DNA of 64,000 bases from Rhodoligotrophos sp. CJ14 (GTDB taxonomy: Bacteria > Pseudomonadota > Alphaproteobacteria > Rhizobiales > Im1). The notes under the pieces were generated by a model that was not told where the DNA came from, did not search any database, and was given only the letters and a program-made list of their open reading frames with translations. Each line of letters starts with the position of its first letter. The first letter of the stretch is position 1. Shown here piece after piece: positions 1-64,000 of this stretch. The DNA is taken from positions 4,414,001 through 4,478,000 of the forward strand of contig NZ_CP133319.1 of NCBI RefSeq assembly GCF_038811545.1. Reading direction: 5' to 3'. A program made the translations under genes and the position numbers.

Positions 1-246
1 GGATTGATGGCGGGCCTATTGCTCTGTTTCGTGCTGGCCGCGGGCAGTTACGTGACGCCCCAGATACTCGGCTCCGGTCGCGATGCCCTGTTCGGCAATC
101 TCATCTTTGACACCATCATGGGCCAGCTGAACTGGCCGATGGGGGCAACCCTCTCGATGGTCCTTCTCGTTCTTCTCGGTGCCGTGGCGGCCGTCTATAG
201 TCGCTATATGGGATTATCCCGCATCTTCAAAGGGTTGAGCCGATGA
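1..246 (+). CDS. ABC transporter permease, PotB-like, C-terminal part
   Basis: This is the 3' end of a gene that starts before the window; frame 1 is open from the first base to the TGA at 244-246. The visible 81 residues hold the end of an inner-membrane permease: a TPQILGSG stretch typical of the PotB/PotH branch of the spermidine/putrescine (MOET) family, then a last membrane span rich in Leu and Val, then a short basic tail. The stop overlaps the start of the next permease gene (ATGA at 243-246), which implies translational coupling. Partner of the three following genes. The substrate is polyamine-like by family, not proven. Confidence 0.85.
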   Translation, partial: GLMAGLLLCFVLAAGSYVTPQILGSGRDALFGNLIFDTIMGQLNWPMGATLSMVLLVLLGAVAAVYSRYMGLSRIFKGLSR

Positions 247-1061
247 GCCACTCCGCCGACACGAATGCCGGCCCGGGCTGGCAGGCGATCAAGGCGGTCA
301 CCATACTGGTCTATATCTTCATGTTCGCGCCGATCCTGGTCGTCATGATTCTCTCATTCAACGATTCGATGTTCGGCGGCTTTCCCATGACCGGCTTCAG
401 CCTGCGCTGGTATGAGAGGCTCGCCGAGAACGAGGCGGTGCTGCGCGCCTTCCAGACATCCCTGTGGGTCGCGCTCATCACCTCCGTGATCTGCACCGTG
501 CTCGGGATCATGGGTGCCATGGCGTTGGTGCGCTACGACTTTCCCGGCAAGGAATGGGTGAACACTCTGGTGATCGCGCCGGCCCTCGTGCCGGAAACCG
601 TGCTGGGCGTTGGCCTTCTGCTGCTGATCCGCTGGGCGCAGGAGCCACGCACCCTGGGCCTGATGGTGGCGGGCCATATCCTCCTGGCCTTGCCTTATGT
701 GGTTCTTGTGGTGCAGGCTCGGCTGATCGGCATTAAGCGCGTCTATGAGGAGGCGGCTATGTCGCTGGGCGCCAATCGCTTCAACACCTTCCGCGAGATC
801 ACGCTGCCCTTGCTCATGCCGGCGGTGGTGGCGAGCATGCTGCTCGTCTTCACCATCTCCTTCGACAATATAACCGCGAGCATGTTCTGGCGGCCGGCCG
901 GTGTTGAGACCATGCCCACGCAGATCCTGTCGATGCTCAAGATCTCGATCAGTCCGGAAGTCAATGCGCTCGGCACTCTGATGATCGTGATCACCGTTGG
1001 CCTGCCACTTCTGGGAGGGGCACTCGCCCGCATCTTGGCGCGTGGCGCCAAACAGCCATAA
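243..1061 (+). CDS. ABC transporter permease, PotC-like
   Basis: A 272-residue inner-membrane permease, the second channel subunit of the importer. It starts with a membrane span at about residues 14-36 (LVYIFMFAPILVVMILSF), continues with further spans, and carries the EAA loop that contacts the ATPase around residue 170 (EEAAMSLGANRFNTFREITLPLL), with its conserved Gly. Length and motif fit PotC/PotI. It overlaps the preceding permease gene by four bases and lies just ahead of the binding-protein gene, so one transcript is likely. The substrate is probably a polyamine or related amine, inferred from the family only. Confidence 0.88.
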   Translation: MSHSADTNAGPGWQAIKAVTILVYIFMFAPILVVMILSFNDSMFGGFPMTGFSLRWYERLAENEAVLRAFQTSLWVALITSVICTVLGIMGAMALVRYDFPGKEWVNTLVIAPALVPETVLGVGLLLLIRWAQEPRTLGLMVAGHILLALPYVVLVVQARLIGIKRVYEEAAMSLGANRFNTFREITLPLLMPAVVASMLLVFTISFDNITASMFWRPAGVETMPTQILSMLKISISPEVNALGTLMIVITVGLPLLGGALARILARGAKQP

Positions 1062-1085
1062 CGAATGGAACGGAGGGAGCTTGCC

Positions 1086-2228
1086 ATGAAGATGTCGAGG
1101 ACGAAACGGCTGGAGCGGTTGCTGGACCGCTACCGGCACGGTGACTTGGACCGACGCACATTCCTGGGATTGACGGCGGCGGCCGCTGCGACCGTCGGGC
1201 TGTCGGCACGCTGGACCGGACCTGCCTTGGCGGCGGTCCAGTCGGTGCGTTTCGATGGCTGGGGCGGCGTCGTTCAGGAGGCGATCGATAAATACGCCTT
1301 CAAGCCCTATACCGAGAAAACCGGCATCAAGGTGGTGCAGGGCACCTTCGGCGACGAGAACGAGATCATCACCAAGGTGAAGGCATCCTCGCCCGGTGAA
1401 TACCAGATCGTCCATTCCTCGGGCGTTGAGTACTACATCCGCTACGTGCAGGGCGGCTATAATTCAGAGATCAACGAGGCCAACATTCCCAATATGGCGA
1501 ATGTCATGGAAGCGATGATCAAGCCGTTCCGCGACATCACGCCGAAGCTCTCCGCCGTGCCCTATGACTATGGCACGACCGGTATCGCCTATAACACCAA
1601 AGTGATCTCGCCGGAGGAGGCCAAGGAAAAAGGCGTGGCGCTTCTGACGGACCCGCGCTTCAAGGACAAGATCGGCGGCTACGGCAACATGACCAGCCGC
1701 GTCTGGTACGGAGCGCTGGGAACCGGCCAGAATCCGAACGACATCAAGGATATGGACGCTGTTTGGGAGAAGATCAGGGAACAGCGCGACCTGGTGAAGA
1801 AATATTGGAGCTCCGGCGCTGAGCTCATGGACCTCCTGAGCAAGGAAGAGATCGTGGTCACCGATGCCTGGTCGGGCCGCATTGCCGCCCTTCAGCAGCA
1901 GGGTGCGCCGATCGGCTATCTCGATCCGCCCGGCTCCTATGCCTGGATGGAGGACATGCTGGTTCTGAAGGGCTCGCCCATGGCTGAATGCGAAGAGCTC
2001 ATCAACTTCATGCTCGAGCCAGATACCGCCATCGCCGTGGCCGAAGGCCAAAACTATCCGCCCTCGCTCGATCCGACCAAGGTCAAGATGACCGAGAAGA
2101 TCCAGAAGCTGCCGGCCTTCGATCCGACCGGCAAGATGGAGAATCTCACCTTCGCCGATGCCGCCTATTGGGGCGAGCATACCGACGAATGGACCAAGCA
2201 ATGGGACCGCATCGCCAAGGGTGCCTGA
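1086..2228 (+). CDS. Extracellular solute-binding protein, PotD-like, Tat-type signal
   Basis: A 380-residue periplasmic binding protein that delivers substrate to the permeases. I chose the ATG at 1086 over the one at 1065 because GGAGGGA (1072-1078) sits seven bases upstream. The N-terminus has a twin-arginine pattern (DRRTFLGLTA) followed by an Ala-rich hydrophobic stretch ending in GPALAA, so export of the folded protein by Tat is likely. The rest resembles PotD/PotF-type proteins (the SFDGWGG-like opening here reads VRFDGWGGVV). Third gene of the transporter operon. A stable hairpin follows its stop codon. Confidence 0.88.
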   Translation: MKMSRTKRLERLLDRYRHGDLDRRTFLGLTAAAAATVGLSARWTGPALAAVQSVRFDGWGGVVQEAIDKYAFKPYTEKTGIKVVQGTFGDENEIITKVKASSPGEYQIVHSSGVEYYIRYVQGGYNSEINEANIPNMANVMEAMIKPFRDITPKLSAVPYDYGTTGIAYNTKVISPEEAKEKGVALLTDPRFKDKIGGYGNMTSRVWYGALGTGQNPNDIKDMDAVWEKIREQRDLVKKYWSSGAELMDLLSKEEIVVTDAWSGRIAALQQQGAPIGYLDPPGSYAWMEDMLVLKGSPMAECEELINFMLEPDTAIAVAEGQNYPPSLDPTKVKMTEKIQKLPAFDPTGKMENLTFADAAYWGEHTDEWTKQWDRIAKGA

Positions 2229-2235
2229 CACAGCA

Positions 2236-2261
2236 GCCTCCGCCTGTAAACGGGCGGAGGC
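2236..2261 (+). terminator. Intercistronic hairpin between binding-protein and ATPase genes
   Basis: A perfect 9-bp stem (GCCTCCGCC / GGCGGAGGC) closes an 8-base loop, beginning eight bases after the binding-protein stop. No T-run follows, so it is more likely a 3' stabiliser or a partial terminator than a full stop, since the ATPase gene of the same system follows on the same strand. Confidence 0.55.
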
Positions 2262-2310
2262 GACCCACTGACTTCCCCGCACGCAATACAGCAGAGTAGG
2301 TCCGTTCGGA

Positions 2311-3402
2311 ATGTCGCAGATTGCCGTTCAACTGAAAAACGTCACACTCGCCTATGGCGCCTTCGTGGCGATCAAGAACGTCAATCTCACCATCGAAAAG
2401 GGCACCTTCGTCACCTTGCTGGGCCCTTCCGGCTGCGGCAAGACCACTATCTTGCGATCCATCGCCGGTCTTGTGGATCCGACCTCAGGCGAGATCATTG
2501 TGGCTGGGCGGCGGATCAACGACGTTCCGATTCATAAGCGCAACATCGGCCTTGTCTTTCAGAACTATGCGCTCTTTCCGCACAAATCGGTCTTCGACAA
2601 CATTGCCTTCGGCCTGAAATACCGGAAGGTCGGCAAGGCCGAGATCGAGCGCAAGGTGAAACGCGCCCTCGACATGGTGCGCTTGCCTGGCGTCGAGAAG
2701 AAGCTGCCCTCCGAGATGTCCGGTGGCCAGCAGCAGCGCATTGCGCTCGCCCGCGCCATCGTGATCGAGCCGGATGTGTTGCTCTTGGACGAGCCCCTAT
2801 CGGCGCTCGACGCAAATCTGCGCGAGGAGATGCGCACCGAGCTCAAGCTGATCCAGCGGGAAGTGGGCATCACCACCATTTTCGTGACCCACGATCAGGA
2901 AGAGGCCCTCGCTATGTCCGACCGGATCGTGGTCATGAATCATGGCGTGGTCGAGCAGGAGGGAAGGCCCGAAGAGGTTTACCGCAGGCCTGCCTCACGG
3001 TTCGTCGCGAGTTTCCTTGGACAATCGAACCTGCTTGGCGGCCGCGTGCAGATGGTCAATGGCGAGCTCGCTCACGTTCAGATCGACAATGGGCCGCAAC
3101 TTGCGGTGAGCGCGCCGCCTGGCCTGCAGCAAGGCGCTCCGGTTACTGTCGTGGTCCGCGCCCAGCGCGTGAAGGTTGGTCAGGTCAATGGCGCAACCGA
3201 CAATCGGATAGAGGGCAAGATCCTCACCACCTCCTATCTCGGCGGCACCGCCTCTTATTTCGTCGATGCCAACGGGGTGACCCTTCAGGCCAACAATGCC
3301 ATCGAGGACAAGGTCTATCGCGAGGGTGATCCCGTCACTCTCGCCATCGCACCGCAGGATTGCGTGTTGCTGGATGAGCAGGGACAGCGGATCGGCGGCT
3401 GA
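2311..3402 (+). CDS. ABC transporter ATP-binding protein, PotA-like
   Basis: A 363-residue cytoplasmic ATPase that powers the importer. Walker A is GPSGCGKTT (about residues 38-46), the signature is MSGGQQQR (about 137), Walker B is VLLLDEPLSALD (about 156) and the switch His is in FVTHDQEEA. A C-terminal part of about 120 residues matches the TOBE regulatory domain of PotA/CysA/UgpC-type ATPases. It is separated from the binding-protein gene by 82 bases containing a hairpin, which may keep ATPase expression below that of the binding protein. Order permease-permease-binding protein-ATPase supports a complete importer. Confidence 0.92.
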   Translation: MSQIAVQLKNVTLAYGAFVAIKNVNLTIEKGTFVTLLGPSGCGKTTILRSIAGLVDPTSGEIIVAGRRINDVPIHKRNIGLVFQNYALFPHKSVFDNIAFGLKYRKVGKAEIERKVKRALDMVRLPGVEKKLPSEMSGGQQQRIALARAIVIEPDVLLLDEPLSALDANLREEMRTELKLIQREVGITTIFVTHDQEEALAMSDRIVVMNHGVVEQEGRPEEVYRRPASRFVASFLGQSNLLGGRVQMVNGELAHVQIDNGPQLAVSAPPGLQQGAPVTVVVRAQRVKVGQVNGATDNRIEGKILTTSYLGGTASYFVDANGVTLQANNAIEDKVYREGDPVTLAIAPQDCVLLDEQGQRIGG

Positions 3403-3403
3403 T

Positions 3404-3453
3404 TAGAGCATTGCCGAGCGAAGGGGAGACCGGTTGGCGTGAAGAAAACGCGA
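3404..3453. repeat. Interspersed repeat, copy A
   Basis: Fifty bases matching 43841-43890 at 42 of 50 positions by my count, with the shared core ACCGGTT-GCGTGAAGAAAA. Elements with this core are frequent between genes in Hyphomicrobiales genomes (general knowledge, not searched). This copy starts two bases after the stop of the ATPase gene, between convergent genes. Confidence 0.65.
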
Positions 3454-3496
3454 TGCTGGCTGGGAGCCGAGCATCCAGAACCACATCTCTCCTCAT

Positions 3497-4249
3497 TCAG
3501 AAATGGGCAAGGAAGCCGCCATCGACCGCCAGCACATGGCCGGTGATATAGGAGGCGGCAGGCGAGGCCAGAAAGACCACGGCCCCCGCCACTTCGTGAG
3601 GTTGCCCCCAGCGGCCCAAGGATGTCCGCCGGCTCAGCCACTCCGTGATCGTAGCATCAGCCACCATCTCCGCATTGGCTTCCGTGGCGAAGAACCCGGG
3701 GGCGACCGCATTGACTGTGATGCCGCGCGGCCCAAACTCCGCCGCGAGCGCCCGGGTCAGACCATCGAGCCCGCTTTTGGCTGCGGTATAGGCCGCATCT
3801 CCTGACCGGGCGATCTGGCCGGCAATCGAGGTGATGTTGATGATCCGGCCACCGGGCCGCATGTCTTGCGCCACACGCCGCGAAAGATGCAATGGGGCGA
3901 TGAGGTCAACCTCGAGGAGCTCGCGTACGTTCTGAAGATCGAAGCTCTCGACTGCCCGCCGATCCCGTATTCCTGCATTATTGACCAGGATTTGCACCGG
4001 GCCGAGCTCTGCCCCGATCTCAGCCAAAGCCCGGTCAATGGCAGCGGAATCCGTCAGGTCGAACAGGACCGGAGAGGCGTTCCCGCCATTGCCTCGGATT
4101 TCAGCGATGAGTTCCGTAAGCGGCCCGGCCTGCCGCCCATGCACCAGCACATGAGCGCCGGCCTCGCCGAGCGCCATTGCGATCGCCCGGCCGATGCCAC
4201 GGCCCGCCCCGGTCACCAAGGCAAGTTGTCCCGCAAGTAGACCTGTCAT
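3497..4249 (-). CDS. SDR family oxidoreductase (FabG-like)
   Basis: A 250-residue short-chain dehydrogenase/reductase. It shows the NAD(P) motif TGAGRGIG (about residues 14-21), NNAG (about 90), the catalytic Ser in INITSIAG and the YTAAK active-site pair. The end (YITGHVLAVDGG) is the usual SDR C-terminus. It resembles 3-oxoacyl-ACP reductases but sits away from the fab cluster, six bases after der on the same strand, so it is probably co-transcribed with der. The substrate cannot be told from the sequence. Confidence 0.85.
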   Translation of the reverse strand: MTGLLAGQLALVTGAGRGIGRAIAMALGEAGAHVLVHGRQAGPLTELIAEIRGNGGNASPVLFDLTDSAAIDRALAEIGAELGPVQILVNNAGIRDRRAVESFDLQNVRELLEVDLIAPLHLSRRVAQDMRPGGRIINITSIAGQIARSGDAAYTAAKSGLDGLTRALAAEFGPRGITVNAVAPGFFATEANAEMVADATITEWLSRRTSLGRWGQPHEVAGAVVFLASPAASYITGHVLAVDGGFLAHF

Positions 4250-4255
4250 CGCCCC

Positions 4256-5656
4256 TCAGACATAAGGATTGTCGCCCTTGCGGTAATGCAGCCGGATCGG
4301 CGTGCCCGCGAGCCCGAACGCATCGCGCAGCCCATTGACGAGATAGCGCGTGTAGGAGTCGGGCAGATGCTCCGGCATTGAGCAGAACACCACGAAGGTG
4401 GGCGGCCGCGCCTTGACCTGGGTCATATAACGCAGCTTGATCCGTCTGCCGCTCGGTGCGGGCGGCGGATGGCGGTCGACCATATCCGTGAGCCAGCGAT
4501 TGAGCCGCGCCGTGGACAACCGCGTCTGCCACACCTCATACGCCTTGAGCGCGGCGGCCATCAGCCGATCAATGCCTTGCCCGCTGCGGCCCGAGACCGG
4601 CACCAGCGCAACGCCTCTCACCTGCGGCAGCAGACGCTCGACCGCCTCTTCCAATGCGGCCAGCGTCGCCTTGGGATCTGTCACCGCATCCCATTTATTG
4701 GCGGCAATGACCAGCGCCCGGCCTTCCCGCGCCACGAGATCGATAATATGCAGGTCTTGCTTCTCGAAAATGAGATTGGGGTCCGACCTCTGCGCCTCAG
4801 CCAGCGCTGCATCGATCATCACCACGACGACTTCGGCGAATTTGACCGCGCGCAAGGCATCTGCGACCGAAAGCTTTTCGAGCTTGTTCTCGACCCGCGA
4901 TCGCCGCCTAAGGCCGGCCGTGTCGAACAGCCTAATGGGCTTATCGCGCCATTGCCACTCGACCGCAATGGAATCGCGCGTGATGCCGGCCTCAGGCCCC
5001 GTGAGCAGGCGTTCTTCTCCGAGGATCGCATTGATCAGGGTGGATTTGCCCACATTGGGCCGGCCGGTCACGGCAAGCCGCAAAGGCCCGTGATCGTCCT
5101 CTTCGGTGCTGGCCTCTTGGTTGTCATCCGCGCCCGCTTCCGCTGAATCGCGTTTTGCGAGTGCGCCGGCCATCTCCGATAGGGCACCGTAGAGGTCCGA
5201 TGTGCCGGTGCCGTGCTCGGCCGACAACGCGATCGGCTCGCCAAGCCCCAGCGTGAAGGCATCATAAAGCCCTGCTTCGCCCTGAGAGCCTTCTGCCTTA
5301 TTGGCAATCAGCAGCACCGGCTTGCCCGCGCGCCGCAGGAGATCGGCGAAATGCTGGTCATGCGGTGTGACGCCGGCTCTGGCATCGATCATGAAAAGGC
5401 AGATATCCGCCTCATCGATGGCGGCTTCCGTCTGTCGGCGCATACGGCCTTCCAGCGACTCATCCGGCGCCTCATCGAGCCCCGCGGTGTCGATCACGGT
5501 AAAGCGCAGATCACCGAGGCTAGCCTCGCCCGCCCGCCGGTCGCGCGTGACCCCGGGCTGGTCATCGACCAGTGCGAGCCGTTTGCCCACCAGCCTGTTG
5601 AACAGGGTGGACTTGCCCACATTGGGGCGGCCGATTATGGCAACGGTGAATGTCAT
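4256..5656 (-). CDS. der: Ribosome biogenesis GTPase Der (EngA)
   Basis: A 466-residue double GTPase needed for 50S subunit maturation. Two GTP-binding domains are visible. The first has [13 protein letters not shown] near the N-terminus, DTAGLDE and NKAE; the second, from about residue 195, has [21 protein letters not shown] and NKWD. A C-terminal KH-like domain follows, ending near [10 protein letters not shown]. An acidic linker of about 20 residues joins the two G domains, longer than in Escherichia coli. It lies directly after bamB, as in the conserved yfgM-bamB-der arrangement, linking ribosome and outer-membrane assembly genes. Confidence 0.95.
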
Positions 5657-5701
5657 GATGGCCCCGTTGCGCCGAAAAGCCCAAACTGTCGCGGTTGGCG
5701 C

Positions 5702-7057
5702 TCAGCGCATCGCGATGAGCGTGCCGTCATCTGCCAATATATAGAGAGTATTATTAGCGATGACTGGAGGAATATAGACCGGCCGCTCCAGTGCGATCTG
5801 GTTGATGACCTGCCCATTCTCCGGGTTCGCGAAAATCACAGCACCCGTGGATGACACCGCGATCAGACGGCCGCCGCCCATGACAGGCCCGGCCCAACGC
5901 TGCCCGCTGGGCAGGCTTGCCGACCATCTCACATGGCCATTGCTGCGAGACAGTGCCACCAACAGATTTCTGTTGGAAACGACGAAGACCGTGTCACCCG
6001 CAACCCAGGGCGTCTGCGTGCCCGAAAGGTCTTGCGTCCATTGCCGCGTCCCATCGCTGAGCGAGAACGCGCCCATCCGGCCCGCATGCGAGATGGCGAG
6101 AACTTGGTTGCCTTCAATGACCGGCCGGCCCCCGATATTGTTGAGCGAAGCAGTCGAGCTGAGGCCCGTCAGAGTGGTCAGCGCGTCACCCCATTTCGGA
6201 ATACCGTCGCTCTCCCTGAATGCGATGAGTTCGCCGGACGTATAGGGTGCGACCACCGTGTCATTGGCAACCGCCGGGCTCGTATTGGAGATGACCGCGG
6301 CCTGCTCGCCAACCCCCTCGAAACGCCAGACTTCGGCGCCATTCTCGGTCGAGAAGGCGAAGACCTGGTTATTCACATTGACCGCGAAGACGCGCCCGTT
6401 CACCACGGTCGGCGCGGCGCGCACCGGCACCGCTACGCTCTTGCGCCAAATGACAGCGCCATTGGACGAATCGATCGCGATGACCTCGCCGAGCCCGGTC
6501 GTCGCAAAGATGCGACGGCCATCCGAGGCGAGGCCGCCGCCAAAGGCGCCCTCTGCGCTCCGGCCTTGCGGAACGAGCGATGTTGTCCAGACCCGGCCGC
6601 CGGAGGACGCATCGAAGGCCGAAAGGGTCGCGCGCGTATCCAGCGCATAGACGCGCCCGCCGACCACGATGGGCGGCGCGCTCAGGGCACCATCGCGGTC
6701 CGAACCTTCGCCGATCGATGTGGACCATGCCACGGCCAGATTACCGCCGAGCGAGAGGTTCTGATAAGCATTTGTGGGCAGTCCGCCTGGCTGAGCCCAA
6801 TTTGCATTGGTCTGGGCTGCAGGAACCCTGATCGGCGCGGAGGCGACCGACGGATCAGGGGTCAGGGCGCCGCGATCCGGCACCACCGCCTCGCGCTTGC
6901 CGGGCAAGACGGTCTCGTCATTCCCGGCACCGAACATGCTCTTGACCGACGAGCATCCCGACAGCACGAGCAGCGGCAGAACCACGCCGGTCAGGAGCAA
7001 GCGCCGACGGGTGGGCACGGCTGAACTGGCGGGGTTTCGTGTGTTGGATCGGTGCAT
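5702..7057 (-). CDS. bamB: Outer membrane assembly lipoprotein BamB-like (PQQ-like beta-propeller)
   Basis: A 451-residue predicted lipoprotein. The signal peptide (TRRRLLLTGVVLPLLVLSGC) ends in a lipobox whose Cys, about residue 35, would be acylated. The remainder has repeated blades with the pattern ALD..G...W (for example AIDSSNGAVIWRK, AFSTENGAEVWRF, ALSRSNGHVRWSA), typical of PQQ-like beta-propellers. In BamB this propeller scaffolds the BAM complex that folds outer-membrane proteins. The position between a YfgM-like gene and der supports BamB rather than a quinoprotein dehydrogenase, for which it is also too short. Confidence 0.88.
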   Translation of the reverse strand: MHRSNTRNPASSAVPTRRRLLLTGVVLPLLVLSGCSSVKSMFGAGNDETVLPGKREAVVPDRGALTPDPSVASAPIRVPAAQTNANWAQPGGLPTNAYQNLSLGGNLAVAWSTSIGEGSDRDGALSAPPIVVGGRVYALDTRATLSAFDASSGGRVWTTSLVPQGRSAEGAFGGGLASDGRRIFATTGLGEVIAIDSSNGAVIWRKSVAVPVRAAPTVVNGRVFAVNVNNQVFAFSTENGAEVWRFEGVGEQAAVISNTSPAVANDTVVAPYTSGELIAFRESDGIPKWGDALTTLTGLSSTASLNNIGGRPVIEGNQVLAISHAGRMGAFSLSDGTRQWTQDLSGTQTPWVAGDTVFVVSNRNLLVALSRSNGHVRWSASLPSGQRWAGPVMGGGRLIAVSSTGAVIFANPENGQVINQIALERPVYIPPVIANNTLYILADDGTLIAMR

Positions 7058-7068
7058 GCCTGCTTCCG

Positions 7069-7932
7069 TTACTCTGAACTGGAGTTGGAATTCCCGGCCG
7101 GAGCCGATGACGTATTGCTCTCGCCGTCCGCGGCCGGAGCCTGAGGAGCAGCCGCGCCCGAATTCGGCGCAGCAGCCTCTGGGGCAGCCGGGGCTGCAGG
7201 GGCTTGTGAATGATTGGCGGCTGGGGTCTCGCTGGCACCACCAGCGGGCGCTTGCGAGCTTGTTGCGCTTTTCGCGGCCATGGCCGCTGTGACCAATGCG
7301 GAGACGATCTGCGCTCTCTGCCTGGAGCCCATCGAGGCGCGCGGATCGCCCATGATTTCGCTGAGCAGGCTATTGGCGGTTTCGAGATCGCCTGTGCGAT
7401 AGGCGGCGAGCGCAACGATCTCTCGCGCCGCATTCCGCCAGGGATTGCCCTCGGCAATGAGCGACCCAACCCGCTGCTTCAAGTCGTCCGGCGTGGCCGT
7501 ATCCACAAGCAGGAAGCCGGCGCGGATGCGCGCCAGATCGCGCAGGGCAGGGGGCGCGTTTTCGTCTGCCGCAATACCGTCATAAGCGGCAACCGCGCCC
7601 GGAATGTCATTGCGTGATGCTTTGAGCGCTGCCTCTTGCAGGATCGCAAGCGTCTTTGGCCCTTCGCGGCTGCTCTCTGCAAGCTTGGCGAAAGCGGCCT
7701 GCGCCTCCTCCATCTTGCCCTGATCTGCCAGCTCCATGGCCTCGACATATTGCTGGCCGGCGGTAAGCGCCTGTTGGCGCTCGTAATATTGCCACAGCTT
7801 GTAGCCTCCGACGCCCAGGATGACCACGAAGCACAGGCCAAGGATATAGACGCCGAAGCGATCCCAGAGCCGCTTGATCTGTTCCTTGCGGACTTCTTCT
7901 TCGACTTCGCGGATCAGCGACTCTTCACTCAA
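7069..7932 (-). CDS. Membrane-anchored TPR protein, YfgM-like
   Basis: A 287-residue protein with a short cytoplasmic N-terminus rich in charged residues (residues 1-26), one membrane span (about 27-49, VYILGLCFVVILGVGGY), a periplasmic helical part with TPR-like helices (about 50-205), and a tail of about 60 residues made mostly of Ala, Pro, Ser and Gly. This layout and the position before bamB match YfgM, which in Escherichia coli associates with the SecYEG translocon and the periplasmic chaperone network. The low-complexity tail is an unusual addition. Overlap of function with Escherichia coli YfgM is inferred from layout and neighbours. Confidence 0.78.
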   Translation of the reverse strand: MSEESLIREVEEEVRKEQIKRLWDRFGVYILGLCFVVILGVGGYKLWQYYERQQALTAGQQYVEAMELADQGKMEEAQAAFAKLAESSREGPKTLAILQEAALKASRNDIPGAVAAYDGIAADENAPPALRDLARIRAGFLLVDTATPDDLKQRVGSLIAEGNPWRNAAREIVALAAYRTGDLETANSLLSEIMGDPRASMGSRQRAQIVSALVTAAMAAKSATSSQAPAGGASETPAANHSQAPAAPAAPEAAAPNSGAAAPQAPAADGESNTSSAPAGNSNSSSE

Positions 7933-8104
7933 CGAGCATCCCCTTTCACGGCCGGCTGCACAAATTTCGGATGAACCGATTCGTCGGTGCCGTTCTTAAC
8001 AGCCCGCGAGGCGCGTAAACTACATGGGTGACCGAATGAAGGCAATGTGCCCCAGCGGCATTGATTGCCCGCGTCACCAGCGTGATTTGGTCGCCAGATT
8101 GGCG

Positions 8105-8527
8105 CTAGGCGTCGGAGGAGGGCCGCCTCCCCACCTTCCCATTATGGCCGGCAAGCTCGTCCAGAATGGCGCAATCCCTGCGATCATCTCCCGGGCAGGC
8201 GGCGATAAGGCGCCCCAATTCGCGGCGCATCTCTTGCAGATCCGCGATACGACGGTCGATTTCCGTCACGTGATGCTCGGCAATCGCGCGCACCTCCGCG
8301 CTTCGCCGCTGCGTATCGTCTTGCAGCGAGGTGAGCATGCGGCAATCCTCGATGGAAAACCCGAGGGCCCTTGCCCGTTGCAGGAATTTGAGACGCTCGA
8401 CCTCGCGCGTCCCGTAGCTGCGATAGCCATTGGCCAGCCGCGACGGGGAAATGAGCCCGATCTCTTCATAATAGCGGATGGTTTTTGCCGGAAGGCCGCT
8501 GGCCTGGGCTGCTTGCGATATGTTCAT
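8105..8527 (-). CDS. cueR: MerR-family copper-responsive regulator, CueR-type
   Basis: A 140-residue regulator. The start at 8527 gives the canonical MerR N-terminus (MNISQAAQASGLPAKTIRYY) with its winged helix-turn-helix; longer readings have no family support. A dimerisation helix follows, then the metal-binding loop with Cys111 and Cys119 separated by seven residues (CPGDDRRDC). This is the spacing and context of CueR, which binds Cu(I), Ag(I) or Au(I) with two Cys ligands and activates copper export genes by twisting the promoter. No copper ATPase or chaperone gene is beside it, so its targets are elsewhere. It is divergent from the next gene. Confidence 0.85.
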   Translation of the reverse strand: MNISQAAQASGLPAKTIRYYEEIGLISPSRLANGYRSYGTREVERLKFLQRARALGFSIEDCRMLTSLQDDTQRRSAEVRAIAEHHVTEIDRRIADLQEMRRELGRLIAACPGDDRRDCAILDELAGHNGKVGRRPSSDA

Positions 8528-8602
8528 GGCACCTGGTGCTGTCCCATTTGCCCCGAATATGGTTCTGCTAAGCGAGAGATTACAGACGTCGTGAGTTTGA
8601 TC

Positions 8603-9445
8603 ATGCATAAGCTGCCGGTGTGGTTCACAGTCAGAGAGAGCTATGGGCTCTTCTTCAGCGAGTTTCCGGCACTTATGCGCGCAGCCTGGGCGCCTGTCAT
8701 TCTCGCCATCGTGCTCATGGCGATGGGCAACCAATTGGCATCGCGGCCCGCGCCGAGCCCTGCGCTCATCGGCGCACTCCTTATATTCGCTGGAGGGCTA
8801 GCCAACGCGCTTGCCTTCGTGCGCTGGCACCGCTTCGTCATCCTTGGGGAGACGGGACAGGATAGACCGATCTTGACCCTCGGTCGGGCGGAGTGGCGCT
8901 ATATCGTATCCTGGCTGGTGCTGGCCCTGATCATCTCAGCCGTGGCGGCCACTGTCGGTATCGTTGCTCTCTGCCTCGCCCTCGCCGCGTTCTCCATCTG
9001 GCCCCAGGGCTCAGATGATGCAGGCGGATCGATGGTAAGGCTGGTGGGCGTGCTGGCCGTCGCTGGCGGTCTGATCGTAATCGCGCTCGTTTATGTCAGG
9101 CTCGTGCTGATCATGCCGAATGCCGCAATTCGAGGAGAGCTTGGGATCCGGGCGATGGCGAATGCCACGCGCGCAAACAGCTGGCGCATTCTCGTGATCA
9201 TGCTGCTGACCCTGCTGCCGGCATTGCTGGTTTCGGCCATTCCCGCAATACTGATGGCTGACTGGTCTGCGGCTACGCCACAGCCGATAACCCCGCTCGA
9301 GGCTTGGGCGTCGGCCGTCCTTGGCGTGCTGCTCCAGCCTCTGGCGGTGATCGCCGAATCGATCGTCTATATTCGCTTGGTCGATTTGCCGCGGGCACAG
9401 CAGGCCGGCCAGTCGTTTTCAACCAGCCGGTCTCGCTTGGATTAG
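8603..9445 (+). CDS. Multispanning membrane protein of unknown function
   Basis: A 280-residue hydrophobic protein I do not recognise by name. The N-terminus (MHKLPVWFTVRESYGLFF) is amphipathic, followed by about six membrane spans: two near residues 25-70, one near 95-125, one near 145-170, one near 195-215 and one near 230-255. Proteins of this shape with an early PVW..V...Y pattern occur in Hyphomicrobiales as hypothetical proteins. The start is uncertain: GTG at 8591 is in frame, and the region further upstream overlaps the divergent cueR promoter. It stands alone and ends before a hairpin shared with panB. Confidence 0.65.
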   Translation: MHKLPVWFTVRESYGLFFSEFPALMRAAWAPVILAIVLMAMGNQLASRPAPSPALIGALLIFAGGLANALAFVRWHRFVILGETGQDRPILTLGRAEWRYIVSWLVLALIISAVAATVGIVALCLALAAFSIWPQGSDDAGGSMVRLVGVLAVAGGLIVIALVYVRLVLIMPNAAIRGELGIRAMANATRANSWRILVIMLLTLLPALLVSAIPAILMADWSAATPQPITPLEAWASAVLGVLLQPLAVIAESIVYIRLVDLPRAQQAGQSFSTSRSRLD

Positions 9446-9460
9446 ACCAAGCAAAGACGT

Positions 9461-9496
9461 GAGAGCGGTTTCGCCAGAGACAGGCAAAATGCTCTC
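9461..9496. terminator. Bidirectional hairpin between convergent genes
   Basis: GAGAGC (9461-9466) pairs with GCTCTC (9491-9496), with further TTT/AAA and GCC/GGC pairing inside. It lies between the convergent ends of the membrane-protein gene and panB, where a two-way terminator is expected. There is no long T-run on either side. Confidence 0.5.
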
Positions 9497-9500
9497 ATCG

Positions 9501-10319
9501 TCAGTCCTTGACCTCGTAAATGTGCTCAGGTCCCGGGAAGCTGCGATCCCGGACCGCCTCGGCATAGTCGCTGATGGCGGCTTCGATCGCATCGCCGACC
9601 CGTCCGAACTTCTTCACGAATTTCGGTACTCGTGGCGTCAAGCCCAGCATGTCCTCCATCACCAACACCTGGCCATCACATTGTGCCGAGGCGCCGATCC
9701 CGATGGTGGGGATTGGAATGGACTGGGTGATCTTTGCGGCGAGCGGCTCGGCCATGGCTTCGAGCACCAGTGCGAAGGCCCCCGCGTCGGCCACCTGCCG
9801 CGCATCCTCCTCGATTGCGGCCCAGGCATCGCGCGTCCGGCCTTGCGTCTTGAAGCCGCCGAGCACGTTGATCGATTGTGGCGTGAGGCCGATATGCGCC
9901 ATCACCGGGATGCCCCGTTCGGTGAGGAAGCGGATCGTCTCGGCCATCCGCCGCCCGCCCTCGAGCTTGATAGCACCGCAGCCGGTTTCCTTCATGATCT
10001 GGGCGGCGTGCCGGAACGCGACGCTGGGGCTTTCCTCATAAGAGCCGAATGGCATGTCCACGATGACGAGTGCGCGTTTGGACCCACGCACCACCGCGCG
10101 CCCATGCATGATCATCAGTTCCAGCGGCACCGGCAAGGTGGTCTCATAGCCGTGCATGACCATGCCGAGCGAGTCGCCCACCAGCAGAAAATCCACATAG
10201 GGATCGGCCAATGCGGCCGTATGGGCGTGATAGCAGGTGAGCGAGACGATAGCGGCGCCGCCTTTGCGGGCCGTGATGTCGGGCGCGGTGAAACGCTTGA
10301 CGGGACGGTGGACGGACAT
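9501..10319 (-). CDS. panB: 3-methyl-2-oxobutanoate hydroxymethyltransferase
   Basis: A 272-residue enzyme of pantothenate and coenzyme A synthesis. It transfers a hydroxymethyl group from 5,10-methylenetetrahydrofolate to 2-oxoisovalerate to give ketopantoate. Family motifs are plain: [10 protein letters not shown] (the Mg-binding Asp region, about residues 45-55), [15 protein letters not shown] with the Lys-Leu-Glu pattern, and AHIGLTPQS. The length is typical of PanB. The next gene upstream on this strand (NnrU family) is 13 bases away, so the two may be co-transcribed. panC is not in the window. Confidence 0.95.
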
Positions 10320-10332
10320 CGGCCAGGACCTC

Positions 10333-10902
10333 CTACATGTTGATCACCGGCACCCCGATCACATAGGGATGCAGGAATAACATCGCCACATACATGATGA
10401 CCCCGGCCACGGGCGCAATAATGTCATGCTTTGGTTTCGGTACGAAACTCGGCCGGGTGCCTCTTGCAGTCTCCACAATGATGTCGAGCAAGGCATAAAC
10501 GAGGAAAGCGCCGAACACAATCACGCTTGGTCTGTCGCCATTGGAGATGAGATGGCCGATCGACCAGAAAATGATGGCCAGCGCCATGGGATGCCGAAGC
10601 AAAATCTTGAGACGGCCCTTGTGAAGATAGATCCCGAGGCAGATGAAGGCCAACAGCACCAGCAGCATGGTGGCATGCCGCGCCCAGCCCGGCGGGTAAT
10701 AGAGAATGTCGCTCTCATCGAGCGTGCTGCGCGCGGAGCCGAAGCCCCAGATGATGAGGATGAGGCCGACAACCGCGATGATGGCGAACAGGCCCTTATA
10801 TGGCCCTTCTCCCATGCTGTTGCGCAAGGTGGCCTTTGCCGGCGTGAGCGCGAGAAGATGCACGCCGAAAAACAGGATGATGCCGATTATCAGGAGGGAC
10901 AT
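10333..10902 (-). CDS. NnrU family membrane protein
   Basis: A 189-residue inner-membrane protein with about five spans: residues 1-20, 37-57, 74-92, 103-120 and 160-182. The early region with HLLALTP and the segment [21 protein letters not shown] match the NnrU/isoprenylcysteine-methyltransferase-like family, in which the R-HP-G/A-W pattern is conserved. NnrU was first described beside nitrite/nitric oxide reductase genes in denitrifiers. No denitrification gene is present here, so the role is open. It precedes panB by 13 bases. Confidence 0.78.
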
Positions 10903-11017
10903 TGGCGGGCGCTTTCCGGTTGCGAATGAGGACGCAATAGGCGAGCCTGAGGCTGATGACTTGTATTAGAGGAGTTCGCAACTGATCTCCATTGGTCACG
11001 AAGTCACCGCCCCTCGC

Positions 11018-11650
11018 TTGCGACCGCACGTGCTGGTGACCGGCTTTCCAGCCTTTCCCACGGCACCGGTCAATCCTACTGAGCGGCTGATCGAGCTCTT
11101 GGGCGAGCGTGATCTGACGATTGATGCGGAGGTGAGAGCCGCTGTTGTCCCTTGCGCCTATGGTGAGGCACCTGCCGCGCTGGAGGCATTGGGGCGCGAG
11201 TATCACCCCGACATCGTGCTAGCATTCGGGCTCAGCCGCCGCGCAAAGAGCTTCACACTCGAGCGCATCGCCCGCAATCTCTGCACATCGGACCTGCCGG
11301 ATACCTCTGGCGAATGCAGGCGCGGCGCGCCAATTGTTGCCGATTCTCCGGGCGAGCTTCGCAGCACCCTTCCTCTTGTCGCAATCCACAAGGCGTTGCG
11401 GGCTAAAGACATTGCTGCGGATTTCTCAGATGATGCCGGCGGTTATCTCTGCAACTTCGTGTTCTATCTCATCGTGGGGCATCACATCCCGAGCCTGAAG
11501 CCGGCTGCCGCCGGTTTCATTCACGTTCCTGCCTTCGGCACGGATACAGAAAGCCCCTCGCAGCGTTTTTCTCAGGAGATCTTGTGGCGTGGCGCTTGTG
11601 CTTGCCTGAACGCCAGCATCGAAAGCTGGCGAATTAAGCATATCTTGTGA
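11018..11650 (+). CDS. Pyroglutamyl-peptidase I family protein
   Basis: A protein of about 210 residues of peptidase family C15, which removes N-terminal pyroglutamate from peptides. It opens with HVLVTGFPAF, equivalent to the usual VLVTGFEPF. The three catalytic residues appear kept: Glu in FTLERIARNL, Cys in DAGGYLCNFVFY and His in GFIHVPAF. The start is uncertain: TTG at 11018 has no ribosome-binding site, while GGAG at 10971-10974 is seven bases ahead of an in-frame CTG at 10982 (12 codons more). It is divergent from the NnrU gene. The sequence is more diverged than typical Pcp, so activity is not certain. Confidence 0.72.
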   Translation: MRPHVLVTGFPAFPTAPVNPTERLIELLGERDLTIDAEVRAAVVPCAYGEAPAALEALGREYHPDIVLAFGLSRRAKSFTLERIARNLCTSDLPDTSGECRRGAPIVADSPGELRSTLPLVAIHKALRAKDIAADFSDDAGGYLCNFVFYLIVGHHIPSLKPAAAGFIHVPAFGTDTESPSQRFSQEILWRGACACLNASIESWRIKHIL

Positions 11651-11654
11651 CCGG

Positions 11655-11704
11655 AATGCTCAAGATCCACATTTGGGATTGGATACTGAACTGTGCTGAG
11701 CATT
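11655..11704. repeat. Inverted repeat AATGCTCA/TGAGCATT
   Basis: Eight-base perfect arms at 11655-11662 and 11697-11704, starting four bases after the stop of the peptidase gene. It may be a weak terminator for that gene or one half of the control region of the large gene downstream. Confidence 0.4.
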
Positions 11705-11709
11705 GAATT

Positions 11710-11735
11710 AGCAAGATATATATGTCAATCTTGCT
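11710..11735. promoter_or_regulatory. AT-rich palindrome upstream of the ferredoxin oxidoreductase gene
   Basis: Perfect 8-bp arms AGCAAGAT (11710-11717) and ATCTTGCT (11728-11735) around an AT-rich 10-base centre, 56 bases before the ATG at 11791. The low-GC setting suggests a promoter/operator. It could also act as a hairpin in RNA. Confidence 0.45.
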
Positions 11736-11790
11736 TACCTAACCGAGCAGTCAGGTACCGGCGCGGGTCGGCCCAGCCCTAGGAGCACAC

Positions 11791-14700
11791 ATGAGCCTCA
11801 AGACTGTTTCGCTGGATGACCGCTACGATCTCGGGAAGGATCGGGTCTATCTTTCCGGTGTCCAGGCGCTGGTGCGCTTGACGCTGATGCAGCACGAGCG
11901 GGATAAGCGCGAGGGTCATAACACCGCCGGTTATGTGACGGGCTATCGCGGATCGCCACTCGGCGGCCTCGATCAGGAATTCGGCCGCCGCTCGGCCCTT
12001 CTCAAGGCAAGCTCGATCATCTTCCAGCCAGGTCTCAACGAGGATCTCGCTGCCACCGCGATCTGGGGCACCCAGCAGGCGGAAATGCGCGGCGAGGGCG
12101 CCTATGACGGCGTCTTCGGCATTTGGTATGGCAAGGGCCCGGGCGTTGACCGCTGCGGTGACGTGTTCCGCCATGGCAATTCCGCCGGCACCTCCAAGCT
12201 CGGTGGTGTTCTCGTCCTTATGGGCGATGACCATACGGCGGAATCATCGACCGTTGCCCACCAAAGCGAGTTCGCTCTTCTCGACGTCATGATGCCGGTG
12301 CTCAACCCGGCCGGCGTGCAGGAGATGCTCGACTATGGCCTTTACGGCATTGCGATGTCGCGCTTTTCGGGCCTGTGGGTGGGGCTGAAATGCGTGAAGG
12401 ACAATGTCGAATCGACCGCCGTGGTGGATGCGAGCCTCGATCGCATCAACATCGTCACGCCGGATGATTTCGAGATGCCCCCGGGCGGGCTCAATATTCG
12501 GCCGCGCGATGACCGGCTCGAGCAGGAAAAGCGCATCCACACCTATAAGCGCGCCGCAGCGATCGCATTCGCGCGGGCGAACAAGCTGGACAAGATCATC
12601 TTTGCCGGCGGCCGCGCGCCGAAGATCGGCATCGTCAGCACCGGCAAGAGCTATATGGATGTGCGCCAGGCCCTTGATGAGCTTGGCATCGATGAAGTGC
12701 GCGCCGCCGATCTCGGCGTCCGGCTCCTCAAGGTGGCCATGGTCTGGCCGCTCGATCCGAAGGTCATCGAGACCTTCGCGGAGGGTCTCGACCTCATCAT
12801 GGTCATCGAGGAGAAGCGCTCGCTCCTCGAAACCCAGATCCGCGAGGAGCTTTACAATGCACCCCGCCGTCCGGTGGTGATCGGCAAGACCGACGAACAG
12901 GGCGCGCCTCTGTTTCCGCCCTATGGCGCGCTTGATCCAAATCACGTGGCGCTCGAGATCGGCAAGCGCCTTGCTCTGCACGGGCCAGGGCTGGATGATC
13001 AGATCACCAAGCGCATGGCGGACCTGGCCGCTGCACAGCAGAATGTACGCAACGCGCCGGATCTGATCGCGCGCGTTCCCTATTTCTGCGCGGGGTGCCC
13101 ACACAATTCATCGACCGTCCTGCCCGATGGAGCACGGGGCTATGCCGGCATTGGCTGCCACTGGATGGTGCAGCAGATCCCCGAGCGCTTGACCGAAGGC
13201 AATACCCACATGGGCGGGGAGGGCGCCAACTGGATCGGTGAAGCGCCATTCTCGAAACGCGGCCATGTCTTCCAGAATCTGGGCGATGGCACCTACAACC
13301 ATTCTGGCTATCTCGCCATACGTGCGGCCGTCGCAGCCAAGGTGAACATCACCTACAAGATCCTCTACAATGATGCCGTGGCCATGACCGGCGGCCAGCA
13401 TCACGAGGGCGACCTCACCGTGTCCATGATCGCCAACCAGGTTGCCGCCGAGGGCGTGAAGCGGGTGGTCATCATCTCGGATCAGCCCGACAAATACTCC
13501 TCCAATGCTGGCTTTCCGCCCTTTACCACCATCCATCATCGCTCCGAACTCAACACGGTGCAGAAGGAGTTGATGGAGACACCCGGTGTCACGGTGTTGA
13601 TCTATGACCAGACCTGCGCCGCCGAGAAGCGTCGCCGCCGCAAGCGTGGCACCTTCCCCGATCCGCAGAAGCGCGTCTTCATCAACGAGCTCGTCTGCGA
13701 GGGTTGCGGTGACTGCGGGGTCAAGTCGAACTGCGTGGCCGTCGTGCCGGTCGAGACGGAGTTCGGTCGCAAGCGGCAGATCGATCAGTCCTCCTGCAAC
13801 AAGGATTATTCCTGCGTCAACGGCTTCTGTCCAAGCTTCGTGACCGTGGAAGGCGGACAGCTCGTGCGTGGCAAGCCGCGCCGCAAGGGCGAGGGCGCCC
13901 TGTTCGAGGCGCTGCCCGAACCGACCCAGCCCTCCCTCGATCGTCCCTGGAGCATCCTCATCACCGGCATTGGGGGCACAGGCGTCGTCACCATCGGTCA
14001 GATTCTCGGCATGGCGGCCTATCTCGAGGACAAGGGCGCCGGCATCATCGACATGGCGGGGCTTGCGCAGAAGAATGGTGCGGTCGTCACCCATATGAAG
14101 ATCGCGCGCACCCCTGCCGATATCGCCACGATCCGCCTTTCCGCGGGTGGTGCGGACCTGCTTTTGGGCTGTGATCTCGTCACCTCTGCGTCCGAAAAGA
14201 ACCTCGGCGTTCTGGCCAAGGGCCGCTCTTACGCGGTCGTCAACAACCACGAGACCATGCCGGCCCAGTTCACCCGCAACCCGGACTTGCGCTTCCCCGG
14301 TGAAGACATGGCCATGGCGATCAGTGCGCGCACCGGGCGCGATCGCAGCTTCTTCGTCGACGCGACCACCATCGCCACCGAGCTTCTGGGCGATTCGATC
14401 GCCGCCAATATGTTCACGCTCGGCTTTGCCTATCAGAAGGGCCTCATTCCATTGAGCGCCGAGGCGATCGAGAAGGCGATCGAACTGAATGGTGCCGCTG
14501 TCCAGATGAACACCCAGGCTTTTCTCTGGGGCAGGCGTGCGGCCCATAACCTCCAGGCAGTCGAAAAGATCGTGGCCCATGAGGACGAGATGGCGCCGCC
14601 GCCCGCCCACACTCTCGATGAGATGGTGGCGCGCCGCGCGGATTTCCTGACGGCCTATCAGGACCGCGCCTATGCCGAGCGCTATCGGGCGCTTGTTGAC

Positions 14701-15276
14701 CGGGCTCGCACCGCCGAGGCGAAGGTGATGCCCGGGGCTGATGCCCTGGCGAAGGCGGTGGCGCGCAATGCCTTTAAGCTCATGGCGTATAAGGATGAAT
14801 ATGAGGTCGCGCGGCTCTATACTGACGGTGCCTTCGAGCACGAATTGAAAAAACGTTTCGAGGGAGACTTCACCCTCAACTTCCACCTGGCGCCCCCATT
14901 GCTCGCCAAGCGCGATCCCGCGACTGGGCATTTGCAGAAGCGTCAGTTCGGCCCCTGGATGATGAGCGGGTTCCGCATGCTGGCCAAGCTCAAGCGCCTG
15001 CGCGGTACGCCCTTGGACATCTTCGGCTACACCGCGGAACGCAGGACCGAGCGCGCGCTGATCGCGGAATATGAGGCAACGGTCGGTGAGCTTCTGGCCG
15101 GTCTCAAGCCGGAGCTTCATGGGCTTGCGGTTGAGATCGCCTCAATTCCTGAGCAGATCCGCGGCTTCGGCCATGTGAAGGAGCGAAACCTCGCAACCGC
15201 CAAGGCGCACGAGCAAGCGCTTCTTGCACAATTCCGGACGGGTGCTCCGGCCCCTGTCCAGCAAGCTGCGGAATAA
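11791..15276 (+). CDS. Indolepyruvate ferredoxin oxidoreductase, fused alpha-gamma type
   Basis: A 1161-residue enzyme that oxidatively decarboxylates aryl 2-oxo acids such as indolepyruvate to acyl-CoA, passing electrons to ferredoxin. The N-terminal part carries the thiamine-diphosphate and pyrimidine-binding domains (early GYRGSPLGGLDQEFG, later YFCAGCPHNSST and GIGCHWMVQQIPE). A Cys-rich segment at about residues 635-690 (VCEGCGDCGVKSNC and further Cys) follows. From about residue 725 is the gamma domain (ITGIGGTGVVTIGQILGMAA). Fusion of the subunits is the usual alphaproteobacterial form. The role is probably aromatic amino acid catabolism. It stands alone behind an AT-rich control region. 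Confidence 0.92.
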   Translation: MSLKTVSLDDRYDLGKDRVYLSGVQALVRLTLMQHERDKREGHNTAGYVTGYRGSPLGGLDQEFGRRSALLKASSIIFQPGLNEDLAATAIWGTQQAEMRGEGAYDGVFGIWYGKGPGVDRCGDVFRHGNSAGTSKLGGVLVLMGDDHTAESSTVAHQSEFALLDVMMPVLNPAGVQEMLDYGLYGIAMSRFSGLWVGLKCVKDNVESTAVVDASLDRINIVTPDDFEMPPGGLNIRPRDDRLEQEKRIHTYKRAAAIAFARANKLDKIIFAGGRAPKIGIVSTGKSYMDVRQALDELGIDEVRAADLGVRLLKVAMVWPLDPKVIETFAEGLDLIMVIEEKRSLLETQIREELYNAPRRPVVIGKTDEQGAPLFPPYGALDPNHVALEIGKRLALHGPGLDDQITKRMADLAAAQQNVRNAPDLIARVPYFCAGCPHNSSTVLPDGARGYAGIGCHWMVQQIPERLTEGNTHMGGEGANWIGEAPFSKRGHVFQNLGDGTYNHSGYLAIRAAVAAKVNITYKILYNDAVAMTGGQHHEGDLTVSMIANQVAAEGVKRVVIISDQPDKYSSNAGFPPFTTIHHRSELNTVQKELMETPGVTVLIYDQTCAAEKRRRRKRGTFPDPQKRVFINELVCEGCGDCGVKSNCVAVVPVETEFGRKRQIDQSSCNKDYSCVNGFCPSFVTVEGGQLVRGKPRRKGEGALFEALPEPTQPSLDRPWSILITGIGGTGVVTIGQILGMAAYLEDKGAGIIDMAGLAQKNGAVVTHMKIARTPADIATIRLSAGGADLLLGCDLVTSASEKNLGVLAKGRSYAVVNNHETMPAQFTRNPDLRFPGEDMAMAISARTGRDRSFFVDATTIATELLGDSIAANMFTLGFAYQKGLIPLSAEAIEKAIELNGAAVQMNTQAFLWGRRAAHNLQAVEKIVAHEDEMAPPPAHTLDEMVARRADFLTAYQDRAYAERYRALVDRARTAEAKVMPGADALAKAVARNAFKLMAYKDEYEVARLYTDGAFEHELKKRFEGDFTLNFHLAPPLLAKRDPATGHLQKRQFGPWMMSGFRMLAKLKRLRGTPLDIFGYTAERRTERALIAEYEATVGELLAGLKPELHGLAVEIASIPEQIRGFGHVKERNLATAKAHEQALLAQFRTGAPAPVQQAAE

Positions 15277-15296
15277 GGCAGATCCAGGGATTGTGT

Positions 15297-15316
15297 ACGG
15301 GGACTCGCATCCCCGT
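15297..15316 (+). terminator. Hairpin after the ferredoxin oxidoreductase gene
   Basis: ACGGGG and CCCCGT form a 6-bp stem with an 8-base loop, 20 bases after the stop. No T-run follows, so it is only a weak candidate terminator. Confidence 0.35.
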
Positions 15317-15418
15317 CTGCTGAAGTCTGTGCAATTCTTGGTTGTGTTTATTGATCCGCACCGCGTGTCGGATACGATTCCGTTCCACCCGCGGGGCTGA
15401 GAATGGGACCCATCGATC

Positions 15419-15871
15419 ATGTTTAGAACGCATTTCAAGCAAGAGCGTATCGCGCCGCCCTTCACCGAGGTCTGGAACAACCCCGCAGCCAAGGGCTTTC
15501 AGCAGGCCATGATAGAGGCTCATTCAGCCCTGGGCCGCTATTCCGACCTGAGGAATATGCCCCCGCACAAGCTGCAGGAGCTCCACGACCTGGTGCAGAA
15601 TACCCACAGAGCTTTGATTCAAGACACGTCACACAGTGTCGACGACCATAAATCCTACGGCAAAATCGTGGGCGATCAGTTCGGTCGGCTGAATCTTCTG
15701 TTTCTGGAGCTTGAACAAAAGCCCGAGATGGTCGGCACTGATGTCGGCCATTATCTGCGCCAGCTCGAACGGGCCGAGCGCGAGATCGGAAGTTACCATC
15801 AGAGCATACATGATGCCGCCGCCCAGCATGAAACTGGCGGCGGCCATGCCGATTGGGCAACTACCGCTTGA
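15419..15871 (+). CDS. Unrecognised small helical protein with C-terminal D-[FWL]-x-x-[MT]-x tag
   Basis: A 150-residue soluble protein that I do not recognise. There is no signal peptide or membrane span, and it appears mostly helical, with charged heptad-like stretches (for example LQELHDLVQNTHRAL and LRQLERAEREIGSY). The last third is His-rich (HQSIHDAAAQHETGGGH) and it ends HADWATTA. The Asp six residues from the end and the following aromatic residue match the ends of the proteins at 58239, 61229 and 62422, and a segment (PPHKLQELHDLVQ) resembles PNTKMHDMHELLQ of the last one. The start has no good ribosome-binding site. Its 3' end overlaps the convergent SDR gene by 11 bases. Confidence 0.65.
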   Translation: MFRTHFKQERIAPPFTEVWNNPAAKGFQQAMIEAHSALGRYSDLRNMPPHKLQELHDLVQNTHRALIQDTSHSVDDHKSYGKIVGDQFGRLNLLFLELEQKPEMVGTDVGHYLRQLERAEREIGSYHQSIHDAAAQHETGGGHADWATTA

Positions 15872-16589
15872 CCAACTGCCCTGGGCTATAGTCCCAGATC
15901 GCGCCTGTCTCTGTGAGATGAGGCGCGAGCAATGCGGGAATGTGCTGGGCAAGTTCGGCTGGTGTGGTGAGTGTGCTTGGATCTTCGCCGGGCATGGCCT
16001 TGGCCCGCATGGCGGTGCGGACGGGGCCTGGATTGAGCAGGTTGACCCGCAAAGCTGTGCTGGCCACCTCTTTCGCATAGGTGATCACCAGCGTTTCGAG
16101 TGCGGCCTTTGTGGTGGAATAAAGCCCCCAATAGGCCCTGGCATTATGGGCAGCGCCCGAAGTGATGAACAGCGCGCGGCCGGCATCCGACTGGCGCAGC
16201 AACACATCTAGCGAGCGGATCAGTCGCCAATTTGCCGTGACATTGACCGCGAAGGCCTCATCCCATTCCTTCGGCTTGATATGGCCGACGGGGGCCAGGC
16301 TGCCAAGCACCCCGGCATTCCCGACGAGGATATCGAGTTTGCCCCACCGCTCGTAGATCGAGGCGCCAAGCCGGTCGAGCGCTTCGAAATCCTTCAGATC
16401 CACAGGCACGAGCGTTGCCGTGCCGCCGATCTGCTTGATCTCGTCGTCGAGCTCCTCGAGGGCGCCAACTGTGCGGGCGAGCGCGATAATATGAGCACCT
16501 TGCGCGGCCAGCGCCTTCGCCGTGGCATATCCGATCCCGCGCGAGGCGCCGGTGATGAGCGCGATCCGATCTTTGAGCAGAGAAGTCAT
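15861..16589 (-). CDS. SDR family oxidoreductase
   Basis: A 242-residue short-chain dehydrogenase/reductase with TGASRGIG (about residues 13-20), GNAG in place of NNAG, a Ser in FITSGAAHNA and the YSTTK catalytic pair. The C-terminal half is shorter than in FabG and resembles YciK-type reductases. It is the last gene of a minus-strand block after purF, an order common in alphaproteobacteria. The substrate is unknown. Its 3' end overlaps the convergent small-protein gene by 11 bases, so the two transcripts would be antisense at their tails. Confidence 0.85.
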   Translation of the reverse strand: MTSLLKDRIALITGASRGIGYATAKALAAQGAHIIALARTVGALEELDDEIKQIGGTATLVPVDLKDFEALDRLGASIYERWGKLDILVGNAGVLGSLAPVGHIKPKEWDEAFAVNVTANWRLIRSLDVLLRQSDAGRALFITSGAAHNARAYWGLYSTTKAALETLVITYAKEVASTALRVNLLNPGPVRTAMRAKAMPGEDPSTLTTPAELAQHIPALLAPHLTETGAIWDYSPGQLVKR

Positions 16590-16690
16590 GGCTGCCGGTG
16601 TTATTGAGCTTGTGCGATCAGGTCAAGCTGAGCTGTGAGACCGACAGCGACGATGCGCGGGGCCGCTGCCCTGAGCAACAGCCCCGGCCT

Positions 16691-18223
16691 TTATCCCACT
16701 TCGGCCAGCAGAGAGAGCTGCCGCCCGGTGCCGCCGCCGCCCAGATCGGTGAGCGGTGTCGGATAATCCCCGGTAAAGCAATGGTCGGTGAATTGCGGCC
16801 GGATCGGATCGCGGCCTTGTTCGCCAAGGGCTCGATAGATGCCTTCGACCGACAGGAATGCCAGGCTGTCGACACCGATGAACTCGCGCATCTCCTCGAG
16901 CGTGTGATTGGCGGCCAGCAGCGCTTTCTGCTCTGGCGTGTCGATGCCGTAGAAGTCCGGATGTTTGATGGGGGGGCTCGCGATCCGCATATGCACCTCG
17001 CGCGCGCCCGCTTCATACATCATCTGGGCGATCTTCAGAGACGTGGTGCCGCGCACGATGGAATCATCGACCAGGATGATGCGCTTGCCCCGGATGACCG
17101 CCCGGTTGGCATTATGCTTCAGCTTCACGCCCAGCGAGCGAATATGCTGGGTGGGCTCGATGAAGGTTCGGCCCACATAATGATTGCGGATGATGCCCAA
17201 TTCGAACGGGATGCCGGACTGCTCGGCAAAGCCCAAGGCGGCGGGCACGCCCGAATCCGGCACGGGGATCACCACGTCGGCTTCGGCCGGTGCCTCCTTG
17301 GCAAGCTCCATGCCCGAGGCCTTGCGCACTTGATAGACGGAACGCCCGCCCACCACGCTGTCGGGTCGGGAGAAATAGATATATTCGAAGATGCACGGCC
17401 TGGGTTGGATCCGCGGGAAGGGGTGCAGGCTTTCGATGCCATCCTCGCTGATCACGACGATCTCGCCATTCTCGATTTCACGGATGAAGCGGGCGCCGAT
17501 AATGTCGAAGGCGCAGGTTTCGGAGGCAAGAATGGGAGCGCCGTTGAGTTCACCTAAGACCAGAGGGCGAATGCCGAGCGGATCGCGCGCGCCGATCAGC
17601 TTCTTATTGGTCATCGCCACCAGGGAGTAAGCCCCTTCGATCGCGCGCAGCGCTTCGATGAAGCGCTCGAGGAAGCGCGGTTTGCGCGATTGCGCCACGA
17701 GATGAAGGATCACCTCGGTATCCGAGGTGGATTGGCAGATGGCGCCGTTGCGGATGAGCTCTTCGCGAAGGGTCACCGCATTCGTGAGATTGCCATTGTG
17801 GCAAACTGCAAAGCCGCCAGCGGCCAGATCAGCAAAGAGAGGCTGCACATTCCGCAGGACCGTATCGCCGGTCGTGGCATAGCGCACATGTCCAACCGCC
17901 CGATCACCTTGCAAGCGCTCGATCACCTTGGACGAGGAGAAATGGTCGCCGACGAGCCCCATGCGCCGTTCGGAATGGAAATGCTCGCCATCGAAGCTCA
18001 CGATACCGGCAGCTTCCTGGCCACGATGCTGGAGGGCATGGAGCCCGAGCGCGGTCAAGGCGGCCGCATCCGGATGTCCGAACACGCCGAAGACGCCACA
18101 TTCCTCGCGCAACGTGTCGCCGTTCACGTCAATATCTGCGGAGACGAAGCTCTCTGATGAGTGATGGGTGGATATCCCCCTGACGCCACCACCATCACGC
18201 CGAAATGAACCAACAGCCACCAT
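16691..18223 (-). CDS. purF: Amidophosphoribosyltransferase
   Basis: A 510-residue enzyme for the first committed step of purine synthesis, making phosphoribosylamine from PRPP and glutamine. I chose the ATG at 18223 because AGGAG lies six bases upstream (18230-18234); an ATG 21 bases earlier lacks one. The nucleophile Cys of the Ntn glutaminase domain is in REECGVFGVFGH, so about 45 residues ahead of it would be a propeptide or extension. The PRPP-binding motif is ILVDDSIVRGTTS. It follows cvpA closely (about 30 bases), as in many proteobacteria. Confidence 0.95.
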   Translation of the reverse strand: MVAVGSFRRDGGGVRGISTHHSSESFVSADIDVNGDTLREECGVFGVFGHPDAAALTALGLHALQHRGQEAAGIVSFDGEHFHSERRMGLVGDHFSSSKVIERLQGDRAVGHVRYATTGDTVLRNVQPLFADLAAGGFAVCHNGNLTNAVTLREELIRNGAICQSTSDTEVILHLVAQSRKPRFLERFIEALRAIEGAYSLVAMTNKKLIGARDPLGIRPLVLGELNGAPILASETCAFDIIGARFIREIENGEIVVISEDGIESLHPFPRIQPRPCIFEYIYFSRPDSVVGGRSVYQVRKASGMELAKEAPAEADVVIPVPDSGVPAALGFAEQSGIPFELGIIRNHYVGRTFIEPTQHIRSLGVKLKHNANRAVIRGKRIILVDDSIVRGTTSLKIAQMMYEAGAREVHMRIASPPIKHPDFYGIDTPEQKALLAANHTLEEMREFIGVDSLAFLSVEGIYRALGEQGRDPIRPQFTDHCFTGDYPTPLTDLGGGGTGRQLSLLAEVG

Positions 18224-18255
18224 ATCGATCTCCTGCCGGGGCATGTCCGAACCGG

Positions 18256-18933
18256 CTAATTGTTACTGCCGGTGCCCTGAGAGTCGTTGTTCAACAACTC
18301 GTTGATCCCATCTCCCGATGGGCTGCCATAACCTTCTTCCTCTTCACCGTCCGCGCCAGGGGCTGTTTCACCCGGATCATCCGTCTCGCTGGGAGATGGG
18401 GAGGCGCCGCCAGGTTCCGCGTTTATATAGGTCTTGCCCAACAGAGTTTCAGCCACGTCAGGCGGAAGAAATGAAATAACGAATGTGCCGGTGCGTTCGA
18501 TCACCGGCAGGGTGGCCGCATTGCGCACCCATTCCGGCCGGCGCTCGACGGGAACGAGCCAGATGAAGAACAGATAGGCCACCACCACGAGCAGAAGGCC
18601 GCGCAGCATGCCGAACAGAAACCCAAGGGTCCGGTCGAGTGCGCCGACGCCCGAATCGAGGATCCAGTCTGACAGCTTGATGGTGAGAATGGAGATGAGA
18701 ATGAGGACGACGAAGAAAGTGCCGGCAACCAGCGTGATATCTGCCACATAATCGGGCTGGATATAGCTCCGCGCCATGTCGCGGAAGCCGGTATAGGCAA
18801 GATAGGCGGCAAGGGCGGCACCGGCCCAGGCGATGATCGATAATACCTCCCGCGTAAAGCCGCGCATCAATGCAAGTATGCCTGAGATCAGCATGATGCC
18901 GATCAGGATGACGTCCAAGAGCGAGAACGGCAT
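18256..18933 (-). CDS. cvpA: CvpA family membrane protein
   Basis: A 225-residue inner-membrane protein related to colicin V production protein. Four spans are visible: about residues 4-22, 30-48, 65-86 and 103-125, with the family segment LMRGFTREVLSIIAWAGA. A hydrophilic, acidic tail of about 60 residues rich in Gly, Ser, Asp and Glu follows and is unlike the short end of Escherichia coli CvpA. In other bacteria CvpA affects envelope stress tolerance; its molecular function is unsettled. It lies between radA and purF on the same strand and is probably co-transcribed with purF. Confidence 0.88.
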   Translation of the reverse strand: MPFSLLDVILIGIMLISGILALMRGFTREVLSIIAWAGAALAAYLAYTGFRDMARSYIQPDYVADITLVAGTFFVVLILISILTIKLSDWILDSGVGALDRTLGFLFGMLRGLLLVVVAYLFFIWLVPVERRPEWVRNAATLPVIERTGTFVISFLPPDVAETLLGKTYINAEPGGASPSPSETDDPGETAPGADGEEEEGYGSPSGDGINELLNNDSQGTGSNN

Positions 18934-19167
18934 TTAGCGCAGGCTCCACAGCAGCTTATCGAAACAGGTCACCGGAACGGTACGAGTCGAGAGCGCCATC
19001 GTTCACAATCGCTTTACTTGTCGGGCGAGGTTTCAGCGGCACGACGAGTGAAGTCTCCAACGACGCTCAAGGCGCGCGGACTATAGGATGCTTTTGTCCT
19101 GCTGTCACATACAAGGCGAGCGATTTTGGCGCCCATGTGGTCGCAAGGGATCTGCCGTCCGATGAGA

Positions 19168-20607
19168 TCACGCGCCAGCGCGCAGCTTGGTGCGCCCTTC
19201 GGCTGCGGCCTGCTGTCTATTGCCCTCGGCCGGATTGAAGGATTGGACCCACCGCACGAGCCCCCTCAGATCCGCCGGCGCATGCAGAGCAAGCGGTGGT
19301 GTGCGCTTCCACTCGGCCTTCGCCGCCTGTGGCACCACCGCGGTCTTGAACCCGAGCTTGGCGGCTTCCTTGATCCGGGCCTCGCCCTGCGCCACGGGCC
19401 TCAGCGCGCCCGACAGCGCAATCTCCCCAAACAGGAGTGATTCTGCCGGAAGGGGCGCACCAACCAGAGAGGAAACCAGGGCCGCTGCAACCGCAAGATC
19501 GGCAGCCGGCTCTCGGATGCGCAAGCCTCCGGCGACATTGAGATAAACGTCATAGCCCCCGAGGCCCACCCCGCAATGGGTATCGAGCACCGCCAAGATC
19601 ATGGCGAGGCGGCTACTGTCCCAGCCCACCACTGCCCGGCGCGGCGTGCCAAGCGTCGAGGGTGAAACCAGCGTTTGCACCTCGACCAGCAATGGGCGGG
19701 TGCCCTCGATCCCCGCAAAGACGGCAGCCCCGGGCGTGGTCGAATTGCGATCGCCGAGAAACAGGCCTGATGGGTTTTCAACCTCGGCCAGACCCCCATC
19801 CGACATCTCGAAAACGCCGATCTCGTCCGTCGGACCGAATCGGTTCTTGACCGCGCGCAGGATCCGGAACTGGTGCCCGCGATCACCTTCGAAATAGAAG
19901 ACCGCATCCACCATGTGCTCGATCAGCTTCGGTCCGGCAATCTGTCCATCTTTGGTGACGTGCCCCACGAGAAGCACGGTTGTCCCTTTGCTCTTTGCAA
20001 AGCGAACCAGCGCCTCGGCGCCCGCGCGGAGCTGCGAGACGGTGCCCGGCGCCGCATCGATCTGCGGCGACCAGATCGTCTGCACCGAATCAACCGCGAT
20101 GACCGCAGGGCGCGGTCCATCGCCCAAGGTGGCGAGCACATCTTCGAGATTGGTCTCCGCGGCAAGCAAGACCGGCGCATCCGCAAGGCCCAGGCGCTCG
20201 GCCCGCAGCCGCACCTGATCGATTGCTTCTTCGCCCGAAATATAGACCACCCGCTCGCCACCCCGGGCGAGCTTGGCGAGCGCCTGCAGGATCAGCGTCG
20301 ACTTGCCGATCCCCGGATCACCCCCAATGAGCACGGCAGAGCCGGGAACAAGGCCGCCTCCCGCCACCCGGTCGAGCTCTTGAATGCCCGATTTGAGCCG
20401 CGCCGGTACGGGTGTTGCCCCCTTGAGGCCGACGAGCTCCACCCGACGCCCCTTGCCGCTTTTCGCTCGCGCGCCGCCGGGCAGGGGCGCCGCGGCGGCC
20501 TCCTCGATGAACGTGTTCCAGCCTCCGCAGGCATCACAACGGCCGGTCCAGCGGCTCGCGGTGGCACCGCAGGACTGGCAAACGAAGATCGAGCTGGGCT
20601 TGGCCAA
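19168..20607 (-). CDS. radA: DNA repair protein RadA
   Basis: A 479-residue RecA-like protein that promotes branch migration in recombinational repair. It has an N-terminal zinc finger (CQSCGATASRWTGRCDAC), Walker A GGDPGIGKST at about residues 93-102, the RadA-specific KNRFG motif (about 254) and a C-terminal Lon-protease-like domain. The start is TTG at 20607, supported by AGGAG five bases upstream. It leads the radA-cvpA-purF-SDR series, although 234 bases without a gene separate it from cvpA. Confidence 0.95.
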   Translation of the reverse strand: MAKPSSIFVCQSCGATASRWTGRCDACGGWNTFIEEAAAAPLPGGARAKSGKGRRVELVGLKGATPVPARLKSGIQELDRVAGGGLVPGSAVLIGGDPGIGKSTLILQALAKLARGGERVVYISGEEAIDQVRLRAERLGLADAPVLLAAETNLEDVLATLGDGPRPAVIAVDSVQTIWSPQIDAAPGTVSQLRAGAEALVRFAKSKGTTVLLVGHVTKDGQIAGPKLIEHMVDAVFYFEGDRGHQFRILRAVKNRFGPTDEIGVFEMSDGGLAEVENPSGLFLGDRNSTTPGAAVFAGIEGTRPLLVEVQTLVSPSTLGTPRRAVVGWDSSRLAMILAVLDTHCGVGLGGYDVYLNVAGGLRIREPAADLAVAAALVSSLVGAPLPAESLLFGEIALSGALRPVAQGEARIKEAAKLGFKTAVVPQAAKAEWKRTPPLALHAPADLRGLVRWVQSFNPAEGNRQQAAAEGRTKLRAGA

Positions 20608-20693
20608 GAGAACTCCTCGTTTAGGCCATCGACGGCCTTATCCACGCCCCTTCATACCGCAATTCTTATATGGGGTAAAACGAGAACATTCCG

Positions 20694-21719
20694 TTATGAG
20701 CGGAATTCACCGGCAACCACCACTTTGCCGATCATGGTGCCGGTTTCGACCATCCGGTGCGCTTCAAGGAGGTTCTCGGCATTGATGGGACCAAGCGATT
20801 TGGTGAGGGTTGAGCGGATCAGCCCTTCATCCACGAGCCGTGCGGTCTGGGTGAGGATCTCGTGCTGTTGGATCATATCCGCGGTCGCAAATTGCGGACG
20901 GGTGAACATATATTCCCAGGCGATCCTGATGCTCTTGGCCTGATAGAGCCCCGCATCCACCGGCTGTGCATTGGCAACGATGAAGCATACGGTGCCTTGT
21001 GGCGCGACGAGCTCGGCGGCCGGTTTGAAATAGCTATCGGTGGATGAGCAGCACAGAATCGCATCAACCGATTCGATGCCGAGTTTTCGGACCGAAGCCA
21101 CCAGGTCCCGATGGTCGGCAATATGGTTGGCCCCGAGCGTGCGGCACCAGTCAGCCGTTTCTGTCCGTGAAGCGGTGGCGATGACAGTAAGACCGGCCAG
21201 CCGGGCGAGCTGGATCGCGATCGAGCCGACCCCGCCGGCCCCCCCAATAATGAGCAGGCTGCGCTCAGAATTCGCGCCGCGGTCTTTCGAGAAGCCGATG
21301 CGGTCGTGAATGGCCTCCCAAGCGGTGAGCGTGGTGAGCGGCAGCGCTGCAGCTTGAGCGAAATCGAGCGATTTGGGTTTTGCGGCAACGATCCGCTCGT
21401 CAATGGCAACGAGCTCCGCATTGCTGCCATTCCGCGTGATATCGCCCGCGAAATAGACCGCATCACCCGGTTTGAACATCGAGCAGTCTGGGCCCGTGGC
21501 CTCCACGATGCCGGCCCCGTCATAGCCGAGCACGCGCGGGCTGCTCAGCCGTTCCTTGATCCGGATGCCGCGCACTTTGGTGTCGACCGGATTGACCGAC
21601 ACCGCCTTCACCCGCACCAGGAGGTCTCGCGGCCGCAGCTCGGGCGTGGGCAATTCCAGATCCACCAGGGCCTCGGGATCAGTGACCGGTCGCGACTGGA
21701 ACAGGCCGATGGCGCGCAT
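20694..21719 (-). CDS. Zinc-type alcohol dehydrogenase-like oxidoreductase (MDR family)
   Basis: A 341-residue medium-chain reductase with the GroES-like N-terminal half (VKAVSVNPVDTKVR) and a nucleotide-binding half (IIGGAGGVGSIAIQLARLAG, about residues 150-170). The zinc-ligand Cys residues of true alcohol dehydrogenases are absent, so it is probably an NADPH-dependent quinone oxidoreductase or enone reductase. A ribosome-binding site (AGGAG) lies eight bases before the ATG. It sits between radA and the lipid-transport pair on the same strand, 44 bases from the latter. The physiological substrate is unknown. Confidence 0.85.
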   Translation of the reverse strand: MRAIGLFQSRPVTDPEALVDLELPTPELRPRDLLVRVKAVSVNPVDTKVRGIRIKERLSSPRVLGYDGAGIVEATGPDCSMFKPGDAVYFAGDITRNGSNAELVAIDERIVAAKPKSLDFAQAAALPLTTLTAWEAIHDRIGFSKDRGANSERSLLIIGGAGGVGSIAIQLARLAGLTVIATASRTETADWCRTLGANHIADHRDLVASVRKLGIESVDAILCCSSTDSYFKPAAELVAPQGTVCFIVANAQPVDAGLYQAKSIRIAWEYMFTRPQFATADMIQQHEILTQTARLVDEGLIRSTLTKSLGPINAENLLEAHRMVETGTMIGKVVVAGEFRS

Positions 21720-21764
21720 GACGGGCTCTCCTGGGCTATCAGAGCGACTTGGCTCGCATATGCT

Positions 21765-22541
21765 CTACGGCTTTAGCACATCCATCTTGATGGGCCCCTC
21801 GGCGCGCCCGTGGATGAACTGCTCGACATAGGCGTTGCCGCTGGTGTCGATCTCCGAGGCTTCTCCATGCCAGATGATCTTACCGCGATAGATCATGGCA
21901 ATATAATCTGCAATCTTCCGGGCCGAGGCCATGTCATGGGTGATCGAGACGGCCGTGGCACCGAGCCTGCTCACGCAGTCGCGGATGAGATCATTGATGA
22001 CATCGGCCATGATCGGATCAAGACCGGTGGTCGGCTCATCGAAGAAGATGATGTCTGGATCGGCCGCAATGGCCCGCGCAAGGCCCACGCGCTTCTGCAT
22101 GCCGCCCGACAATTCGGCCGGCGAGAGCTCGCCAACTTCCTGGCCGAGACCCACTTGGCCGAGCTTCTCATAGGCGATCTCGCGTGCTTCCGCCCGCGGC
22201 ATCTGCTTGCCCTGGATGAGCCCGAACGCGACATTCTCCCAGACCTTGAGGCTGTCGAACAGCGCCGCGCCCTGGAACAGCATGCCGAATTTGCGCAGAA
22301 GCTCGTCCCGTGCGCTGCCTTTCATCCCGACCGTCTCGACCCCGTCGATCTTGATGGAACCGGCATCTGGCCGGATGAGGCCGAGAATGCATTTGAGGCT
22401 GACGGATTTTCCCGAACCCGAACCGCCGATGATCACGAGCGACTTGCCGCGATCCACCGCCACGTCGACGCCATCCAGCACGGTCTTGGCGCCGAAGCTC
22501 TTACGCACGCCGGAGAGCTCGATATGGGGAACTGCTGCCAT
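21765..22541 (-). CDS. ABC transporter ATP-binding protein, MlaF-like
   Basis: A 258-residue ATPase of the Mla/Mce lipid-transport branch. The ATG at 22541 is chosen because the upstream reading is an artefact of the neighbouring permease gene. Walker A is GGSGSGKSV (about residues 38-46), the signature is LSGGMQKR, Walker B is IIFFDEPTTGLDP and the switch His is in ITHDMAS. The GGMQKR form is characteristic of MlaF/TtgA-type ATPases that move phospholipids between inner and outer membranes. It lies 14 bases after the permease gene. MlaD-, B- and C-like partners are not in the window. Confidence 0.9.
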   Translation of the reverse strand: MAAVPHIELSGVRKSFGAKTVLDGVDVAVDRGKSLVIIGGSGSGKSVSLKCILGLIRPDAGSIKIDGVETVGMKGSARDELLRKFGMLFQGAALFDSLKVWENVAFGLIQGKQMPRAEAREIAYEKLGQVGLGQEVGELSPAELSGGMQKRVGLARAIAADPDIIFFDEPTTGLDPIMADVINDLIRDCVSRLGATAVSITHDMASARKIADYIAMIYRGKIIWHGEASEIDTSGNAYVEQFIHGRAEGPIKMDVLKP

Positions 22542-22555
22542 GGGTGGATCAAGCC

Positions 22556-23404
22556 TTACGAGAAGATCAGGGAGGTCATGATGTAGTTCGCAGCGAGGAT
22601 CAGGATGGATGCCGAGACCACCGCGTTCGTCGTGGCGCGGCCGACACCTTGCGCACCCCCGCGGCTGTAATAGCCCTGATAGCATCCCATCAGCGCGATC
22701 ACGAACCCGAACACCGCCGCCTTTGCCAGGCCCGAGAGCACGTCGCCAGCCTCGAGGAAGTTGACCGTGCTGTTGAGATAGGCCGTCGAGTTGAAACCGA
22801 GGCTGCGGGTGCCGACCACATAGCCGCCGAGAATGCCGATCGTATCCGCGATCGCAACCAGGATCGGCAGTGTGATCACCGCAGCCACGATCCGCGGCGT
22901 CATCAGATATTTGAACGGGTTGGTCGACAGCGTGGTCAAGGCATCGATCTGCTCTGTGACCCGCATCGTGCCAAGCTCGGCGGCAATGGCCGCGCTCACC
23001 CGCCCCGCGACGATCAATCCCGTCAGCACCGGCCCGAGCTCACGGGTGATGCCCAAGGCCACAATCTGGGCAACGATGCTTTCCGCATTGAAGCGCGTGC
23101 CCCCTACATAGATCTGTAAGGCCAGTGCTGCACCGGTGAAAAACGCCGTGAGCCCGACCACGAACAGGGAGTTGTACCCGATCCGGACGATCTGATCGAA
23201 GATCTGCCGGCCGAAATAGGGCGGAGCGACGATATGGAACAGGCTGTTCCAGAGAAAGATCGAGAGCCGGCCGACTTCCTCGCAAAACTGCAGCGTGATC
23301 CGGCCAATATTGGCGAGAAGGTTCAAGAGCTCCGCCTTTCCGTCACACACAAGGCCGCGCCGCGCCCAAGCCTGAGGATCAGCGCGATACGACCAGCTCA
23401 GCAA
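22556..23404 (-). CDS. ABC transporter permease, MlaE-like
   Basis: Inner-membrane permease of about 282 residues, paired with the MlaF-like ATPase. Family features are the segments FFTGAALALQIY, ELGPVLTGLIVAGRVSAAIAAELGTM (a coupling region conserved in MlaE) and PRIVAAVITLPILVAIAD, with about five spans. It likely takes part in asymmetric lipid transport. The start is uncertain: the longest reading begins at TTG 23404 without a clear ribosome-binding site, and an in-frame GTG at 23350 would give the more usual N-terminus. The minimal two-gene arrangement near alr and dnaB is one seen in Hyphomicrobiales. Confidence 0.88.
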   Translation of the reverse strand: MLSWSYRADPQAWARRGLVCDGKAELLNLLANIGRITLQFCEEVGRLSIFLWNSLFHIVAPPYFGRQIFDQIVRIGYNSLFVVGLTAFFTGAALALQIYVGGTRFNAESIVAQIVALGITRELGPVLTGLIVAGRVSAAIAAELGTMRVTEQIDALTTLSTNPFKYLMTPRIVAAVITLPILVAIADTIGILGGYVVGTRSLGFNSTAYLNSTVNFLEAGDVLSGLAKAAVFGFVIALMGCYQGYYSRGGAQGVGRATTNAVVSASILILAANYIMTSLIFS

Positions 23405-23590
23405 TCCAAAGCATCAAAGCGGAGGACTACCCGCCCAGACGACATGTCAGAGTTCTATAGCCCCAAGCACCCATCTGTCGGAAGGGGTAATCGAGACCGT
23501 CATGCCAAACGGGGCTGCCGAGATTGCCGGGCAGCCGCTTTTGCCGGTCTTCAGCTTGGAAAGGATGTGCCGGTTGTACTCCGTTGACGC

Positions 23591-24766
23591 TCAACGGGGA
23601 TCGTAAGGTGAGTAGAGGCGGCAGTAGCGCGGGCCAAGTGCCGTGAGCACCTCGTAGGGAATGGTGCCGGCCCACCGCGCGAGATCATCGACCGTGATAT
23701 GCGGACCGATGAGCTCGGCACGTCCCCCGCGCCGGGCGAATTCGCTCGGCACATCGGTGACATCCACCGTGATCATGTCCATCGAGACGCGCCCGACCAC
23801 CGGTGCAAACTGGCCACCGATGAACACGTGAGCGCGCTCTGACCGGCTGGAGCCGCTGAGGCAGCGGAAGAAGCCATCCGCGTATCCGACGCTGATGATG
23901 GCGATCTGGGAATTTCGCTCACATTTCCAGGTTGCGCTATAGCCGACCGTTTCTCCGGCCTTGACCTCCCTTACGCTGAGCACCGTGCCGTAGAGGCTCA
24001 CCACCTGCTTCATGGGATTGGCCCGATCGATGAGCGCTTTCCCACCATAGAGTGCAATGCCCGGCCGCACGAGATCATAGTGGAAATCCGCGACATTGAG
24101 AGTGCCCGCGGAATTGGCGATGCTGGCGCGCGCCTCCGGCAGCAATGCGCGCAGGCGGTCGAACACGGCCAGCTGTTCCCGGTTCATGGGCGCATTCGGC
24201 ATGTCGCCGCAGGCCAGATGGCTGATGATCAGCGTAATCCGGAACGCCCGCAGGTCCTTGTGGCTGGCCGCGAGGCACTCGACCTGGCTTCGGCTGAGGC
24301 CCAGGCGGTTGATGCCCGTATCCACATGGATGCCGGCCGGCAGGCGTCGGTCCTGCTGGCGGCAGAACTGCGCCCATTCGCTGATCTCCTCCACCGAGGA
24401 GAGCACCGGCTGCAGATTGTGCTCTGCCACGAAATCAGCACTGCCAGGCAGAAGCCCGCCCAGGAGATAGATCGTAGCCTCCGGTAGCGTCTTTCGAAGT
24501 TTGGCACCCTCGCAGGGGAGGGCGACGAAGAATGTGCGGCAGCCTGCGGCCCATAAGGCTTGGGCGACCGGGATCATGCCCAGGCCGTAAGCATCGGCCT
24601 TGACGGCCGCGCCACATTCGGCGCGTCCGACCCGGCCGGCGAGATAGCGGTAATTCGCCTGGATGGCACGCAGGTCGATCATGAGCGTGCCGCCAGCGGT
24701 TTCGGAGGACAGCTCTTCGGTGGGCTGCGGGACGGGGGCTTCTTCTGGAATTTCGGTGTCGCTCAT
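23591..24766 (-). CDS. alr: Alanine racemase
   Basis: A 391-residue PLP enzyme that makes D-alanine for peptidoglycan. The PLP Lys is in AAVKADAYGLG (about residues 53-63), the second catalytic base is the Tyr of VGYSATW, and the domain continues to a C-terminal beta domain (HVFIGGQFAPVVGRVSMD). An acidic, Pro-rich N-terminal extension of about 27 residues precedes the barrel. It starts 12 bases after dnaB on the same strand and is probably read with it. No clear ribosome-binding site is seen, fitting coupled translation. Confidence 0.94.
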   Translation of the reverse strand: MSDTEIPEEAPVPQPTEELSSETAGGTLMIDLRAIQANYRYLAGRVGRAECGAAVKADAYGLGMIPVAQALWAAGCRTFFVALPCEGAKLRKTLPEATIYLLGGLLPGSADFVAEHNLQPVLSSVEEISEWAQFCRQQDRRLPAGIHVDTGINRLGLSRSQVECLAASHKDLRAFRITLIISHLACGDMPNAPMNREQLAVFDRLRALLPEARASIANSAGTLNVADFHYDLVRPGIALYGGKALIDRANPMKQVVSLYGTVLSVREVKAGETVGYSATWKCERNSQIAIISVGYADGFFRCLSGSSRSERAHVFIGGQFAPVVGRVSMDMITVDVTDVPSEFARRGGRAELIGPHITVDDLARWAGTIPYEVLTALGPRYCRLYSPYDPR

Positions 24767-24778
24767 TGGCGCAATAAA

Positions 24779-26284
24779 TCACTCAAAACGTTCTGGTAAA
24801 TAGTCATCAGAGATAAGATTTTGAAATTTTGTCAGGCTTGCGTCGAAATGTAGCGGAATTGTGCCCGTGGGGCCGTGTCTCTGCTTTCCGATAATCACTT
24901 CCGCACGGCCGGTGACCTTGTTCATCTCGTCCTGCCACTCAAAGTGTTCGGGAGTATTCGGCTTGGGCTCCTTGCGTTGTAGGTAATACTCCTCACGATA
25001 AACGAACAATACCACGTCGGCATCTTGCTCGATCGAGCCAGATTCACGAAGATCCGCGAGCTGCGGGCGCTTGTCATCCCGTTGTTCAACTTGCCGGGAG
25101 AGCTGCGAAAGCGCGAGCACGGGAACCTCGAGCTCTTTCGCCAGGGCTTTGAGGCCCGTGGTGATCTCGGTGATTTCCTGCACGCGCCCTTCTGAAGACC
25201 GGCGCGATGAGCCGGCGAGGAGCTGTAGATAGTCCACAACGAGAAGACCTAACCCCCTTTGTCGCTTAAGGCGGCGGGCCCGGGCTGCCAACTGTGCGAT
25301 GGTGAGGCCACCCGTATCGTCGATATAGAGGGGCAGCTGCTGCATTTCCTGGCTGACAGCCGTCAGCCGCCGGAACTCGTCCTCGGTGATCTTGCCGCGC
25401 CGGATGCGCTCCGAGGAAATCTCGGCCTGCTCGGACAGAATACGCGTGGCCAGCTGCTCTGCCGACATTTCCAGCGAGAAGAATGCGACGAGGCCGCCTT
25501 CGAGAACCTTTTCGCTGCCATCGGGCAGCCGGGTCGATTTGTAGGACCGCGCGACATTATACGCGATATTGGTGGCCAGCGCCGTTTTGCCCATGGCAGG
25601 CCGGCCAGCCAGGATGATCAGATCCGACCTCTGCAGTCCGCCCATCTTGGCATCGATATCGGTCAGGCCGCAGGAAATGCCAGACAGGCCGCCATCACGC
25701 TCATAGGCCGCCGCCGCCATGTCGATGGCATCCGTGAGCGCCTCGCCAAATCCCCGAAATCCCTTGCCGTAGCGCCCGGTCTCGGCCAGCTCGTAAAGCC
25801 CCTGTTCGGCTTCCTCGATGAGCTGCCGCGGTCCCACATCGACGGGAGCGTCAAAGGCCGCGTTGACCACATCGGTCCCGATTTCGATGAGCCGCCGGCG
25901 AACCGCGAGATCATAGATCGTCCGCCCATATTCCTGGGCGTTGATGATCGTTGTGGCGGAGGCGGCAAGCCGCGCCAGATAAGCGGGGCCGCCGATCTCG
26001 GCGAGTGACTGGTCGCGATCGAAGAAGGTTTTCAGTGTGACCGGCGAGGCCAGCTTGCCGGCCCGGATCAGACGGAAGGCCGCTTCGTAGATTCGGGCAT
26101 GGACCGGTTCGAAGAAGTGATCCGGCTTCAGAAAATCCGATACGCGCTCGCAGGCCTCGTTATTCACGAGGATCGCGCCAAGCAGCGCCTGCTCTGCCTC
26201 AATATTATGCGGCGGGCTGCGGTAGCCCGCATCCCTGTCGGGTGAATGCGAATCGATAACTGAAAAGTTCTGTACGCTCTCCAT
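24779..26284 (-). CDS. dnaB: Replicative DNA helicase DnaB
   Basis: A 501-residue hexameric helicase of the replication fork. The N-terminal domain begins at about residue 22 (SPPHNIEAEQALLGAILVNN), a linker follows, and the RecA-like domain has Walker A GRPAMGKTALA (about residues 229-239), Walker B LLVVDYLQLL and the LSQLSRQVE(Q/R)R motif near the C-terminus. It lies between a fatty-acid cyclopropane synthase gene and alr. In related genomes rplI and dnaB are closer together, so the synthase gene looks like an insertion in that order. Confidence 0.96.
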   Translation of the reverse strand: MESVQNFSVIDSHSPDRDAGYRSPPHNIEAEQALLGAILVNNEACERVSDFLKPDHFFEPVHARIYEAAFRLIRAGKLASPVTLKTFFDRDQSLAEIGGPAYLARLAASATTIINAQEYGRTIYDLAVRRRLIEIGTDVVNAAFDAPVDVGPRQLIEEAEQGLYELAETGRYGKGFRGFGEALTDAIDMAAAAYERDGGLSGISCGLTDIDAKMGGLQRSDLIILAGRPAMGKTALATNIAYNVARSYKSTRLPDGSEKVLEGGLVAFFSLEMSAEQLATRILSEQAEISSERIRRGKITEDEFRRLTAVSQEMQQLPLYIDDTGGLTIAQLAARARRLKRQRGLGLLVVDYLQLLAGSSRRSSEGRVQEITEITTGLKALAKELEVPVLALSQLSRQVEQRDDKRPQLADLRESGSIEQDADVVLFVYREEYYLQRKEPKPNTPEHFEWQDEMNKVTGRAEVIIGKQRHGPTGTIPLHFDASLTKFQNLISDDYLPERFE

Positions 26285-26521
26285 CGAGGTAAACTACCGC
26301 AATCCACCAGTCCTGGGACGGTCTGTTTCATCAATTATGGCGCTGTGCGCACTATCCACAGAACGCGGTTGCCCCAAGGCCACATTCAGTTCTTTTCCGT
26401 TAACGCGACGGATTCTCGGGCGAGCGTGACATGATTCGCGCAGGGCCGAACATCAGGTGATCAGGTGTGCGACTCGAAGCGGGCGCCCGTGTGCGAATGG
26501 GCGCCGGCGAATGCCTCTTGA
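26285..26521. other. Intergenic region upstream of dnaB
   Basis: A 237-base gap between the cyclopropane synthase gene and dnaB, presumably holding the dnaB promoter. A one-mismatch DnaA-box-like nonamer (CTATCCACA) is at 26352-26360. A single box does not define an origin. I see no hairpin or ORF of note. Confidence 0.4.
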
Positions 26522-27778
26522 CTATTCTGCAGGCACAGAGACCAGATGCCGCCGGTCCGCTTCGCGCAGCCTAAGCCTGCGCTCTTCCTCGATCATATAG
26601 TCGCGAGTAAGCGGCAGCGCGTGCTGGTTTCTGGTGAACTGGATTTGGAAATTGTTCATTCCCTGGAAACGGAAGGCCGTTTCCGAGGCTGCAAGATAGA
26701 AATCCCACATCCTGCAGAAACGCTCGTCATAAAGAGCTTTCGCCTTGTCCCAGCTCTGGACGAAACGCCGGCGCCATTCGCGCAAGGTTTCCGCGTAATG
26801 GAGCCTCAGGATCTCGATATCCGTGATGTAGAGCCGGCTGCGCTCGAGCACCGGCACCACTTCGGATAGTGCGGGAATGGCACCGCCCGGGAAGATGTAT
26901 TTCGCAATCCAGGGATTCGTCGCGCCTGGTCCGTCCGACCTGTTGATCGAATGCAGGACAGCGACGCCATCCTCCGTCAGGAGCTCACGAACCGCCTCGA
27001 AGAACTCGCGGTAATGTCCAATCCCCACATGCTCGAACATGCCAACCGAGACGATCCGGTCGAACTTGGATTTGAGGTGGCGGTAATCCTGCAAAAGAAA
27101 GCGGACGCGATCGGATAGGCCCCGATTGGCCGCCCGCTCGTTTGAAAGCTTGTACTGTTCCTCCGAAAGCGTGACGCCCGTGACGTCCACATCGGCGACC
27201 TCGGCGAGATAGAGGCCGAGCCCACCCCAACCCGAACCGATATCGAGCACCTTAAGGCCGGGCTTCAGGTGCAGCTTGGCCGCGATATGGCGCTTCTTGG
27301 CGAGCTGAGCCTCCTCTAGCGTGCTGGTGGGCTGCTCAAAATAGGCGCAGGAATATTGCCGGTCGCGATCGAGGAACAGGTCGTAGAGCGTGCCGTTCAG
27401 GTCATAGTGATGGGCAATGTTGCGCTGCGCCCGCCCAATGGGATTGTGCTGGTGGATCCGACGCATCCGATAGCGAAACTGCTCCCAGACATTCATCCAC
27501 TTGGGATAACGGCTCTGCTCTAGATTCCGGAGGACCAGTGCGAGGAAATCGTAGATGTCGCCCTGCTCCATGCGCAGGGTCCCATCCATATAAGCCTCGC
27601 CGAGATACAGCTCCGGGTTCACGGACAGCTTGCGATAGACCGATGGATCGGTGATGCGCACCACGACGGGGGTGCCTGTCGAATCCCCGAAAGTGTGGGA
27701 ATGCCCCCTGACATCGATCAGAACGAGAGTGCCCGTACGGACGATAAAGCCCAATACTCGCTTCAGGACGGCCAGCAC
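26522..27778 (-). CDS. cfa: Cyclopropane-fatty-acyl-phospholipid synthase family methyltransferase
   Basis: A 418-residue SAM-dependent enzyme that adds a methylene bridge to unsaturated acyl chains of membrane phospholipids. It shows the SAM motif LDIGSGWGGLGLYLA (about residues 178-192), the GVTLSEEQ segment, QDYR, FEHVG and, near the end, SWDKAKALYDERFCRMWDFYL and FQ.QFTR, all usual in CFA synthases. The start is GTG at 27778, supported by AAGGAG six bases upstream. It probably modifies membrane lipids in stationary phase or stress. The place between rplI and dnaB is unusual. Confidence 0.9.
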   Translation of the reverse strand: MLAVLKRVLGFIVRTGTLVLIDVRGHSHTFGDSTGTPVVVRITDPSVYRKLSVNPELYLGEAYMDGTLRMEQGDIYDFLALVLRNLEQSRYPKWMNVWEQFRYRMRRIHQHNPIGRAQRNIAHHYDLNGTLYDLFLDRDRQYSCAYFEQPTSTLEEAQLAKKRHIAAKLHLKPGLKVLDIGSGWGGLGLYLAEVADVDVTGVTLSEEQYKLSNERAANRGLSDRVRFLLQDYRHLKSKFDRIVSVGMFEHVGIGHYREFFEAVRELLTEDGVAVLHSINRSDGPGATNPWIAKYIFPGGAIPALSEVVPVLERSRLYITDIEILRLHYAETLREWRRRFVQSWDKAKALYDERFCRMWDFYLAASETAFRFQGMNNFQIQFTRNQHALPLTRDYMIEEERRLRLREADRRHLVSVPAE

Positions 27779-27944
27779 CCGATGCTCCTTCTCCAGCGCC
27801 GTGTGCCGTCGAAATCACGCCAGCAAGCTGGAGCAACTAGTTCAACCCCGCCAGCGATTTAATCATGTCATTCTTACAACGGCAACACGCCGGCTATGTC
27901 TAAATGTCAGGGCTGCCTAAACAAAATTGACGATCTGTAAAAGG

Positions 27945-27996
27945 CCTAAAAAATTCGACGACAGAGGGTCCGCGCCTGCACGAGGAGGCGCGGACC
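27945..27996 (-). terminator. Intrinsic terminator after rplI
   Basis: A perfect 11-bp stem (GGTCCGCGCCT at 27967-27977 with AGGCGCGGACC at 27986-27996, 8-base loop) begins seven bases after the rplI stop when read on the minus strand. A run of six T follows about 15 bases further. It would end the rpsF-rpsR-DUF2232-rplI transcript before the cyclopropane synthase gene. Confidence 0.75.
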
Positions 27997-28003
27997 GGAC
28001 GGG

Positions 28004-28594
28004 TCACTGTTCCTCGGTTGAGGCTGCAGCCTCCATCTCGTCCTCGTCAGCGGCAATCTCATCGAATCCTGCCGCTTCCATCGCAGCAAGCCGCTCATCA
28101 ACCGGAATGCTGAGATCTTCGCCCCGTGCCTGCGCGTCCGCCTCATCGGCCGATCGTGCCACATTGAGCGTAATGGTGACCGGCACCTCAGGATGCAGGG
28201 CCAGACGCACCGGGATCATGCCGATGGCCTTGATTGGCTGGTCGAGCACCACCTGGTTGCGGACGACCTCTTTGCCCGTCTCCTGTGACACGAGCTGCGC
28301 GATGTCGCGCGTGCTCACCGAGCCATAGAGCTGACCCGATTCGCCCGCCTGACGGATGACGACGAAGGTCTTGCCATTGATCGCAGCCGCATCCTGTTCG
28401 GCTTTCGATTTGCGCTCGGCATTGCGATGCTCGAGCACCTCGCGCTGGGCTTCGAACTGTTTCTTGTTCTCTTCGCTGGCCCGCAGCGCCTTGCCTTGGG
28501 GCAGGAGGTAGTTGCGCGCATAGCCATCACGCACCTTGACCACATCGCCCATCGCGCCGAGCTTTTCGACACGCTCGAGAAGGATCACATGCAT
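28004..28594 (-). CDS. rplI: 50S ribosomal protein L9
   Basis: A 196-residue ribosomal protein. The N-terminal domain ([33 protein letters not shown]) binds 23S rRNA, a long helix connects, and the C-terminal domain ends at about residue 150. An acidic tail of about 40 residues rich in Glu, Ala and Asp follows, as is common in alphaproteobacterial L9. AGGAG lies six bases before the ATG. It is the last gene of the S6-S18 operon, followed by a strong terminator. Confidence 0.96.
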
Positions 28595-28640
28595 TGTATA
28601 CTCCTATTTTCCTTTTGATCTCAGGAATGAAAGTGACGGT

Positions 28641-29624
28641 TCACGTTGTCGATTGCGGTGGCCTGCTGCTGGGGCCTGACGCCGGCCGCATCAGCGTATG
28701 GGCGATGCCGAGCCCGGAGAGCGCCAAGACCACCAGCCAGTTGAAGACCAGCATGGTTGCATAGAGCACCCCGAGCAGCAGAGGACGCGACGTCATGCCC
28801 AGCGTGCGCTGGTGAATGGTCGCAAGACCCACAATGGCAAAGGCGGTCAGCAGCAGAGCCAGGAACACCTCGCCGATGAGCCCGATGAGGCCTGGTAGGA
28901 AGGCCGCAATGAGCGCCGCCAGTGGCGCAACTGCGGCTGTCCGCGGAAAGGTGAGGGCGCTGAACGGCGCCCAGGGGCGCAGGGTTCGCCCGGAAATCGA
29001 GACGATACGCGCGGCAAGGTAGAGATTGATCAGCGATGCGATCAGCCACAGGACGGCGGAGGCCGGCGGCATCAGCCTGATGAAGAGCTCGACCATTGCG
29101 GTTTTGTCCGCATTGCCGGTGTTGAGCTCATTCTGCAAGCCTGGCTGAGCATCGAGCATGCGGTTGAGCGCATCGCGCAGAACGCCGCGAAAGGCTTCGG
29201 CGGTAGGCCCCAGCATCAGCACGGTCGCAGTGATCAGCAGGCCGGCGATCAGCGCTGTCCAAAGCACCAGCCGGCCTTCCGGATAGAAATCGCGCCCGCC
29301 GGCGACCGGCGCGCCTTCATGGTCCACCGCCTCGCCGCTATCGCGCGACAACAAGGCGACATGGCTGATGATGATGGGGGCGATGCCGACGCTCAAGAGG
29401 AAGAGGAGCCCTGGCCTCAGCCCTGCGGCAAGCGCGATGGTGAGGGTGCCGGTTGCAGCACCGATGGCTGCGGTGAGGCTGCCCCAGCCCAGCCCTGCGA
29501 TGAACAGGGGCAGTGGCGCGAGATAAAGCAAAAGAATCGCCAGCAGCGAATAGCTGATGACGGTCGAATAAAGCGCTGCGGCCGCAAGACCGGCCCCAAT
29601 GCCGATGAGGAACGTGTTCTGCAT
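28641..29624 (-). CDS. DUF2232 membrane protein
   Basis: A protein of about 327 residues with around eight membrane spans, from the N-terminal MQNTFLIGIGAGLAAAALY onward, with a PLPLFIAGLGWG segment near residue 38. I chose the ATG at 29624, since the longer reading adds 16 polar residues with no support. It lies between rpsR and rplI, the standard place of this family in alphaproteobacteria. The family is related in shape to YybS and to substrate-specific components of transporters, but its function is unknown. Confidence 0.82.
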   Translation of the reverse strand: MQNTFLIGIGAGLAAAALYSTVISYSLLAILLLYLAPLPLFIAGLGWGSLTAAIGAATGTLTIALAAGLRPGLLFLLSVGIAPIIISHVALLSRDSGEAVDHEGAPVAGGRDFYPEGRLVLWTALIAGLLITATVLMLGPTAEAFRGVLRDALNRMLDAQPGLQNELNTGNADKTAMVELFIRLMPPASAVLWLIASLINLYLAARIVSISGRTLRPWAPFSALTFPRTAAVAPLAALIAAFLPGLIGLIGEVFLALLLTAFAIVGLATIHQRTLGMTSRPLLLGVLYATMLVFNWLVVLALSGLGIAHTLMRPASGPSSRPPQSTT

Positions 29625-29696
29625 AATGGCTGTCCCGCTGATGCGGTTAGAGGCGGTGATCCACCGCCCCAACCTAGTCCGTTCTGCGCTGCTTGC

Positions 29697-29939
29697 TTAC
29701 TTGATCACGTAAGGCAACAGCCCGAGGAAGCGCGCACGCTTCACCGCTTTGGCGAGTTCCCGCTGCCGCTTGGCGGAGACCGCCGTGATCCGGCTTGGCA
29801 CGATTTTGCCGCGTTCGGAAACGAAGCGCTGCAGCAGGCGGACATCCTTATAGTCGATGATGGGCGCATTGGCACCGGAGAACGGGCAGGTCTTGCGGCG
29901 CCGGAAGAATGGCCGACGGGCCTGAGCTTGCGTGGACAT
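29697..29939 (-). CDS. rpsR: 30S ribosomal protein S18
   Basis: An 80-residue ribosomal protein that pairs with S6 on the small-subunit platform. The sequence shows [29 protein letters not shown] and [25 protein letters not shown] in the usual order. The start overlaps the rpsF stop by one base (TAATG), a sign of coupled translation that keeps S6 and S18 equal. Confidence 0.97.
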
Positions 29940-30394
29940 TAGAGGGCCTCCTCACGGCTGCGACCAGACTCAACCCCGTCGCGACCGCGCGGCCGAGGTC
30001 CATCACGAAAACCACCGTCACGCCCGCCGCGTCCACCGCGCGGGCCACGCTCGTCGCGATCATCCCGGCTGGAGCGGGCGCGCATCATCGCCGACGGACC
30101 GGTCTCGTGCTCGTCGACCTTGAGCGTGAGAAACCGGACGATGTCTTCGTTGATCTTCATCTGGCGTTCCATCTCGGCCACCGCCGCATGGGGCGCCTCG
30201 ATATTCATCAGAGTGTAATGCGCCTTACGATTCTTCTTGATGCGGTAGGCGACGGGACGAAGACCCCAATACTCAACCTTGCCGACCGATCCGCCATTCT
30301 CTTGGATGACGGTTTTGAACTGCTCGGTCAGGGCCTCGACCTGTGCGTTGGAGGCATCCTGCCGAACCATGAAAATGTGCTCATATAACGCCAT
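29939..30394 (-). CDS. rpsF: 30S ribosomal protein S6
   Basis: A 151-residue ribosomal protein. I chose the ATG at 30394, giving [13 protein letters not shown], the family N-terminus; a TTG three codons earlier is also in frame. The ferredoxin-like core runs to about residue 100 and contains [18 protein letters not shown]. An Arg-, Asp- and Gly-rich tail of about 50 residues (for example [13 protein letters not shown]) follows, longer than in Escherichia coli. First gene of the S6-S18-DUF2232-L9 operon. The leader holds a hairpin that may bind the S6-S18 dimer. Confidence 0.96.
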
Positions 30395-30747
30395 GGGCGC
30401 CAAGCCTTTCCCTTAAGGTTCGCGTTGCGCGAGCATATCCGGCGCTGAGCCTCCCCTGAGCCCTTTGCGGAAAGGCTCAAGACACGGACCTCAAAGAAGC
30501 GGAGACACGGGGAGCATGCTCTTAAAGCCGCCGCGCCCCCTGTGGGGGCACAGCCTCCCGTTCAGCCTCCAACCGGAGCTGCCACGTGCCCGGCATATAA
30601 AGCCATTGGCCGCGCGCGGCAAGAGCCTTGCCCGGTTGAGCCAGTGAATTGTGCCTATCCACAGCTGTCCCGCGGGTGCCGTTTGTCTTGACAGCGTGCT
30701 TCGCTCATGATTGCTGCCGCGGCATCTGTTAAGCAAGCGATGTGGTG
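30395..30747. other. Divergent control region rpsF/fabD
   Basis: A 353-base gap separates the two divergent operons and must hold both promoters. On the plus strand CTTGACA (30687-30693) could be a -35 box for fabD, but its -10 partner is poor. A one-mismatch DnaA-box-like nonamer is at 30655-30663. Apart from the rpsF leader hairpin I see no other structure. Confidence 0.4.
30457..30479 (-). promoter_or_regulatory. Hairpin with CCG loop in the rpsF leader
   Basis: On the minus strand TGAGCC-TTT pairs with AAA-G-GGCTCA around a CCGC loop, about 60 bases before the rpsF start. In several bacteria the S6-S18 dimer represses its own operon by binding a leader structure that presents CCG. The position and loop fit, but the fold of this short element is only suggestive. 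Confidence 0.4.
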
Positions 30748-31689
30748 ATGACAACAGCTCTCACTTTTCCTGGGCAGGGCAGCCAGCAGGTTGGCATGGG
30801 GCGTGCCTTGGCTCAGGCCATACCGGCCAGCAGGGCCGTCTTCGAAGAAGTGGACGAAGCCTTGGGCCAGTCCTTGTCCCGTTTGATGTGGGAAGGGCCC
30901 GAGGATCAGCTGACCCTGACCGAGAACGCGCAGCCCGCATTGCTTGCCGTTTCCATGGCGGCCTTGCGCGCGCTCGAGGACGAGGCCGGGCTCGTGATTG
31001 CCCGTGACGTTGCCTTCGTCGCTGGTCACTCGCTGGGAGAATATTCCGCTCTGACCGCGGCCGGTAGCTTCTCGCTCGCCGATGCCGCCCGCCTGTTGCG
31101 GCTCCGCGGTCAGGCGATGCAGCGCGCCGTGCCGGTAGGGATGGGCGCAATGGCAGCATTGCTCGGGCTGAATCTTGATCCCGTGCGCGAGATCGCCGCG
31201 GAAGCAGGCAGCCATGAGGTTCAGATTGCCAATGACAACGGCCCTGGCCAGGTGGTGATCAGCGGGGCGAAGCAAGCGGTCGAGCGCGCCGTGGCCATCG
31301 CCAAGGAGCGCGGTGCCAAGCGTGCGATCATGCTGCCGGTAAGCGCGCCCTTTCATTGCAGTCTGATGCAGCCCGCCGCTGAGATCATGCGCGACGCACT
31401 GGCAGACACCGATATTCAGCCGCCAGTCGTTCCGCTGGTCGCCAACGTGACTGCGAGTTCGCTGGAGACCGTTGCCGAGATCCGCAGCCGTCTCACCGAA
31501 CAGGTTACCGGCACCGTGCGCTGGCGCGAATCGGTGGCCTATATGGCGGATCACGGTGTCGACCGGTTCTGCGAGCTCGGCGCCGGCAAGGTCTTGACCG
31601 GCCTTGCCAAGCGGATTGCGCCAGCCGCTCAGGCCTTTGCAGTGGGCTCGCCGGAGGACGTCGCGAACTTCACCGTCAGCGCTGGCTGA
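30748..31689 (+). CDS. fabD: Malonyl-CoA:ACP acyltransferase
   Basis: A 313-residue enzyme that loads malonyl onto acyl carrier protein. It opens with ALTFPGQGSQQVGMG; the nucleophile Ser is in AGHSLGEYSAL (about residue 93), the partner Arg lies in LRLRGQAMQ, and the catalytic His is in SAPFHCSLM (about residue 202). Two GTG codons precede the ATG at 30748 in frame; ATG gives the family N-terminus. First gene of the fabD-fabG-acpP-fabF cluster, 25 bases ahead of fabG. Confidence 0.95.
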   Translation: MTTALTFPGQGSQQVGMGRALAQAIPASRAVFEEVDEALGQSLSRLMWEGPEDQLTLTENAQPALLAVSMAALRALEDEAGLVIARDVAFVAGHSLGEYSALTAAGSFSLADAARLLRLRGQAMQRAVPVGMGAMAALLGLNLDPVREIAAEAGSHEVQIANDNGPGQVVISGAKQAVERAVAIAKERGAKRAIMLPVSAPFHCSLMQPAAEIMRDALADTDIQPPVVPLVANVTASSLETVAEIRSRLTEQVTGTVRWRESVAYMADHGVDRFCELGAGKVLTGLAKRIAPAAQAFAVGSPEDVANFTVSAG

Positions 31690-31714
31690 CGGGGCAGATC
31701 TGAGGAGACGAGGG

Positions 31715-32452
31715 ATGTTCGACCTGACCGGCAAGACCGCGCTGGTGACCGGTGCGACTGGCGGCATTGGTGCCGCCATCGCGCGGGTTCTTCACGCGCA
31801 GGGGGCAACGGTGCTGCTCTCCGGCACCCGTGAGGAGCGGCTTAAAGCGTTGAGCGACGAGCTGGGGCAGCGCAGTCATGTCCTTGCCTGCGACCTGGGC
31901 GATCCTCAGCAGGTCGAGACATTGGTGCCGCAAGCGGAAGCACAGCTCGGCCATCTCGATATCCTTGTGAACAATGCCGGCCTGACCCGTGACAACCTTG
32001 CGATTCGCATGAAGGACGAGGATTGGCAGAAGGTGATCGAGGTTAATCTGACCGCGGCGTTCCGCCTGTCGCGGTCGGCCTTGAAGGGCATGATGAAGCG
32101 CCGCTTTGGCCGCATCATCTCGATCACCTCGGTTGTTGGCACCACCGGCAATGCGGGCCAGGCGAATTATGCCGCCTCGAAAGCCGGTATGGTCGGGCTG
32201 ACCAAGGCGCTCGCCCAGGAAGTTGCAAGCCGCGGCATCACGGTGAACTGCGTTGCCCCGGGCTTTATAGAGACGGCCATGACCGACGCGCTCAATGATC
32301 GCCAGCGTGAGGGGATCCTCGGCTCCATTCCGGCTGGGCGTATGGGCGCGCCTGAAGAAATAGCCGCTGCCGTACTTTATCTCGCCAGCAATGAGGCCGG
32401 TTATGTTACCGGGCAGACGCTGCACGTAAATGGTGGTATGGCGATGATCTGA
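31715..32452 (+). CDS. fabG: 3-oxoacyl-ACP reductase
   Basis: A 245-residue NADPH-dependent SDR that reduces 3-oxoacyl-ACP in fatty acid elongation. The start at 31715 has AGGAG seven bases upstream. Motifs are TGATGGIG (about residues 12-19), NNAG (about 86), the Ser in ISITSVVG and YAASKAG, and the end VTGQTLHVNGGM. Length and position between fabD and acpP separate it from the two other SDR genes of the window, which lack this context. Confidence 0.96.
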   Translation: MFDLTGKTALVTGATGGIGAAIARVLHAQGATVLLSGTREERLKALSDELGQRSHVLACDLGDPQQVETLVPQAEAQLGHLDILVNNAGLTRDNLAIRMKDEDWQKVIEVNLTAAFRLSRSALKGMMKRRFGRIISITSVVGTTGNAGQANYAASKAGMVGLTKALAQEVASRGITVNCVAPGFIETAMTDALNDRQREGILGSIPAGRMGAPEEIAAAVLYLASNEAGYVTGQTLHVNGGMAMI

Positions 32453-32517
32453 GAGGGGATTTGATTCCTTTGGCTGCATCACGCGTTTGTCTTGGGACAA
32501 GCTGAGAGCGTCGCTGT

Positions 32518-32546
32518 CTTGGCTCTTGGTGAAGCAGTAAACTATG
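32518..32546 (+). promoter_or_regulatory. Candidate promoter for acpP
   Basis: CTTGGC (32518-32523), a 17-base spacer and ACTATG (32541-32546) resemble the alphaproteobacterial housekeeping pattern CTTGAC-N17-CTATAT. It lies about 170 bases before acpP in a 261-base gap after fabG and would allow extra acyl carrier protein synthesis. The leader would be about 160 bases. Confidence 0.45.
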
Positions 32547-32713
32547 TGTTAGGAAGCCAACGGCTCCGTAGCGGGCCGTGGCAGTCAGAACTGGGTCTCG
32601 AGACGATACTCGATCGTTCGCGAGCTGGGGAAATCAATGTGCACCTGCCTGAGGCGGGCAGGATTTTCAACGGGTGCCAACGACGCCGCACCGGGAAACT
32701 AAGGAAACTGAAT

Positions 32714-32950
32714 ATGAGTGATGTCGCTGAACGGGTTAAGAAGATCGTCGTAGAGCATTTGGGCGTCGAGCCTGACAAGGTGACCGAGGACGCGAGCTTT
32801 ATCGATGATCTCGGCGCGGACAGCCTCGACACGGTCGAGTTGGTCATGGCCTTCGAGGAAGAGTTCGGCATCGAGATTCCCGATGACGCGGCCGAGACGA
32901 TCCAGACGGTCGGTGATGCCGTCAACTTTATCAAGAAGAGCGCCGCCTGA
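32714..32950 (+). CDS. acpP: Acyl carrier protein
   Basis: A 78-residue acidic carrier of growing acyl chains. The phosphopantetheine is attached to Ser37 in [15 protein letters not shown]. Helix I ([15 protein letters not shown]) and the acidic recognition helix ([14 protein letters not shown]) are typical. AAGGA lies eight bases before the ATG. The long leader with its own candidate promoter suits the high level of this protein. Confidence 0.97.
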
Positions 32951-33102
32951 GCGAAGACATGGCTGACGCCAGCTCGGCCACGTGCCAGGGCTGGCGCGGC
33001 GGGACTGGCGCACACCGAACAGGCTGAATGGTCCGGTCCGCAGATCCCGTCAGGCGGAATGCTTTGCCGGCCGCCGCAAATGTAGGGAAACCCAAGCAGG
33101 GC

Positions 33103-34368
33103 ATGCGCAGAGTCGTAGTTACCGGAACGGGAATGGTTTCGCCGTTGGGATCCGGCGTCGAGACCACTTGGCAGCGTTTGATCGCCGGGCAATCTGGCGC
33201 CGGGCCGATCACCAAGTTCGATGCGAGCGACATGTCGACTCGTATCGCCTGCGAGGTTCCGATCGGAGACGGGCAGGACGGCACCTTCAATCCTGACCAG
33301 TGGATGGAGCCGCGTGAGCAGCGCCGCTATGATGAGTTTATTCTCTTCGCGGTGGCAGCGGCCAAGCAGGCTGTCGAGGATTCCGGCTGGAAGCCCACTG
33401 AGTACGAGGACCAGATCAGGACCGGCGTCATGGTCGGCTCCGGCATCGGTGGCTTGCCGGGCATCGAAGAGATGTCGCTGGTGCTCGCCGAAAAGGGACC
33501 GCGTCGTGTTGGTCCGTTCTTCATTCCGGGACGGCTGATCAATCTGGCCTCTGGTGTGATCTCCATCGAGCACGGCTTCAAGGGACCGAATCATGCGGTG
33601 GTCACCGCTTGTTCCACCGGTGCCCATGCCATTGGTGATGCTTCACGGCTCATCATGCTCGGCGATGCGGATGTGATGGTTGCGGGCGGCACCGAAGCTG
33701 CGATCTCCAGGCTCGGCGTGGCCGGTTTCATTGCCTGCAAGGCACTCTCGTCTCACTTCAACGATGAGCCCCAGCGTGCATCGAGGCCCTATGACGCGGC
33801 CCGTGATGGCTTCGTGATGGGCGAGGGCGCAGGTGTTGTCGTGCTGGAGGAGCTCGAGCACGCCAAAGCCCGTGGCGCCAAGATCTATGCCGAGATCATC
33901 GGTTATGGCATGTCGGGTGATGCATACCATGTCACCGCGCCGGCGGAGGATGGCGATGGGGCCTACCGGTCGATGAAGGCGGCGATGGACCGCGCCGGCG
34001 TGAGCCCCTCTGAGATCGACTATGTGAACGCGCATGGCACATCGACCCCCCTCGGTGATGAGATCGAATTGCGGGCGGTCGAACGGCTGTTCGGCAATGC
34101 GGCCAGCAAGCTCGCCATGTCGTCCACCAAGTCTGCAATCGGCCATCTCCTGGGTGCGGCGGGGGCGGTCGAGGCGATCTTCGGCATGCTCGCGATCCGT
34201 GACAATATCGTGCCGCCGACACTCAATCTTGACAATCCGTCGGTGGAAACACCTATCGACCTGGTGCCGCACGAGGCCAAATCGAAGCAGGTGGACACTA
34301 TATTGTCCAATTCCTTTGGTTTTGGTGGAACCAACGCTTCGCTAATCTTTAGGCGGTATAGCGAATAG
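33103..34368 (+). CDS. fabF: 3-oxoacyl-ACP synthase II
   Basis: A 421-residue condensing enzyme that elongates acyl-ACP with malonyl-ACP and adjusts unsaturated chain length. The start MRRVVVTGTGMVSPLG is the family N-terminus; upstream in-frame codons add a Pro/Arg-rich stretch without support. The Cys-His-His triad is visible: Cys in VTACSTGAHA, His in VNAHGTSTPLGD and His in KSAIGHLLGAAGA. Last fab gene of the cluster, followed by mltG. Confidence 0.95.
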   Translation: MRRVVVTGTGMVSPLGSGVETTWQRLIAGQSGAGPITKFDASDMSTRIACEVPIGDGQDGTFNPDQWMEPREQRRYDEFILFAVAAAKQAVEDSGWKPTEYEDQIRTGVMVGSGIGGLPGIEEMSLVLAEKGPRRVGPFFIPGRLINLASGVISIEHGFKGPNHAVVTACSTGAHAIGDASRLIMLGDADVMVAGGTEAAISRLGVAGFIACKALSSHFNDEPQRASRPYDAARDGFVMGEGAGVVVLEELEHAKARGAKIYAEIIGYGMSGDAYHVTAPAEDGDGAYRSMKAAMDRAGVSPSEIDYVNAHGTSTPLGDEIELRAVERLFGNAASKLAMSSTKSAIGHLLGAAGAVEAIFGMLAIRDNIVPPTLNLDNPSVETPIDLVPHEAKSKQVDTILSNSFGFGGTNASLIFRRYSE

Positions 34369-34422
34369 TATCGGCGACCCGCGTGGCCGATAGGTACGGG
34401 TAGCGGTTTCGGACACGAGAGG

Positions 34423-35880
34423 ATGGGCCTCATTCGAAGCGGCAATGCTTCCGGTGGAAAAATGAGCACGGTGCGGATACGGCCGCGCCGGTCGCTTCTC
34501 GGGCGCACAGTTCTGAGCCTCGCCTCTGGCGCCATTCTGTGCCTGCTGATGGGCGCGGGCCTGTTTGCTTATATCCATCACCTCTATGCTTCCGCCGGTC
34601 CGCTTGCCAAGCCGAAGCTGGTCTCCGTCGAACGCGGCTCCGGCATCCGCAGCATCGCCGAGCAACTGGAGAGCCAGGGCGTCATCAGGGACGCGCAGCT
34701 GTTCATGGCGGCGGTCCTTGTCACCAACAATGCCGCGAAACTGAAGGCGGGGGATTATCGCTTCCCGGCTGCCGTCAGCATGCGCGAGGTGCTGGACGAC
34801 CTCGTCACCGGCAAGGCGCTGGTCTACAAGCTCACGATTCCCGAAGGCTGGACCTCCCGCCAGGTCGTCGAGCGCGTGCGCGCCCATGAGGCGCTGGCCG
34901 GCGAGATCACCTCGGTCCCCGCCGAAGGCACGCTTCTTCCTGAGACCTATATTTTCGAGCGTGGCAAGGATCGCCAGGCGATCATCGATGAGATGGCCAA
35001 CGCACAGAAGCGCCTGCTGGATGAGCTCTGGCCAACACGCGCCGATGGCCTGCCGATCAAGACGCGCGAGGAAGCGATCACCCTTGCATCCATCGTCGAG
35101 AAGGAGACCGGTGTTGCCTCCGAGCGCCGGCAGGTGGCCGCTGTCTTCATAAACCGGCTCGTCAAGGGGATGCGCCTCCAATCCGACCCCACCATCATTT
35201 ATGGCCTTGTCGGTGGCGCGGGCAGCCTGGGGCGGCCGCTGACCCGCAAGGATATCGAGAGCAAGACCGACTACAACACCTATGTGATCAACGGCTTGCC
35301 GCCGACCCCGATCGCCAATCCGGGCCGTGCGGCGATTGAAGCTGTGCTCAATCCGGCGCAATCCTCTGATCTGTATTTCGTGGCCGACGGTACCGGCGGC
35401 CATGCCTTTGCGCCTAGCCTGAAAGCGCATCAGGAAAATGTCCGCAAATGGCGCCAAGTTGAGCGTGAGCGCCGCAAGCAGCAGGCGGTGGCTCTGGCCG
35501 CAGGGCAGCAAGCCGGCCCTGACGACGCCGACTCCGAGGAAGCGGATCCCGCAGATCAGCCAGCTGAGGAGAATGCCGCTGCCGGAGCGGCTCCGCAGCA
35601 GCCGGCCAGCACACCGGCCTCGGCGGCAGTGAAGGCTGCGGCCGCGGTTGCCGAGGAAACCGGCGCGGGCGAGCCGCCCGTGCCCACCGGCCGCCCTGCG
35701 GCTGGTCGTCCTGGGGCTCAGAACCCATCCGCGGATAAGACCGCCGATAAGCCTGCATCCGTGAAGGCGGCGAGGGCCGAGGATGCGGAGGCAAGCCCTG
35801 CGGCCAATGGGCCGGCGAGCCCCAATGAGCTGGGCCGCGTGCCGATCCCGGTTGCCAAACCGCGCATCCCGCGGCAGTAG
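34423..35880 (+). CDS. mltG: Endolytic transglycosylase MltG with long Ala/Pro-rich tail
   Basis: A 485-residue membrane enzyme that cuts nascent peptidoglycan strands. One N-terminal span (about residues 28-50) is followed by the YceG domain: a LysM-like part (VERGSGIRSIAEQLESQGVI) and the catalytic region ASIVEKETGVASERRQVA with the active Glu, then NRL..GMRLQSDPTIIYG. The domain ends near residue 345. A tail of about 140 residues rich in Ala, Pro and Glu follows, much longer than in Escherichia coli. The start is uncertain: ATG at 34462 is an alternative. Position after fabF is conserved in many proteobacteria. Confidence 0.92.
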   Translation: MGLIRSGNASGGKMSTVRIRPRRSLLGRTVLSLASGAILCLLMGAGLFAYIHHLYASAGPLAKPKLVSVERGSGIRSIAEQLESQGVIRDAQLFMAAVLVTNNAAKLKAGDYRFPAAVSMREVLDDLVTGKALVYKLTIPEGWTSRQVVERVRAHEALAGEITSVPAEGTLLPETYIFERGKDRQAIIDEMANAQKRLLDELWPTRADGLPIKTREEAITLASIVEKETGVASERRQVAAVFINRLVKGMRLQSDPTIIYGLVGGAGSLGRPLTRKDIESKTDYNTYVINGLPPTPIANPGRAAIEAVLNPAQSSDLYFVADGTGGHAFAPSLKAHQENVRKWRQVERERRKQQAVALAAGQQAGPDDADSEEADPADQPAEENAAAGAAPQQPASTPASAAVKAAAAVAEETGAGEPPVPTGRPAAGRPGAQNPSADKTADKPASVKAARAEDAEASPAANGPASPNELGRVPIPVAKPRIPRQ

Positions 35881-35919
35881 TTCCCCATAAGAGTATTGGG
35901 CGCGGGGGCGCGATCACAC

Positions 35920-36804
35920 ATGCCTTTGACCAGCATGACCGGCTTTGCCCGGACGGACGGTGCTGACGGCGAGCTTGCCTGGCACTGGGAGATCCGTTCG
36001 GTCAACGGCAAGGGACTGGATATCCGCTTGCGGCTACCGCAGGGCTACGAGACGCTCGAGCCTCGTATCCGTGAGCAGCTCGCCGCCAAGCTGCGCCGCG
36101 GCAATTGTCAGATCAGCCTCACCGTCGAGGGCGGCGCGACCGCCCCGGAGGTGACGATCAACGAGCGCGCCCTTGAAGCAATTCTCGGTGCGATCGAGCG
36201 GCTCAACGGACGGGTGAGCCCGGAGCCGCCGCGCATCGAGGCACTGCTCGGCCTGCGCGGCGTTTTGGATGTGAAGGAGACCGGCAGAGATGGCCCGCCC
36301 GCGCCTGATGTGATCGAGCGCCTCATGGCAGGCTTCACCGCTTGTCTCGATGCTTTGGTGAGGGCGCGCACCGAGGAAGGCGCAAAGCTCGCCAACGTGC
36401 TTCATGAGCAGATCGATCAGATCGAGGCCTTGGCGATCGCGGCGCGCGATTGCCCGGCGCGCCAGCCCGACGCGATCAGGGCAAGGCTTGCCGAACAGGT
36501 GGCGCGTCTCACCGATCTCGGCAATCTCGACCCGCAGCGCCTCCACCAGGAGGCCGTGCTCTTGGCCGCCCGTGCCGATATTCGCGAGGAGCTCGACCGG
36601 CTCTTTGCCCATGTCGCCCAGGCGCGCCAGCTTCTCGCCGAGGGCAATGGCGTCGGCCGGCGCTTGGATTTTCTTGCGCAGGAGTTCAATAGAGAGGCCA
36701 ATACCCTCTGTTCGAAGTCGAATGACAGCGAGCTCACATCTATTGGCCTGGAGCTCAAGGCGGTGATAGACCAGTTGCGCGAACAGGTGCAGAACATTGA
36801 GTAG
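35920..36804 (+). CDS. YicC/YloC family endoribonuclease
   Basis: A 294-residue protein. The start MPLTSMTGFAR is the family N-terminus; the in-frame region before it lacks support. The N-terminal YicC domain (IRSVNGKGLDIRLRLP) and the C-terminal DUF1732 domain (GRRLDFLAQEFNREANTLCSKSND) are both clear. Escherichia coli YicC is an RNase that acts on small RNA and is placed beside gmk or rph in many genomes. The stop overlaps the gmk start by eight bases, so translation is probably coupled. Confidence 0.9.
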   Translation: MPLTSMTGFARTDGADGELAWHWEIRSVNGKGLDIRLRLPQGYETLEPRIREQLAAKLRRGNCQISLTVEGGATAPEVTINERALEAILGAIERLNGRVSPEPPRIEALLGLRGVLDVKETGRDGPPAPDVIERLMAGFTACLDALVRARTEEGAKLANVLHEQIDQIEALAIAARDCPARQPDAIRARLAEQVARLTDLGNLDPQRLHQEAVLLAARADIREELDRLFAHVAQARQLLAEGNGVGRRLDFLAQEFNREANTLCSKSNDSELTSIGLELKAVIDQLREQVQNIE

Positions 36805-37471
36805 ACCCGCCGATACCGCAGAAACCACCAGGCCGCGCCGCGGGCTGATGCTGGTCTTGTCCTCACCCTCCGGCGCGGGCAAATCGACCCTCACGCGCCT
36901 CCTCACCGAGGAGGAGCATCGCGCCGGCCGTCCCTTCCACCTGTCGATCTCCGTCACGACCCGGGCCAAGCGGCCGAGCGAGGTTGACGGCGTGCATTAT
37001 CACTTCATCAGCCGCGCCAGGTTCGAGAGCATGCGCGAGCATGGCGAGCTTCTGGAATGGGCAGAGGTGCACGGCAATCTCTATGGCACGCCGCGCGAGC
37101 CGGTGGAGCAGGCGCTCGAGCGCGGGCAGGATGTGCTCTTCGACATTGATTGGCAGGGCACGCTCCAGCTTTACGAGGCTGCGCGCCCTGACGTGGTGGC
37201 GGTCTTCGTGCTGCCGCCCTCGATTGCCGAGCTCAAGGCGCGTCTGGAGCGCCGGGCGGAGGATGCGACCGACGTCATTGCCCGCCGCCTCGCCAATACG
37301 CCCACCGAGCTCGAGCACTGGGTCGACTATGACTATGTCCTCATCAACCGCGATGTCGCCGAGGCCTTTTCGAACCTGAAGGCGATCCTGGCTGCCGAGC
37401 GCGTCCGCCGCACCCGCCAGCATGGACTGGCGGATTTCGTGAAAGACCTGCTGCGGGAACTCGAGGGCTAG
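36797..37471 (+). CDS. gmk: Guanylate kinase
   Basis: A 224-residue kinase converting GMP to GDP, needed for nucleotide supply and recycling of guanine nucleotides. The P-loop is SSPSGAGKST (about residues 22-31), and the GMP-binding region SVTTRAKRPSEVDGVHYHF and the segment DIDWQGTLQL are typical. The start is TTG at 36797, with AGGTG seven bases upstream, and lies inside the end of the yicC gene. The last gene of a plus-strand block. Confidence 0.95.
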   Translation: MSRPADTAETTRPRRGLMLVLSSPSGAGKSTLTRLLTEEEHRAGRPFHLSISVTTRAKRPSEVDGVHYHFISRARFESMREHGELLEWAEVHGNLYGTPREPVEQALERGQDVLFDIDWQGTLQLYEAARPDVVAVFVLPPSIAELKARLERRAEDATDVIARRLANTPTELEHWVDYDYVLINRDVAEAFSNLKAILAAERVRRTRQHGLADFVKDLLRELEG

Positions 37472-37612
37472 TCTAGGGCCGCTCTTCCTCGAATGCCGGT
37501 CTGTTAAAGCTAGCCTGGGCGGTGTTAGTGAAAAACGACGAGATCGATGACACCAGCTCATCCGGGTGATCGTCGCTGATCGACAATGACGTCGAACAGA
37601 GGGCCAACGCAG

Positions 37613-37822
37613 TCAAGGCCGCCACGCACTCTCCGACTTGCGTTCGTAATGGTCAAAGGCCTTGCACAGGCCGCCCAGCACTTCGGCTGACGTTTCGAAC
37701 ATCGCCTTGAACTGCGGATCATCCACCTTGTCTATATCCTCGCGCAGGTGATTGATCGTCTCCTCCAGACGCTGCTTCATCTTGCGCGTGCGATGGGTAG
37801 GGTCGTTGTCGCCAGGAGCCAT
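37613..37822 (-). CDS. Small conserved-looking protein of unknown function
   Basis: A 69-residue soluble protein I do not recognise. The second of two adjacent ATGs (37822) is chosen because AGGAGG precedes it at the better distance. The sequence is helical and charged (KMKQRLEETINHLREDIDKV), then DDPQFKAMFETSAEVLGGLCKAFDHYE, which suggests a small helical bundle or partner-binding protein. A single Cys is present. It lies between gmk (convergent) and uvrB (same strand, 91 bases upstream). The strong ribosome-binding site supports a real gene. Confidence 0.7.
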   Translation of the reverse strand: MAPGDNDPTHRTRKMKQRLEETINHLREDIDKVDDPQFKAMFETSAEVLGGLCKAFDHYERKSESAWRP

Positions 37823-37912
37823 CATATCCTCCTATCGATCATGACTGATGCGCTACGGGGAAAACGACGGCTCCGTCCGGCAGTTCCGATCAGATTGGCT
37901 GTGCCCTGCTCC

Positions 37913-40447
37913 TCAGCGCTTCGGGCCGCGATAGGTGCGCGTGCCAGGCTTGCCGCCGCTCGACCGCCCCGATGAGCGCCGCCCGCCCGGACGCACATTG
38001 CTGGCAAGCTTCTCCGGCTTTTCCGGCAAGGCCTCGCCCGCCCGCGGCGTGGCGCGGTCGGAGCCAAGGCCGATCTCGTCGAGATTGGGCAGAACCTTGC
38101 CCGAGGGCAGGATCGGGCGCCCCTTCGCATCCCGCGGCAAATGGGCGGCCTCGTCCCCATATTCGCGCACCTCGCGATAGGGAAGGCTGCCTTGGCGTGC
38201 AGCCGGCCCCGAGGCAGACGGCCGGCGGGCTTTGCCCTTGCCGCTCTTGCCATCGCCGTGACGGCCGGCTCTGTCCTCGACATCGCTCTGGCGCACGCTC
38301 GGATCTTCCAGGACCGCAAGCTCGGTGGCGCGCAGCCGCTTGACCTCGTCGCGCAACCGGGCGGCCTCCTCGAATTCGAGATTGGCGGCAGCCTCGCGCA
38401 TCCGCTTCTCGAGATCGGTGATGACCGCTTCGAGATTATGCCCGAAGGTTGCCGCCGTCTCGGCAAAGCCCGTGCCGACGGTCACGTGATCCTGCTCATA
38501 GACCGACGACAGAATATCGGAGATGCGCGCCCGCACCGATTCCGGCGTGATCCCATGCTCGGCATTATAGGCAAGCTGCTTTTCGCGCCGACGCGTGGTC
38601 TCGGCCAGCGCGCGCTCCATGGAGCCGGTGATTGTGTCCGCATAGAGGATCACCCGGCCGTCCACGTTTCGTGCCGCACGCCCGATGGTCTGGATGAGCG
38701 ACGTTTCCGAGCGCAGGAACCCTTCCTTGTCCGCATCCAGAATGGCAACCAGCGCGCATTCCGGAATGTCGAGCCCTTCGCGCAACAAGTTGATGCCGAC
38801 CAGCACGTCGAAGGCGCCGAGCCTGAGGTCCCGGATGATTTCGATACGCTCCAGCGTGTCGATATCCGAGTGCATATAGCGCACCCGGATGCCCTGCTCG
38901 TGCATATATTCGGTGAGATCCTCGGCCATGCGTTTGGTGAGCACGGTGACCAGCGCGCGATAGCCACGCGCCGCCACCTCCCGCACCTCCGCGATGAGAT
39001 CATCGACCTGCGTGGCGACCGGGCGGATCTCGACCGGCGGATCGACGAGCCCTGTGGGGCGAATGACCTGCTCGGCAAAGACGCCGCCCGTGCGCTCCAT
39101 TTCCCATGAGCCCGGGGTGGCCGAGACATAGATGGTCTGCGGCCGCATGGCATCCCATTCCTCGAAACGCAGCGGGCGGTTGTCGATCGCCGAGGGCAGA
39201 CGGAAGCCGAACTCCGCCAGCGTCGCCTTGCGGTTGAAGTCGCCCCGAAACATGGCGCCGATCTGCGGCACCGTCACATGGCTCTCATCGATGAAGACGA
39301 TGGCATTGTCGGGCAGATATTCGAAGAGGGTCGGCGGCGGCTCGCCGGGCTTGCGGCCGGTGAGATAGCGCGAATAATTCTCGATGCCGGCGCAGGAGCC
39401 TGTCGCCTCCATCATCTCCATGTCGAAGAGCGTACGCTGCTCGAGCCGCTGTGCTTCGAGAATGCGCCCCGCCCCATGGAACTCGTCGAGCCGCTTGCGC
39501 AGATCCTCCTTGATCAGGCGGATCGCCTGCTGCAGCGTGGGCTTGGGCGTCACGTAATGCGAATTGGCATAGACCTTGACCGTTTGCAGCTCCGCGGTCT
39601 TATGCCCCGTCAGCGGATCGAATTCGGTGATCTGCTCGATCTCGTCGCCGAACAGTGACAGGCGCCAGGCGCGATCCTCATAATGGGCGGGGAAGATCTC
39701 GATCGTGTCCCCCCGCACGCGGAAGGTGCCGCGCTGGAAACCAGCATCGCTGCGCTTGTATTGCAATGCCACGAGATCGGCGAGCAGGCGCCGCTGCTCG
39801 ATGCGCTCGCCCTGCGACAGCGAGAAGGTCATGGCCGAATAGGTCTCGACCGAGCCGATACCGTAGATGCACGACACCGAGGCGACGATGATCACATCAT
39901 CCCGCTCGAGCAGGGCACGGGTGGCCGCGTGGCGCATCCGGTCGATCTGCTCGTTGATCGAGCTTTCCTTCTCGATATAGGTATCCGTCCGCGGCACATA
40001 GGCTTCCGGCATGTAATAGTCGTAATATGAGACGAAATATTCGACCGCATTATCCGGAAAGAAGCTCTTGAACTCCCCATAGAGCTGAGCGGCAAGCGTC
40101 TTATTGGGCGCGAGCACCAGGGCAGGGCGTTGAGTGGCCTCGATGATCTTGGCCATGGTGAAGGTCTTGCCCGAGCCGGTGACGCCCAGCAGCACCTGGT
40201 CGCGCTCCTGCGTGCCGATGCCCTTGACCAGCTCGGCGATCGCCGTGGGCTGGTCACCGGCCGGCTGGTAGTCGGAGGCGAGCCTGAAGCGGATGCCGCC
40301 TTCGGACTTCTCCGGGCGTTCCGGCCGATGCGGCATGAACATCGCGAGATGTTCGGGCATCTGCGGCCGCATGGAGGCGAGCGCATCGAGCGAGGTGCCC
40401 GTGATCGGGCGGGCAGGGGCTTCGGAAAATCCGCGGGAACGTGGCAT
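37913..40447 (-). CDS. uvrB: Excinuclease ABC subunit B
   Basis: An 844-residue helicase-like damage-verification subunit of nucleotide excision repair. An N-terminal extension of about 50 residues precedes the core ([20 protein letters not shown]). Walker A is GVTGSGKTF; the DNA-clamping beta-hairpin is in [20 protein letters not shown]; the Walker B region is [16 protein letters not shown]; and motifs V/VI include [10 protein letters not shown] and [10 protein letters not shown]. The UvrC-binding UVR motif is near residue 675, followed by a basic, Gly/Ser-rich tail of about 140 residues. It is longer than the 673 residues of Escherichia coli at both ends. The start at 40447 is the best of several. 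Confidence 0.95.
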
Positions 40448-40558
40448 GAGCGGAATATAGGGTGAACAGCCGGTGCCGTGAAGCCGTCTATGTAGCGGTT
40501 GACGGAGCAACCCGGTTTGGACGCGGAAGGACGTTCCTCCGCGAGCGGACCGGTCGCC

Positions 40559-40987
40559 TCACTCTTCGGGCGGAACGCTCGCGCGCCCGCGCATGGCTTT
40601 GACTGTGCCACGCCGAGACTTGGCCGCGAGCCGTCTTTGCTTGGAGGCCAGAGTCGGCCGGGTGGGGCGGCGGATGATCGGCCGCACGGCCGCCTGCTGC
40701 AAGATCTCAACGAGGCGGGCAACCGCATCCTCGCGATTGCGCTCCTGGGTGCGGAACCGCGCTGCCGTGATGACGATGACTCCCTCCTTGGTGAGCTTGC
40801 GGCCGGCCAGCCGGGCGGCGCGCTCCTTGAGGGCCTCGGGCAGGTTCGCCGACCCGGCGAGGTCGAACCGGATCTGCACGGCCGTCGCGACCTTGTTCAC
40901 ATTCTGCCCGCCGGGGCCGGATGCACGGATGAAGCTTTCCTCGATTTCGCCCTCGTCGATGGCGATGGTGTCCGTGATGGGGATCAT
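40559..40987 (-). CDS. arfB: Alternative ribosome-rescue factor / peptidyl-tRNA hydrolase ArfB
   Basis: A 142-residue protein of the class I release factor family that frees stalled ribosomes. The catalytic GGQ is in ASGPGGQNVNKVAT (about residues 22-35), and the C-terminal basic tail that enters the mRNA channel is clear (RPTLASKQRRLAAKSRRG). The start MIPITDTIAID at 40987 is the family N-terminus. It lies between uvrB and an AHSA1-domain gene on the same strand, with 76 bases before it. tmRNA was not seen in this window, so redundancy cannot be judged. Confidence 0.92.
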   Translation of the reverse strand: MIPITDTIAIDEGEIEESFIRASGPGGQNVNKVATAVQIRFDLAGSANLPEALKERAARLAGRKLTKEGVIVITAARFRTQERNREDAVARLVEILQQAAVRPIIRRPTRPTLASKQRRLAAKSRRGTVKAMRGRASVPPEE

Positions 40988-41063
40988 GGGGCTGGTGAAC
41001 TCAATTTGCGCCGGCCCGTAACGGAATATCACATCTCCTTTGCGGGTTCGCCCTGGGAGGGCG

Positions 41064-41504
41064 CTAAAAAGCGCCGCCCGCGCGCAGATTGATGCCATAT
41101 TCCAGGTAGGCTTTGAGGCAGCACATCATGTGCATCCAGCCGCCCGCATTGCCATGCGAGGCCTCGCGTTCATCAGGCGTATCGCGCCAGCCGCTTTCGC
41201 TGATCTGGACCAAGGTGTTGTCGCCATCCAGCGGCTGAAAGACCATCCGCACCTTGATCAGGTGATCACCGCTCGGGGCATCCCATTCGAACACGATGCG
41301 TTCCTGCCGCACGACCTCGCGCACGATCACGTCATGCTCGCCCGGCACTTCCGCAAAACGCCATTTGACGGTTGTGCCCTCGACGAGTGGTGCGCTTGCC
41401 GCCGCAACGAAATAGCGGCTGAGTTTTTCAGGTGCGACGACCGCACCGAAGACCTCAGCCACCGGCTTCCTGATCTTCAGCTGCACCTCATATGTGGGTT
41501 TCAT
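41064..41504 (-). CDS. SRPBCC/AHSA1 domain protein
   Basis: A 146-residue single-domain protein of the START-like (SRPBCC) fold, which binds hydrophobic ligands in a deep cavity. The beginning (YEVQLKIRKPVAEVFGAVVAPEKLSRYF) and the GW..ML..LK..LE end pattern (GGWMHMMCCLKAYLEYG) are typical of the AHSA1 branch. It is divergent from an ArsR gene 51 bases away, the standard partnership of this family. The ArsR protein probably represses both through a palindrome between them. The ligand is unknown. Confidence 0.88.
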   Translation of the reverse strand: MKPTYEVQLKIRKPVAEVFGAVVAPEKLSRYFVAAASAPLVEGTTVKWRFAEVPGEHDVIVREVVRQERIVFEWDAPSGDHLIKVRMVFQPLDGDNTLVQISESGWRDTPDEREASHGNAGGWMHMMCCLKAYLEYGINLRAGGAF

Positions 41505-41537
41505 GGGCCCTGACCTCCGGTTGCTGTGGTCTCCATA

Positions 41538-41557
41538 ATGTTATAAAAACATAACAT
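41538..41557. promoter_or_regulatory. Candidate ArsR operator overlapping the start codon
   Basis: Perfect arms ATGTTAT (41538-41544) and ATAACAT (41551-41557) with a six-base AT-rich centre lie between the divergent AHSA1 and ArsR genes. The right arm contains the first two bases of the ArsR start codon, so binding would block both transcription and, if the transcript is short-leadered, its own start. Confidence 0.65.
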
Positions 41558-41885
41558 GTCAACCATCGCTGATGACGACAGGGTTTTCAAAGCGCTCGCC
41601 AATGCGCGAAGGCGGGCGCTACTCGATTGTCTGAGGGAGGGGCCGCGCACCACTGGCGCCCTATGCGAGCACTTTGCCGATATGGACCGCTGCACCGTGA
41701 TGCAGCATCTGAAGGCCTTGGAGGACGCTGACCTTGTCATCGTGAAGCGGCAGGGCCGCGAGCGTTGGAACTATCTCAACGCGCTGCCGATCAAGCAGAT
41801 CTATGACCGCTGGATCAGCCACTATGCCGGCCACAGCCTCAGTATTCTCGATCGGCTGAGATCGGATCTGGAGGGGGACGCCTGA
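41556..41885 (+). CDS. ArsR family transcriptional regulator
   Basis: A 109-residue winged-helix repressor. The DNA-binding part is typical (DDRVFKALANARRRALLDCLREGPRTTGALC then CTVMQHLKALEDADLVIVKRQGRERWNYLN). There is no CXC metal motif, so it belongs to the metal-independent branch (SdpR-like) usually paired with AHSA1 genes. The ATG lies inside a palindrome and has no Shine-Dalgarno, so translation may be leaderless. It likely controls itself and the divergent AHSA1 gene. Confidence 0.85.
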   Translation: MSTIADDDRVFKALANARRRALLDCLREGPRTTGALCEHFADMDRCTVMQHLKALEDADLVIVKRQGRERWNYLNALPIKQIYDRWISHYAGHSLSILDRLRSDLEGDA

Positions 41886-42017
41886 ATGACCTCCTTCGAG
41901 ACCCCGGCCTTGCGCAGCACAGCCTCGTTACAATCGTGCAGCTGGATGAAGCCAAGCTGCTGCCCCTGCTCGAGGGGCCGGAAATCTCCCGCATCCTCTT
42001 TGCGTTGCGCCGCTTGC

Positions 42018-42677
42018 CTATTGCGCGACGAGGCATTCCTTGTTTGGGGAGTAGTTTTTGAGGCTGCAAGCCAAATTGAAATATTGCGGCTGCTGGTCCC
42101 AGAGCTCCTGTGGCAGGTTGGGATATTGGGCCAGCAATGCCTTGGCATCATCGAGCCGTCGCTCGACCGGCCGAATTTCGTAATTCCCGAGTGGAATATG
42201 CGCCACCACTGGCGGCGGGCGAAAATCGAAGGTCCCGATATATGCTGCCACACCGGGTTTGATAGTAAAGGCGAAGGACATCGGCTCTACGGGAACCATC
42301 AACTGTCCTGCTTTATCCACATAGGTCAGGAAGTAAGTCCCGGCTGGCAGGCTCTGGAGCACATACTCCACGTCACCCTGCTTATCTCTGCCGAACATCC
42401 AGTTCCCGCGAATCAGCTCAATGACCTTTCCACCTTGATCAGGGTGAATCAGCAGCCTCTTTTCCGTATCGACAGTCCAGAGTTCCAGCTTGTCGAATTT
42501 CGCAAGCTCGATGAGCGACTCGATCTGCAACCCGACGATCAGTACGCCATTTCCACCATCCTGGGCGATGGTGAGAGTACGGTCGGCGCTTTTATACAGC
42601 CGTGTCTTCTCAGTGGTCTTGCACGCGGTGATCAACAGGCATGCGAGCACGACTGTGCAAAGGCGCAACAGACGCAT
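42018..42677 (-). CDS. Putative lipoprotein of unknown function
   Basis: A 219-residue predicted lipoprotein. The signal peptide (MRLLRLCTVVLACLLITAC) ends in a lipobox with the acylated Cys at residue 19. The mature part is mostly beta-strand in feel, with SLPAGTYFLTYVDKAGQ and PGVAAYIGTFDFRPPP, and two Cys near the C-terminus that could pair. I do not recognise the family. The ATG at 42677 is chosen because it starts the signal peptide. It is divergent from the small membrane-protein gene at 42804 and stands alone. Confidence 0.72.
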   Translation of the reverse strand: MRLLRLCTVVLACLLITACKTTEKTRLYKSADRTLTIAQDGGNGVLIVGLQIESLIELAKFDKLELWTVDTEKRLLIHPDQGGKVIELIRGNWMFGRDKQGDVEYVLQSLPAGTYFLTYVDKAGQLMVPVEPMSFAFTIKPGVAAYIGTFDFRPPPVVAHIPLGNYEIRPVERRLDDAKALLAQYPNLPQELWDQQPQYFNLACSLKNYSPNKECLVAQ

Positions 42678-42803
42678 TATGATTCCCCCGAATCTCAGCC
42701 GCGGCCACTGTAAGCAATTGCTCGAATGGCTCAAGCGGCTGCTTGTGCGCCCAGCGAGCCTGTTGCTCGGCGAATGACGTCGGTAAGGTCCTAAGAGGTT
42801 TGG

Positions 42804-43013
42804 ATGCGCGCGATCGTTTGGGGGGCAGTGGGATTGGTGGTGGGCTACGCTCTTGGTGGGCTGTTAGCCTATACGCTCGTACATTTGCTGTCCCGGAATG
42901 TGCACGACAAGGATCTGGAAGCGCTCTCGACGGCGTTCTTCTTTGCCGGCCCGCTGCTTGGGCTGCTCGGCGGGGTTGCGGGCTTGCTCCTTGGTTTGCG
43001 CAAACCTGGGTGA
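42804..43013 (+). CDS. Small two-span membrane protein
   Basis: A 69-residue protein with two predicted membrane spans (about residues 4-30 and 45-65), both Gly- and Leu-rich, joined by a short charged loop (SRNVHDKDLEAL). AGAGG lies five bases before the ATG, supporting expression. I do not recognise it. The next gene, encoding a small exported protein, follows 54 bases later on the same strand, so both may form a unit. Confidence 0.62.
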   Translation: MRAIVWGAVGLVVGYALGGLLAYTLVHLLSRNVHDKDLEALSTAFFFAGPLLGLLGGVAGLLLGLRKPG

Positions 43014-43067
43014 CGGCGCCGGCGCTGCTTATCGGATGTGAATCGCCCGACTGGGTTGGAGGGGTAG

Positions 43068-43397
43068 ATGCGCGAGAGCCTGACCGTTGCGAGCGTCCTT
43101 GCTAGGCTTCTTCTGTGTCTCGGACTGCTCCTCTCACTTGCCCCAAGATTGAGCACGCCAGCGAATGCTGATTTCCAGGCGGGCATTCGCGACGCGCGTG
43201 ACGAATGCCTCCGCCGCCGCGGGCAATTCTGGACCACCGATTTGGGTTACGGCTGCAACAACACGGCCCATATGGGCGATTTTCACTGTGGTACCGGCAC
43301 ATGCTCTGATCGCGTGCAGACCGCGCCAATACCGCGACAGCCCGGAAATTTCGCAGCACCTTTCTCTGACCAGCCGCGCCAGTACTTTGGCCACTGA
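43068..43397 (+). CDS. Small exported Cys-containing protein
   Basis: A 109-residue protein with a signal peptide (about residues 1-34, a Leu-rich core ending STPANA) and a mature part of about 75 residues. It holds four Cys in a compact region (ECLRRRGQFW, GYGCNN, FHCGTGTCSDR), which could form two disulfides in the periplasm. GGAGG lies five bases before the ATG. I do not recognise the family. It follows a small membrane-protein gene. Confidence 0.65.
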   Translation: MRESLTVASVLARLLLCLGLLLSLAPRLSTPANADFQAGIRDARDECLRRRGQFWTTDLGYGCNNTAHMGDFHCGTGTCSDRVQTAPIPRQPGNFAAPFSDQPRQYFGH

Positions 43398-43468
43398 TCC
43401 AATCGCAAGCCGCGGTCTCGCCGAGCAGACCGTGTGTTGATTGTAAACGCGACCTTTGCGGGTATTTA

Positions 43469-43497
43469 TTGACGAAACCGTCCTATAGTTGTAAACA
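43469..43497 (+). promoter_or_regulatory. Sigma-70-like promoter candidate without a downstream gene
   Basis: TTGACG (43469-43474), a 17-base spacer and TAAACA (43492-43497) form a fair housekeeping-type promoter on the plus strand. A CTTCCA-TT-TGGAAG palindrome begins nine bases later, at or after the expected start of transcription. No convincing ORF follows. Confidence 0.4.
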
Positions 43498-43664
43498 GAT
43501 ATCCGCTTCCATTTGGAAGTGATTCAAGCGAGGGCCACCCGGCTTTTCGGTTCCCGCTCTATTTTCCGTTGCCTCGCCGCCGGTCATGGTCGCTGTGTTC
43601 GTCGGCTGGACAACTGCCAATCAAAGGCTGTCATTTTCATCACAATGCCCAGTATTGCGGGCAA

Positions 43665-43704
43665 GCGCATGATCCAGTTGGATGATCCTCCCTGGATCAT
43701 GCGC
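43665..43704. repeat. Inverted repeat with GCATGATCC arms
   Basis: GCGCATGATCCAG (43665-43677) and CTGGATCATGCGC (43692-43704) are perfect 13-bp arms with a 14-base centre. The GCATGATCC core recurs in the terminator at 56868 and near 52483, so it may belong to a family of short palindromic elements common in this order. Confidence 0.6.
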
Positions 43705-43840
43705 TCAATGCTCGGCGGGCTGAATCAGCTGGGCCACACCCTGGCTTGCGCCCTTGCATCGACGCAGCACCATGACACGGCCAGTATGGACGGCAGGCCG
43801 GCGCTGTCGAGTGTGTAATCTGGACCGTCGAGCCGGTGCG

Positions 43841-43890
43841 TAGAGGATTTTCGAGCGGAGTGGATACCGGTTCGCGTGAAGAAAATGCGA
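43841..43890. repeat. Interspersed repeat, copy B
   Basis: Second copy of the 50-base element at 3404-3453 (42 of 50 identical by my count). It lies in non-coding DNA. An ORF on the other strand through this copy is an artefact of the repeat. Confidence 0.65.
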
Positions 43891-44033
43891 CTAAGCAAGA
43901 ACTTGAGATGCGGCCTCGCGATTCGAGGAAAAGCAAGGCGCTTTAAAGCGCGCGCCCAGCCTGCCTTCGCTACGCTTCCTCAGCGTGACCTATGGCCGGC
44001 GCAAGAAGGTGGCGGCGATGCTCAAGGCGATGA

Positions 44034-44333
44034 TCACGGCAACTGAGAGGAAGAGCTCTGCTTTGCCGCAGGGATGCGCGCAAAATTTGGATCATGAGCC
44101 ACAGCTGCGCCCGGCGATGCGTCAGCAAGAGCCGCCCCTGTGCTCCCAAGAACCATGATCGCGACACCGCCGAGGAGGGCCATGACGATCATTGTGAAGG
44201 CGATGCGGAACGTCAGCACCGAGCGCAAATAGGATCGGCGGGCGCTGGCCAGAACGTGAGCCGTCTCCAGAAAGATCTTTTCCGAAGTGGACGGGAATCC
44301 ATGCCGCTTCCAGAGAGGGGATTGGCTGGTCAT
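44034..44333 (-). CDS. Small single-span membrane protein
   Basis: A 99-residue protein with a cytoplasmic basic N-terminal half (about residues 1-42), one membrane span (about 43-66, IAFTMIVMALLGGVAIMVLG) and an Ala/Ser-rich tail. AGGAG lies five bases before the second of two ATGs (44333), which I take as the start. I do not recognise the family. It stands alone between non-coding DNA and a monooxygenase gene on the same strand, 118 bases after that gene's stop. Confidence 0.58.
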   Translation of the reverse strand: MTSQSPLWKRHGFPSTSEKIFLETAHVLASARRSYLRSVLTFRIAFTMIVMALLGGVAIMVLGSTGAALADASPGAAVAHDPNFARIPAAKQSSSSQLP

Positions 44334-44451
44334 CATGTCTCCTGTCCGCGAAACTCATCAGGCGGATAGGAGAGTAGGTGATCAACCCGGCGCAAATTCC
44401 GCACCTTTGTGGATGATGCGCGGCCTCTTTGTGGCTCGTTTGCGGCAGATC

Positions 44452-45621
44452 TCAGCGCCAGTTATAGATCCAGGCCATCTGCCCGTATGATCGCTCCAGC
44501 GACATGAGCTTGAGCACCACGTTTCGGGCTAGCCGCAGCGGCCCTCGGGCATGATAGGCCCGTCCCACCCGGCGGCATTGCCGCTGCATCATCGCGGTGC
44601 GCGGCTGCCGCTCGGCCTCGAAAGCTCGGAAAGCGGCGGCGAGCTCATTCCCCTGGTCGAGTTTCCGACCCAGCACCACCGCATCTTCGAGCGCCATGGC
44701 CGCACCCTGAGCAAGATAGGGCAGCACTGGATGCGCGGCATCACCGATCAGTGTCACGGGCCCGCGGCCCCATTGCTGTGCCGGCCGCCGGTCGACCGCT
44801 GCCCATTTGAGCCATCTGTCGGTTGCATCGAGGACCGCTGCGAGCTCTGAGCAGACAAGTCCGAATGCGGTCTGCAGCGCCCGCTTGGATCCGTGCGATC
44901 CCCAGCCCGGCTCATGCCAATGACTATCGAACGCGGCGACGATATTGACCTTGGCGCCGCCACTCACGGGATAATGCACCACGTGCCCGCCGGGACAGAG
45001 CCATAGGCTGACGAGATCATCCGCCGCGGGCGCTGGCGCCTTGTTGCGGGCAATGAGCGCCCGGTAGAGGGTCTGGTTCGCATAGGCCGGGGGACCATCG
45101 CCCGCAAGCGCTGCGCGCACCGCGGAGTGCACCCCATCGGCGCCGATCAGGGCTGGCGCGGAAAGCGCTGACCCGTCCGCAAGCGCGAGCCTGATACCGC
45201 TCTCATCTTGCGTGACGCCGGTGATCGTGCGACCTGGCTGCAAGGTGATCAGGACCTCATTGCGAGCAGCCTGCAGCAAGGCGGCGAGCAAATCGGCGCG
45301 ATGCGCCACCCGATAGGGAGCACCGAAGCGCTCAGTGATGGTCTCACCGAGCGGCACCTTCGTGAGGAGCCGGCCGGAGAGTCCGTCGCGAATTTCGATT
45401 GCTCGGGGAGCCACGAGCTTCGGTGCCATCAGATCGGCAAGCCCGAGCGCGTCCACGGCCCGCATCGCATTGGGACCGAGTTGCAGGCCCGCGCCCACCT
45501 CCTCGAAGCTGGCGGCCTGCTCCAGCACGCGCGAGGCATATCCGGCCCGCGCCAAGCTGATGGCGGCGGCAAGGCCGGCAATTCCCCCACCGCCAATGAT
45601 GATAGGCTCGGACCGTCTCAT
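44452..45621 (-). CDS. FAD-dependent monooxygenase (salicylate hydroxylase-like)
   Basis: A 389-residue flavoprotein of the group A aromatic hydroxylases. The dinucleotide-binding motif is IIIGGGGIAGLAAAISLARAG near the N-terminus, the DG motif is IGADGVHSAVR (about residue 160), and the GD motif is LIGDAAHPVLPYLAQGA (about residue 287). The substrate is unknown; related enzymes hydroxylate salicylate, 3-hydroxybenzoate or similar acids using NAD(P)H. No aromatic degradation genes are beside it. Confidence 0.87.
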   Translation of the reverse strand: MRRSEPIIIGGGGIAGLAAAISLARAGYASRVLEQAASFEEVGAGLQLGPNAMRAVDALGLADLMAPKLVAPRAIEIRDGLSGRLLTKVPLGETITERFGAPYRVAHRADLLAALLQAARNEVLITLQPGRTITGVTQDESGIRLALADGSALSAPALIGADGVHSAVRAALAGDGPPAYANQTLYRALIARNKAPAPAADDLVSLWLCPGGHVVHYPVSGGAKVNIVAAFDSHWHEPGWGSHGSKRALQTAFGLVCSELAAVLDATDRWLKWAAVDRRPAQQWGRGPVTLIGDAAHPVLPYLAQGAAMALEDAVVLGRKLDQGNELAAAFRAFEAERQPRTAMMQRQCRRVGRAYHARGPLRLARNVVLKLMSLERSYGQMAWIYNWR

Positions 45622-45652
45622 GCTGCATGGATTGACCGGCCCGAACCGGAAG

Positions 45653-46399
45653 TCAATCGCCTTGCTTGGCCTCCTTCAACGCCTCTGCATAGCGCCGCGA
45701 TACCTCGTCCCAGTTCACCACGCCCCACCAGGCCTTGAGGTAATCCGGGCGTCGGTTCTGGTATTTGAGGTAATAGGCGTGCTCCCAGACGTCATTGCCG
45801 AGAATGGGGATGCCGGGTTCATCAGCCACATCCATCAGAGGGTTGTCTTGGTTGGGCGTGGACGTCACCGCGAGCTGTCCGTCGTCATCCACCATCAGCC
45901 AGACCCAGCCCGAGCCGAATCGGGTCTTGCCCGCATCCTCGAAAGCCGCCTTCATCTCGTCGAGAGAGCCGAACTCCTCGTTGATTGCCTCAGCAAGCTC
46001 GCCCGAGGGACTGCCCGATTGGTCGGGCTTTGTCATGATCTTCCAGAAGAACGTGTGGTTCCAATGCCCGCCCGCATTGTTGCGGACCACGTCCGGGAGC
46101 TTTCCCGCATCCTCCAGGAGGTCTTCCAATGACTTCCCCTTAAGCTCCGGATTTTCACCGATCGCCTTGTTCAGGGCATCCACATAGGCCTGATGATGCT
46201 TGTCATGGTGCAGCACCATGGTCTCGCGGTCGATAACCGGTTCGAGCGCATCCGCGGCATAGGGGAGGGGCTCGAGTGTGAAGGCTTGCTGCTGCTGGCT
46301 CTCGCCTTGCTGCTGGGCAGGTGGCGTCTGCTGCGCCGAAACCATTGCCGGCGCAGTAAGCGCAAGCGTGGCCGCGGATGCGAGGAGGAACAATCGCAT
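45653..46399 (-). CDS. Exported superoxide dismutase, Mn-type features
   Basis: A 248-residue Fe/Mn-family superoxide dismutase with a signal peptide ([17 protein letters not shown], ending MVSAQ), so it acts in the periplasm; a Gln-rich linker of about 20 residues follows. The ATG at 46399 has AGGAG six bases upstream. Metal ligands are seen in [21 protein letters not shown] and DVWEHAYY. The Gly-Gly before HWNH and the Gln in TPNQDNPL are positions where Mn enzymes differ from Fe enzymes, so Mn or dual use is likely. Exported Fe/Mn dismutases are less usual than the Cu/Zn kind. Confidence 0.9.
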
Positions 46400-46715
46400 G
46401 GGCACTCTCCTAGGTCGTGCATTCTTTCCTATTCTATCGGCGGGAACGTTCCGAGACGCAAATTGTTCAGCACGATCTGTGCGCTGCATTTTGTGGCTTG
46501 CCTTCCATCTCGATGAGGCGGACGATTATGCCAAGGTTGCGTGAACCGAAGGGCTGCCGCCCGAAGGTACGGGCGTCGGCGGAGAAGGCTGCGCATCGAT
46601 ACCGGCTGAGAGACCGGCGGCTATCCATGCGAAGCCAGGATAGGGAGCGCGATCGCGCTGGGCGGTTCCCTAGTCCCGAGGCGCTATGCGTGCTCCCTGC
46701 AATGGGAGACGAACC
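46400..46715. other. Divergent control region between superoxide dismutase and EF-G-like genes
   Basis: A 316-base gap holding the promoters of two divergent genes. I see no strong palindrome or clear promoter, and ORFs through it have no supporting features. Confidence 0.4.
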
Positions 46716-48776
46716 ATGGAGAAGGCTGGCGACAGACCCGGTTTGGGCCCACGCTGCATCGCGCTCGTGGGCCCCTATCAATCAGGAAAGACCACCTTGC
46801 TTGAAGCGCTGCTCTGCCGCTGCGGCGTCGTTCCACGCCAGGGCAGCATCGCCCAGGCAAACACCATCGGCGATGCTTCGGCCGAGGCCCGCTCACACGC
46901 GATGAGCGTCGAGATGAATGTCGCCACGGCGGAATTTCTCGGCCAGCGTTTCACATTTCTAGACAGTCCCGGCTCCATTGAATTCGTGCAGGACCAGCGC
47001 GCTGTGCTGTCAGCCTGCGATGTCGCCGTCGTGGTCTGCGAGGCCGACCCCAAGAAGGTGCCAGCCCTCCAGGTGATCCTGCAAAAGCTCGATGAGTTCC
47101 AGGTCCCGCGGCTTCTCTTCATCAACAAGGTCGATCGCACCGATGCCCGCATCCGCGATGTGCTTGAGATGCTTCAGCCCGCGAGCAGCAGGCCTTTGGT
47201 GCTGCGCCAGATCCCGATCTGGCAGGACGGTATTGCCATAGGTTTTGTCGATCTCGCTCTCGAGCGGGCTTTTCTCTACCGCGAGCATGCGACCAGCGAA
47301 GTGATCGACATGCCTGGTGATCTCGCCGACCGCAAGGCCGAGGCGAGATTCCACATGCTTGAGCAGCTTGCCGACTATGACGATGCGCTGATGGAGCAAT
47401 TGCTCGAGGATCTCGAGCCGCCGCGCGACCGCGTCTTCGATGACCTGCGCCATGACCTGTGCGAGGGGCTGATCACGCCGGTTCTGCTCGGCTCGGCTGA
47501 GCGGGGCAATGGCGTGTTCCGGCTGCTGAAATCGCTAAGGCATGACGCGCCGGGCGTGGAGGAAACCGCCAAACGGCTTGGCGCAAAGCCGGTGCCGGGC
47601 AGCGGCTGCCTCGCGCAGGCCATCAAGACCCTGCACACCGCCCATGGCGGCAGGCTGTCGCTGGTTCGCCTTCTCTCGGGGAGCTTGGGCGATGGCGATA
47701 CGGTCACTGGGCGTGCCGGGCAGAGCGAACGTATTGCCGGCATGTTCACGCTTATGGGGTCCGACCAGCGAAAGCTCACCAGGGCCGAGGCCGGTGATAC
47801 GGTGGCCCTTGGCCGGCTCGAGACCATAGCCTCGGGCGAAACCATCGCCGAGGGCAAGACGGCGCCGCAGCAGTTGCTGGACCGCCCGCACATGGCGCCG
47901 GTCTATGGGCTTGCGGTCTCGGTGAGTGATCGCAAGGATGAGGTGAAGCTGACAGCGGCGCTGCAGAAGCTCATCGCCGAGGACCCCTCACTCAGGCTCG
48001 ATCATGACGCAGGCACCCGCGAAATGGTTCTGTGGGGACAGGGTGAGGTGCATCTGAAAGTCGCTCTGGAGAGGCTGGCCAGCAAGTTCGGTGTCTCCGC
48101 CAAGACGGAGCCGCGCCGCATCGCCTATCGCGAGACGATCCGCAAATCGGCGAGCGCGCGCGGACGCCACAAGAAGCAGTCCGGTGGTCATGGCCAGTTT
48201 GGGGACGTCGTTCTGCAGGTCTCGCCGCGGCCACGCGGTTCAGGCTTCGTTTTCACCGACACGATCAGCGGCGGCGTGGTGCCGAAACAATATATTCCGG
48301 CGGTTGAAGCGGGCGTGCGTGAATATCTCGGGCGCGGCCCCTTGGGCTTTCCGGTGGTGGACATCGCCGTGAACCTTGCTGACGGCTCCTATCACTCGGT
48401 CGACTCGTCCGAGATGGCCTTCAAGGCTGCTGCGCGGTTGGGCATGAGTCTTGCGATGGAGCAATGCGATTCGGTTCTGCTCGAGCCTATCGTCTATATC
48501 GAGTTGCATGTGCCGTCCGAACATACGGCACGCATCAACCAGATCGTGAGCAGCCGTCGTGGCCAGTTGCTTGGCTTTGATGCGCGCGAGAACTGGCCGG
48601 GCTGGGACACGGTGCGCGCCCATATGCCGGAAGCCGAGCTGCAGAACCTGATCATCGAGCTGCGATCGGCCACCTCCGGCGTGGGTACCTTTTCCTATCG
48701 GTTCGACCACATGGCTGAGCTGACCGGACGTGCAGCTGAACAGGCTCGGGCGACTGCAAGGGCTGAGGCGGCTTGA
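46716..48776 (+). CDS. Elongation factor G-like GTPase
   Basis: A 686-residue translation-type GTPase. I chose the ATG at 46716, with GGGAG seven bases upstream. All EF-G domains appear present: G1 GPYQSGKTT, G3 DSPG, G4 NKVD, and domains III-V (VHLKVALERLASKFGV, GGHGQFGDV, GFPVVDIAVNLADGSYHSVDSS, LLEPIVYIELHVP). It differs from housekeeping EF-G in G1 (AHIDAGKTT expected) and DTPG, and it is not beside rpsL or tuf. It belongs to the EF-G2-like branch often annotated as elongation factor G-like. Its task, perhaps in recycling or stress, is unknown. Confidence 0.88.
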   Translation: MEKAGDRPGLGPRCIALVGPYQSGKTTLLEALLCRCGVVPRQGSIAQANTIGDASAEARSHAMSVEMNVATAEFLGQRFTFLDSPGSIEFVQDQRAVLSACDVAVVVCEADPKKVPALQVILQKLDEFQVPRLLFINKVDRTDARIRDVLEMLQPASSRPLVLRQIPIWQDGIAIGFVDLALERAFLYREHATSEVIDMPGDLADRKAEARFHMLEQLADYDDALMEQLLEDLEPPRDRVFDDLRHDLCEGLITPVLLGSAERGNGVFRLLKSLRHDAPGVEETAKRLGAKPVPGSGCLAQAIKTLHTAHGGRLSLVRLLSGSLGDGDTVTGRAGQSERIAGMFTLMGSDQRKLTRAEAGDTVALGRLETIASGETIAEGKTAPQQLLDRPHMAPVYGLAVSVSDRKDEVKLTAALQKLIAEDPSLRLDHDAGTREMVLWGQGEVHLKVALERLASKFGVSAKTEPRRIAYRETIRKSASARGRHKKQSGGHGQFGDVVLQVSPRPRGSGFVFTDTISGGVVPKQYIPAVEAGVREYLGRGPLGFPVVDIAVNLADGSYHSVDSSEMAFKAAARLGMSLAMEQCDSVLLEPIVYIELHVPSEHTARINQIVSSRRGQLLGFDARENWPGWDTVRAHMPEAELQNLIIELRSATSGVGTFSYRFDHMAELTGRAAEQARATARAEAA

Positions 48777-48925
48777 GCAATGCAGATTTCGCGGTCCGCC
48801 ACTCTCTCCGTTTCGTGTGCGCTGCATAAACACTGGGCAGCGTGCCTGAGGTTACGAGGAGGCGGCCGAGATCTGCACTGGCAAGCGCAGTTTGGCGCGA
48901 GCAGCCCTAAGGACGAGATGGGCCT

Positions 48926-48960
48926 GAAAAGAAAAGAGCCGGATCTACGAGAGATCCGGC
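48926..48960 (-). terminator. Intrinsic terminator on the minus strand
   Basis: A 9-bp perfect stem (GCCGGATCT / AGATCCGGC, 48938-48960) with a 5-base loop is followed, on the minus strand, by TCTTTTCTTTT. It is 400 bases beyond the stop of the LysR gene and fits better as the end of a separate short RNA. On the plus strand it lacks a T-run but could still slow transcripts of the EF-G-like gene. Confidence 0.75.
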
Positions 48961-48971
48961 CTAAGTCCTTA

Positions 48972-48989
48972 TTGCCCTAGCCAGGGCAA
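48972..48989. repeat. Second short hairpin beside the terminator
   Basis: TTGCCCT and AGGGCAA form a 7-bp stem with a four-base loop, 11 bases from the terminator. It lies inside the candidate small RNA. Confidence 0.5.
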
Positions 48990-49364
48990 GCTGGATCAAC
49001 CTGGGGTGAGGGGAACGGTTGACCAGCGGAGCGGAAAGTAAGGGGAGGGAGTAATTTCCGCTTCACGCGCTCTCATCGATCGCGTGATCACAATTTGCGC
49101 AATTCCTGCCCGATTAACAAGCAGAGGTTGGACATGGGAGCTATGCGATTAGCGCAAGCCTACGAACCCGCTAATTGACGTTGACGTAAAGGCTCTGGCA
49201 CGCTGTTGCTGCACTGCACAGTGAAACCGGAAACCATTGCAGCAGAATGGTTTTTGCGGTTTGTGCGGCGAGATATGGTTGCGGATAGCCTAACACTATT
49301 CGCCGCTCGAGCAACCTTGTGCGCATAGTCCATAGCAGTGGTTGTGATTTGGCTAAGAAAAGGC

Positions 49365-50318
49365 TCAGAATTGCCACTCTTTGGCCTTTGCCACCATGAA
49401 GTCTCTGAACACGGCGACACGCTTTGAAGTCTTCAGCTCTTCCGGATAGACCAGATAGGTGTCGAACTCGGGCACTTCAGCTTCTGGAAGCACCTGGATC
49501 AAGCTGCTGTTGCGGCCCACCACATAATCCGGCAGCGAGGCGATGCCCACCCCGGCCTCTACGGCACGCCGCAGGCCGTAGACATTGTTGATTCGGAGCT
49601 TGGATGCGCGCGGACTTCCAGGCGGGCGCCCCGCGTGCTCAAGCCAATTCACATTGGCCAGATAGGTCGGAGCATGCCCGAAGGCGAGGATGACGTGATC
49701 GTCGAGCTCGCTCACTGTTCGCGGTGCACCATGGCGCCGCACATATTCCGGCGACGCATAGAGATGATAGTGCACCGTGAATAGCTTACGCTGAATGAGG
49801 TCGGGTTGGACGGGGCGCCGCATGCGGACCGCAATATCCGCCTCGCGCATGCCAAGGTCCAATTCCCGATCATCCAGCATCAATTCAACGCTGATCTCTG
49901 GATAAAGCTCCATGAACTCGCCGATCCTGGGCGTGAGCCACACAGAGCCGAGCCCAACGGTCGTGGTGAGCCGCAAATGTCCCGAGGGCTTGTCCTTGGA
50001 ATCCATGAGGCGCGTCTGCGCCGTCGCGAGCTTGGTGAACACCTCATGGGCGGTTCTATAGAGCAGCTCTCCCTGCTCCGTGAGGATAAGCCCGCGCGCA
50101 TGTCGGTGAAACAGCGGCACCCTGAGATCGGCCTCCAAGGCGCTGATCTGGCGACTGACCGCCGATTGGGAAAGGCCGAGATCCCGGCCGGCATGGGTGA
50201 AGCTCCCCGCATCCGCAACCGCATGAAAGATGCGCAGCTTGTCCCAATCCATCGGTCTCGGCGAGGCGGGGCTCTCCCCGGTCGCCATCTGCAGCTCGTG
50301 GGATCTCATGCGATTCAT
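49365..50318 (-). CDS. lsrB: LysR-family regulator, LsrB/VtlR-like
   Basis: A regulator of about 317 residues. The winged helix begins at MDWDKLRIFHAVADAGSFTHAG with LSQSAVSRQISALE as recognition helix, and FHRHARGLILTEQGELLY is highly characteristic of the LsrB/VtlR group; the C-terminal part is the usual effector domain. It follows trxB on the same strand, with a divergent Lrp gene beyond, the order known for lsrB in Sinorhizobium. LsrB/VtlR proteins govern oxidative stress, envelope and small RNA genes. This copy has no Cys at all, although Cys-based redox sensing is reported in some relatives. The start codon is uncertain (several ATGs). Confidence 0.85.
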   Translation of the reverse strand: MNRMRSHELQMATGESPASPRPMDWDKLRIFHAVADAGSFTHAGRDLGLSQSAVSRQISALEADLRVPLFHRHARGLILTEQGELLYRTAHEVFTKLATAQTRLMDSKDKPSGHLRLTTTVGLGSVWLTPRIGEFMELYPEISVELMLDDRELDLGMREADIAVRMRRPVQPDLIQRKLFTVHYHLYASPEYVRRHGAPRTVSELDDHVILAFGHAPTYLANVNWLEHAGRPPGSPRASKLRINNVYGLRRAVEAGVGIASLPDYVVGRNSSLIQVLPEAEVPEFDTYLVYPEELKTSKRVAVFRDFMVAKAKEWQF

Positions 50319-50336
50319 GGCGGTGCCGGGCGCCTC

Positions 50337-51326
<990 letters not shown>

Positions 51327-51481
51327 TCAGATGTAAGCTGGTAGGAGAGCCCTGTCCAGTTGCGTCAAGAAAATCGATATCGTTCACACACTTACACCAG
51401 TGCACCGCACGGCGGGTGCTCGATTGTCTACCCATGTACTATGCTGCGCGGCAAATCCACCGAATCGCCGGGACTCGAACC

Positions 51482-51970
51482 ATGCGCCGCCAGATAAAGC
51501 TCGACAGGGTCGATCGCATCATATTGCGGGAACTGCAGCGCAACGCCCGCATCACCAATGTCGAGCTTGCCAAGCTTGCGGGCATTTCCGCGCCCCCCTG
51601 TTTACGGCGGGTGCGTGCGTTGGAGAAAGCTGGCCTGATCAAGGGGTATATCGCCCTTCTGGATGCGAGCGACTTAGGTTTCGAGGTGACCATGTTCGCT
51701 GCCATTGGCCTGCACAGCCAGGCCGAGGCTGATTTGCAGGCTTTTGGCGAAAGGATCTCGCGCTCGCCGATCGTGCGCGAGTCCTACATGGTGACCGGCG
51801 AGAGCGACTTTCTTCTGAAATGCGTTGCCCGGGATATCGGCGAGGTTCAGTCATTCGTCGCCGAGCTCACGGCTCTTCCCAATGTCGCAAGCGTGAAGAC
51901 CCGTCTTGTCCTTGACGTCACGAAATATGATCCGGGTGTGCCGGTCGATAGCGGTGATGCTATAGATTAG
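51482..51970 (+). CDS. Lrp/AsnC family regulator
   Basis: A 162-residue feast-famine regulator. The start at 51482 (MRRQIKLDRVDRIILREL) gives the family N-terminus. The helix-turn-helix (ITNVELAKLAGISAPPCLRRVRALEKAGLIKGY) and the RAM ligand-binding domain (FLLKCVARDIGEVQSFVAEL) are clear. It is divergent from trxB. Lrp-type proteins sense amino acids such as leucine; the regulon here is unknown. A palindrome TGCACTAGTGCA lies in the control region of the next gene and may be a target. Confidence 0.9.
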   Translation: MRRQIKLDRVDRIILRELQRNARITNVELAKLAGISAPPCLRRVRALEKAGLIKGYIALLDASDLGFEVTMFAAIGLHSQAEADLQAFGERISRSPIVRESYMVTGESDFLLKCVARDIGEVQSFVAELTALPNVASVKTRLVLDVTKYDPGVPVDSGDAID

Positions 51971-51974
51971 ATAA

Positions 51975-51999
51975 CCTGAATCAAGGGTCAGTATTCAGG
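51975..51999 (+). terminator. Hairpin after the Lrp gene
   Basis: CCTGAAT (51975-51981) and ATTCAGG (51993-51999) form a 7-bp stem with an 11-base loop, beginning four bases after the Lrp stop codon. No T-run follows, so termination would be partial. Confidence 0.4.
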
Positions 52000-52050
52000 A
52001 TCTAACTCGTTACGAGCGGCAGGAAAAGGCACGATTTGTGCCATAGTTTA

Positions 52051-52062
52051 TGCACTAGTGCA
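52051..52062. promoter_or_regulatory. Perfect palindrome TGCACTAGTGCA upstream of a small gene
   Basis: A 12-base perfect palindrome lies about 80 bases before the small gene at 52143, in an AT-rich stretch. It suits a dimeric regulator, for example the neighbouring Lrp protein. No consensus binding can be claimed. Confidence 0.4.
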
Positions 52063-52142
52063 CTTCAGCTTGATAAGACTTCGCGCGAAATAAAATTGAT
52101 CTTCGCGGGAAGGTTGTTTCTCTATTTTATGAGAGGATTGCT

Positions 52143-52337
52143 ATGTCTGATAACTTCATGAACCAGGTTGAAGAGACGAAGGTGGCGGCCCTCAGCGCTG
52201 ATGGCGAGTGCAGTGATTGTCGCTCGGCGCGTAGCGTCTCGGCTCATGCTCTTCAGGCAGATTCAACGGATTTGCCGCCGGACCAGCCGGTGCCGGAAAC
52301 GACTGCCGTCACGGACGGGCTGATGGGAATGGCCTAA
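52143..52337 (+). CDS. Small unrecognised protein
   Basis: A 64-residue hydrophilic protein without signal peptide, containing a CSDC pair (residues 23-26) and an acidic, Pro-rich end. GAGAGG precedes the ATG by six bases, and an AT-rich promoter-like region lies upstream. It ends in DGLMGMA, with an Asp and Met not far from the tail, a weak resemblance to the C-terminal tag shared by four other small proteins. I do not recognise it. Confidence 0.48.
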   Translation: MSDNFMNQVEETKVAALSADGECSDCRSARSVSAHALQADSTDLPPDQPVPETTAVTDGLMGMA

Positions 52338-52354
52338 CAACTGGAGATCTGCGA

Positions 52355-52382
52355 GCGAGGGGCACCGGCTAGCGGCCCTCGC
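52355..52382 (+). terminator. Hairpin after the small gene
   Basis: GCGAGGG (52355-52361) and CCCTCGC (52376-52382) form a 7-bp GC-rich stem, 18 bases after the stop of the 64-residue gene. No T-run follows. Confidence 0.4.
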
Positions 52383-52407
52383 CCTTCGCAGTAAAGCTCC
52401 TCCGAAC

Positions 52408-52449
52408 GGGCAGCGCTCTGCCACCTGACGGTGGACAAGGGCGCTGCCC
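52408..52449. repeat. Nested stem-loop
   Basis: An outer perfect 9-bp stem (GGGCAGCGC / GCGCTGCCC) encloses an inner perfect 5-bp stem (CCACC-TGAC-GGTGG) with short joining bases. Both arms are exact. It could be a palindromic repeat or part of a structured RNA. No gene explains it. Confidence 0.5.
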
Positions 52450-52666
52450 TTGCGGTTGGAAGCTTCCGAAACGTGAAAAGGCATGATCCGCCGGGGAAGG
52501 GGTGGCCTATTGCTGAAAGCGCCCGTCTGAGCAAGCGCCTTGGGTCATGCAACGATCCCGCTCGAGATCATGCGCGGACTGAGGCGCAAGCGGCCGCAGC
52601 ACGCGCCCTTACGCGGGCCGCTTCCGCTTCCCAGCCTGTCTGGATCTGAACGGGCGCGAGGAGAGC

Positions 52667-53140
52667 TCAGCGATAGCTGATCTTGAGGATTTCGTACGAT
52701 TTGCCGCCGCCTGGTGTATTGACTTCGACGGTATCACCGACGCTCTTTCCGATCAGCGCCCGCGCGATGGGTGAGGAGATCGAAATCTTGCCCTGCTTCA
52801 CGTCGGCCTCGAAATCGCCGACGATCTGATAGGCTGCCTCTTCGTCGGTATCCTCGTCCACGACAGTGACCGTGGCACCGAACTTGACCGTATCGCCAGA
52901 CAGCTTGGTGACGTCGATGACCTCCGCGCGGGACAATTTGTCCTCGAGCTCGGCGACACGGGCCTCCATATAGCTCTGCTGCTCCTTGGCCGCGTGGTAC
53001 TCTGCGTTTTCCGAGAGATCGCCGTGGGCTCGTGCTTCCTGAATGGCTTGGATGATGCGCGGGCGCTCCACTGTTTTGAGATGCTTGATCTCATCAAGCA
53101 GAGCTATATGGCCGCTCGCAGTCATTGGCACCTTTTCCAT
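52667..53140 (-). CDS. greA: Transcription elongation factor GreA
   Basis: A 157-residue factor that rescues backtracked RNA polymerase by stimulating RNA cleavage. The coiled-coil finger with its acidic tip is clear ([20 protein letters not shown]), and the C-terminal globular domain ends with the [15 protein letters not shown] pattern. The start at 53140 ([10 protein letters not shown]) gives the family length; ATG two codons earlier is possible, and the longer open frame has no support. It lies downstream of carB on the same strand, a neighbourhood seen in related bacteria. Confidence 0.95.
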
Positions 53141-53284
53141 CGTCATCCGTCCGTCAGTTCGAACCTGTCTGGTGCGACATAGCCGGCACCCAGCTTCCCA
53201 ATCATTGCATTTGAGGAAATGAGGAGCTCCTACGGTGACTATGCGCAAAATCGCATAGCGACGCAATACGCTCTCCAGCTCACC

Positions 53285-56200
53285 TCAAGCGTTGGTGAGC
53301 TGCCTGCTCGCGCCAACATAGTCTTGAAGGGGGCGCACTTCAAGCGTGCCACTTTTATAGGCGGCAATGCCCTCGGTTGCAGCGATCGCGCCGGCAAGCG
53401 TGGTGTAATAGGGCACCTTATGATAGAGCGCCGCACGCCGGATCGATCGGGAATCCTCCAGCGCTTTTGCCCCTTCGGTGGTGTTGAACACGAGATCAAC
53501 CTCGCCATTCTTGATGGCATCCACGATATGGGGCCGGCCCTCGAGCACCTTGTTCACCTTGGTGCATTCGATGCCGCTTTCCGCAAAGAAGCGCTGCGTT
53601 CCACCTGTCGCGATGATCGTGAACCCGAGGGAGACGAGTTTGCGGATCGCGGGCAGGATGAGTGGTTTGTCGCTGTCGCGCACCGACACGAATGCCGTGC
53701 CGGTTATGGGCACAGCAGCACCGGAGCCGAGCTGGCTCTTGGCGAATGCGGTGCCATAGTCTTGGTCAAGGCCCATGACCTCGCCGGTCGAGCGCATCTC
53801 GGGGCCGAGCACCGTGTCGACCCCGGGAAACCGCGCAAAGGGGAACACAGCTTCCTTGATGGCGATGTGATTGAAGACCGGGGCCTTAATGGCGAAGGCG
53901 GCAAGCTTGTCGCCGGCCATGAGCCGCGCGGCGATCTTGGCGATGGGCAACCCGATCACCTTGGCCACGAAAGGCACGGTGCGGCTGGCGCGCGGATTGA
54001 CTTCGAGAATGTAGATGGTGCCGTCCTTATAGGCATATTGCACATTCATGAGCCCAACCACATTTAGCGCCTGGGCGAGCGCCTTGGTCTGGCTCTCCAG
54101 CTCCTCGATCACGGGTTTCGGCAGCGAGTGCGGGGGCAGCGAGCAGGCGCTGTCGCCCGAATGGATGCCGGCCTCCTCGATATGCTCCATGATGCCGCAG
54201 ACGAACACCTCATTGCCATCGCACAGCGCATCCACATCGATCTCGATCGCATCGCGCAAATAGCTGTCGATGAGCACCGGACTGTCGCCCGAGACCACCA
54301 CCGCTTCGGTCATGTAGCGCTCGAGCTGCGAGGGCTCATGCACGATTTCCATGGCCCGGCCGCCGAGCACGTAGGAGGGACGGATCACCACGGGATAGCC
54401 GATCTCTTCGGCAATCCGACGGGCATCTTCCGCGGACGAGGCGATGCCATTGCGCGGCTGGGCGAGGCCGAGACGCTGAATGAGGTCTTTGAACCGGTCG
54501 CGATCCTCCGCCAGATCGATCGCATCGGGAGATGTGCCTAGGATCGGCACGCCTGCAGCTTCGAGCGGCCGCGCCAGCTTCAGCGGCGTCTGCCCGCCGA
54601 ACTGCACGATGACGCCCTTGAGCCGTCCGGACGTCGTCTCGACCCGGATGATTTCGAGCACGTCCTCGGTGGTCAGCGGTTCGAAATAGAGGCGATCGGA
54701 CGTGTCATAGTCGGTCGAGACCGTTTCGGGATTGCAGTTGACCATGATCGACTCGATCCCCGCCTCACGCAGCGCGAATGACGCATGGCAGCAGCAATAG
54801 TCGAACTCGATCCCCTGGCCGATACGATTGGGGCCGCCGCCGAGAATGATCACCTTCTCGCGCGCTGAGGGCAGAGCCTCGCTGCCGTCGCGACCGGGCA
54901 GGCCCGTGTCATAGGTCGAATACATATACGCCGTGGGGGAGGCGAACTCGGCCGCGCAGGTATCGATGCGCTTATAGACCGGATGCACGGCCAGTCCATG
55001 GCGCTTCGCCCGGACATTCGCCTCGCTCTCGCCGGTGAGCTCTCCAAGCCTTGCATCCGAGAAGCCCATCGCCTTGAGGCGGCGCATATTGAAGGCATCA
55101 CCCGGCAGGCCGTGGGCGCGCAGCTTGTCCTCCATGCGCACGATCTCTTCGATCTGCGCGATAAACCAGGGATCGATCGGGTAGGAGGCGTGGATCTGAT
55201 CGGGCGCGACGCCAAGCCTCAGGGCTTGCGCAACTTTCAGCAGCCGATCCGGCGTGGGGCGGCCGAGCGCCGCACGGATCGCGTTCTTGTCATCGCCCTG
55301 GCCGAGCCCTTCAATCTCGATCTCGTTGAGCCCCGTGAGACCGGTTTCGAGCGACCGCAGCGCTTTTTGCAGCGATTCCTGGAAAGTGCGGCCGATCGCC
55401 ATGCACTCGCCCACCGACTTCATGGATGTGGTGAGCAGGGGTTCGGCACCCGGAAATTTCTCGAAGGCAAACCGCGGGATCTTGGTGACCACATAGTCGA
55501 TGGTTGGCTCGAACGATGCGGGTGTTGCACCACCCGTGATGTCATTGTCGAGCTCGTCCAGCGTATAGCCGACCGCGAGCTTTGCGGCGACCCTGGCGAT
55601 GGGAAAGCCGGTCGCCTTGGAGGCGAGCGCAGATGACCGCGACACCCGCGGATTCATCTCGATCACCACCAGCCGGCCGTCTTTGGGATTGACCGCGAAC
55701 TGCACATTGGAGCCGCCGGTCTCAACACCGATCTCGCGCAGCACCGCAATCGAGGCGTTGCGCATGACCTGATATTCTTTGTCCGTGAGCGTGAGCGCAG
55801 GGGCGACGGTGATCGAATCGCCGGTATGGACGCCCATCGGGTCGATATTCTCAATCGAGCAGATGATGATGCAATTGTCGTCGCGATCGCGAACGACCTC
55901 CATCTCATACTCTTTCCAGCCGAGCACCGATTCCTCGATCAGCACCTCATTGGTGGGCGAGGCATCGATGCCGCGCTCGACAATGTCGAGAAACTCCTCG
56001 CGGTTATAGGCAATGCCACCGCCCGTGCCGCCCAGCGTGAACGAGGGACGGATAATGGCAGGTAGGCCGATGATCTCCAGCGCCGCAAGCGCCTCCGGAA
56101 TGGAATGAGCCAGTTCCGAGCGCGGCGTCTCAAGCCCGATCCGCGCCATGGCCTCGCGGAACAGCTCGCGATCCTCCGCCTTGTCGATGGCCTCTGCGGT

Positions 56201-56554
56201 GGCGCCGATCATCTCGACGCCGAATGTTTCGAGCACCCCCATCCGCCGCAGGGAAAGGGCGGTATTCAAGGCCGTCTGCCCACCCATGGTTGGCAGCAAT
56301 GCATCCGGCCTTTCCTTCTCGATGATTCTGGCGACGATCTCCGGTGTGATCGGCTCGATATAGGTCGCATCGGCCAATTCCGGGTCGGTCATGATGGTGG
56401 CCGGATTGGAATTGACGAGGACGACGCGATAGCCCTCTTCCTTGAGGGCCTTCACGGCCTGGGTTCCGGAATAATCGAACTCACTGGCCTGCCCGATAAT
56501 GATCGGGCCGGCTCCAACGATCAGAATGCTTTTGATGTCTGTGCGTTTCGGCAT
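53285..56554 (-). CDS. carB: Carbamoyl-phosphate synthase large subunit
   Basis: A 1089-residue enzyme that makes carbamoyl phosphate for arginine and pyrimidine synthesis from ammonia, bicarbonate and two ATP. It starts [21 protein letters not shown]. Two homologous ATP-grasp halves are visible, the second beginning with [19 protein letters not shown] at about residue 570; the C-terminal allosteric domain (about residue 950 on) follows. Full length for the family. The partner carA is about 2.4 kb away on the same strand, with small genes between them. Confidence 0.97.
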
Positions 56555-56652
56555 GCGGCAGGATCGCCCTTCTCGGCGGAGGTCGCGCGCTTCCTACACC
56601 ATCGTTTCCGGCCTGACCAGTTTGAATGTTGCCGCCGCCCGAGCAGCCGCCA

Positions 56653-56739
56653 TTACCCCGGCAGGCCGATGACTGCCATGGTTGAGATGATGAGAACTGC
56701 TACGATGCACCAAACCGCCAGCGTGACAAGCGTTTCCAT
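56653..56739 (-). CDS. Candidate 28-residue single-span membrane peptide
   Basis: An open frame from ATG (56739) to TAA (56653-56655) encodes 28 residues, almost entirely hydrophobic (METLVTLAVWCIVAVLIIST then MAVIGLPG), enough for one membrane span. It lies about 100 bases upstream of carB on the same strand. No convincing ribosome-binding site is seen, which lowers confidence. It could be a leader peptide for carB or a small membrane regulator. Confidence 0.4.
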   Translation of the reverse strand: METLVTLAVWCIVAVLIISTMAVIGLPG

Positions 56740-56860
56740 TTGAGGACTCGGGAATCGTTAACCCTGACGGAGAGTGGCGGGTAGCGATGCAACCGAGGCT
56801 GAATGGGCCGTTCATCAATCGGACAGGAATCGCGGAGTGGCTGAAGCCGCGGAAGAGCCA

Positions 56861-56903
56861 AAACGAAAAAGCATGATCCATCATTGCGAACGGATCATGC
56901 TTT
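56861..56903 (-). terminator. Strong intrinsic terminator on the minus strand
   Basis: Perfect 12-bp arms AAAGCATGATCC (56868-56879) and GGATCATGCTTT (56892-56903) with a 12-base loop; on the minus strand the stem is followed by TTCGTTTTGG after its own T-rich end. It should end the transcript of the small exported protein at 57001. Confidence 0.75.
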
Positions 56904-56915
56904 CACTGATGAGAT

Positions 56916-56977
56916 GAGCTGGAAGCACCCAGCCGGATGTTGAGAGGGGCGGACGCCCGGCGGGTTGCTTCCAGCTC
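56916..56977. repeat. Extended 20-bp hairpin
   Basis: A 12-bp perfect outer stem (GAGCTGGAAGCA / TGCTTCCAGCTC) continues inward with CCC/GGG and GCCGG/CCGGC, each side with one bulged base, around a 20-base loop. It lies between the small exported gene's stop and the terminator, so it would be in that mRNA's 3' end. Confidence 0.6.
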
Positions 56978-57000
56978 GCTGCCTTAGAGGCAGGATGGGT

Positions 57001-57231
57001 TCACGCATCTCTGCATTCCGCGACAGCACAGGGCTCGACGGTAATCATTGCGGCCGGTGGCCACACCCTGTTCTTCACGGCGATCACATTGTTGTTGCTG
57101 ACTGAAGCATGGTTCGGCGTGACAACCACGATCTGTGGTGTAGTTGAAGTCACTGCCGGCGTAACCGCAGCAGCCATGCCCGAAATCATTCCCGTTGCGG
57201 CCAACGTTGCCAAAACGAATCGCTTGGTCAT
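57001..57231 (-). CDS. Small exported protein of unknown function
   Basis: A 76-residue protein with a clear signal peptide (MTKRFVLATLAATGMISGMA, cleavage expected near AAA-VTP) and a mature part of about 52 residues rich in Val, Asn, Thr and Pro, with two Cys near the end (VEPCAVAEC). GGGAG lies six bases before the ATG at 57231. I do not recognise the family. Its mRNA would carry a long hairpin and a strong terminator at its 3' end. Confidence 0.68.
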   Translation of the reverse strand: MTKRFVLATLAATGMISGMAAAVTPAVTSTTPQIVVVTPNHASVSNNNVIAVKNRVWPPAAMITVEPCAVAECRDA

Positions 57232-57519
57232 GTTCTTCTCCCGCACCTCAGCGGTTCCGATCTTGTCGGGCCGTATAGGAAGCAAATAAACCTCGACCTC
57301 GGAACTTCAGCTGAATGTTGCGTTCATGTCCTATTCATCTGCGAAAGTTTTGCGGGACTGTAAGGTTTCCCCCTGAATGCTTTCGCGCCCACTGTTGATA
57401 GCAAAACGTTAATCAAGCTACGTGGTTCCCAACGGGTACTCACGATTGCGAGATTTTGCTTGACAGCACTCAGGTCCTTGAGTCTCGCTGCGGCTCAGAA
57501 CCGGAAAGGAAGTGGGGAA

Positions 57520-57969
57520 ATGGCCGAGATTTCAGTTCTTCCAGTAAAGCCTGAGCATAGAGCGGCTTGGGATACGCTCTATCAGGGCTATGCCCGCTTT
57601 TATCGTGTCGAGCAGACATCGGCCATGCGCGACACGGTTTGGTCTTGGCTGATGGATCCTGCCCATGAAGTGTCGGGTCTTGTGGCTGTAATCGGGCAGG
57701 GCGCGCCGGTCGGACTCGCGCATTACCGGCCCTTCGCGCGGCCCCTCTCGGCCTCGCGAGGATTGTTTCTCGATGACCTGTTCGTTGATCCTGCCGTTCG
57801 TGGCAGCGGCGTGGCGGATCGCTTGGTCGAATCTCTGGCCGCCAAGGCAAGCGCCGAGGGCTATTCCGTTCTCCGCTGGATCACCGCGGAGAATAACTAC
57901 CGCGCCCGCGGTCTCTATGACCGCTTGGCCAAGCGTACCCAGTGGGTGACCTACGACATGGCGCCTTAG
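57520..57969 (+). CDS. GNAT family N-acetyltransferase
   Basis: A 149-residue acetyltransferase. The start at 57520 has a GGAAGTGGGG ribosome-binding stretch. The acetyl-CoA loop is DLFVDPAVRGSGVADRLVESLAAKA (about residues 85-110, the R-x-x-G-x-A form), and the C-terminal WITAENNYRARGLYDRLAKR is typical of small-molecule GNAT enzymes. The substrate is unknown. It is divergent from the small exported protein gene. Confidence 0.88.
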   Translation: MAEISVLPVKPEHRAAWDTLYQGYARFYRVEQTSAMRDTVWSWLMDPAHEVSGLVAVIGQGAPVGLAHYRPFARPLSASRGLFLDDLFVDPAVRGSGVADRLVESLAAKASAEGYSVLRWITAENNYRARGLYDRLAKRTQWVTYDMAP

Positions 57970-58021
57970 GCGTTGTGATATCTCTTGGCCCCGCAGCCGC
58001 TCACGGCGGACGAATTTCTCA

Positions 58022-58045
58022 CGAACCAAGGATGCTCTTGGTTCG
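58022..58045 (+). terminator. Hairpin after the acetyltransferase gene
   Basis: CGAACCAAG (58022-58030) and CTTGGTTCG (58037-58045) form a perfect 9-bp stem with a 6-base loop, about 50 bases after the stop. It lacks a T-run but is otherwise a good hairpin. Confidence 0.5.
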
Positions 58046-58238
58046 CGCTGGTGGATCATTTTGGGATCGAGCCAAGCCTGCCGCATGATCTAATCCCTGA
58101 CCCGAGCCGGTGCTCCAACGATGGAAAGGGTCAACCGCAGCAAACTCCAGATGCATACCTCTGGTTGATTTGCTATACTGAGATCATCTGAATACTTTAT
58201 GCAGAATTGTAAGTCGTTTTTATTTACTAGAGGCAAAA

Positions 58239-58772
58239 ATGATCTCGGATTTTATGAAAAATTTCGCTACAGGATTTCAGTCGTTCAAGTCTCTGGTGGC
58301 TGACAGCTTGACCGGAATTCGATTGGGAACCGCCACTTCCGGTCTGCTTGCGCCAATCGGAGCTCTGGAGGACGAAGATGTCGCTCATATCCTAAGCGAG
58401 ACGCACTCATTCAAGAACGTATGGCAGACGCTGCCTAACTGGCTCCACGACACTGTCAAAACGGTTGAGCCCGAATCCAGGCTGCTGCAGGACATTGCAG
58501 AGATAAAGCAGCAAGGGCTCAATCACCTGGCTGACCTCCACCTGGAGCTGCACCAGCGCGCGCCCGGCTGGGTCGATCGCGCCGATGAGGCATCAGAACG
58601 ACTTGAGAACCATGTCAATAGGAGCTTGGTTCACTTGGAGATGATCGGCCATGAGATTGGCGATCGGTACTGGTCGGAATCCGGGGCCAACCAGCAGGTG
58701 CTCGAAGATCTGGGGATCACGCCGCAAACATCCCATGCCAGTCACTCGAGCGATCTGGGCGGGATGCACTGA
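58239..58772 (+). CDS. Unrecognised small helical protein with C-terminal D-[FWL]-x-x-[MT]-x tag
   Basis: A 177-residue soluble protein, mostly helical, without signal peptide. AGAGG lies five bases before the ATG in a low-GC stretch. Helical parts include LLQDIAEIKQQGLNHLADLHLEL. The last 15 residues are His- and Ser-rich (SHASH) and end SSDLGGMH, matching the position-specific tag at the ends of the proteins at 15419, 61229 and 62422. I do not recognise a known family. It is convergent with carA. Confidence 0.68.
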   Translation: MISDFMKNFATGFQSFKSLVADSLTGIRLGTATSGLLAPIGALEDEDVAHILSETHSFKNVWQTLPNWLHDTVKTVEPESRLLQDIAEIKQQGLNHLADLHLELHQRAPGWVDRADEASERLENHVNRSLVHLEMIGHEIGDRYWSESGANQQVLEDLGITPQTSHASHSSDLGGMH

Positions 58773-58831
58773 CTGCGATTTCGCGGGCGACGCTCCAAGC
58801 AAGAAATGAGTTCCGCCTAACGATGACACAC

Positions 58832-58860
58832 GCCCGATCCGATGGCTGATTGGATCAGGC
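58832..58860 (+). terminator. Hairpin after the 58239 gene
   Basis: GCCCGATCC (58832-58840) pairs with GGATCAGGC (58852-58860) with one mismatch, around an 11-base loop, followed by a C/T-rich run (TTCTCTCCTC). A plausible terminator between convergent genes. Confidence 0.5.
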
Positions 58861-58938
58861 GTTCTCTCCTCTAATCTAAGCGTTTGCTCTTAATCACCCG
58901 GCGCAGCAGGCTTAGCGCTTGGGAGGCGGCTTTTGCTG

Positions 58939-60186
58939 TTACGAGCCCCTTGCCGCTTTATTGCGCTCGATAAGATCGACGAACCGCTTGAAGAGGTAAT
59001 GGCTGTCCTGCGGGCCGGGTGATGCTTCGGGGTGGTACTGCACCGAGAAGACCGGCTTGTCCTTGAGAGCGATCCCGCAATTGCTGCCGTCGAACAGCGA
59101 AACGTGAGTCTCGACAACCCCTTCCGGCAATGTTTCGCGATCGACGGTGAAGCCGTGATTCATCGAGGTGATTTCAACCTTGCCCGTCGTATGATCCTTC
59201 ACCGGATGGTTAGCCCCGTGATGTCCCTGGTGCATTTTGCGGGTCTTGGCGCCCACTGCGAGCGCCAGCATCTGATGGCCGAGACAGATGCCGAACACTG
59301 GCTTTCCGGAGTCCACGAGCTTCTTGATCTCTGGCACCGCATAGTCACCGGTGGCGGCCGGGTCACCAGGGCCGTTTGACAGAAAAACCCCATCCGGATT
59401 GAGCGCGAGAATATCTTCAGCAGCGCTCGTCGCAGGCACCACAGTCACCTTGCAGCCCTGGCTGGCGAGGCACCGCAGGATGTTGCGTTTCAAGCCATAA
59501 TCGACGGCGACCACGTGGTGGCGCGGCTCTTCCTGGCGCCCGAAGCCCTCCGGCCATTGCCACACCGTCTCATCCCAATCATAGCGCTGGGTGGCGGAGA
59601 CCTCCGGCACGAGATCCATGCCCTCGAGCCCGGGCCACCGCGCCGCCTCTTGTTGCAGGGCGGGAATATCGAAACTGCCCTTCGCGTTATGCGCGATGAC
59701 AGCGTTCATCGCGCCACGCTCGCGGATCATGGCGGTGAGCGCGCGCGTATCGACCCCGCTGATGCCGATGATGCCGCGCATCTTGAGCCATTGATCGAAA
59801 TGCCGTTGCGCCCGGTAGTTGGAAGGCTCGGTGATCGCGGTCTTCAGAACGCAGCCGCGCACATGCGATGAGGCAGCCAGATTGGCCGTCTCTATATCCT
59901 CGTCATTGGCGCCGATATTGCCGATATGCGGGAAGGTGAACGCGATGATCTGACCGGCATAGGATGGGTCCGTGAGGATCTCCTGATAACCCGTGATCGC
60001 TGTGTTGAAGCAGACCTCGCCCACGGCCGAGCCTTCCGCTCCGACCCCGAACCCTTCGATGACCGTCCCATCGGCAAGCACCAGCAATGCTGTGGGCTTG
60101 GGAATGGTCCATCCACTCGTGTTGCTCGCAGGCGAGAAGGAATCCTCCGGCCGTTTGATCGAGCCGGTTTCGGGGCGCGTCGACAT
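58939..60186 (-). CDS. carA: Carbamoyl-phosphate synthase small subunit
   Basis: A 415-residue glutaminase subunit that feeds ammonia to CarB. The N-terminal domain (ALLVLADGTVIEGFGVG, CFNTAITGYQEILTDPSY) is followed by the class I amidotransferase domain with nucleophile Cys in FGICLGHQML (about residue 297) and the His-Glu pair in QYHPEASPGP near the end. GAGGAG is six bases before the ATG. An N-terminal extension of about 25 residues precedes the family start. Divergent from yqeY. Confidence 0.96.
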   Translation of the reverse strand: MSTRPETGSIKRPEDSFSPASNTSGWTIPKPTALLVLADGTVIEGFGVGAEGSAVGEVCFNTAITGYQEILTDPSYAGQIIAFTFPHIGNIGANDEDIETANLAASSHVRGCVLKTAITEPSNYRAQRHFDQWLKMRGIIGISGVDTRALTAMIRERGAMNAVIAHNAKGSFDIPALQQEAARWPGLEGMDLVPEVSATQRYDWDETVWQWPEGFGRQEEPRHHVVAVDYGLKRNILRCLASQGCKVTVVPATSAAEDILALNPDGVFLSNGPGDPAATGDYAVPEIKKLVDSGKPVFGICLGHQMLALAVGAKTRKMHQGHHGANHPVKDHTTGKVEITSMNHGFTVDRETLPEGVVETHVSLFDGSNCGIALKDKPVFSVQYHPEASPGPQDSHYLFKRFVDLIERNKAARGS

Positions 60187-60398
60187 AGATATCTCCTCGG
60201 AGGCCGCCGAGCTTAGACTGCGCGAAATGATCGGCCGGCGCCGGTCGATGGCAGTCGCTGCTGGGTGATTGGCAGTTACCTATGAGACCCGACCACCAAG
60301 GTCAATAGCTGACGGATGAATGTGATGGCTTCCATCTTGGGACGGTTTATATAGGTCAGAGGCCAACCGGCGCTTTGCAGGAGCATGAGAGGGACACG

Positions 60399-60863
60399 AT
60401 GAGCGCGACCATTCGCGAGAAGGTCAATGAGGGGCTGAAGGCGGCGATGAGATCTCAGGACAAGCGCAGGATCTCGACCCTTCGCCTGATCAATGCAGCC
60501 GTCAAGGACCGGATCATCCAGAACCGCGGCGCCGGCAAGGGCGATGACATCGATGATGCAGAGGTGCTCGACATTCTCGGGCGCATGATCAAGCAGCGCG
60601 AGGAATCACAGCAGGTCTATGAGCAGGCTGGCCGGCTGGAGCTTGCGGAGCAGGAGCGGGAAGAAATCGAGATTATCCGCGAGTTCATGCCCCGTCAGCT
60701 CTCCGAAGCCGAGATCCGTGCAGCGGTGGATGCGATCATCGCCGAGCTCGGTGCTTCGGGTCTGAAGGATATGGGACGCGTGATGGGCGAGCTGAAGGCG
60801 CGCCATGCCGGCGCGCTCGATGTCGGCAAGGCCGGTGCCATCGCCAAGGAAAAGCTCAAATAG
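60399..60863 (+). CDS. yqeY: GatB/YqeY domain protein
   Basis: A 154-residue protein of the GatB/YqeY family, related to the tRNA-binding tail of aspartyl/glutamyl-tRNA amidotransferase subunit B. The start MSATIREKVNEGLKAAMRSQDK at 60399 has AGAGGG five bases upstream. Motifs STLRLINAAVKD and GMGRVM-like (KDMGRVMGELKARHAG) are typical. In alphaproteobacteria it normally lies between carA and dnaG. Here a block of unrecognised genes separates it from dnaG. Its exact task is not settled. Confidence 0.92.
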   Translation: MSATIREKVNEGLKAAMRSQDKRRISTLRLINAAVKDRIIQNRGAGKGDDIDDAEVLDILGRMIKQREESQQVYEQAGRLELAEQEREEIEIIREFMPRQLSEAEIRAAVDAIIAELGASGLKDMGRVMGELKARHAGALDVGKAGAIAKEKLK

Positions 60864-61228
60864 TCGTCCGTGCCCAGGATTTGACAAAGTCTTCAGTAAA
60901 GAGAGTGTGCCAAATGGGTATATAAATGGAAATTGGCATCACCTGCTTTGTCGCTGAAAGAACTAAGGAAGTCACTTAGTTCTGAACAACCCATGTCCTG
61001 AGCCTGGTTATGTTGTCCAGGAGTCTTAAGCCAGAGTGGTCACGTCGCGGCCCAGTGCGCGCAGATGACATGAACTCGATCCGCGACACGATGCATAATC
61101 TGTGAAGAAAAACTATAGGTGTGTTAAGTCTCAGGGGTAAGATCTGAGGTGTCGTAAAATTTATGTAGTTAATTTAAGGTGGAGGTGCTTGTCCCTCCGA
61201 AGTTTTGCATTTCCGGTGAGATATTTCT
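60864..61228. other. Low-GC intergenic region at the head of the insert
   Basis: A 365-base gap between yqeY and the novel gene at 61229, visibly poorer in GC than its neighbours. It contains a hairpin at 60959-60983 and an AT-rich segment near 61106-61165 (TAAAATTTATGTAGTTAATT) that may hold a promoter. I see no ORF with support. Confidence 0.45.
60959..60983. terminator. Hairpin in the yqeY-61229 gap
   Basis: AGAACTAAG and CTTAGTTCT form a perfect 9-bp stem with a 7-base loop, about 95 bases after the yqeY stop. No T-run follows. It may mark the end of the yqeY transcript or be a regulatory site. Confidence 0.45.
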
Positions 61229-61867
61229 ATGCCTGTACTGAAATTAGATGGAGATAAACCCTCCGTAAATTCCTTTGATCATCTAGAATGGTATGGGAGA
61301 TCTTTGGATACGCTGCGTGATTTCGGCAAGAGATACGTGCCGAAAGTCATGCAGAATATAGGTACTATAAACGACAACATCCACCATGGCTTTCCAGTTC
61401 ATGAGCCGGCTGAGAAGGCGCTGTCCCAGGTTCGCGCGTTAGCCGGAGTTTGGGGCAGGGGCGACCATCGGCTGCAAGCTCTGGTCAGTGACGCGCCTCT
61501 CCTACAAGAGGCCAAGGAAACCGCCGCAAAGCAAATTGCATACGGAACCGGAGACGTTCGCGACGTCCTTAGCGGTATTCGAGAACAGCTCAAGCAAGTG
61601 CAGTCCTCGCCGAACCCGGCTGAGCTGACGGCTCACAAAGAGCTTTCTCATACAATAGACAATGTGCTGCGCCGGCTTCAGGCGACCAAGGAATACCTCG
61701 GTGGTCAGAAAGCTCCGCTGCCGGCTGTCGACCCGAATGACCACTCGAGCCAAGGGCAACCGTCAAAAGGGTTCATGATCGCAGACATTCTCGGGCTCGA
61801 TAAGAATGATGCTCATGCCTCGGACCTGGCGGGAGACTTGTCAGGCGATTTTCACGTGACCCGGTGA
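61229..61867 (+). CDS. Unrecognised helical protein with C-terminal D-[FWL]-x-x-[MT]-x tag
   Basis: A 212-residue soluble protein, mostly helical, without signal peptide or membrane span. GGTGAG lies eight bases before the ATG. Helical segments include VRDVLSGIREQLKQVQ and AELTAHKELSHTIDNVLRRL. It ends in SGDFHVTR; SGDF and the last Arg are shared exactly with the protein at 62422. Base composition is closer to even than in the neighbouring housekeeping genes, which suggests recent arrival. First gene of the insert between yqeY and dnaG. No known family recognised. Confidence 0.68.
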   Translation: MPVLKLDGDKPSVNSFDHLEWYGRSLDTLRDFGKRYVPKVMQNIGTINDNIHHGFPVHEPAEKALSQVRALAGVWGRGDHRLQALVSDAPLLQEAKETAAKQIAYGTGDVRDVLSGIREQLKQVQSSPNPAELTAHKELSHTIDNVLRRLQATKEYLGGQKAPLPAVDPNDHSSQGQPSKGFMIADILGLDKNDAHASDLAGDLSGDFHVTR

Positions 61868-62028
61868 GGGATGCGGTTCCACGTGCCGGCTTTGCCCCGC
61901 ACTGCAGGTCGCGGCTTGCACATCTCTATCTAGGGTAATGCTTTTCACAGCTGACTGTCGCGCATCGGATATGGGGACGGTTGGGTAATTTCAAAGTCAG
62001 CGCCAGGGGAGTACTGCCTGGACAGATC

Positions 62029-62331
62029 ATGGATAGTAATATGTTCAATAGTTCGAAGCCGATTTCGGGAGCTCAGCTTACCGCCGAACAGCTTGGTTAC
62101 CCGTCCCATAAGTCAATTCTCGGCTGGTTTGCCGATTCCAATTCGGGTCACGTGCACGGCGTGGCATATGGTTTCGGCGGCTACTATCCCGCAGGCTGGG
62201 GATATCACACGCGGGACGCGCAACACCACCTCTTGCCGGCAGCCACAGCCGAAGCCCTCGGTGCCCCCGAAACTCTGAAAACCCAGGGTGCGCACCCCTA
62301 TGATTTCGCTCACCTCTGGGGCTCTCACTAA
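62029..62331 (+). CDS. Unrecognised Gly/His/Tyr-containing protein
   Basis: A protein of about 100 residues, second in the insert. I take the ATG at 62029; the frame is open from a TTG at 61981, and an ATG at 62041 is a third choice. It contains a Gly-, Tyr- and Trp-rich segment (AYGFGGYYPAGWGYHTRD), two His-rich spots (SGHVHG, AQHHLLP) and ends FAHLWGSH. It lacks the Asp-based tag of its two neighbours. No signal peptide. It may be an immunity, chaperone or cargo partner of them; nothing in the sequence decides this. Confidence 0.5.
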   Translation: MDSNMFNSSKPISGAQLTAEQLGYPSHKSILGWFADSNSGHVHGVAYGFGGYYPAGWGYHTRDAQHHLLPAATAEALGAPETLKTQGAHPYDFAHLWGSH

Positions 62332-62421
62332 ATCCGATAGTGTGTGCCCCTTCGCGCACCTTCCCCTGCCGAAAGATCGCCGACCTTCTGATTTCTCCTA
62401 GCCACTCATTTTGAGAAGATA

Positions 62422-62961
62422 ATGAAACCCACGCTCGGATCTGGTTCTACACCATCTTCATCTTTACACAGCCAATTGCCCGGCCCAGCCGGACAACCTC
62501 ATTCCCCACTGTCTCCACTGCGGCTTTCCCTCGAGAAGATCAACCAGCATTGGCAAGCCGGATACCGGCCGGATGGCAGGCTCATCAGTGAAGCCGTTGA
62601 GAAGTTGCAGGGAACAACGGGCCAGGTGGTGCAAAAGGGGATCGATCTGCAGATCTCTCTGCAGGATGCTCACCTCTCCCCGAATACGAAAATGCACGAC
62701 ATGCACGAGTTGCTTCAGCTTGAGAAGCAGGTTCAGGCTACGGGCAATCAGCTTCGTGGTGAGCTTGTCAGCCTTCTGCAAGGCAAGAGCACTGAACCTG
62801 TCAGCGGGTTCGATGCCTATAGGTCCACGATCAACACGGCTTCCACGAGATTTTCCGAGCTCGAGCAAAAGCTCACGGGTCACCCCCAGGACCCCATGCC
62901 TCATGATCAGCATGGGCCTGACGGGCATGGTCACTCCGGCGATTTCTTGGATATGCGCTAA
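62422..62961 (+). CDS. Unrecognised helical protein with His-rich tail and C-terminal tag
   Basis: A 179-residue soluble protein. A Ser/Pro-rich N-terminus of about 35 residues is followed by a helical body with LEKINQHWQAGY and KMHDMHELLQLEKQVQATG, then a tail rich in His, Asp and Gly (PHDQHGPDGHGHSG) and the end SGDFLDMR. The tail could bind metal. The tag matches those of the proteins at 15419, 58239 and 61229. GAGAAG precedes the ATG closely. Third gene of the insert, the last before dnaG. Confidence 0.68.
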   Translation: MKPTLGSGSTPSSSLHSQLPGPAGQPHSPLSPLRLSLEKINQHWQAGYRPDGRLISEAVEKLQGTTGQVVQKGIDLQISLQDAHLSPNTKMHDMHELLQLEKQVQATGNQLRGELVSLLQGKSTEPVSGFDAYRSTINTASTRFSELEQKLTGHPQDPMPHDQHGPDGHGHSGDFLDMR

Positions 62962-63021
62962 GGAGGATAGCGGATCCAGCAGAGTGGGTTTTCGATCGGA
63001 GATACGAGACCCGTGCGAGAT

Positions 63022-63045
63022 GGGCAGTGCCGCTCCTTGCTGCCC
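63022..63045 (+). terminator. Hairpin between the insert and dnaG
   Basis: GGGCAG and CTGCCC form a 6-bp stem with a 12-base loop, 60 bases after the stop of the last insert gene. Weak, without a T-run. Confidence 0.35.
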
Positions 63046-63147
63046 TGCCATTGTCGATTGATCGCCTGCTCGCCCTGCATTAACCACTTTTTGTCGGACA
63101 CGGCCAGCCGATTGCGCTAGTTTGGCCGGTCGACGGACAGGGTTGCC

Positions 63148-64000
63148 ATGCGGTTTTCAGACAGTTTTCTCGACGAGATCCGCCAGCGCGTCTCGATCTC
63201 CCAGGTGGTGGGGCGCAAAGTCACCTGGGATCGGCGCAAATCTGTCCCTTCACGCGGCGATTACTGGGCCTGCTGCCCGTTCCATCAGGAGAAATCGCCC
63301 TCCTTTCATGCCGATGACCGCAAGGGACGGTATCACTGTTTCGGCTGTAAGGCCTCTGGAGACATCTTCACCTTCCTCACCGAGAAGGAGGGCTTGAGCT
63401 TCCCCGAAGCGGTCGAGCGGCTTGCGGCCGAGGCGGGCCTGCCCATGCCGGAGCCTTCGCCGGAGCTGCGTCGGCGCGAGGAAAAGCGCACCAGCCTGAT
63501 CGAGGTGATGGAGATCGCCGCCCAGTTCTTCGAGGCTCAGCTTTCGGGATCAAGGGGTGCCGCGGCGCGCGACTATCTTGATCGGCGCGGTGTCTCACCC
63601 GAGCAGCGTCGGCGCTTCCGGCTGGGATTGGCCCCTGATGACCGCTATGCCCTGAAGAGCCACCTTGCCGATAAAGGCGTTTCCTCCGAGCAGATGGTTG
63701 ATGCCGGGCTCATCGTGACAGGGCCGGACATCCCCGTTCCCTATGACCGGTTTCGACACCGCATCATCTTTCCCATCAGGGATGCGCGGGGCAGGGTGGT
63801 CGCTTTCGGCGGGCGCGCCTTGTCGGCGACCGTCCAGGCCAAATACCTCAATTCCCCCGAGACCGAGCTCTTCCATAAAGGCAGCCTGCTCTATAATCTC
63901 GATCAGGCGCGTGCACCTGCCTATGAGGCCGGCAATATCATCGTGGTCGAAGGCTATATGGATGTGATTGCGCTCGACGGCGCGGGCATTCCCAATGTGG
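63148..64000 (+). CDS. dnaG: DNA primase, N-terminal part
   Basis: The first 284 codons of the primase that lays RNA primers at the fork; the frame is open to the window end. The ATG at 63148 has AGGG five bases upstream. The zinc-binding domain is clear (ACCPFHQEKSPSF and YHCFGCKASGD: Cys, His, Cys, Cys ligands), and the RNA polymerase domain begins with YLDRRGVS, RFRLGLAP, and reaches RIIFPIRDARGRVVAFGGR and the toprim start VVEGYMDVIAL near the edge. rpoD usually follows dnaG in this group, beyond the window. Confidence 0.97.
   Translation, partial: MRFSDSFLDEIRQRVSISQVVGRKVTWDRRKSVPSRGDYWACCPFHQEKSPSFHADDRKGRYHCFGCKASGDIFTFLTEKEGLSFPEAVERLAAEAGLPMPEPSPELRRREEKRTSLIEVMEIAAQFFEAQLSGSRGAAARDYLDRRGVSPEQRRRFRLGLAPDDRYALKSHLADKGVSSEQMVDAGLIVTGPDIPVPYDRFRHRIIFPIRDARGRVVAFGGRALSATVQAKYLNSPETELFHKGSLLYNLDQARAPAYEAGNIIVVEGYMDVIALDGAGIPNV

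Follow-up and report, generated by a model that had tools for sequence, protein, structure and literature searches.

The locus raises the question of why small proteins whose bodies share no recognisable relationship, encoded within a single stretch of one chromosome, end in closely similar residues. The window, by which we mean the whole 64,000-nucleotide stretch (G000:C1:4414001-4478000), belongs to a 4.81-Mb single-contig genome (G000), and was compared with two genomes of the same genus (G001 and G002) and one of the same family (G003). The gene names carA, yqeY, dnaG, gcvPB, atpF and trb used below were read by us from translations and are not tool output.

Orphan ORFs of the window and their ends

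According to the original prediction, four unrelated-looking small proteins of the window share a C-terminal octapeptide. Re-reading of the translations confirmed all four ORFs and the eight terminal residues of each exactly as described, with an aspartate at position -6 in 4/4 window proteins and a small residue (S, G, G or A) preceding it. These ORFs, their terminal codons and one neighbouring ORF are as follows:

15419..15871, + strand: Cys-free orphan ORF of 150 aa with a His-rich end, tail HADWATTA, membership doubtful
15851..15868, + strand: DWATTA codons at the C-terminus of 15419
58239..58772, + strand: Cys-free orphan ORF of 177 aa, tail SSDLGGMH, orthologue P0001 in G002
58752..58769, + strand: DLGGMH motif codons at the C-terminus of 58239
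61229..61867, + strand: Cys-free orphan ORF of 212 aa, tail SGDFHVTR, membership probable
61847..61864, + strand: DFHVTR motif codons at the C-terminus of 61229
61981..62331, + strand: small Cys-free, His-rich ORF of 116 aa with a TTG start, ending HLWGSH and lacking the motif
62422..62961, + strand: Cys-free orphan ORF of 179 aa with a His-rich linker, tail SGDFLDMR, orthologue P0002 in G002
62941..62958, + strand: DFLDMR motif codons at the C-terminus of 62422, D and F codons synonymously changed in the orthologue

Three of the four tagged ORFs lie within 5 kb. The 61981 ORF, which has neither a Pfam nor an NCBIfam match, sits between 61229 and 62422 and is perhaps the same kind of gene as the tagged orphans. 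His-rich tails had also been ascribed to three of the four proteins; the 30 residues ahead of the last six contain five His in 62422, four in 15419, two in 58239 and one in 61229, and since at least two occur in 18% and at least three in 5% of 751 background ORFs, the claim is clear for 62422 and 15419 and modest only for 58239.

None of the orphan bodies reaches a Pfam family cut-off, the best matches below it being 15419 to Sec10_N (E 3e-4, 21.2 bits, cut-off 27.4) and P0007, a further protein of G000 described below, to DUF6308 (E 8e-4). Searches of NCBIfam with the five window ORFs (best E 0.006, far under cut-off) and of PHROGs and PADLOC with ten proteins (P0001-P0009 and the L088 ORF; best E 0.012 and 0.006) gave no family either, and PDB sequences returned weak matches only, such as syntaxin-1A for the 62422 family (E 0.07). 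We read the weak PDB-sequence and family matches as chance among helical proteins. Nothing on the tail was seen in a literature search that used general terms rather than the peptide itself.

The orphans have a common character in composition and setting. Cys is absent from 10 of the 11 compared (P0001-P0009, the L088 ORF and 61981), the exception being P0007 with one Cys near the N-terminus, and from 117 of 715 size-matched background ORFs. The GC3 of the window's orphans (0.57-0.67) is below that of most neighbouring genes, and the genes stand singly or in small groups among housekeeping genes. Their slots differ between relatives: the two genes that flank 15419 have nothing between them in G001 and G002, G001 has no ORF between carA and the next gene, and the number of ORFs in the yqeY-dnaG slot is three in G000, one in G002, two in G001 and none in G003. 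Both G001 ORFs in this slot are Cys-free and lack the motif (P0008 ends AGEFVG, P0009 ends DANMIMG). No shared promoter was seen by eye in ten upstream regions, and Rfam gave no match in window positions 57900-63200. As a side observation on composition, the median GC3 of selected ORFs is 0.55 in one stretch of G001 (L105, G001:C2:553001-569000) versus 0.79 in a second stretch of that genome (L078).

Orthologues in a sister species and conservation of the tail

Two of the four proteins have an orthologue in G002. That of 58239 is P0001 (about 40% identity, tail PSDFNAMH) and that of 62422 is P0002 (33-36% identity, tail ATDFHSMH), and P0001 and P0002 adjoin carA and yqeY in G002, as in the window. 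Conservation of the tail in orthologues, proposed as a check on the original prediction, is borne out in 2/2 testable families, with D, F/L and M at the same places. The linker just ahead of the tail is diverged or gapped in both pairs, while D, the L/F position and M are unchanged. At the codon level, D and F are written with different synonymous codons in the 62422/P0002 pair, and the D, M and H codons are identical in the 58239/P0001 pair. Moreover, 40 of the 72 identical residues of the 58239 pair and 48 of the 64 of the 62422 pair have a changed codon, and both are therefore real genes under protein-level selection.

As the paired alignments demonstrate, the motif is retained across two species on two unrelated bodies, even though these bodies and their linkers have diverged. 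Because these two proteins keep their ending in a sister species despite much-changed bodies, the ending is probably a C-terminal tag, a reading in which we place considerable confidence; for 58239 and 62422 themselves it is well supported by the comparison. The conservation also bears on the simplest alternative, namely that unrelated ends were picked out by eye. Chance of this kind, which we consider quite improbable for the set as a whole, would not account for a tail kept in both testable families; in its favour, the pattern was chosen after looking, and 61229 and 15419 have no orthologue. Indeed, no convincing relative of either was found in G001-G003 (best E 0.24 and 0.16), so that their membership is a matter of resemblance alone. 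On this basis 61229 (DFHVTR) probably belongs to the tagged set, whereas 15419 (DWATTA) is the weakest case, its membership being doubtful and an end arisen by chance quite possible.

A second alternative is that the proteins descend from ancient duplications and their bodies are no longer recognisably similar, the tail surviving as the last piece of a common fold and having no partner of its own. The position of three neighbours in one region would suit such an origin, which we nevertheless judge unlikely: the 58239 and 62422 families have no body similarity, and a diverged and gapped linker directly before the tail would be odd for a piece of a fold. In a profile-profile comparison of the two families the tail alone aligns (11 columns, E 0.13, probability 0.5%), which is not significant on its own.

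Both families are narrowly distributed. The 58239 family was found in 2/397 genomes of the order and the 62422 family in 2/41 genomes, in each case G000 and G002. No relatives were confirmed in a wider contig collection, where records near the window's genome may be missing, and a plasmid search with P0003, P0004 and P0010 gave no relatives.

Occurrence of the ending across the genome

The frequency of such endings was evaluated in 754 selected ORFs from 39 stretches of G000 (804 kb), a selection from which 62422 dropped out (an antisense ORF being preferred) and which also missed P0007. Exactly at the C-terminus, small-D-[FLW]-x-x-[MT]-x is present in 3/754 ORFs, all three from the finding itself, and the 69 positions further in contain this pattern 12 times in all. 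The narrower form D[FL]xxM[HRKQ] occurs four times in 241,695 background residues, which corresponds to about 0.08 expected at 4,800 C-termini, the gene number being assumed. In a larger background sample of G000, D[FLW]xx[MTI]x terminates 2/1,462 ORFs. Look-alike ends are therefore present outside the set, CDLLRTD and CDLRSTP being examples. The background frequency that had been named as decisive is thus low at C-termini, which argues against chance, and the figures are post hoc because the patterns were derived from the finding. The shared terminal core, D-[FL]-x-x-M-x, exceeds what chance would produce.

Searched as a DNA pattern across G000, the motif gave 34 matches versus 22 in a reversed control, a mild excess. 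Most of the 34 do not close a plausible gene, and 13 of the 30 that were fetched end in TGG, which is not a stop. ORFs of at least 100 aa among them are 58239, 62422, P0007, one each in L020 (seven Cys, odd composition), L034 and L038 (both with a longer ORF on the opposite strand), and a 510-aa ORF ending CDLLRTD. Two points speak for chance, the barely raised genome-wide count of the DNA pattern over its control and the similar ends of some unrelated ORFs. The search suggested for finding more members thus yielded one further plausible protein in G000, which by resemblance is likely to belong to the tagged set:

L043:9827-10318: P0007, tail ANDLLNMQ, in the slot between gcvPB and atpF

The gcvPB-atpF slot holds no ORF like P0007 in G001, G002 or G003. 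Genome-wide, plausible carriers of D[FL]xx[M or T(ACG)]x number three in G000 and two in G002; P0001 and P0002 are the only class-like pattern matches in G001-G003, where longer, ordinary-looking proteins match as well (ends DLPPMY in G002, DLPSMY and DFPAMP in G001).

Two further observations concern the surroundings of P0007. An ORF at L043:9517-9894 overlaps it in a different frame, and the two may be one broken-frame gene or two genes. In addition, a dispersed repeat of about 105 bases, with copies 72-87% identical, lies at several intergenic sites of G000 and is also present in G002:

L043, about 10320-10430: repeat site
Window, 43841-43929 and 3404-3453: repeat sites
L081, L095, L111, L042 and others: repeat sites

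A screen blind to the last residues covered 81 stretches of G000 (1.642 Mb, about one third of the genome, window included) and selected ORFs of 100-450 aa with at least four His in the last 40 residues and no Cys after residue 15. Among the 28 ORFs so selected, 18 overlap a preferred ORF; 17 of these were dropped, and 62422 was retained despite its overlap because an orthologue exists. From the 10 non-overlapping ORFs we set aside three as ordinary or doubtful on our own reading (L135:349, GC3 0.91; L167:19376, at a stretch edge and of odd composition; L183:11894, with a look-alike end in G002). This leaves eight orphans, four in the window (15419, 58239, 61981 and 62422) and four new ones (P0010, P0011, P0012 and P0013); 61229 and P0007 are not picked by this rule. 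P0010 and P0011 have no Cys, while P0012 contains two, both within the first 14 residues and possibly upstream of the true start.

Among the new orphans, D at -6 is combined with L at -2 in P0013 (QDSVHLS) and with I at -2 in P0012 (ADLLDIS), and P0011 (HEAHLG) and P0010 (HSDQLL) are without D at -6. In the 1,462 background ORFs, D at -6 occurs in 64 and D at -6 together with [MTILV] at -2 in 10, so that the chance of at least two in four is 0.011 for the former and 0.0003 for the latter, a residue set chosen afterwards. P0012 and P0013 may be considered possible members with a looser form of the motif. A similar screen of 47 stretches (924 kb) of G002 gave no accepted member beyond P0001 and P0002. 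Two of the new orphans form a diverged tandem pair:

L159:1940-2482 and L159:2518-3066, minus strand: tandem pair of orphans with His-rich ends (P0011 and P0012)

P0011 and P0012 share 27% identity over 98 residues (E 2e-4), and duplication with fast divergence therefore happens in this class, as the ancient-duplicate explanation would have it; the pair has, however, kept no common tail. Separately, L156:12515-13426 (minus strand) encodes a Cys-free orphan of 303 aa whose end is His-rich and which has no Pfam, PDB-sequence or plasmid match.

A putative reader of the tail and comparison with known systems

Taking the tail as a tag, we tentatively favour a model in which these proteins constitute a lineage-specific, fast-evolving and perhaps exported orphan set whose short C-terminal recognition motif would be read by an export or targeting receptor. 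Members of the set, including those of the window, are mostly Cys-free and placed between housekeeping genes as single genes or small groups, and several carry the terminal motif D-[FL(W)]-x-x-[M(T/I/L)]-x-COOH behind a linker that varies and is often rich in His, Gly, Ser or Asp. This flexible linker would present the tail, the free C-terminus would be bound by one partner, most likely a receptor reading the extreme C-terminus, and the bodies would act outside the cytoplasm as effector-like proteins, export being the uncertain step. Such a receptor is favoured because the proteins are orphan, accessory and mostly Cys-free and the linker is polar; the empty slots in relatives fit accessory, effector-like genes, and the absence of Cys is a weak sign of export. 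Counted against export is the number of carriers, three in G000 and two in G002, which is low for a general route; the motif-free P0010 and P0011, the lack of a new G002 member, the motif-free orphans of G001 and the modest 34 versus 22 matches also weigh against this model. A more specific version, in which a genus-restricted export route reads the six-residue D-[FL]-x-x-M-x and delivers changing Cys-free orphans gained singly between housekeeping genes, appears unlikely.

Alternatively, the tail may be an intracellular docking or degradation tag, with a protease adaptor, chaperone or assembly partner binding the C-termini of a small cooperating helical set. Adaptor and protease tags consist of a few residues at a free C-terminus, and the motif resembles them in its shortness and its place; to our knowledge it has no sequence match to such a tag. 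The small number of members per genome and the proximity of three of the four in the window also fit an intracellular role, which leaves the accessory distribution and the absence of Cys unexplained and appears rather unlikely overall.

If the tail is a signal, it would make orphans that these family libraries do not describe searchable and would supply a peptide for fishing out its reader; it would then also be a case in which a short linear motif persists longer than the protein bodies bearing it. Should it be nothing more than a leftover of gene-family duplication, it would illustrate fast divergence on a modest scale.

The original prediction had further linked the tag to a secretion machine, a protease adaptor or an assembly factor. 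A tail kept on diverged bodies is upheld by the two orthologue pairs and by P0007; no reader of the tail was found among the systems searched for in G000, which has no encapsulin and whose two VirB4 matches lie in trb-like clusters. Encapsulin cargo carries a short C-terminal loading peptide after a flexible linker. The orphans are alike in having a short C-terminal peptide on a flexible linker, but unlike in that G000 has no shell gene (PF04454, no matches in G000; control matches in 3/14 genomes), and a role as encapsulin cargo was rejected on this ground.

Effectors of type IV systems (VirB/VirD4, Dot/Icm) are soluble accessory proteins with a C-terminal signal, as the orphans would be if their putative signal is one. 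The orphan motif, however, does not resemble the E-block. VirB4 (PF03135) is matched in 4/4 genomes, twice in G000 and six times in G001-G003, and both matches in G000 lie in conjugation-like clusters, which we read by eye as trb. These two trb-like clusters of one chromosome are similar to each other (L135 and L136, G000:C1:2680001-2700000 and 3043001-3063000).

With regard to type I secretion, no RTX-type glycine-aspartate repeats were matched by Pfam or seen in the sequences of the window proteins and their G002 orthologues, and no genes for an ABC transporter, membrane fusion protein or outer-membrane protein were recognised among the window ORFs read by eye. The RTX signal is described as uncleaved, C-terminal, about 60 residues long and preceded by glycine-aspartate nonapeptide repeats, and a lack of Cys is noted for RTX lipases and for S-layer proteins that use type I export (PMC3034196). 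Compared with that description, the orphan motif of six residues is unlike the RTX signal of about 60, whereas the orphans are alike in placing their putative signal at the C-terminal end, in showing no N-terminal signal and in often having no Cys (PMC3034196).
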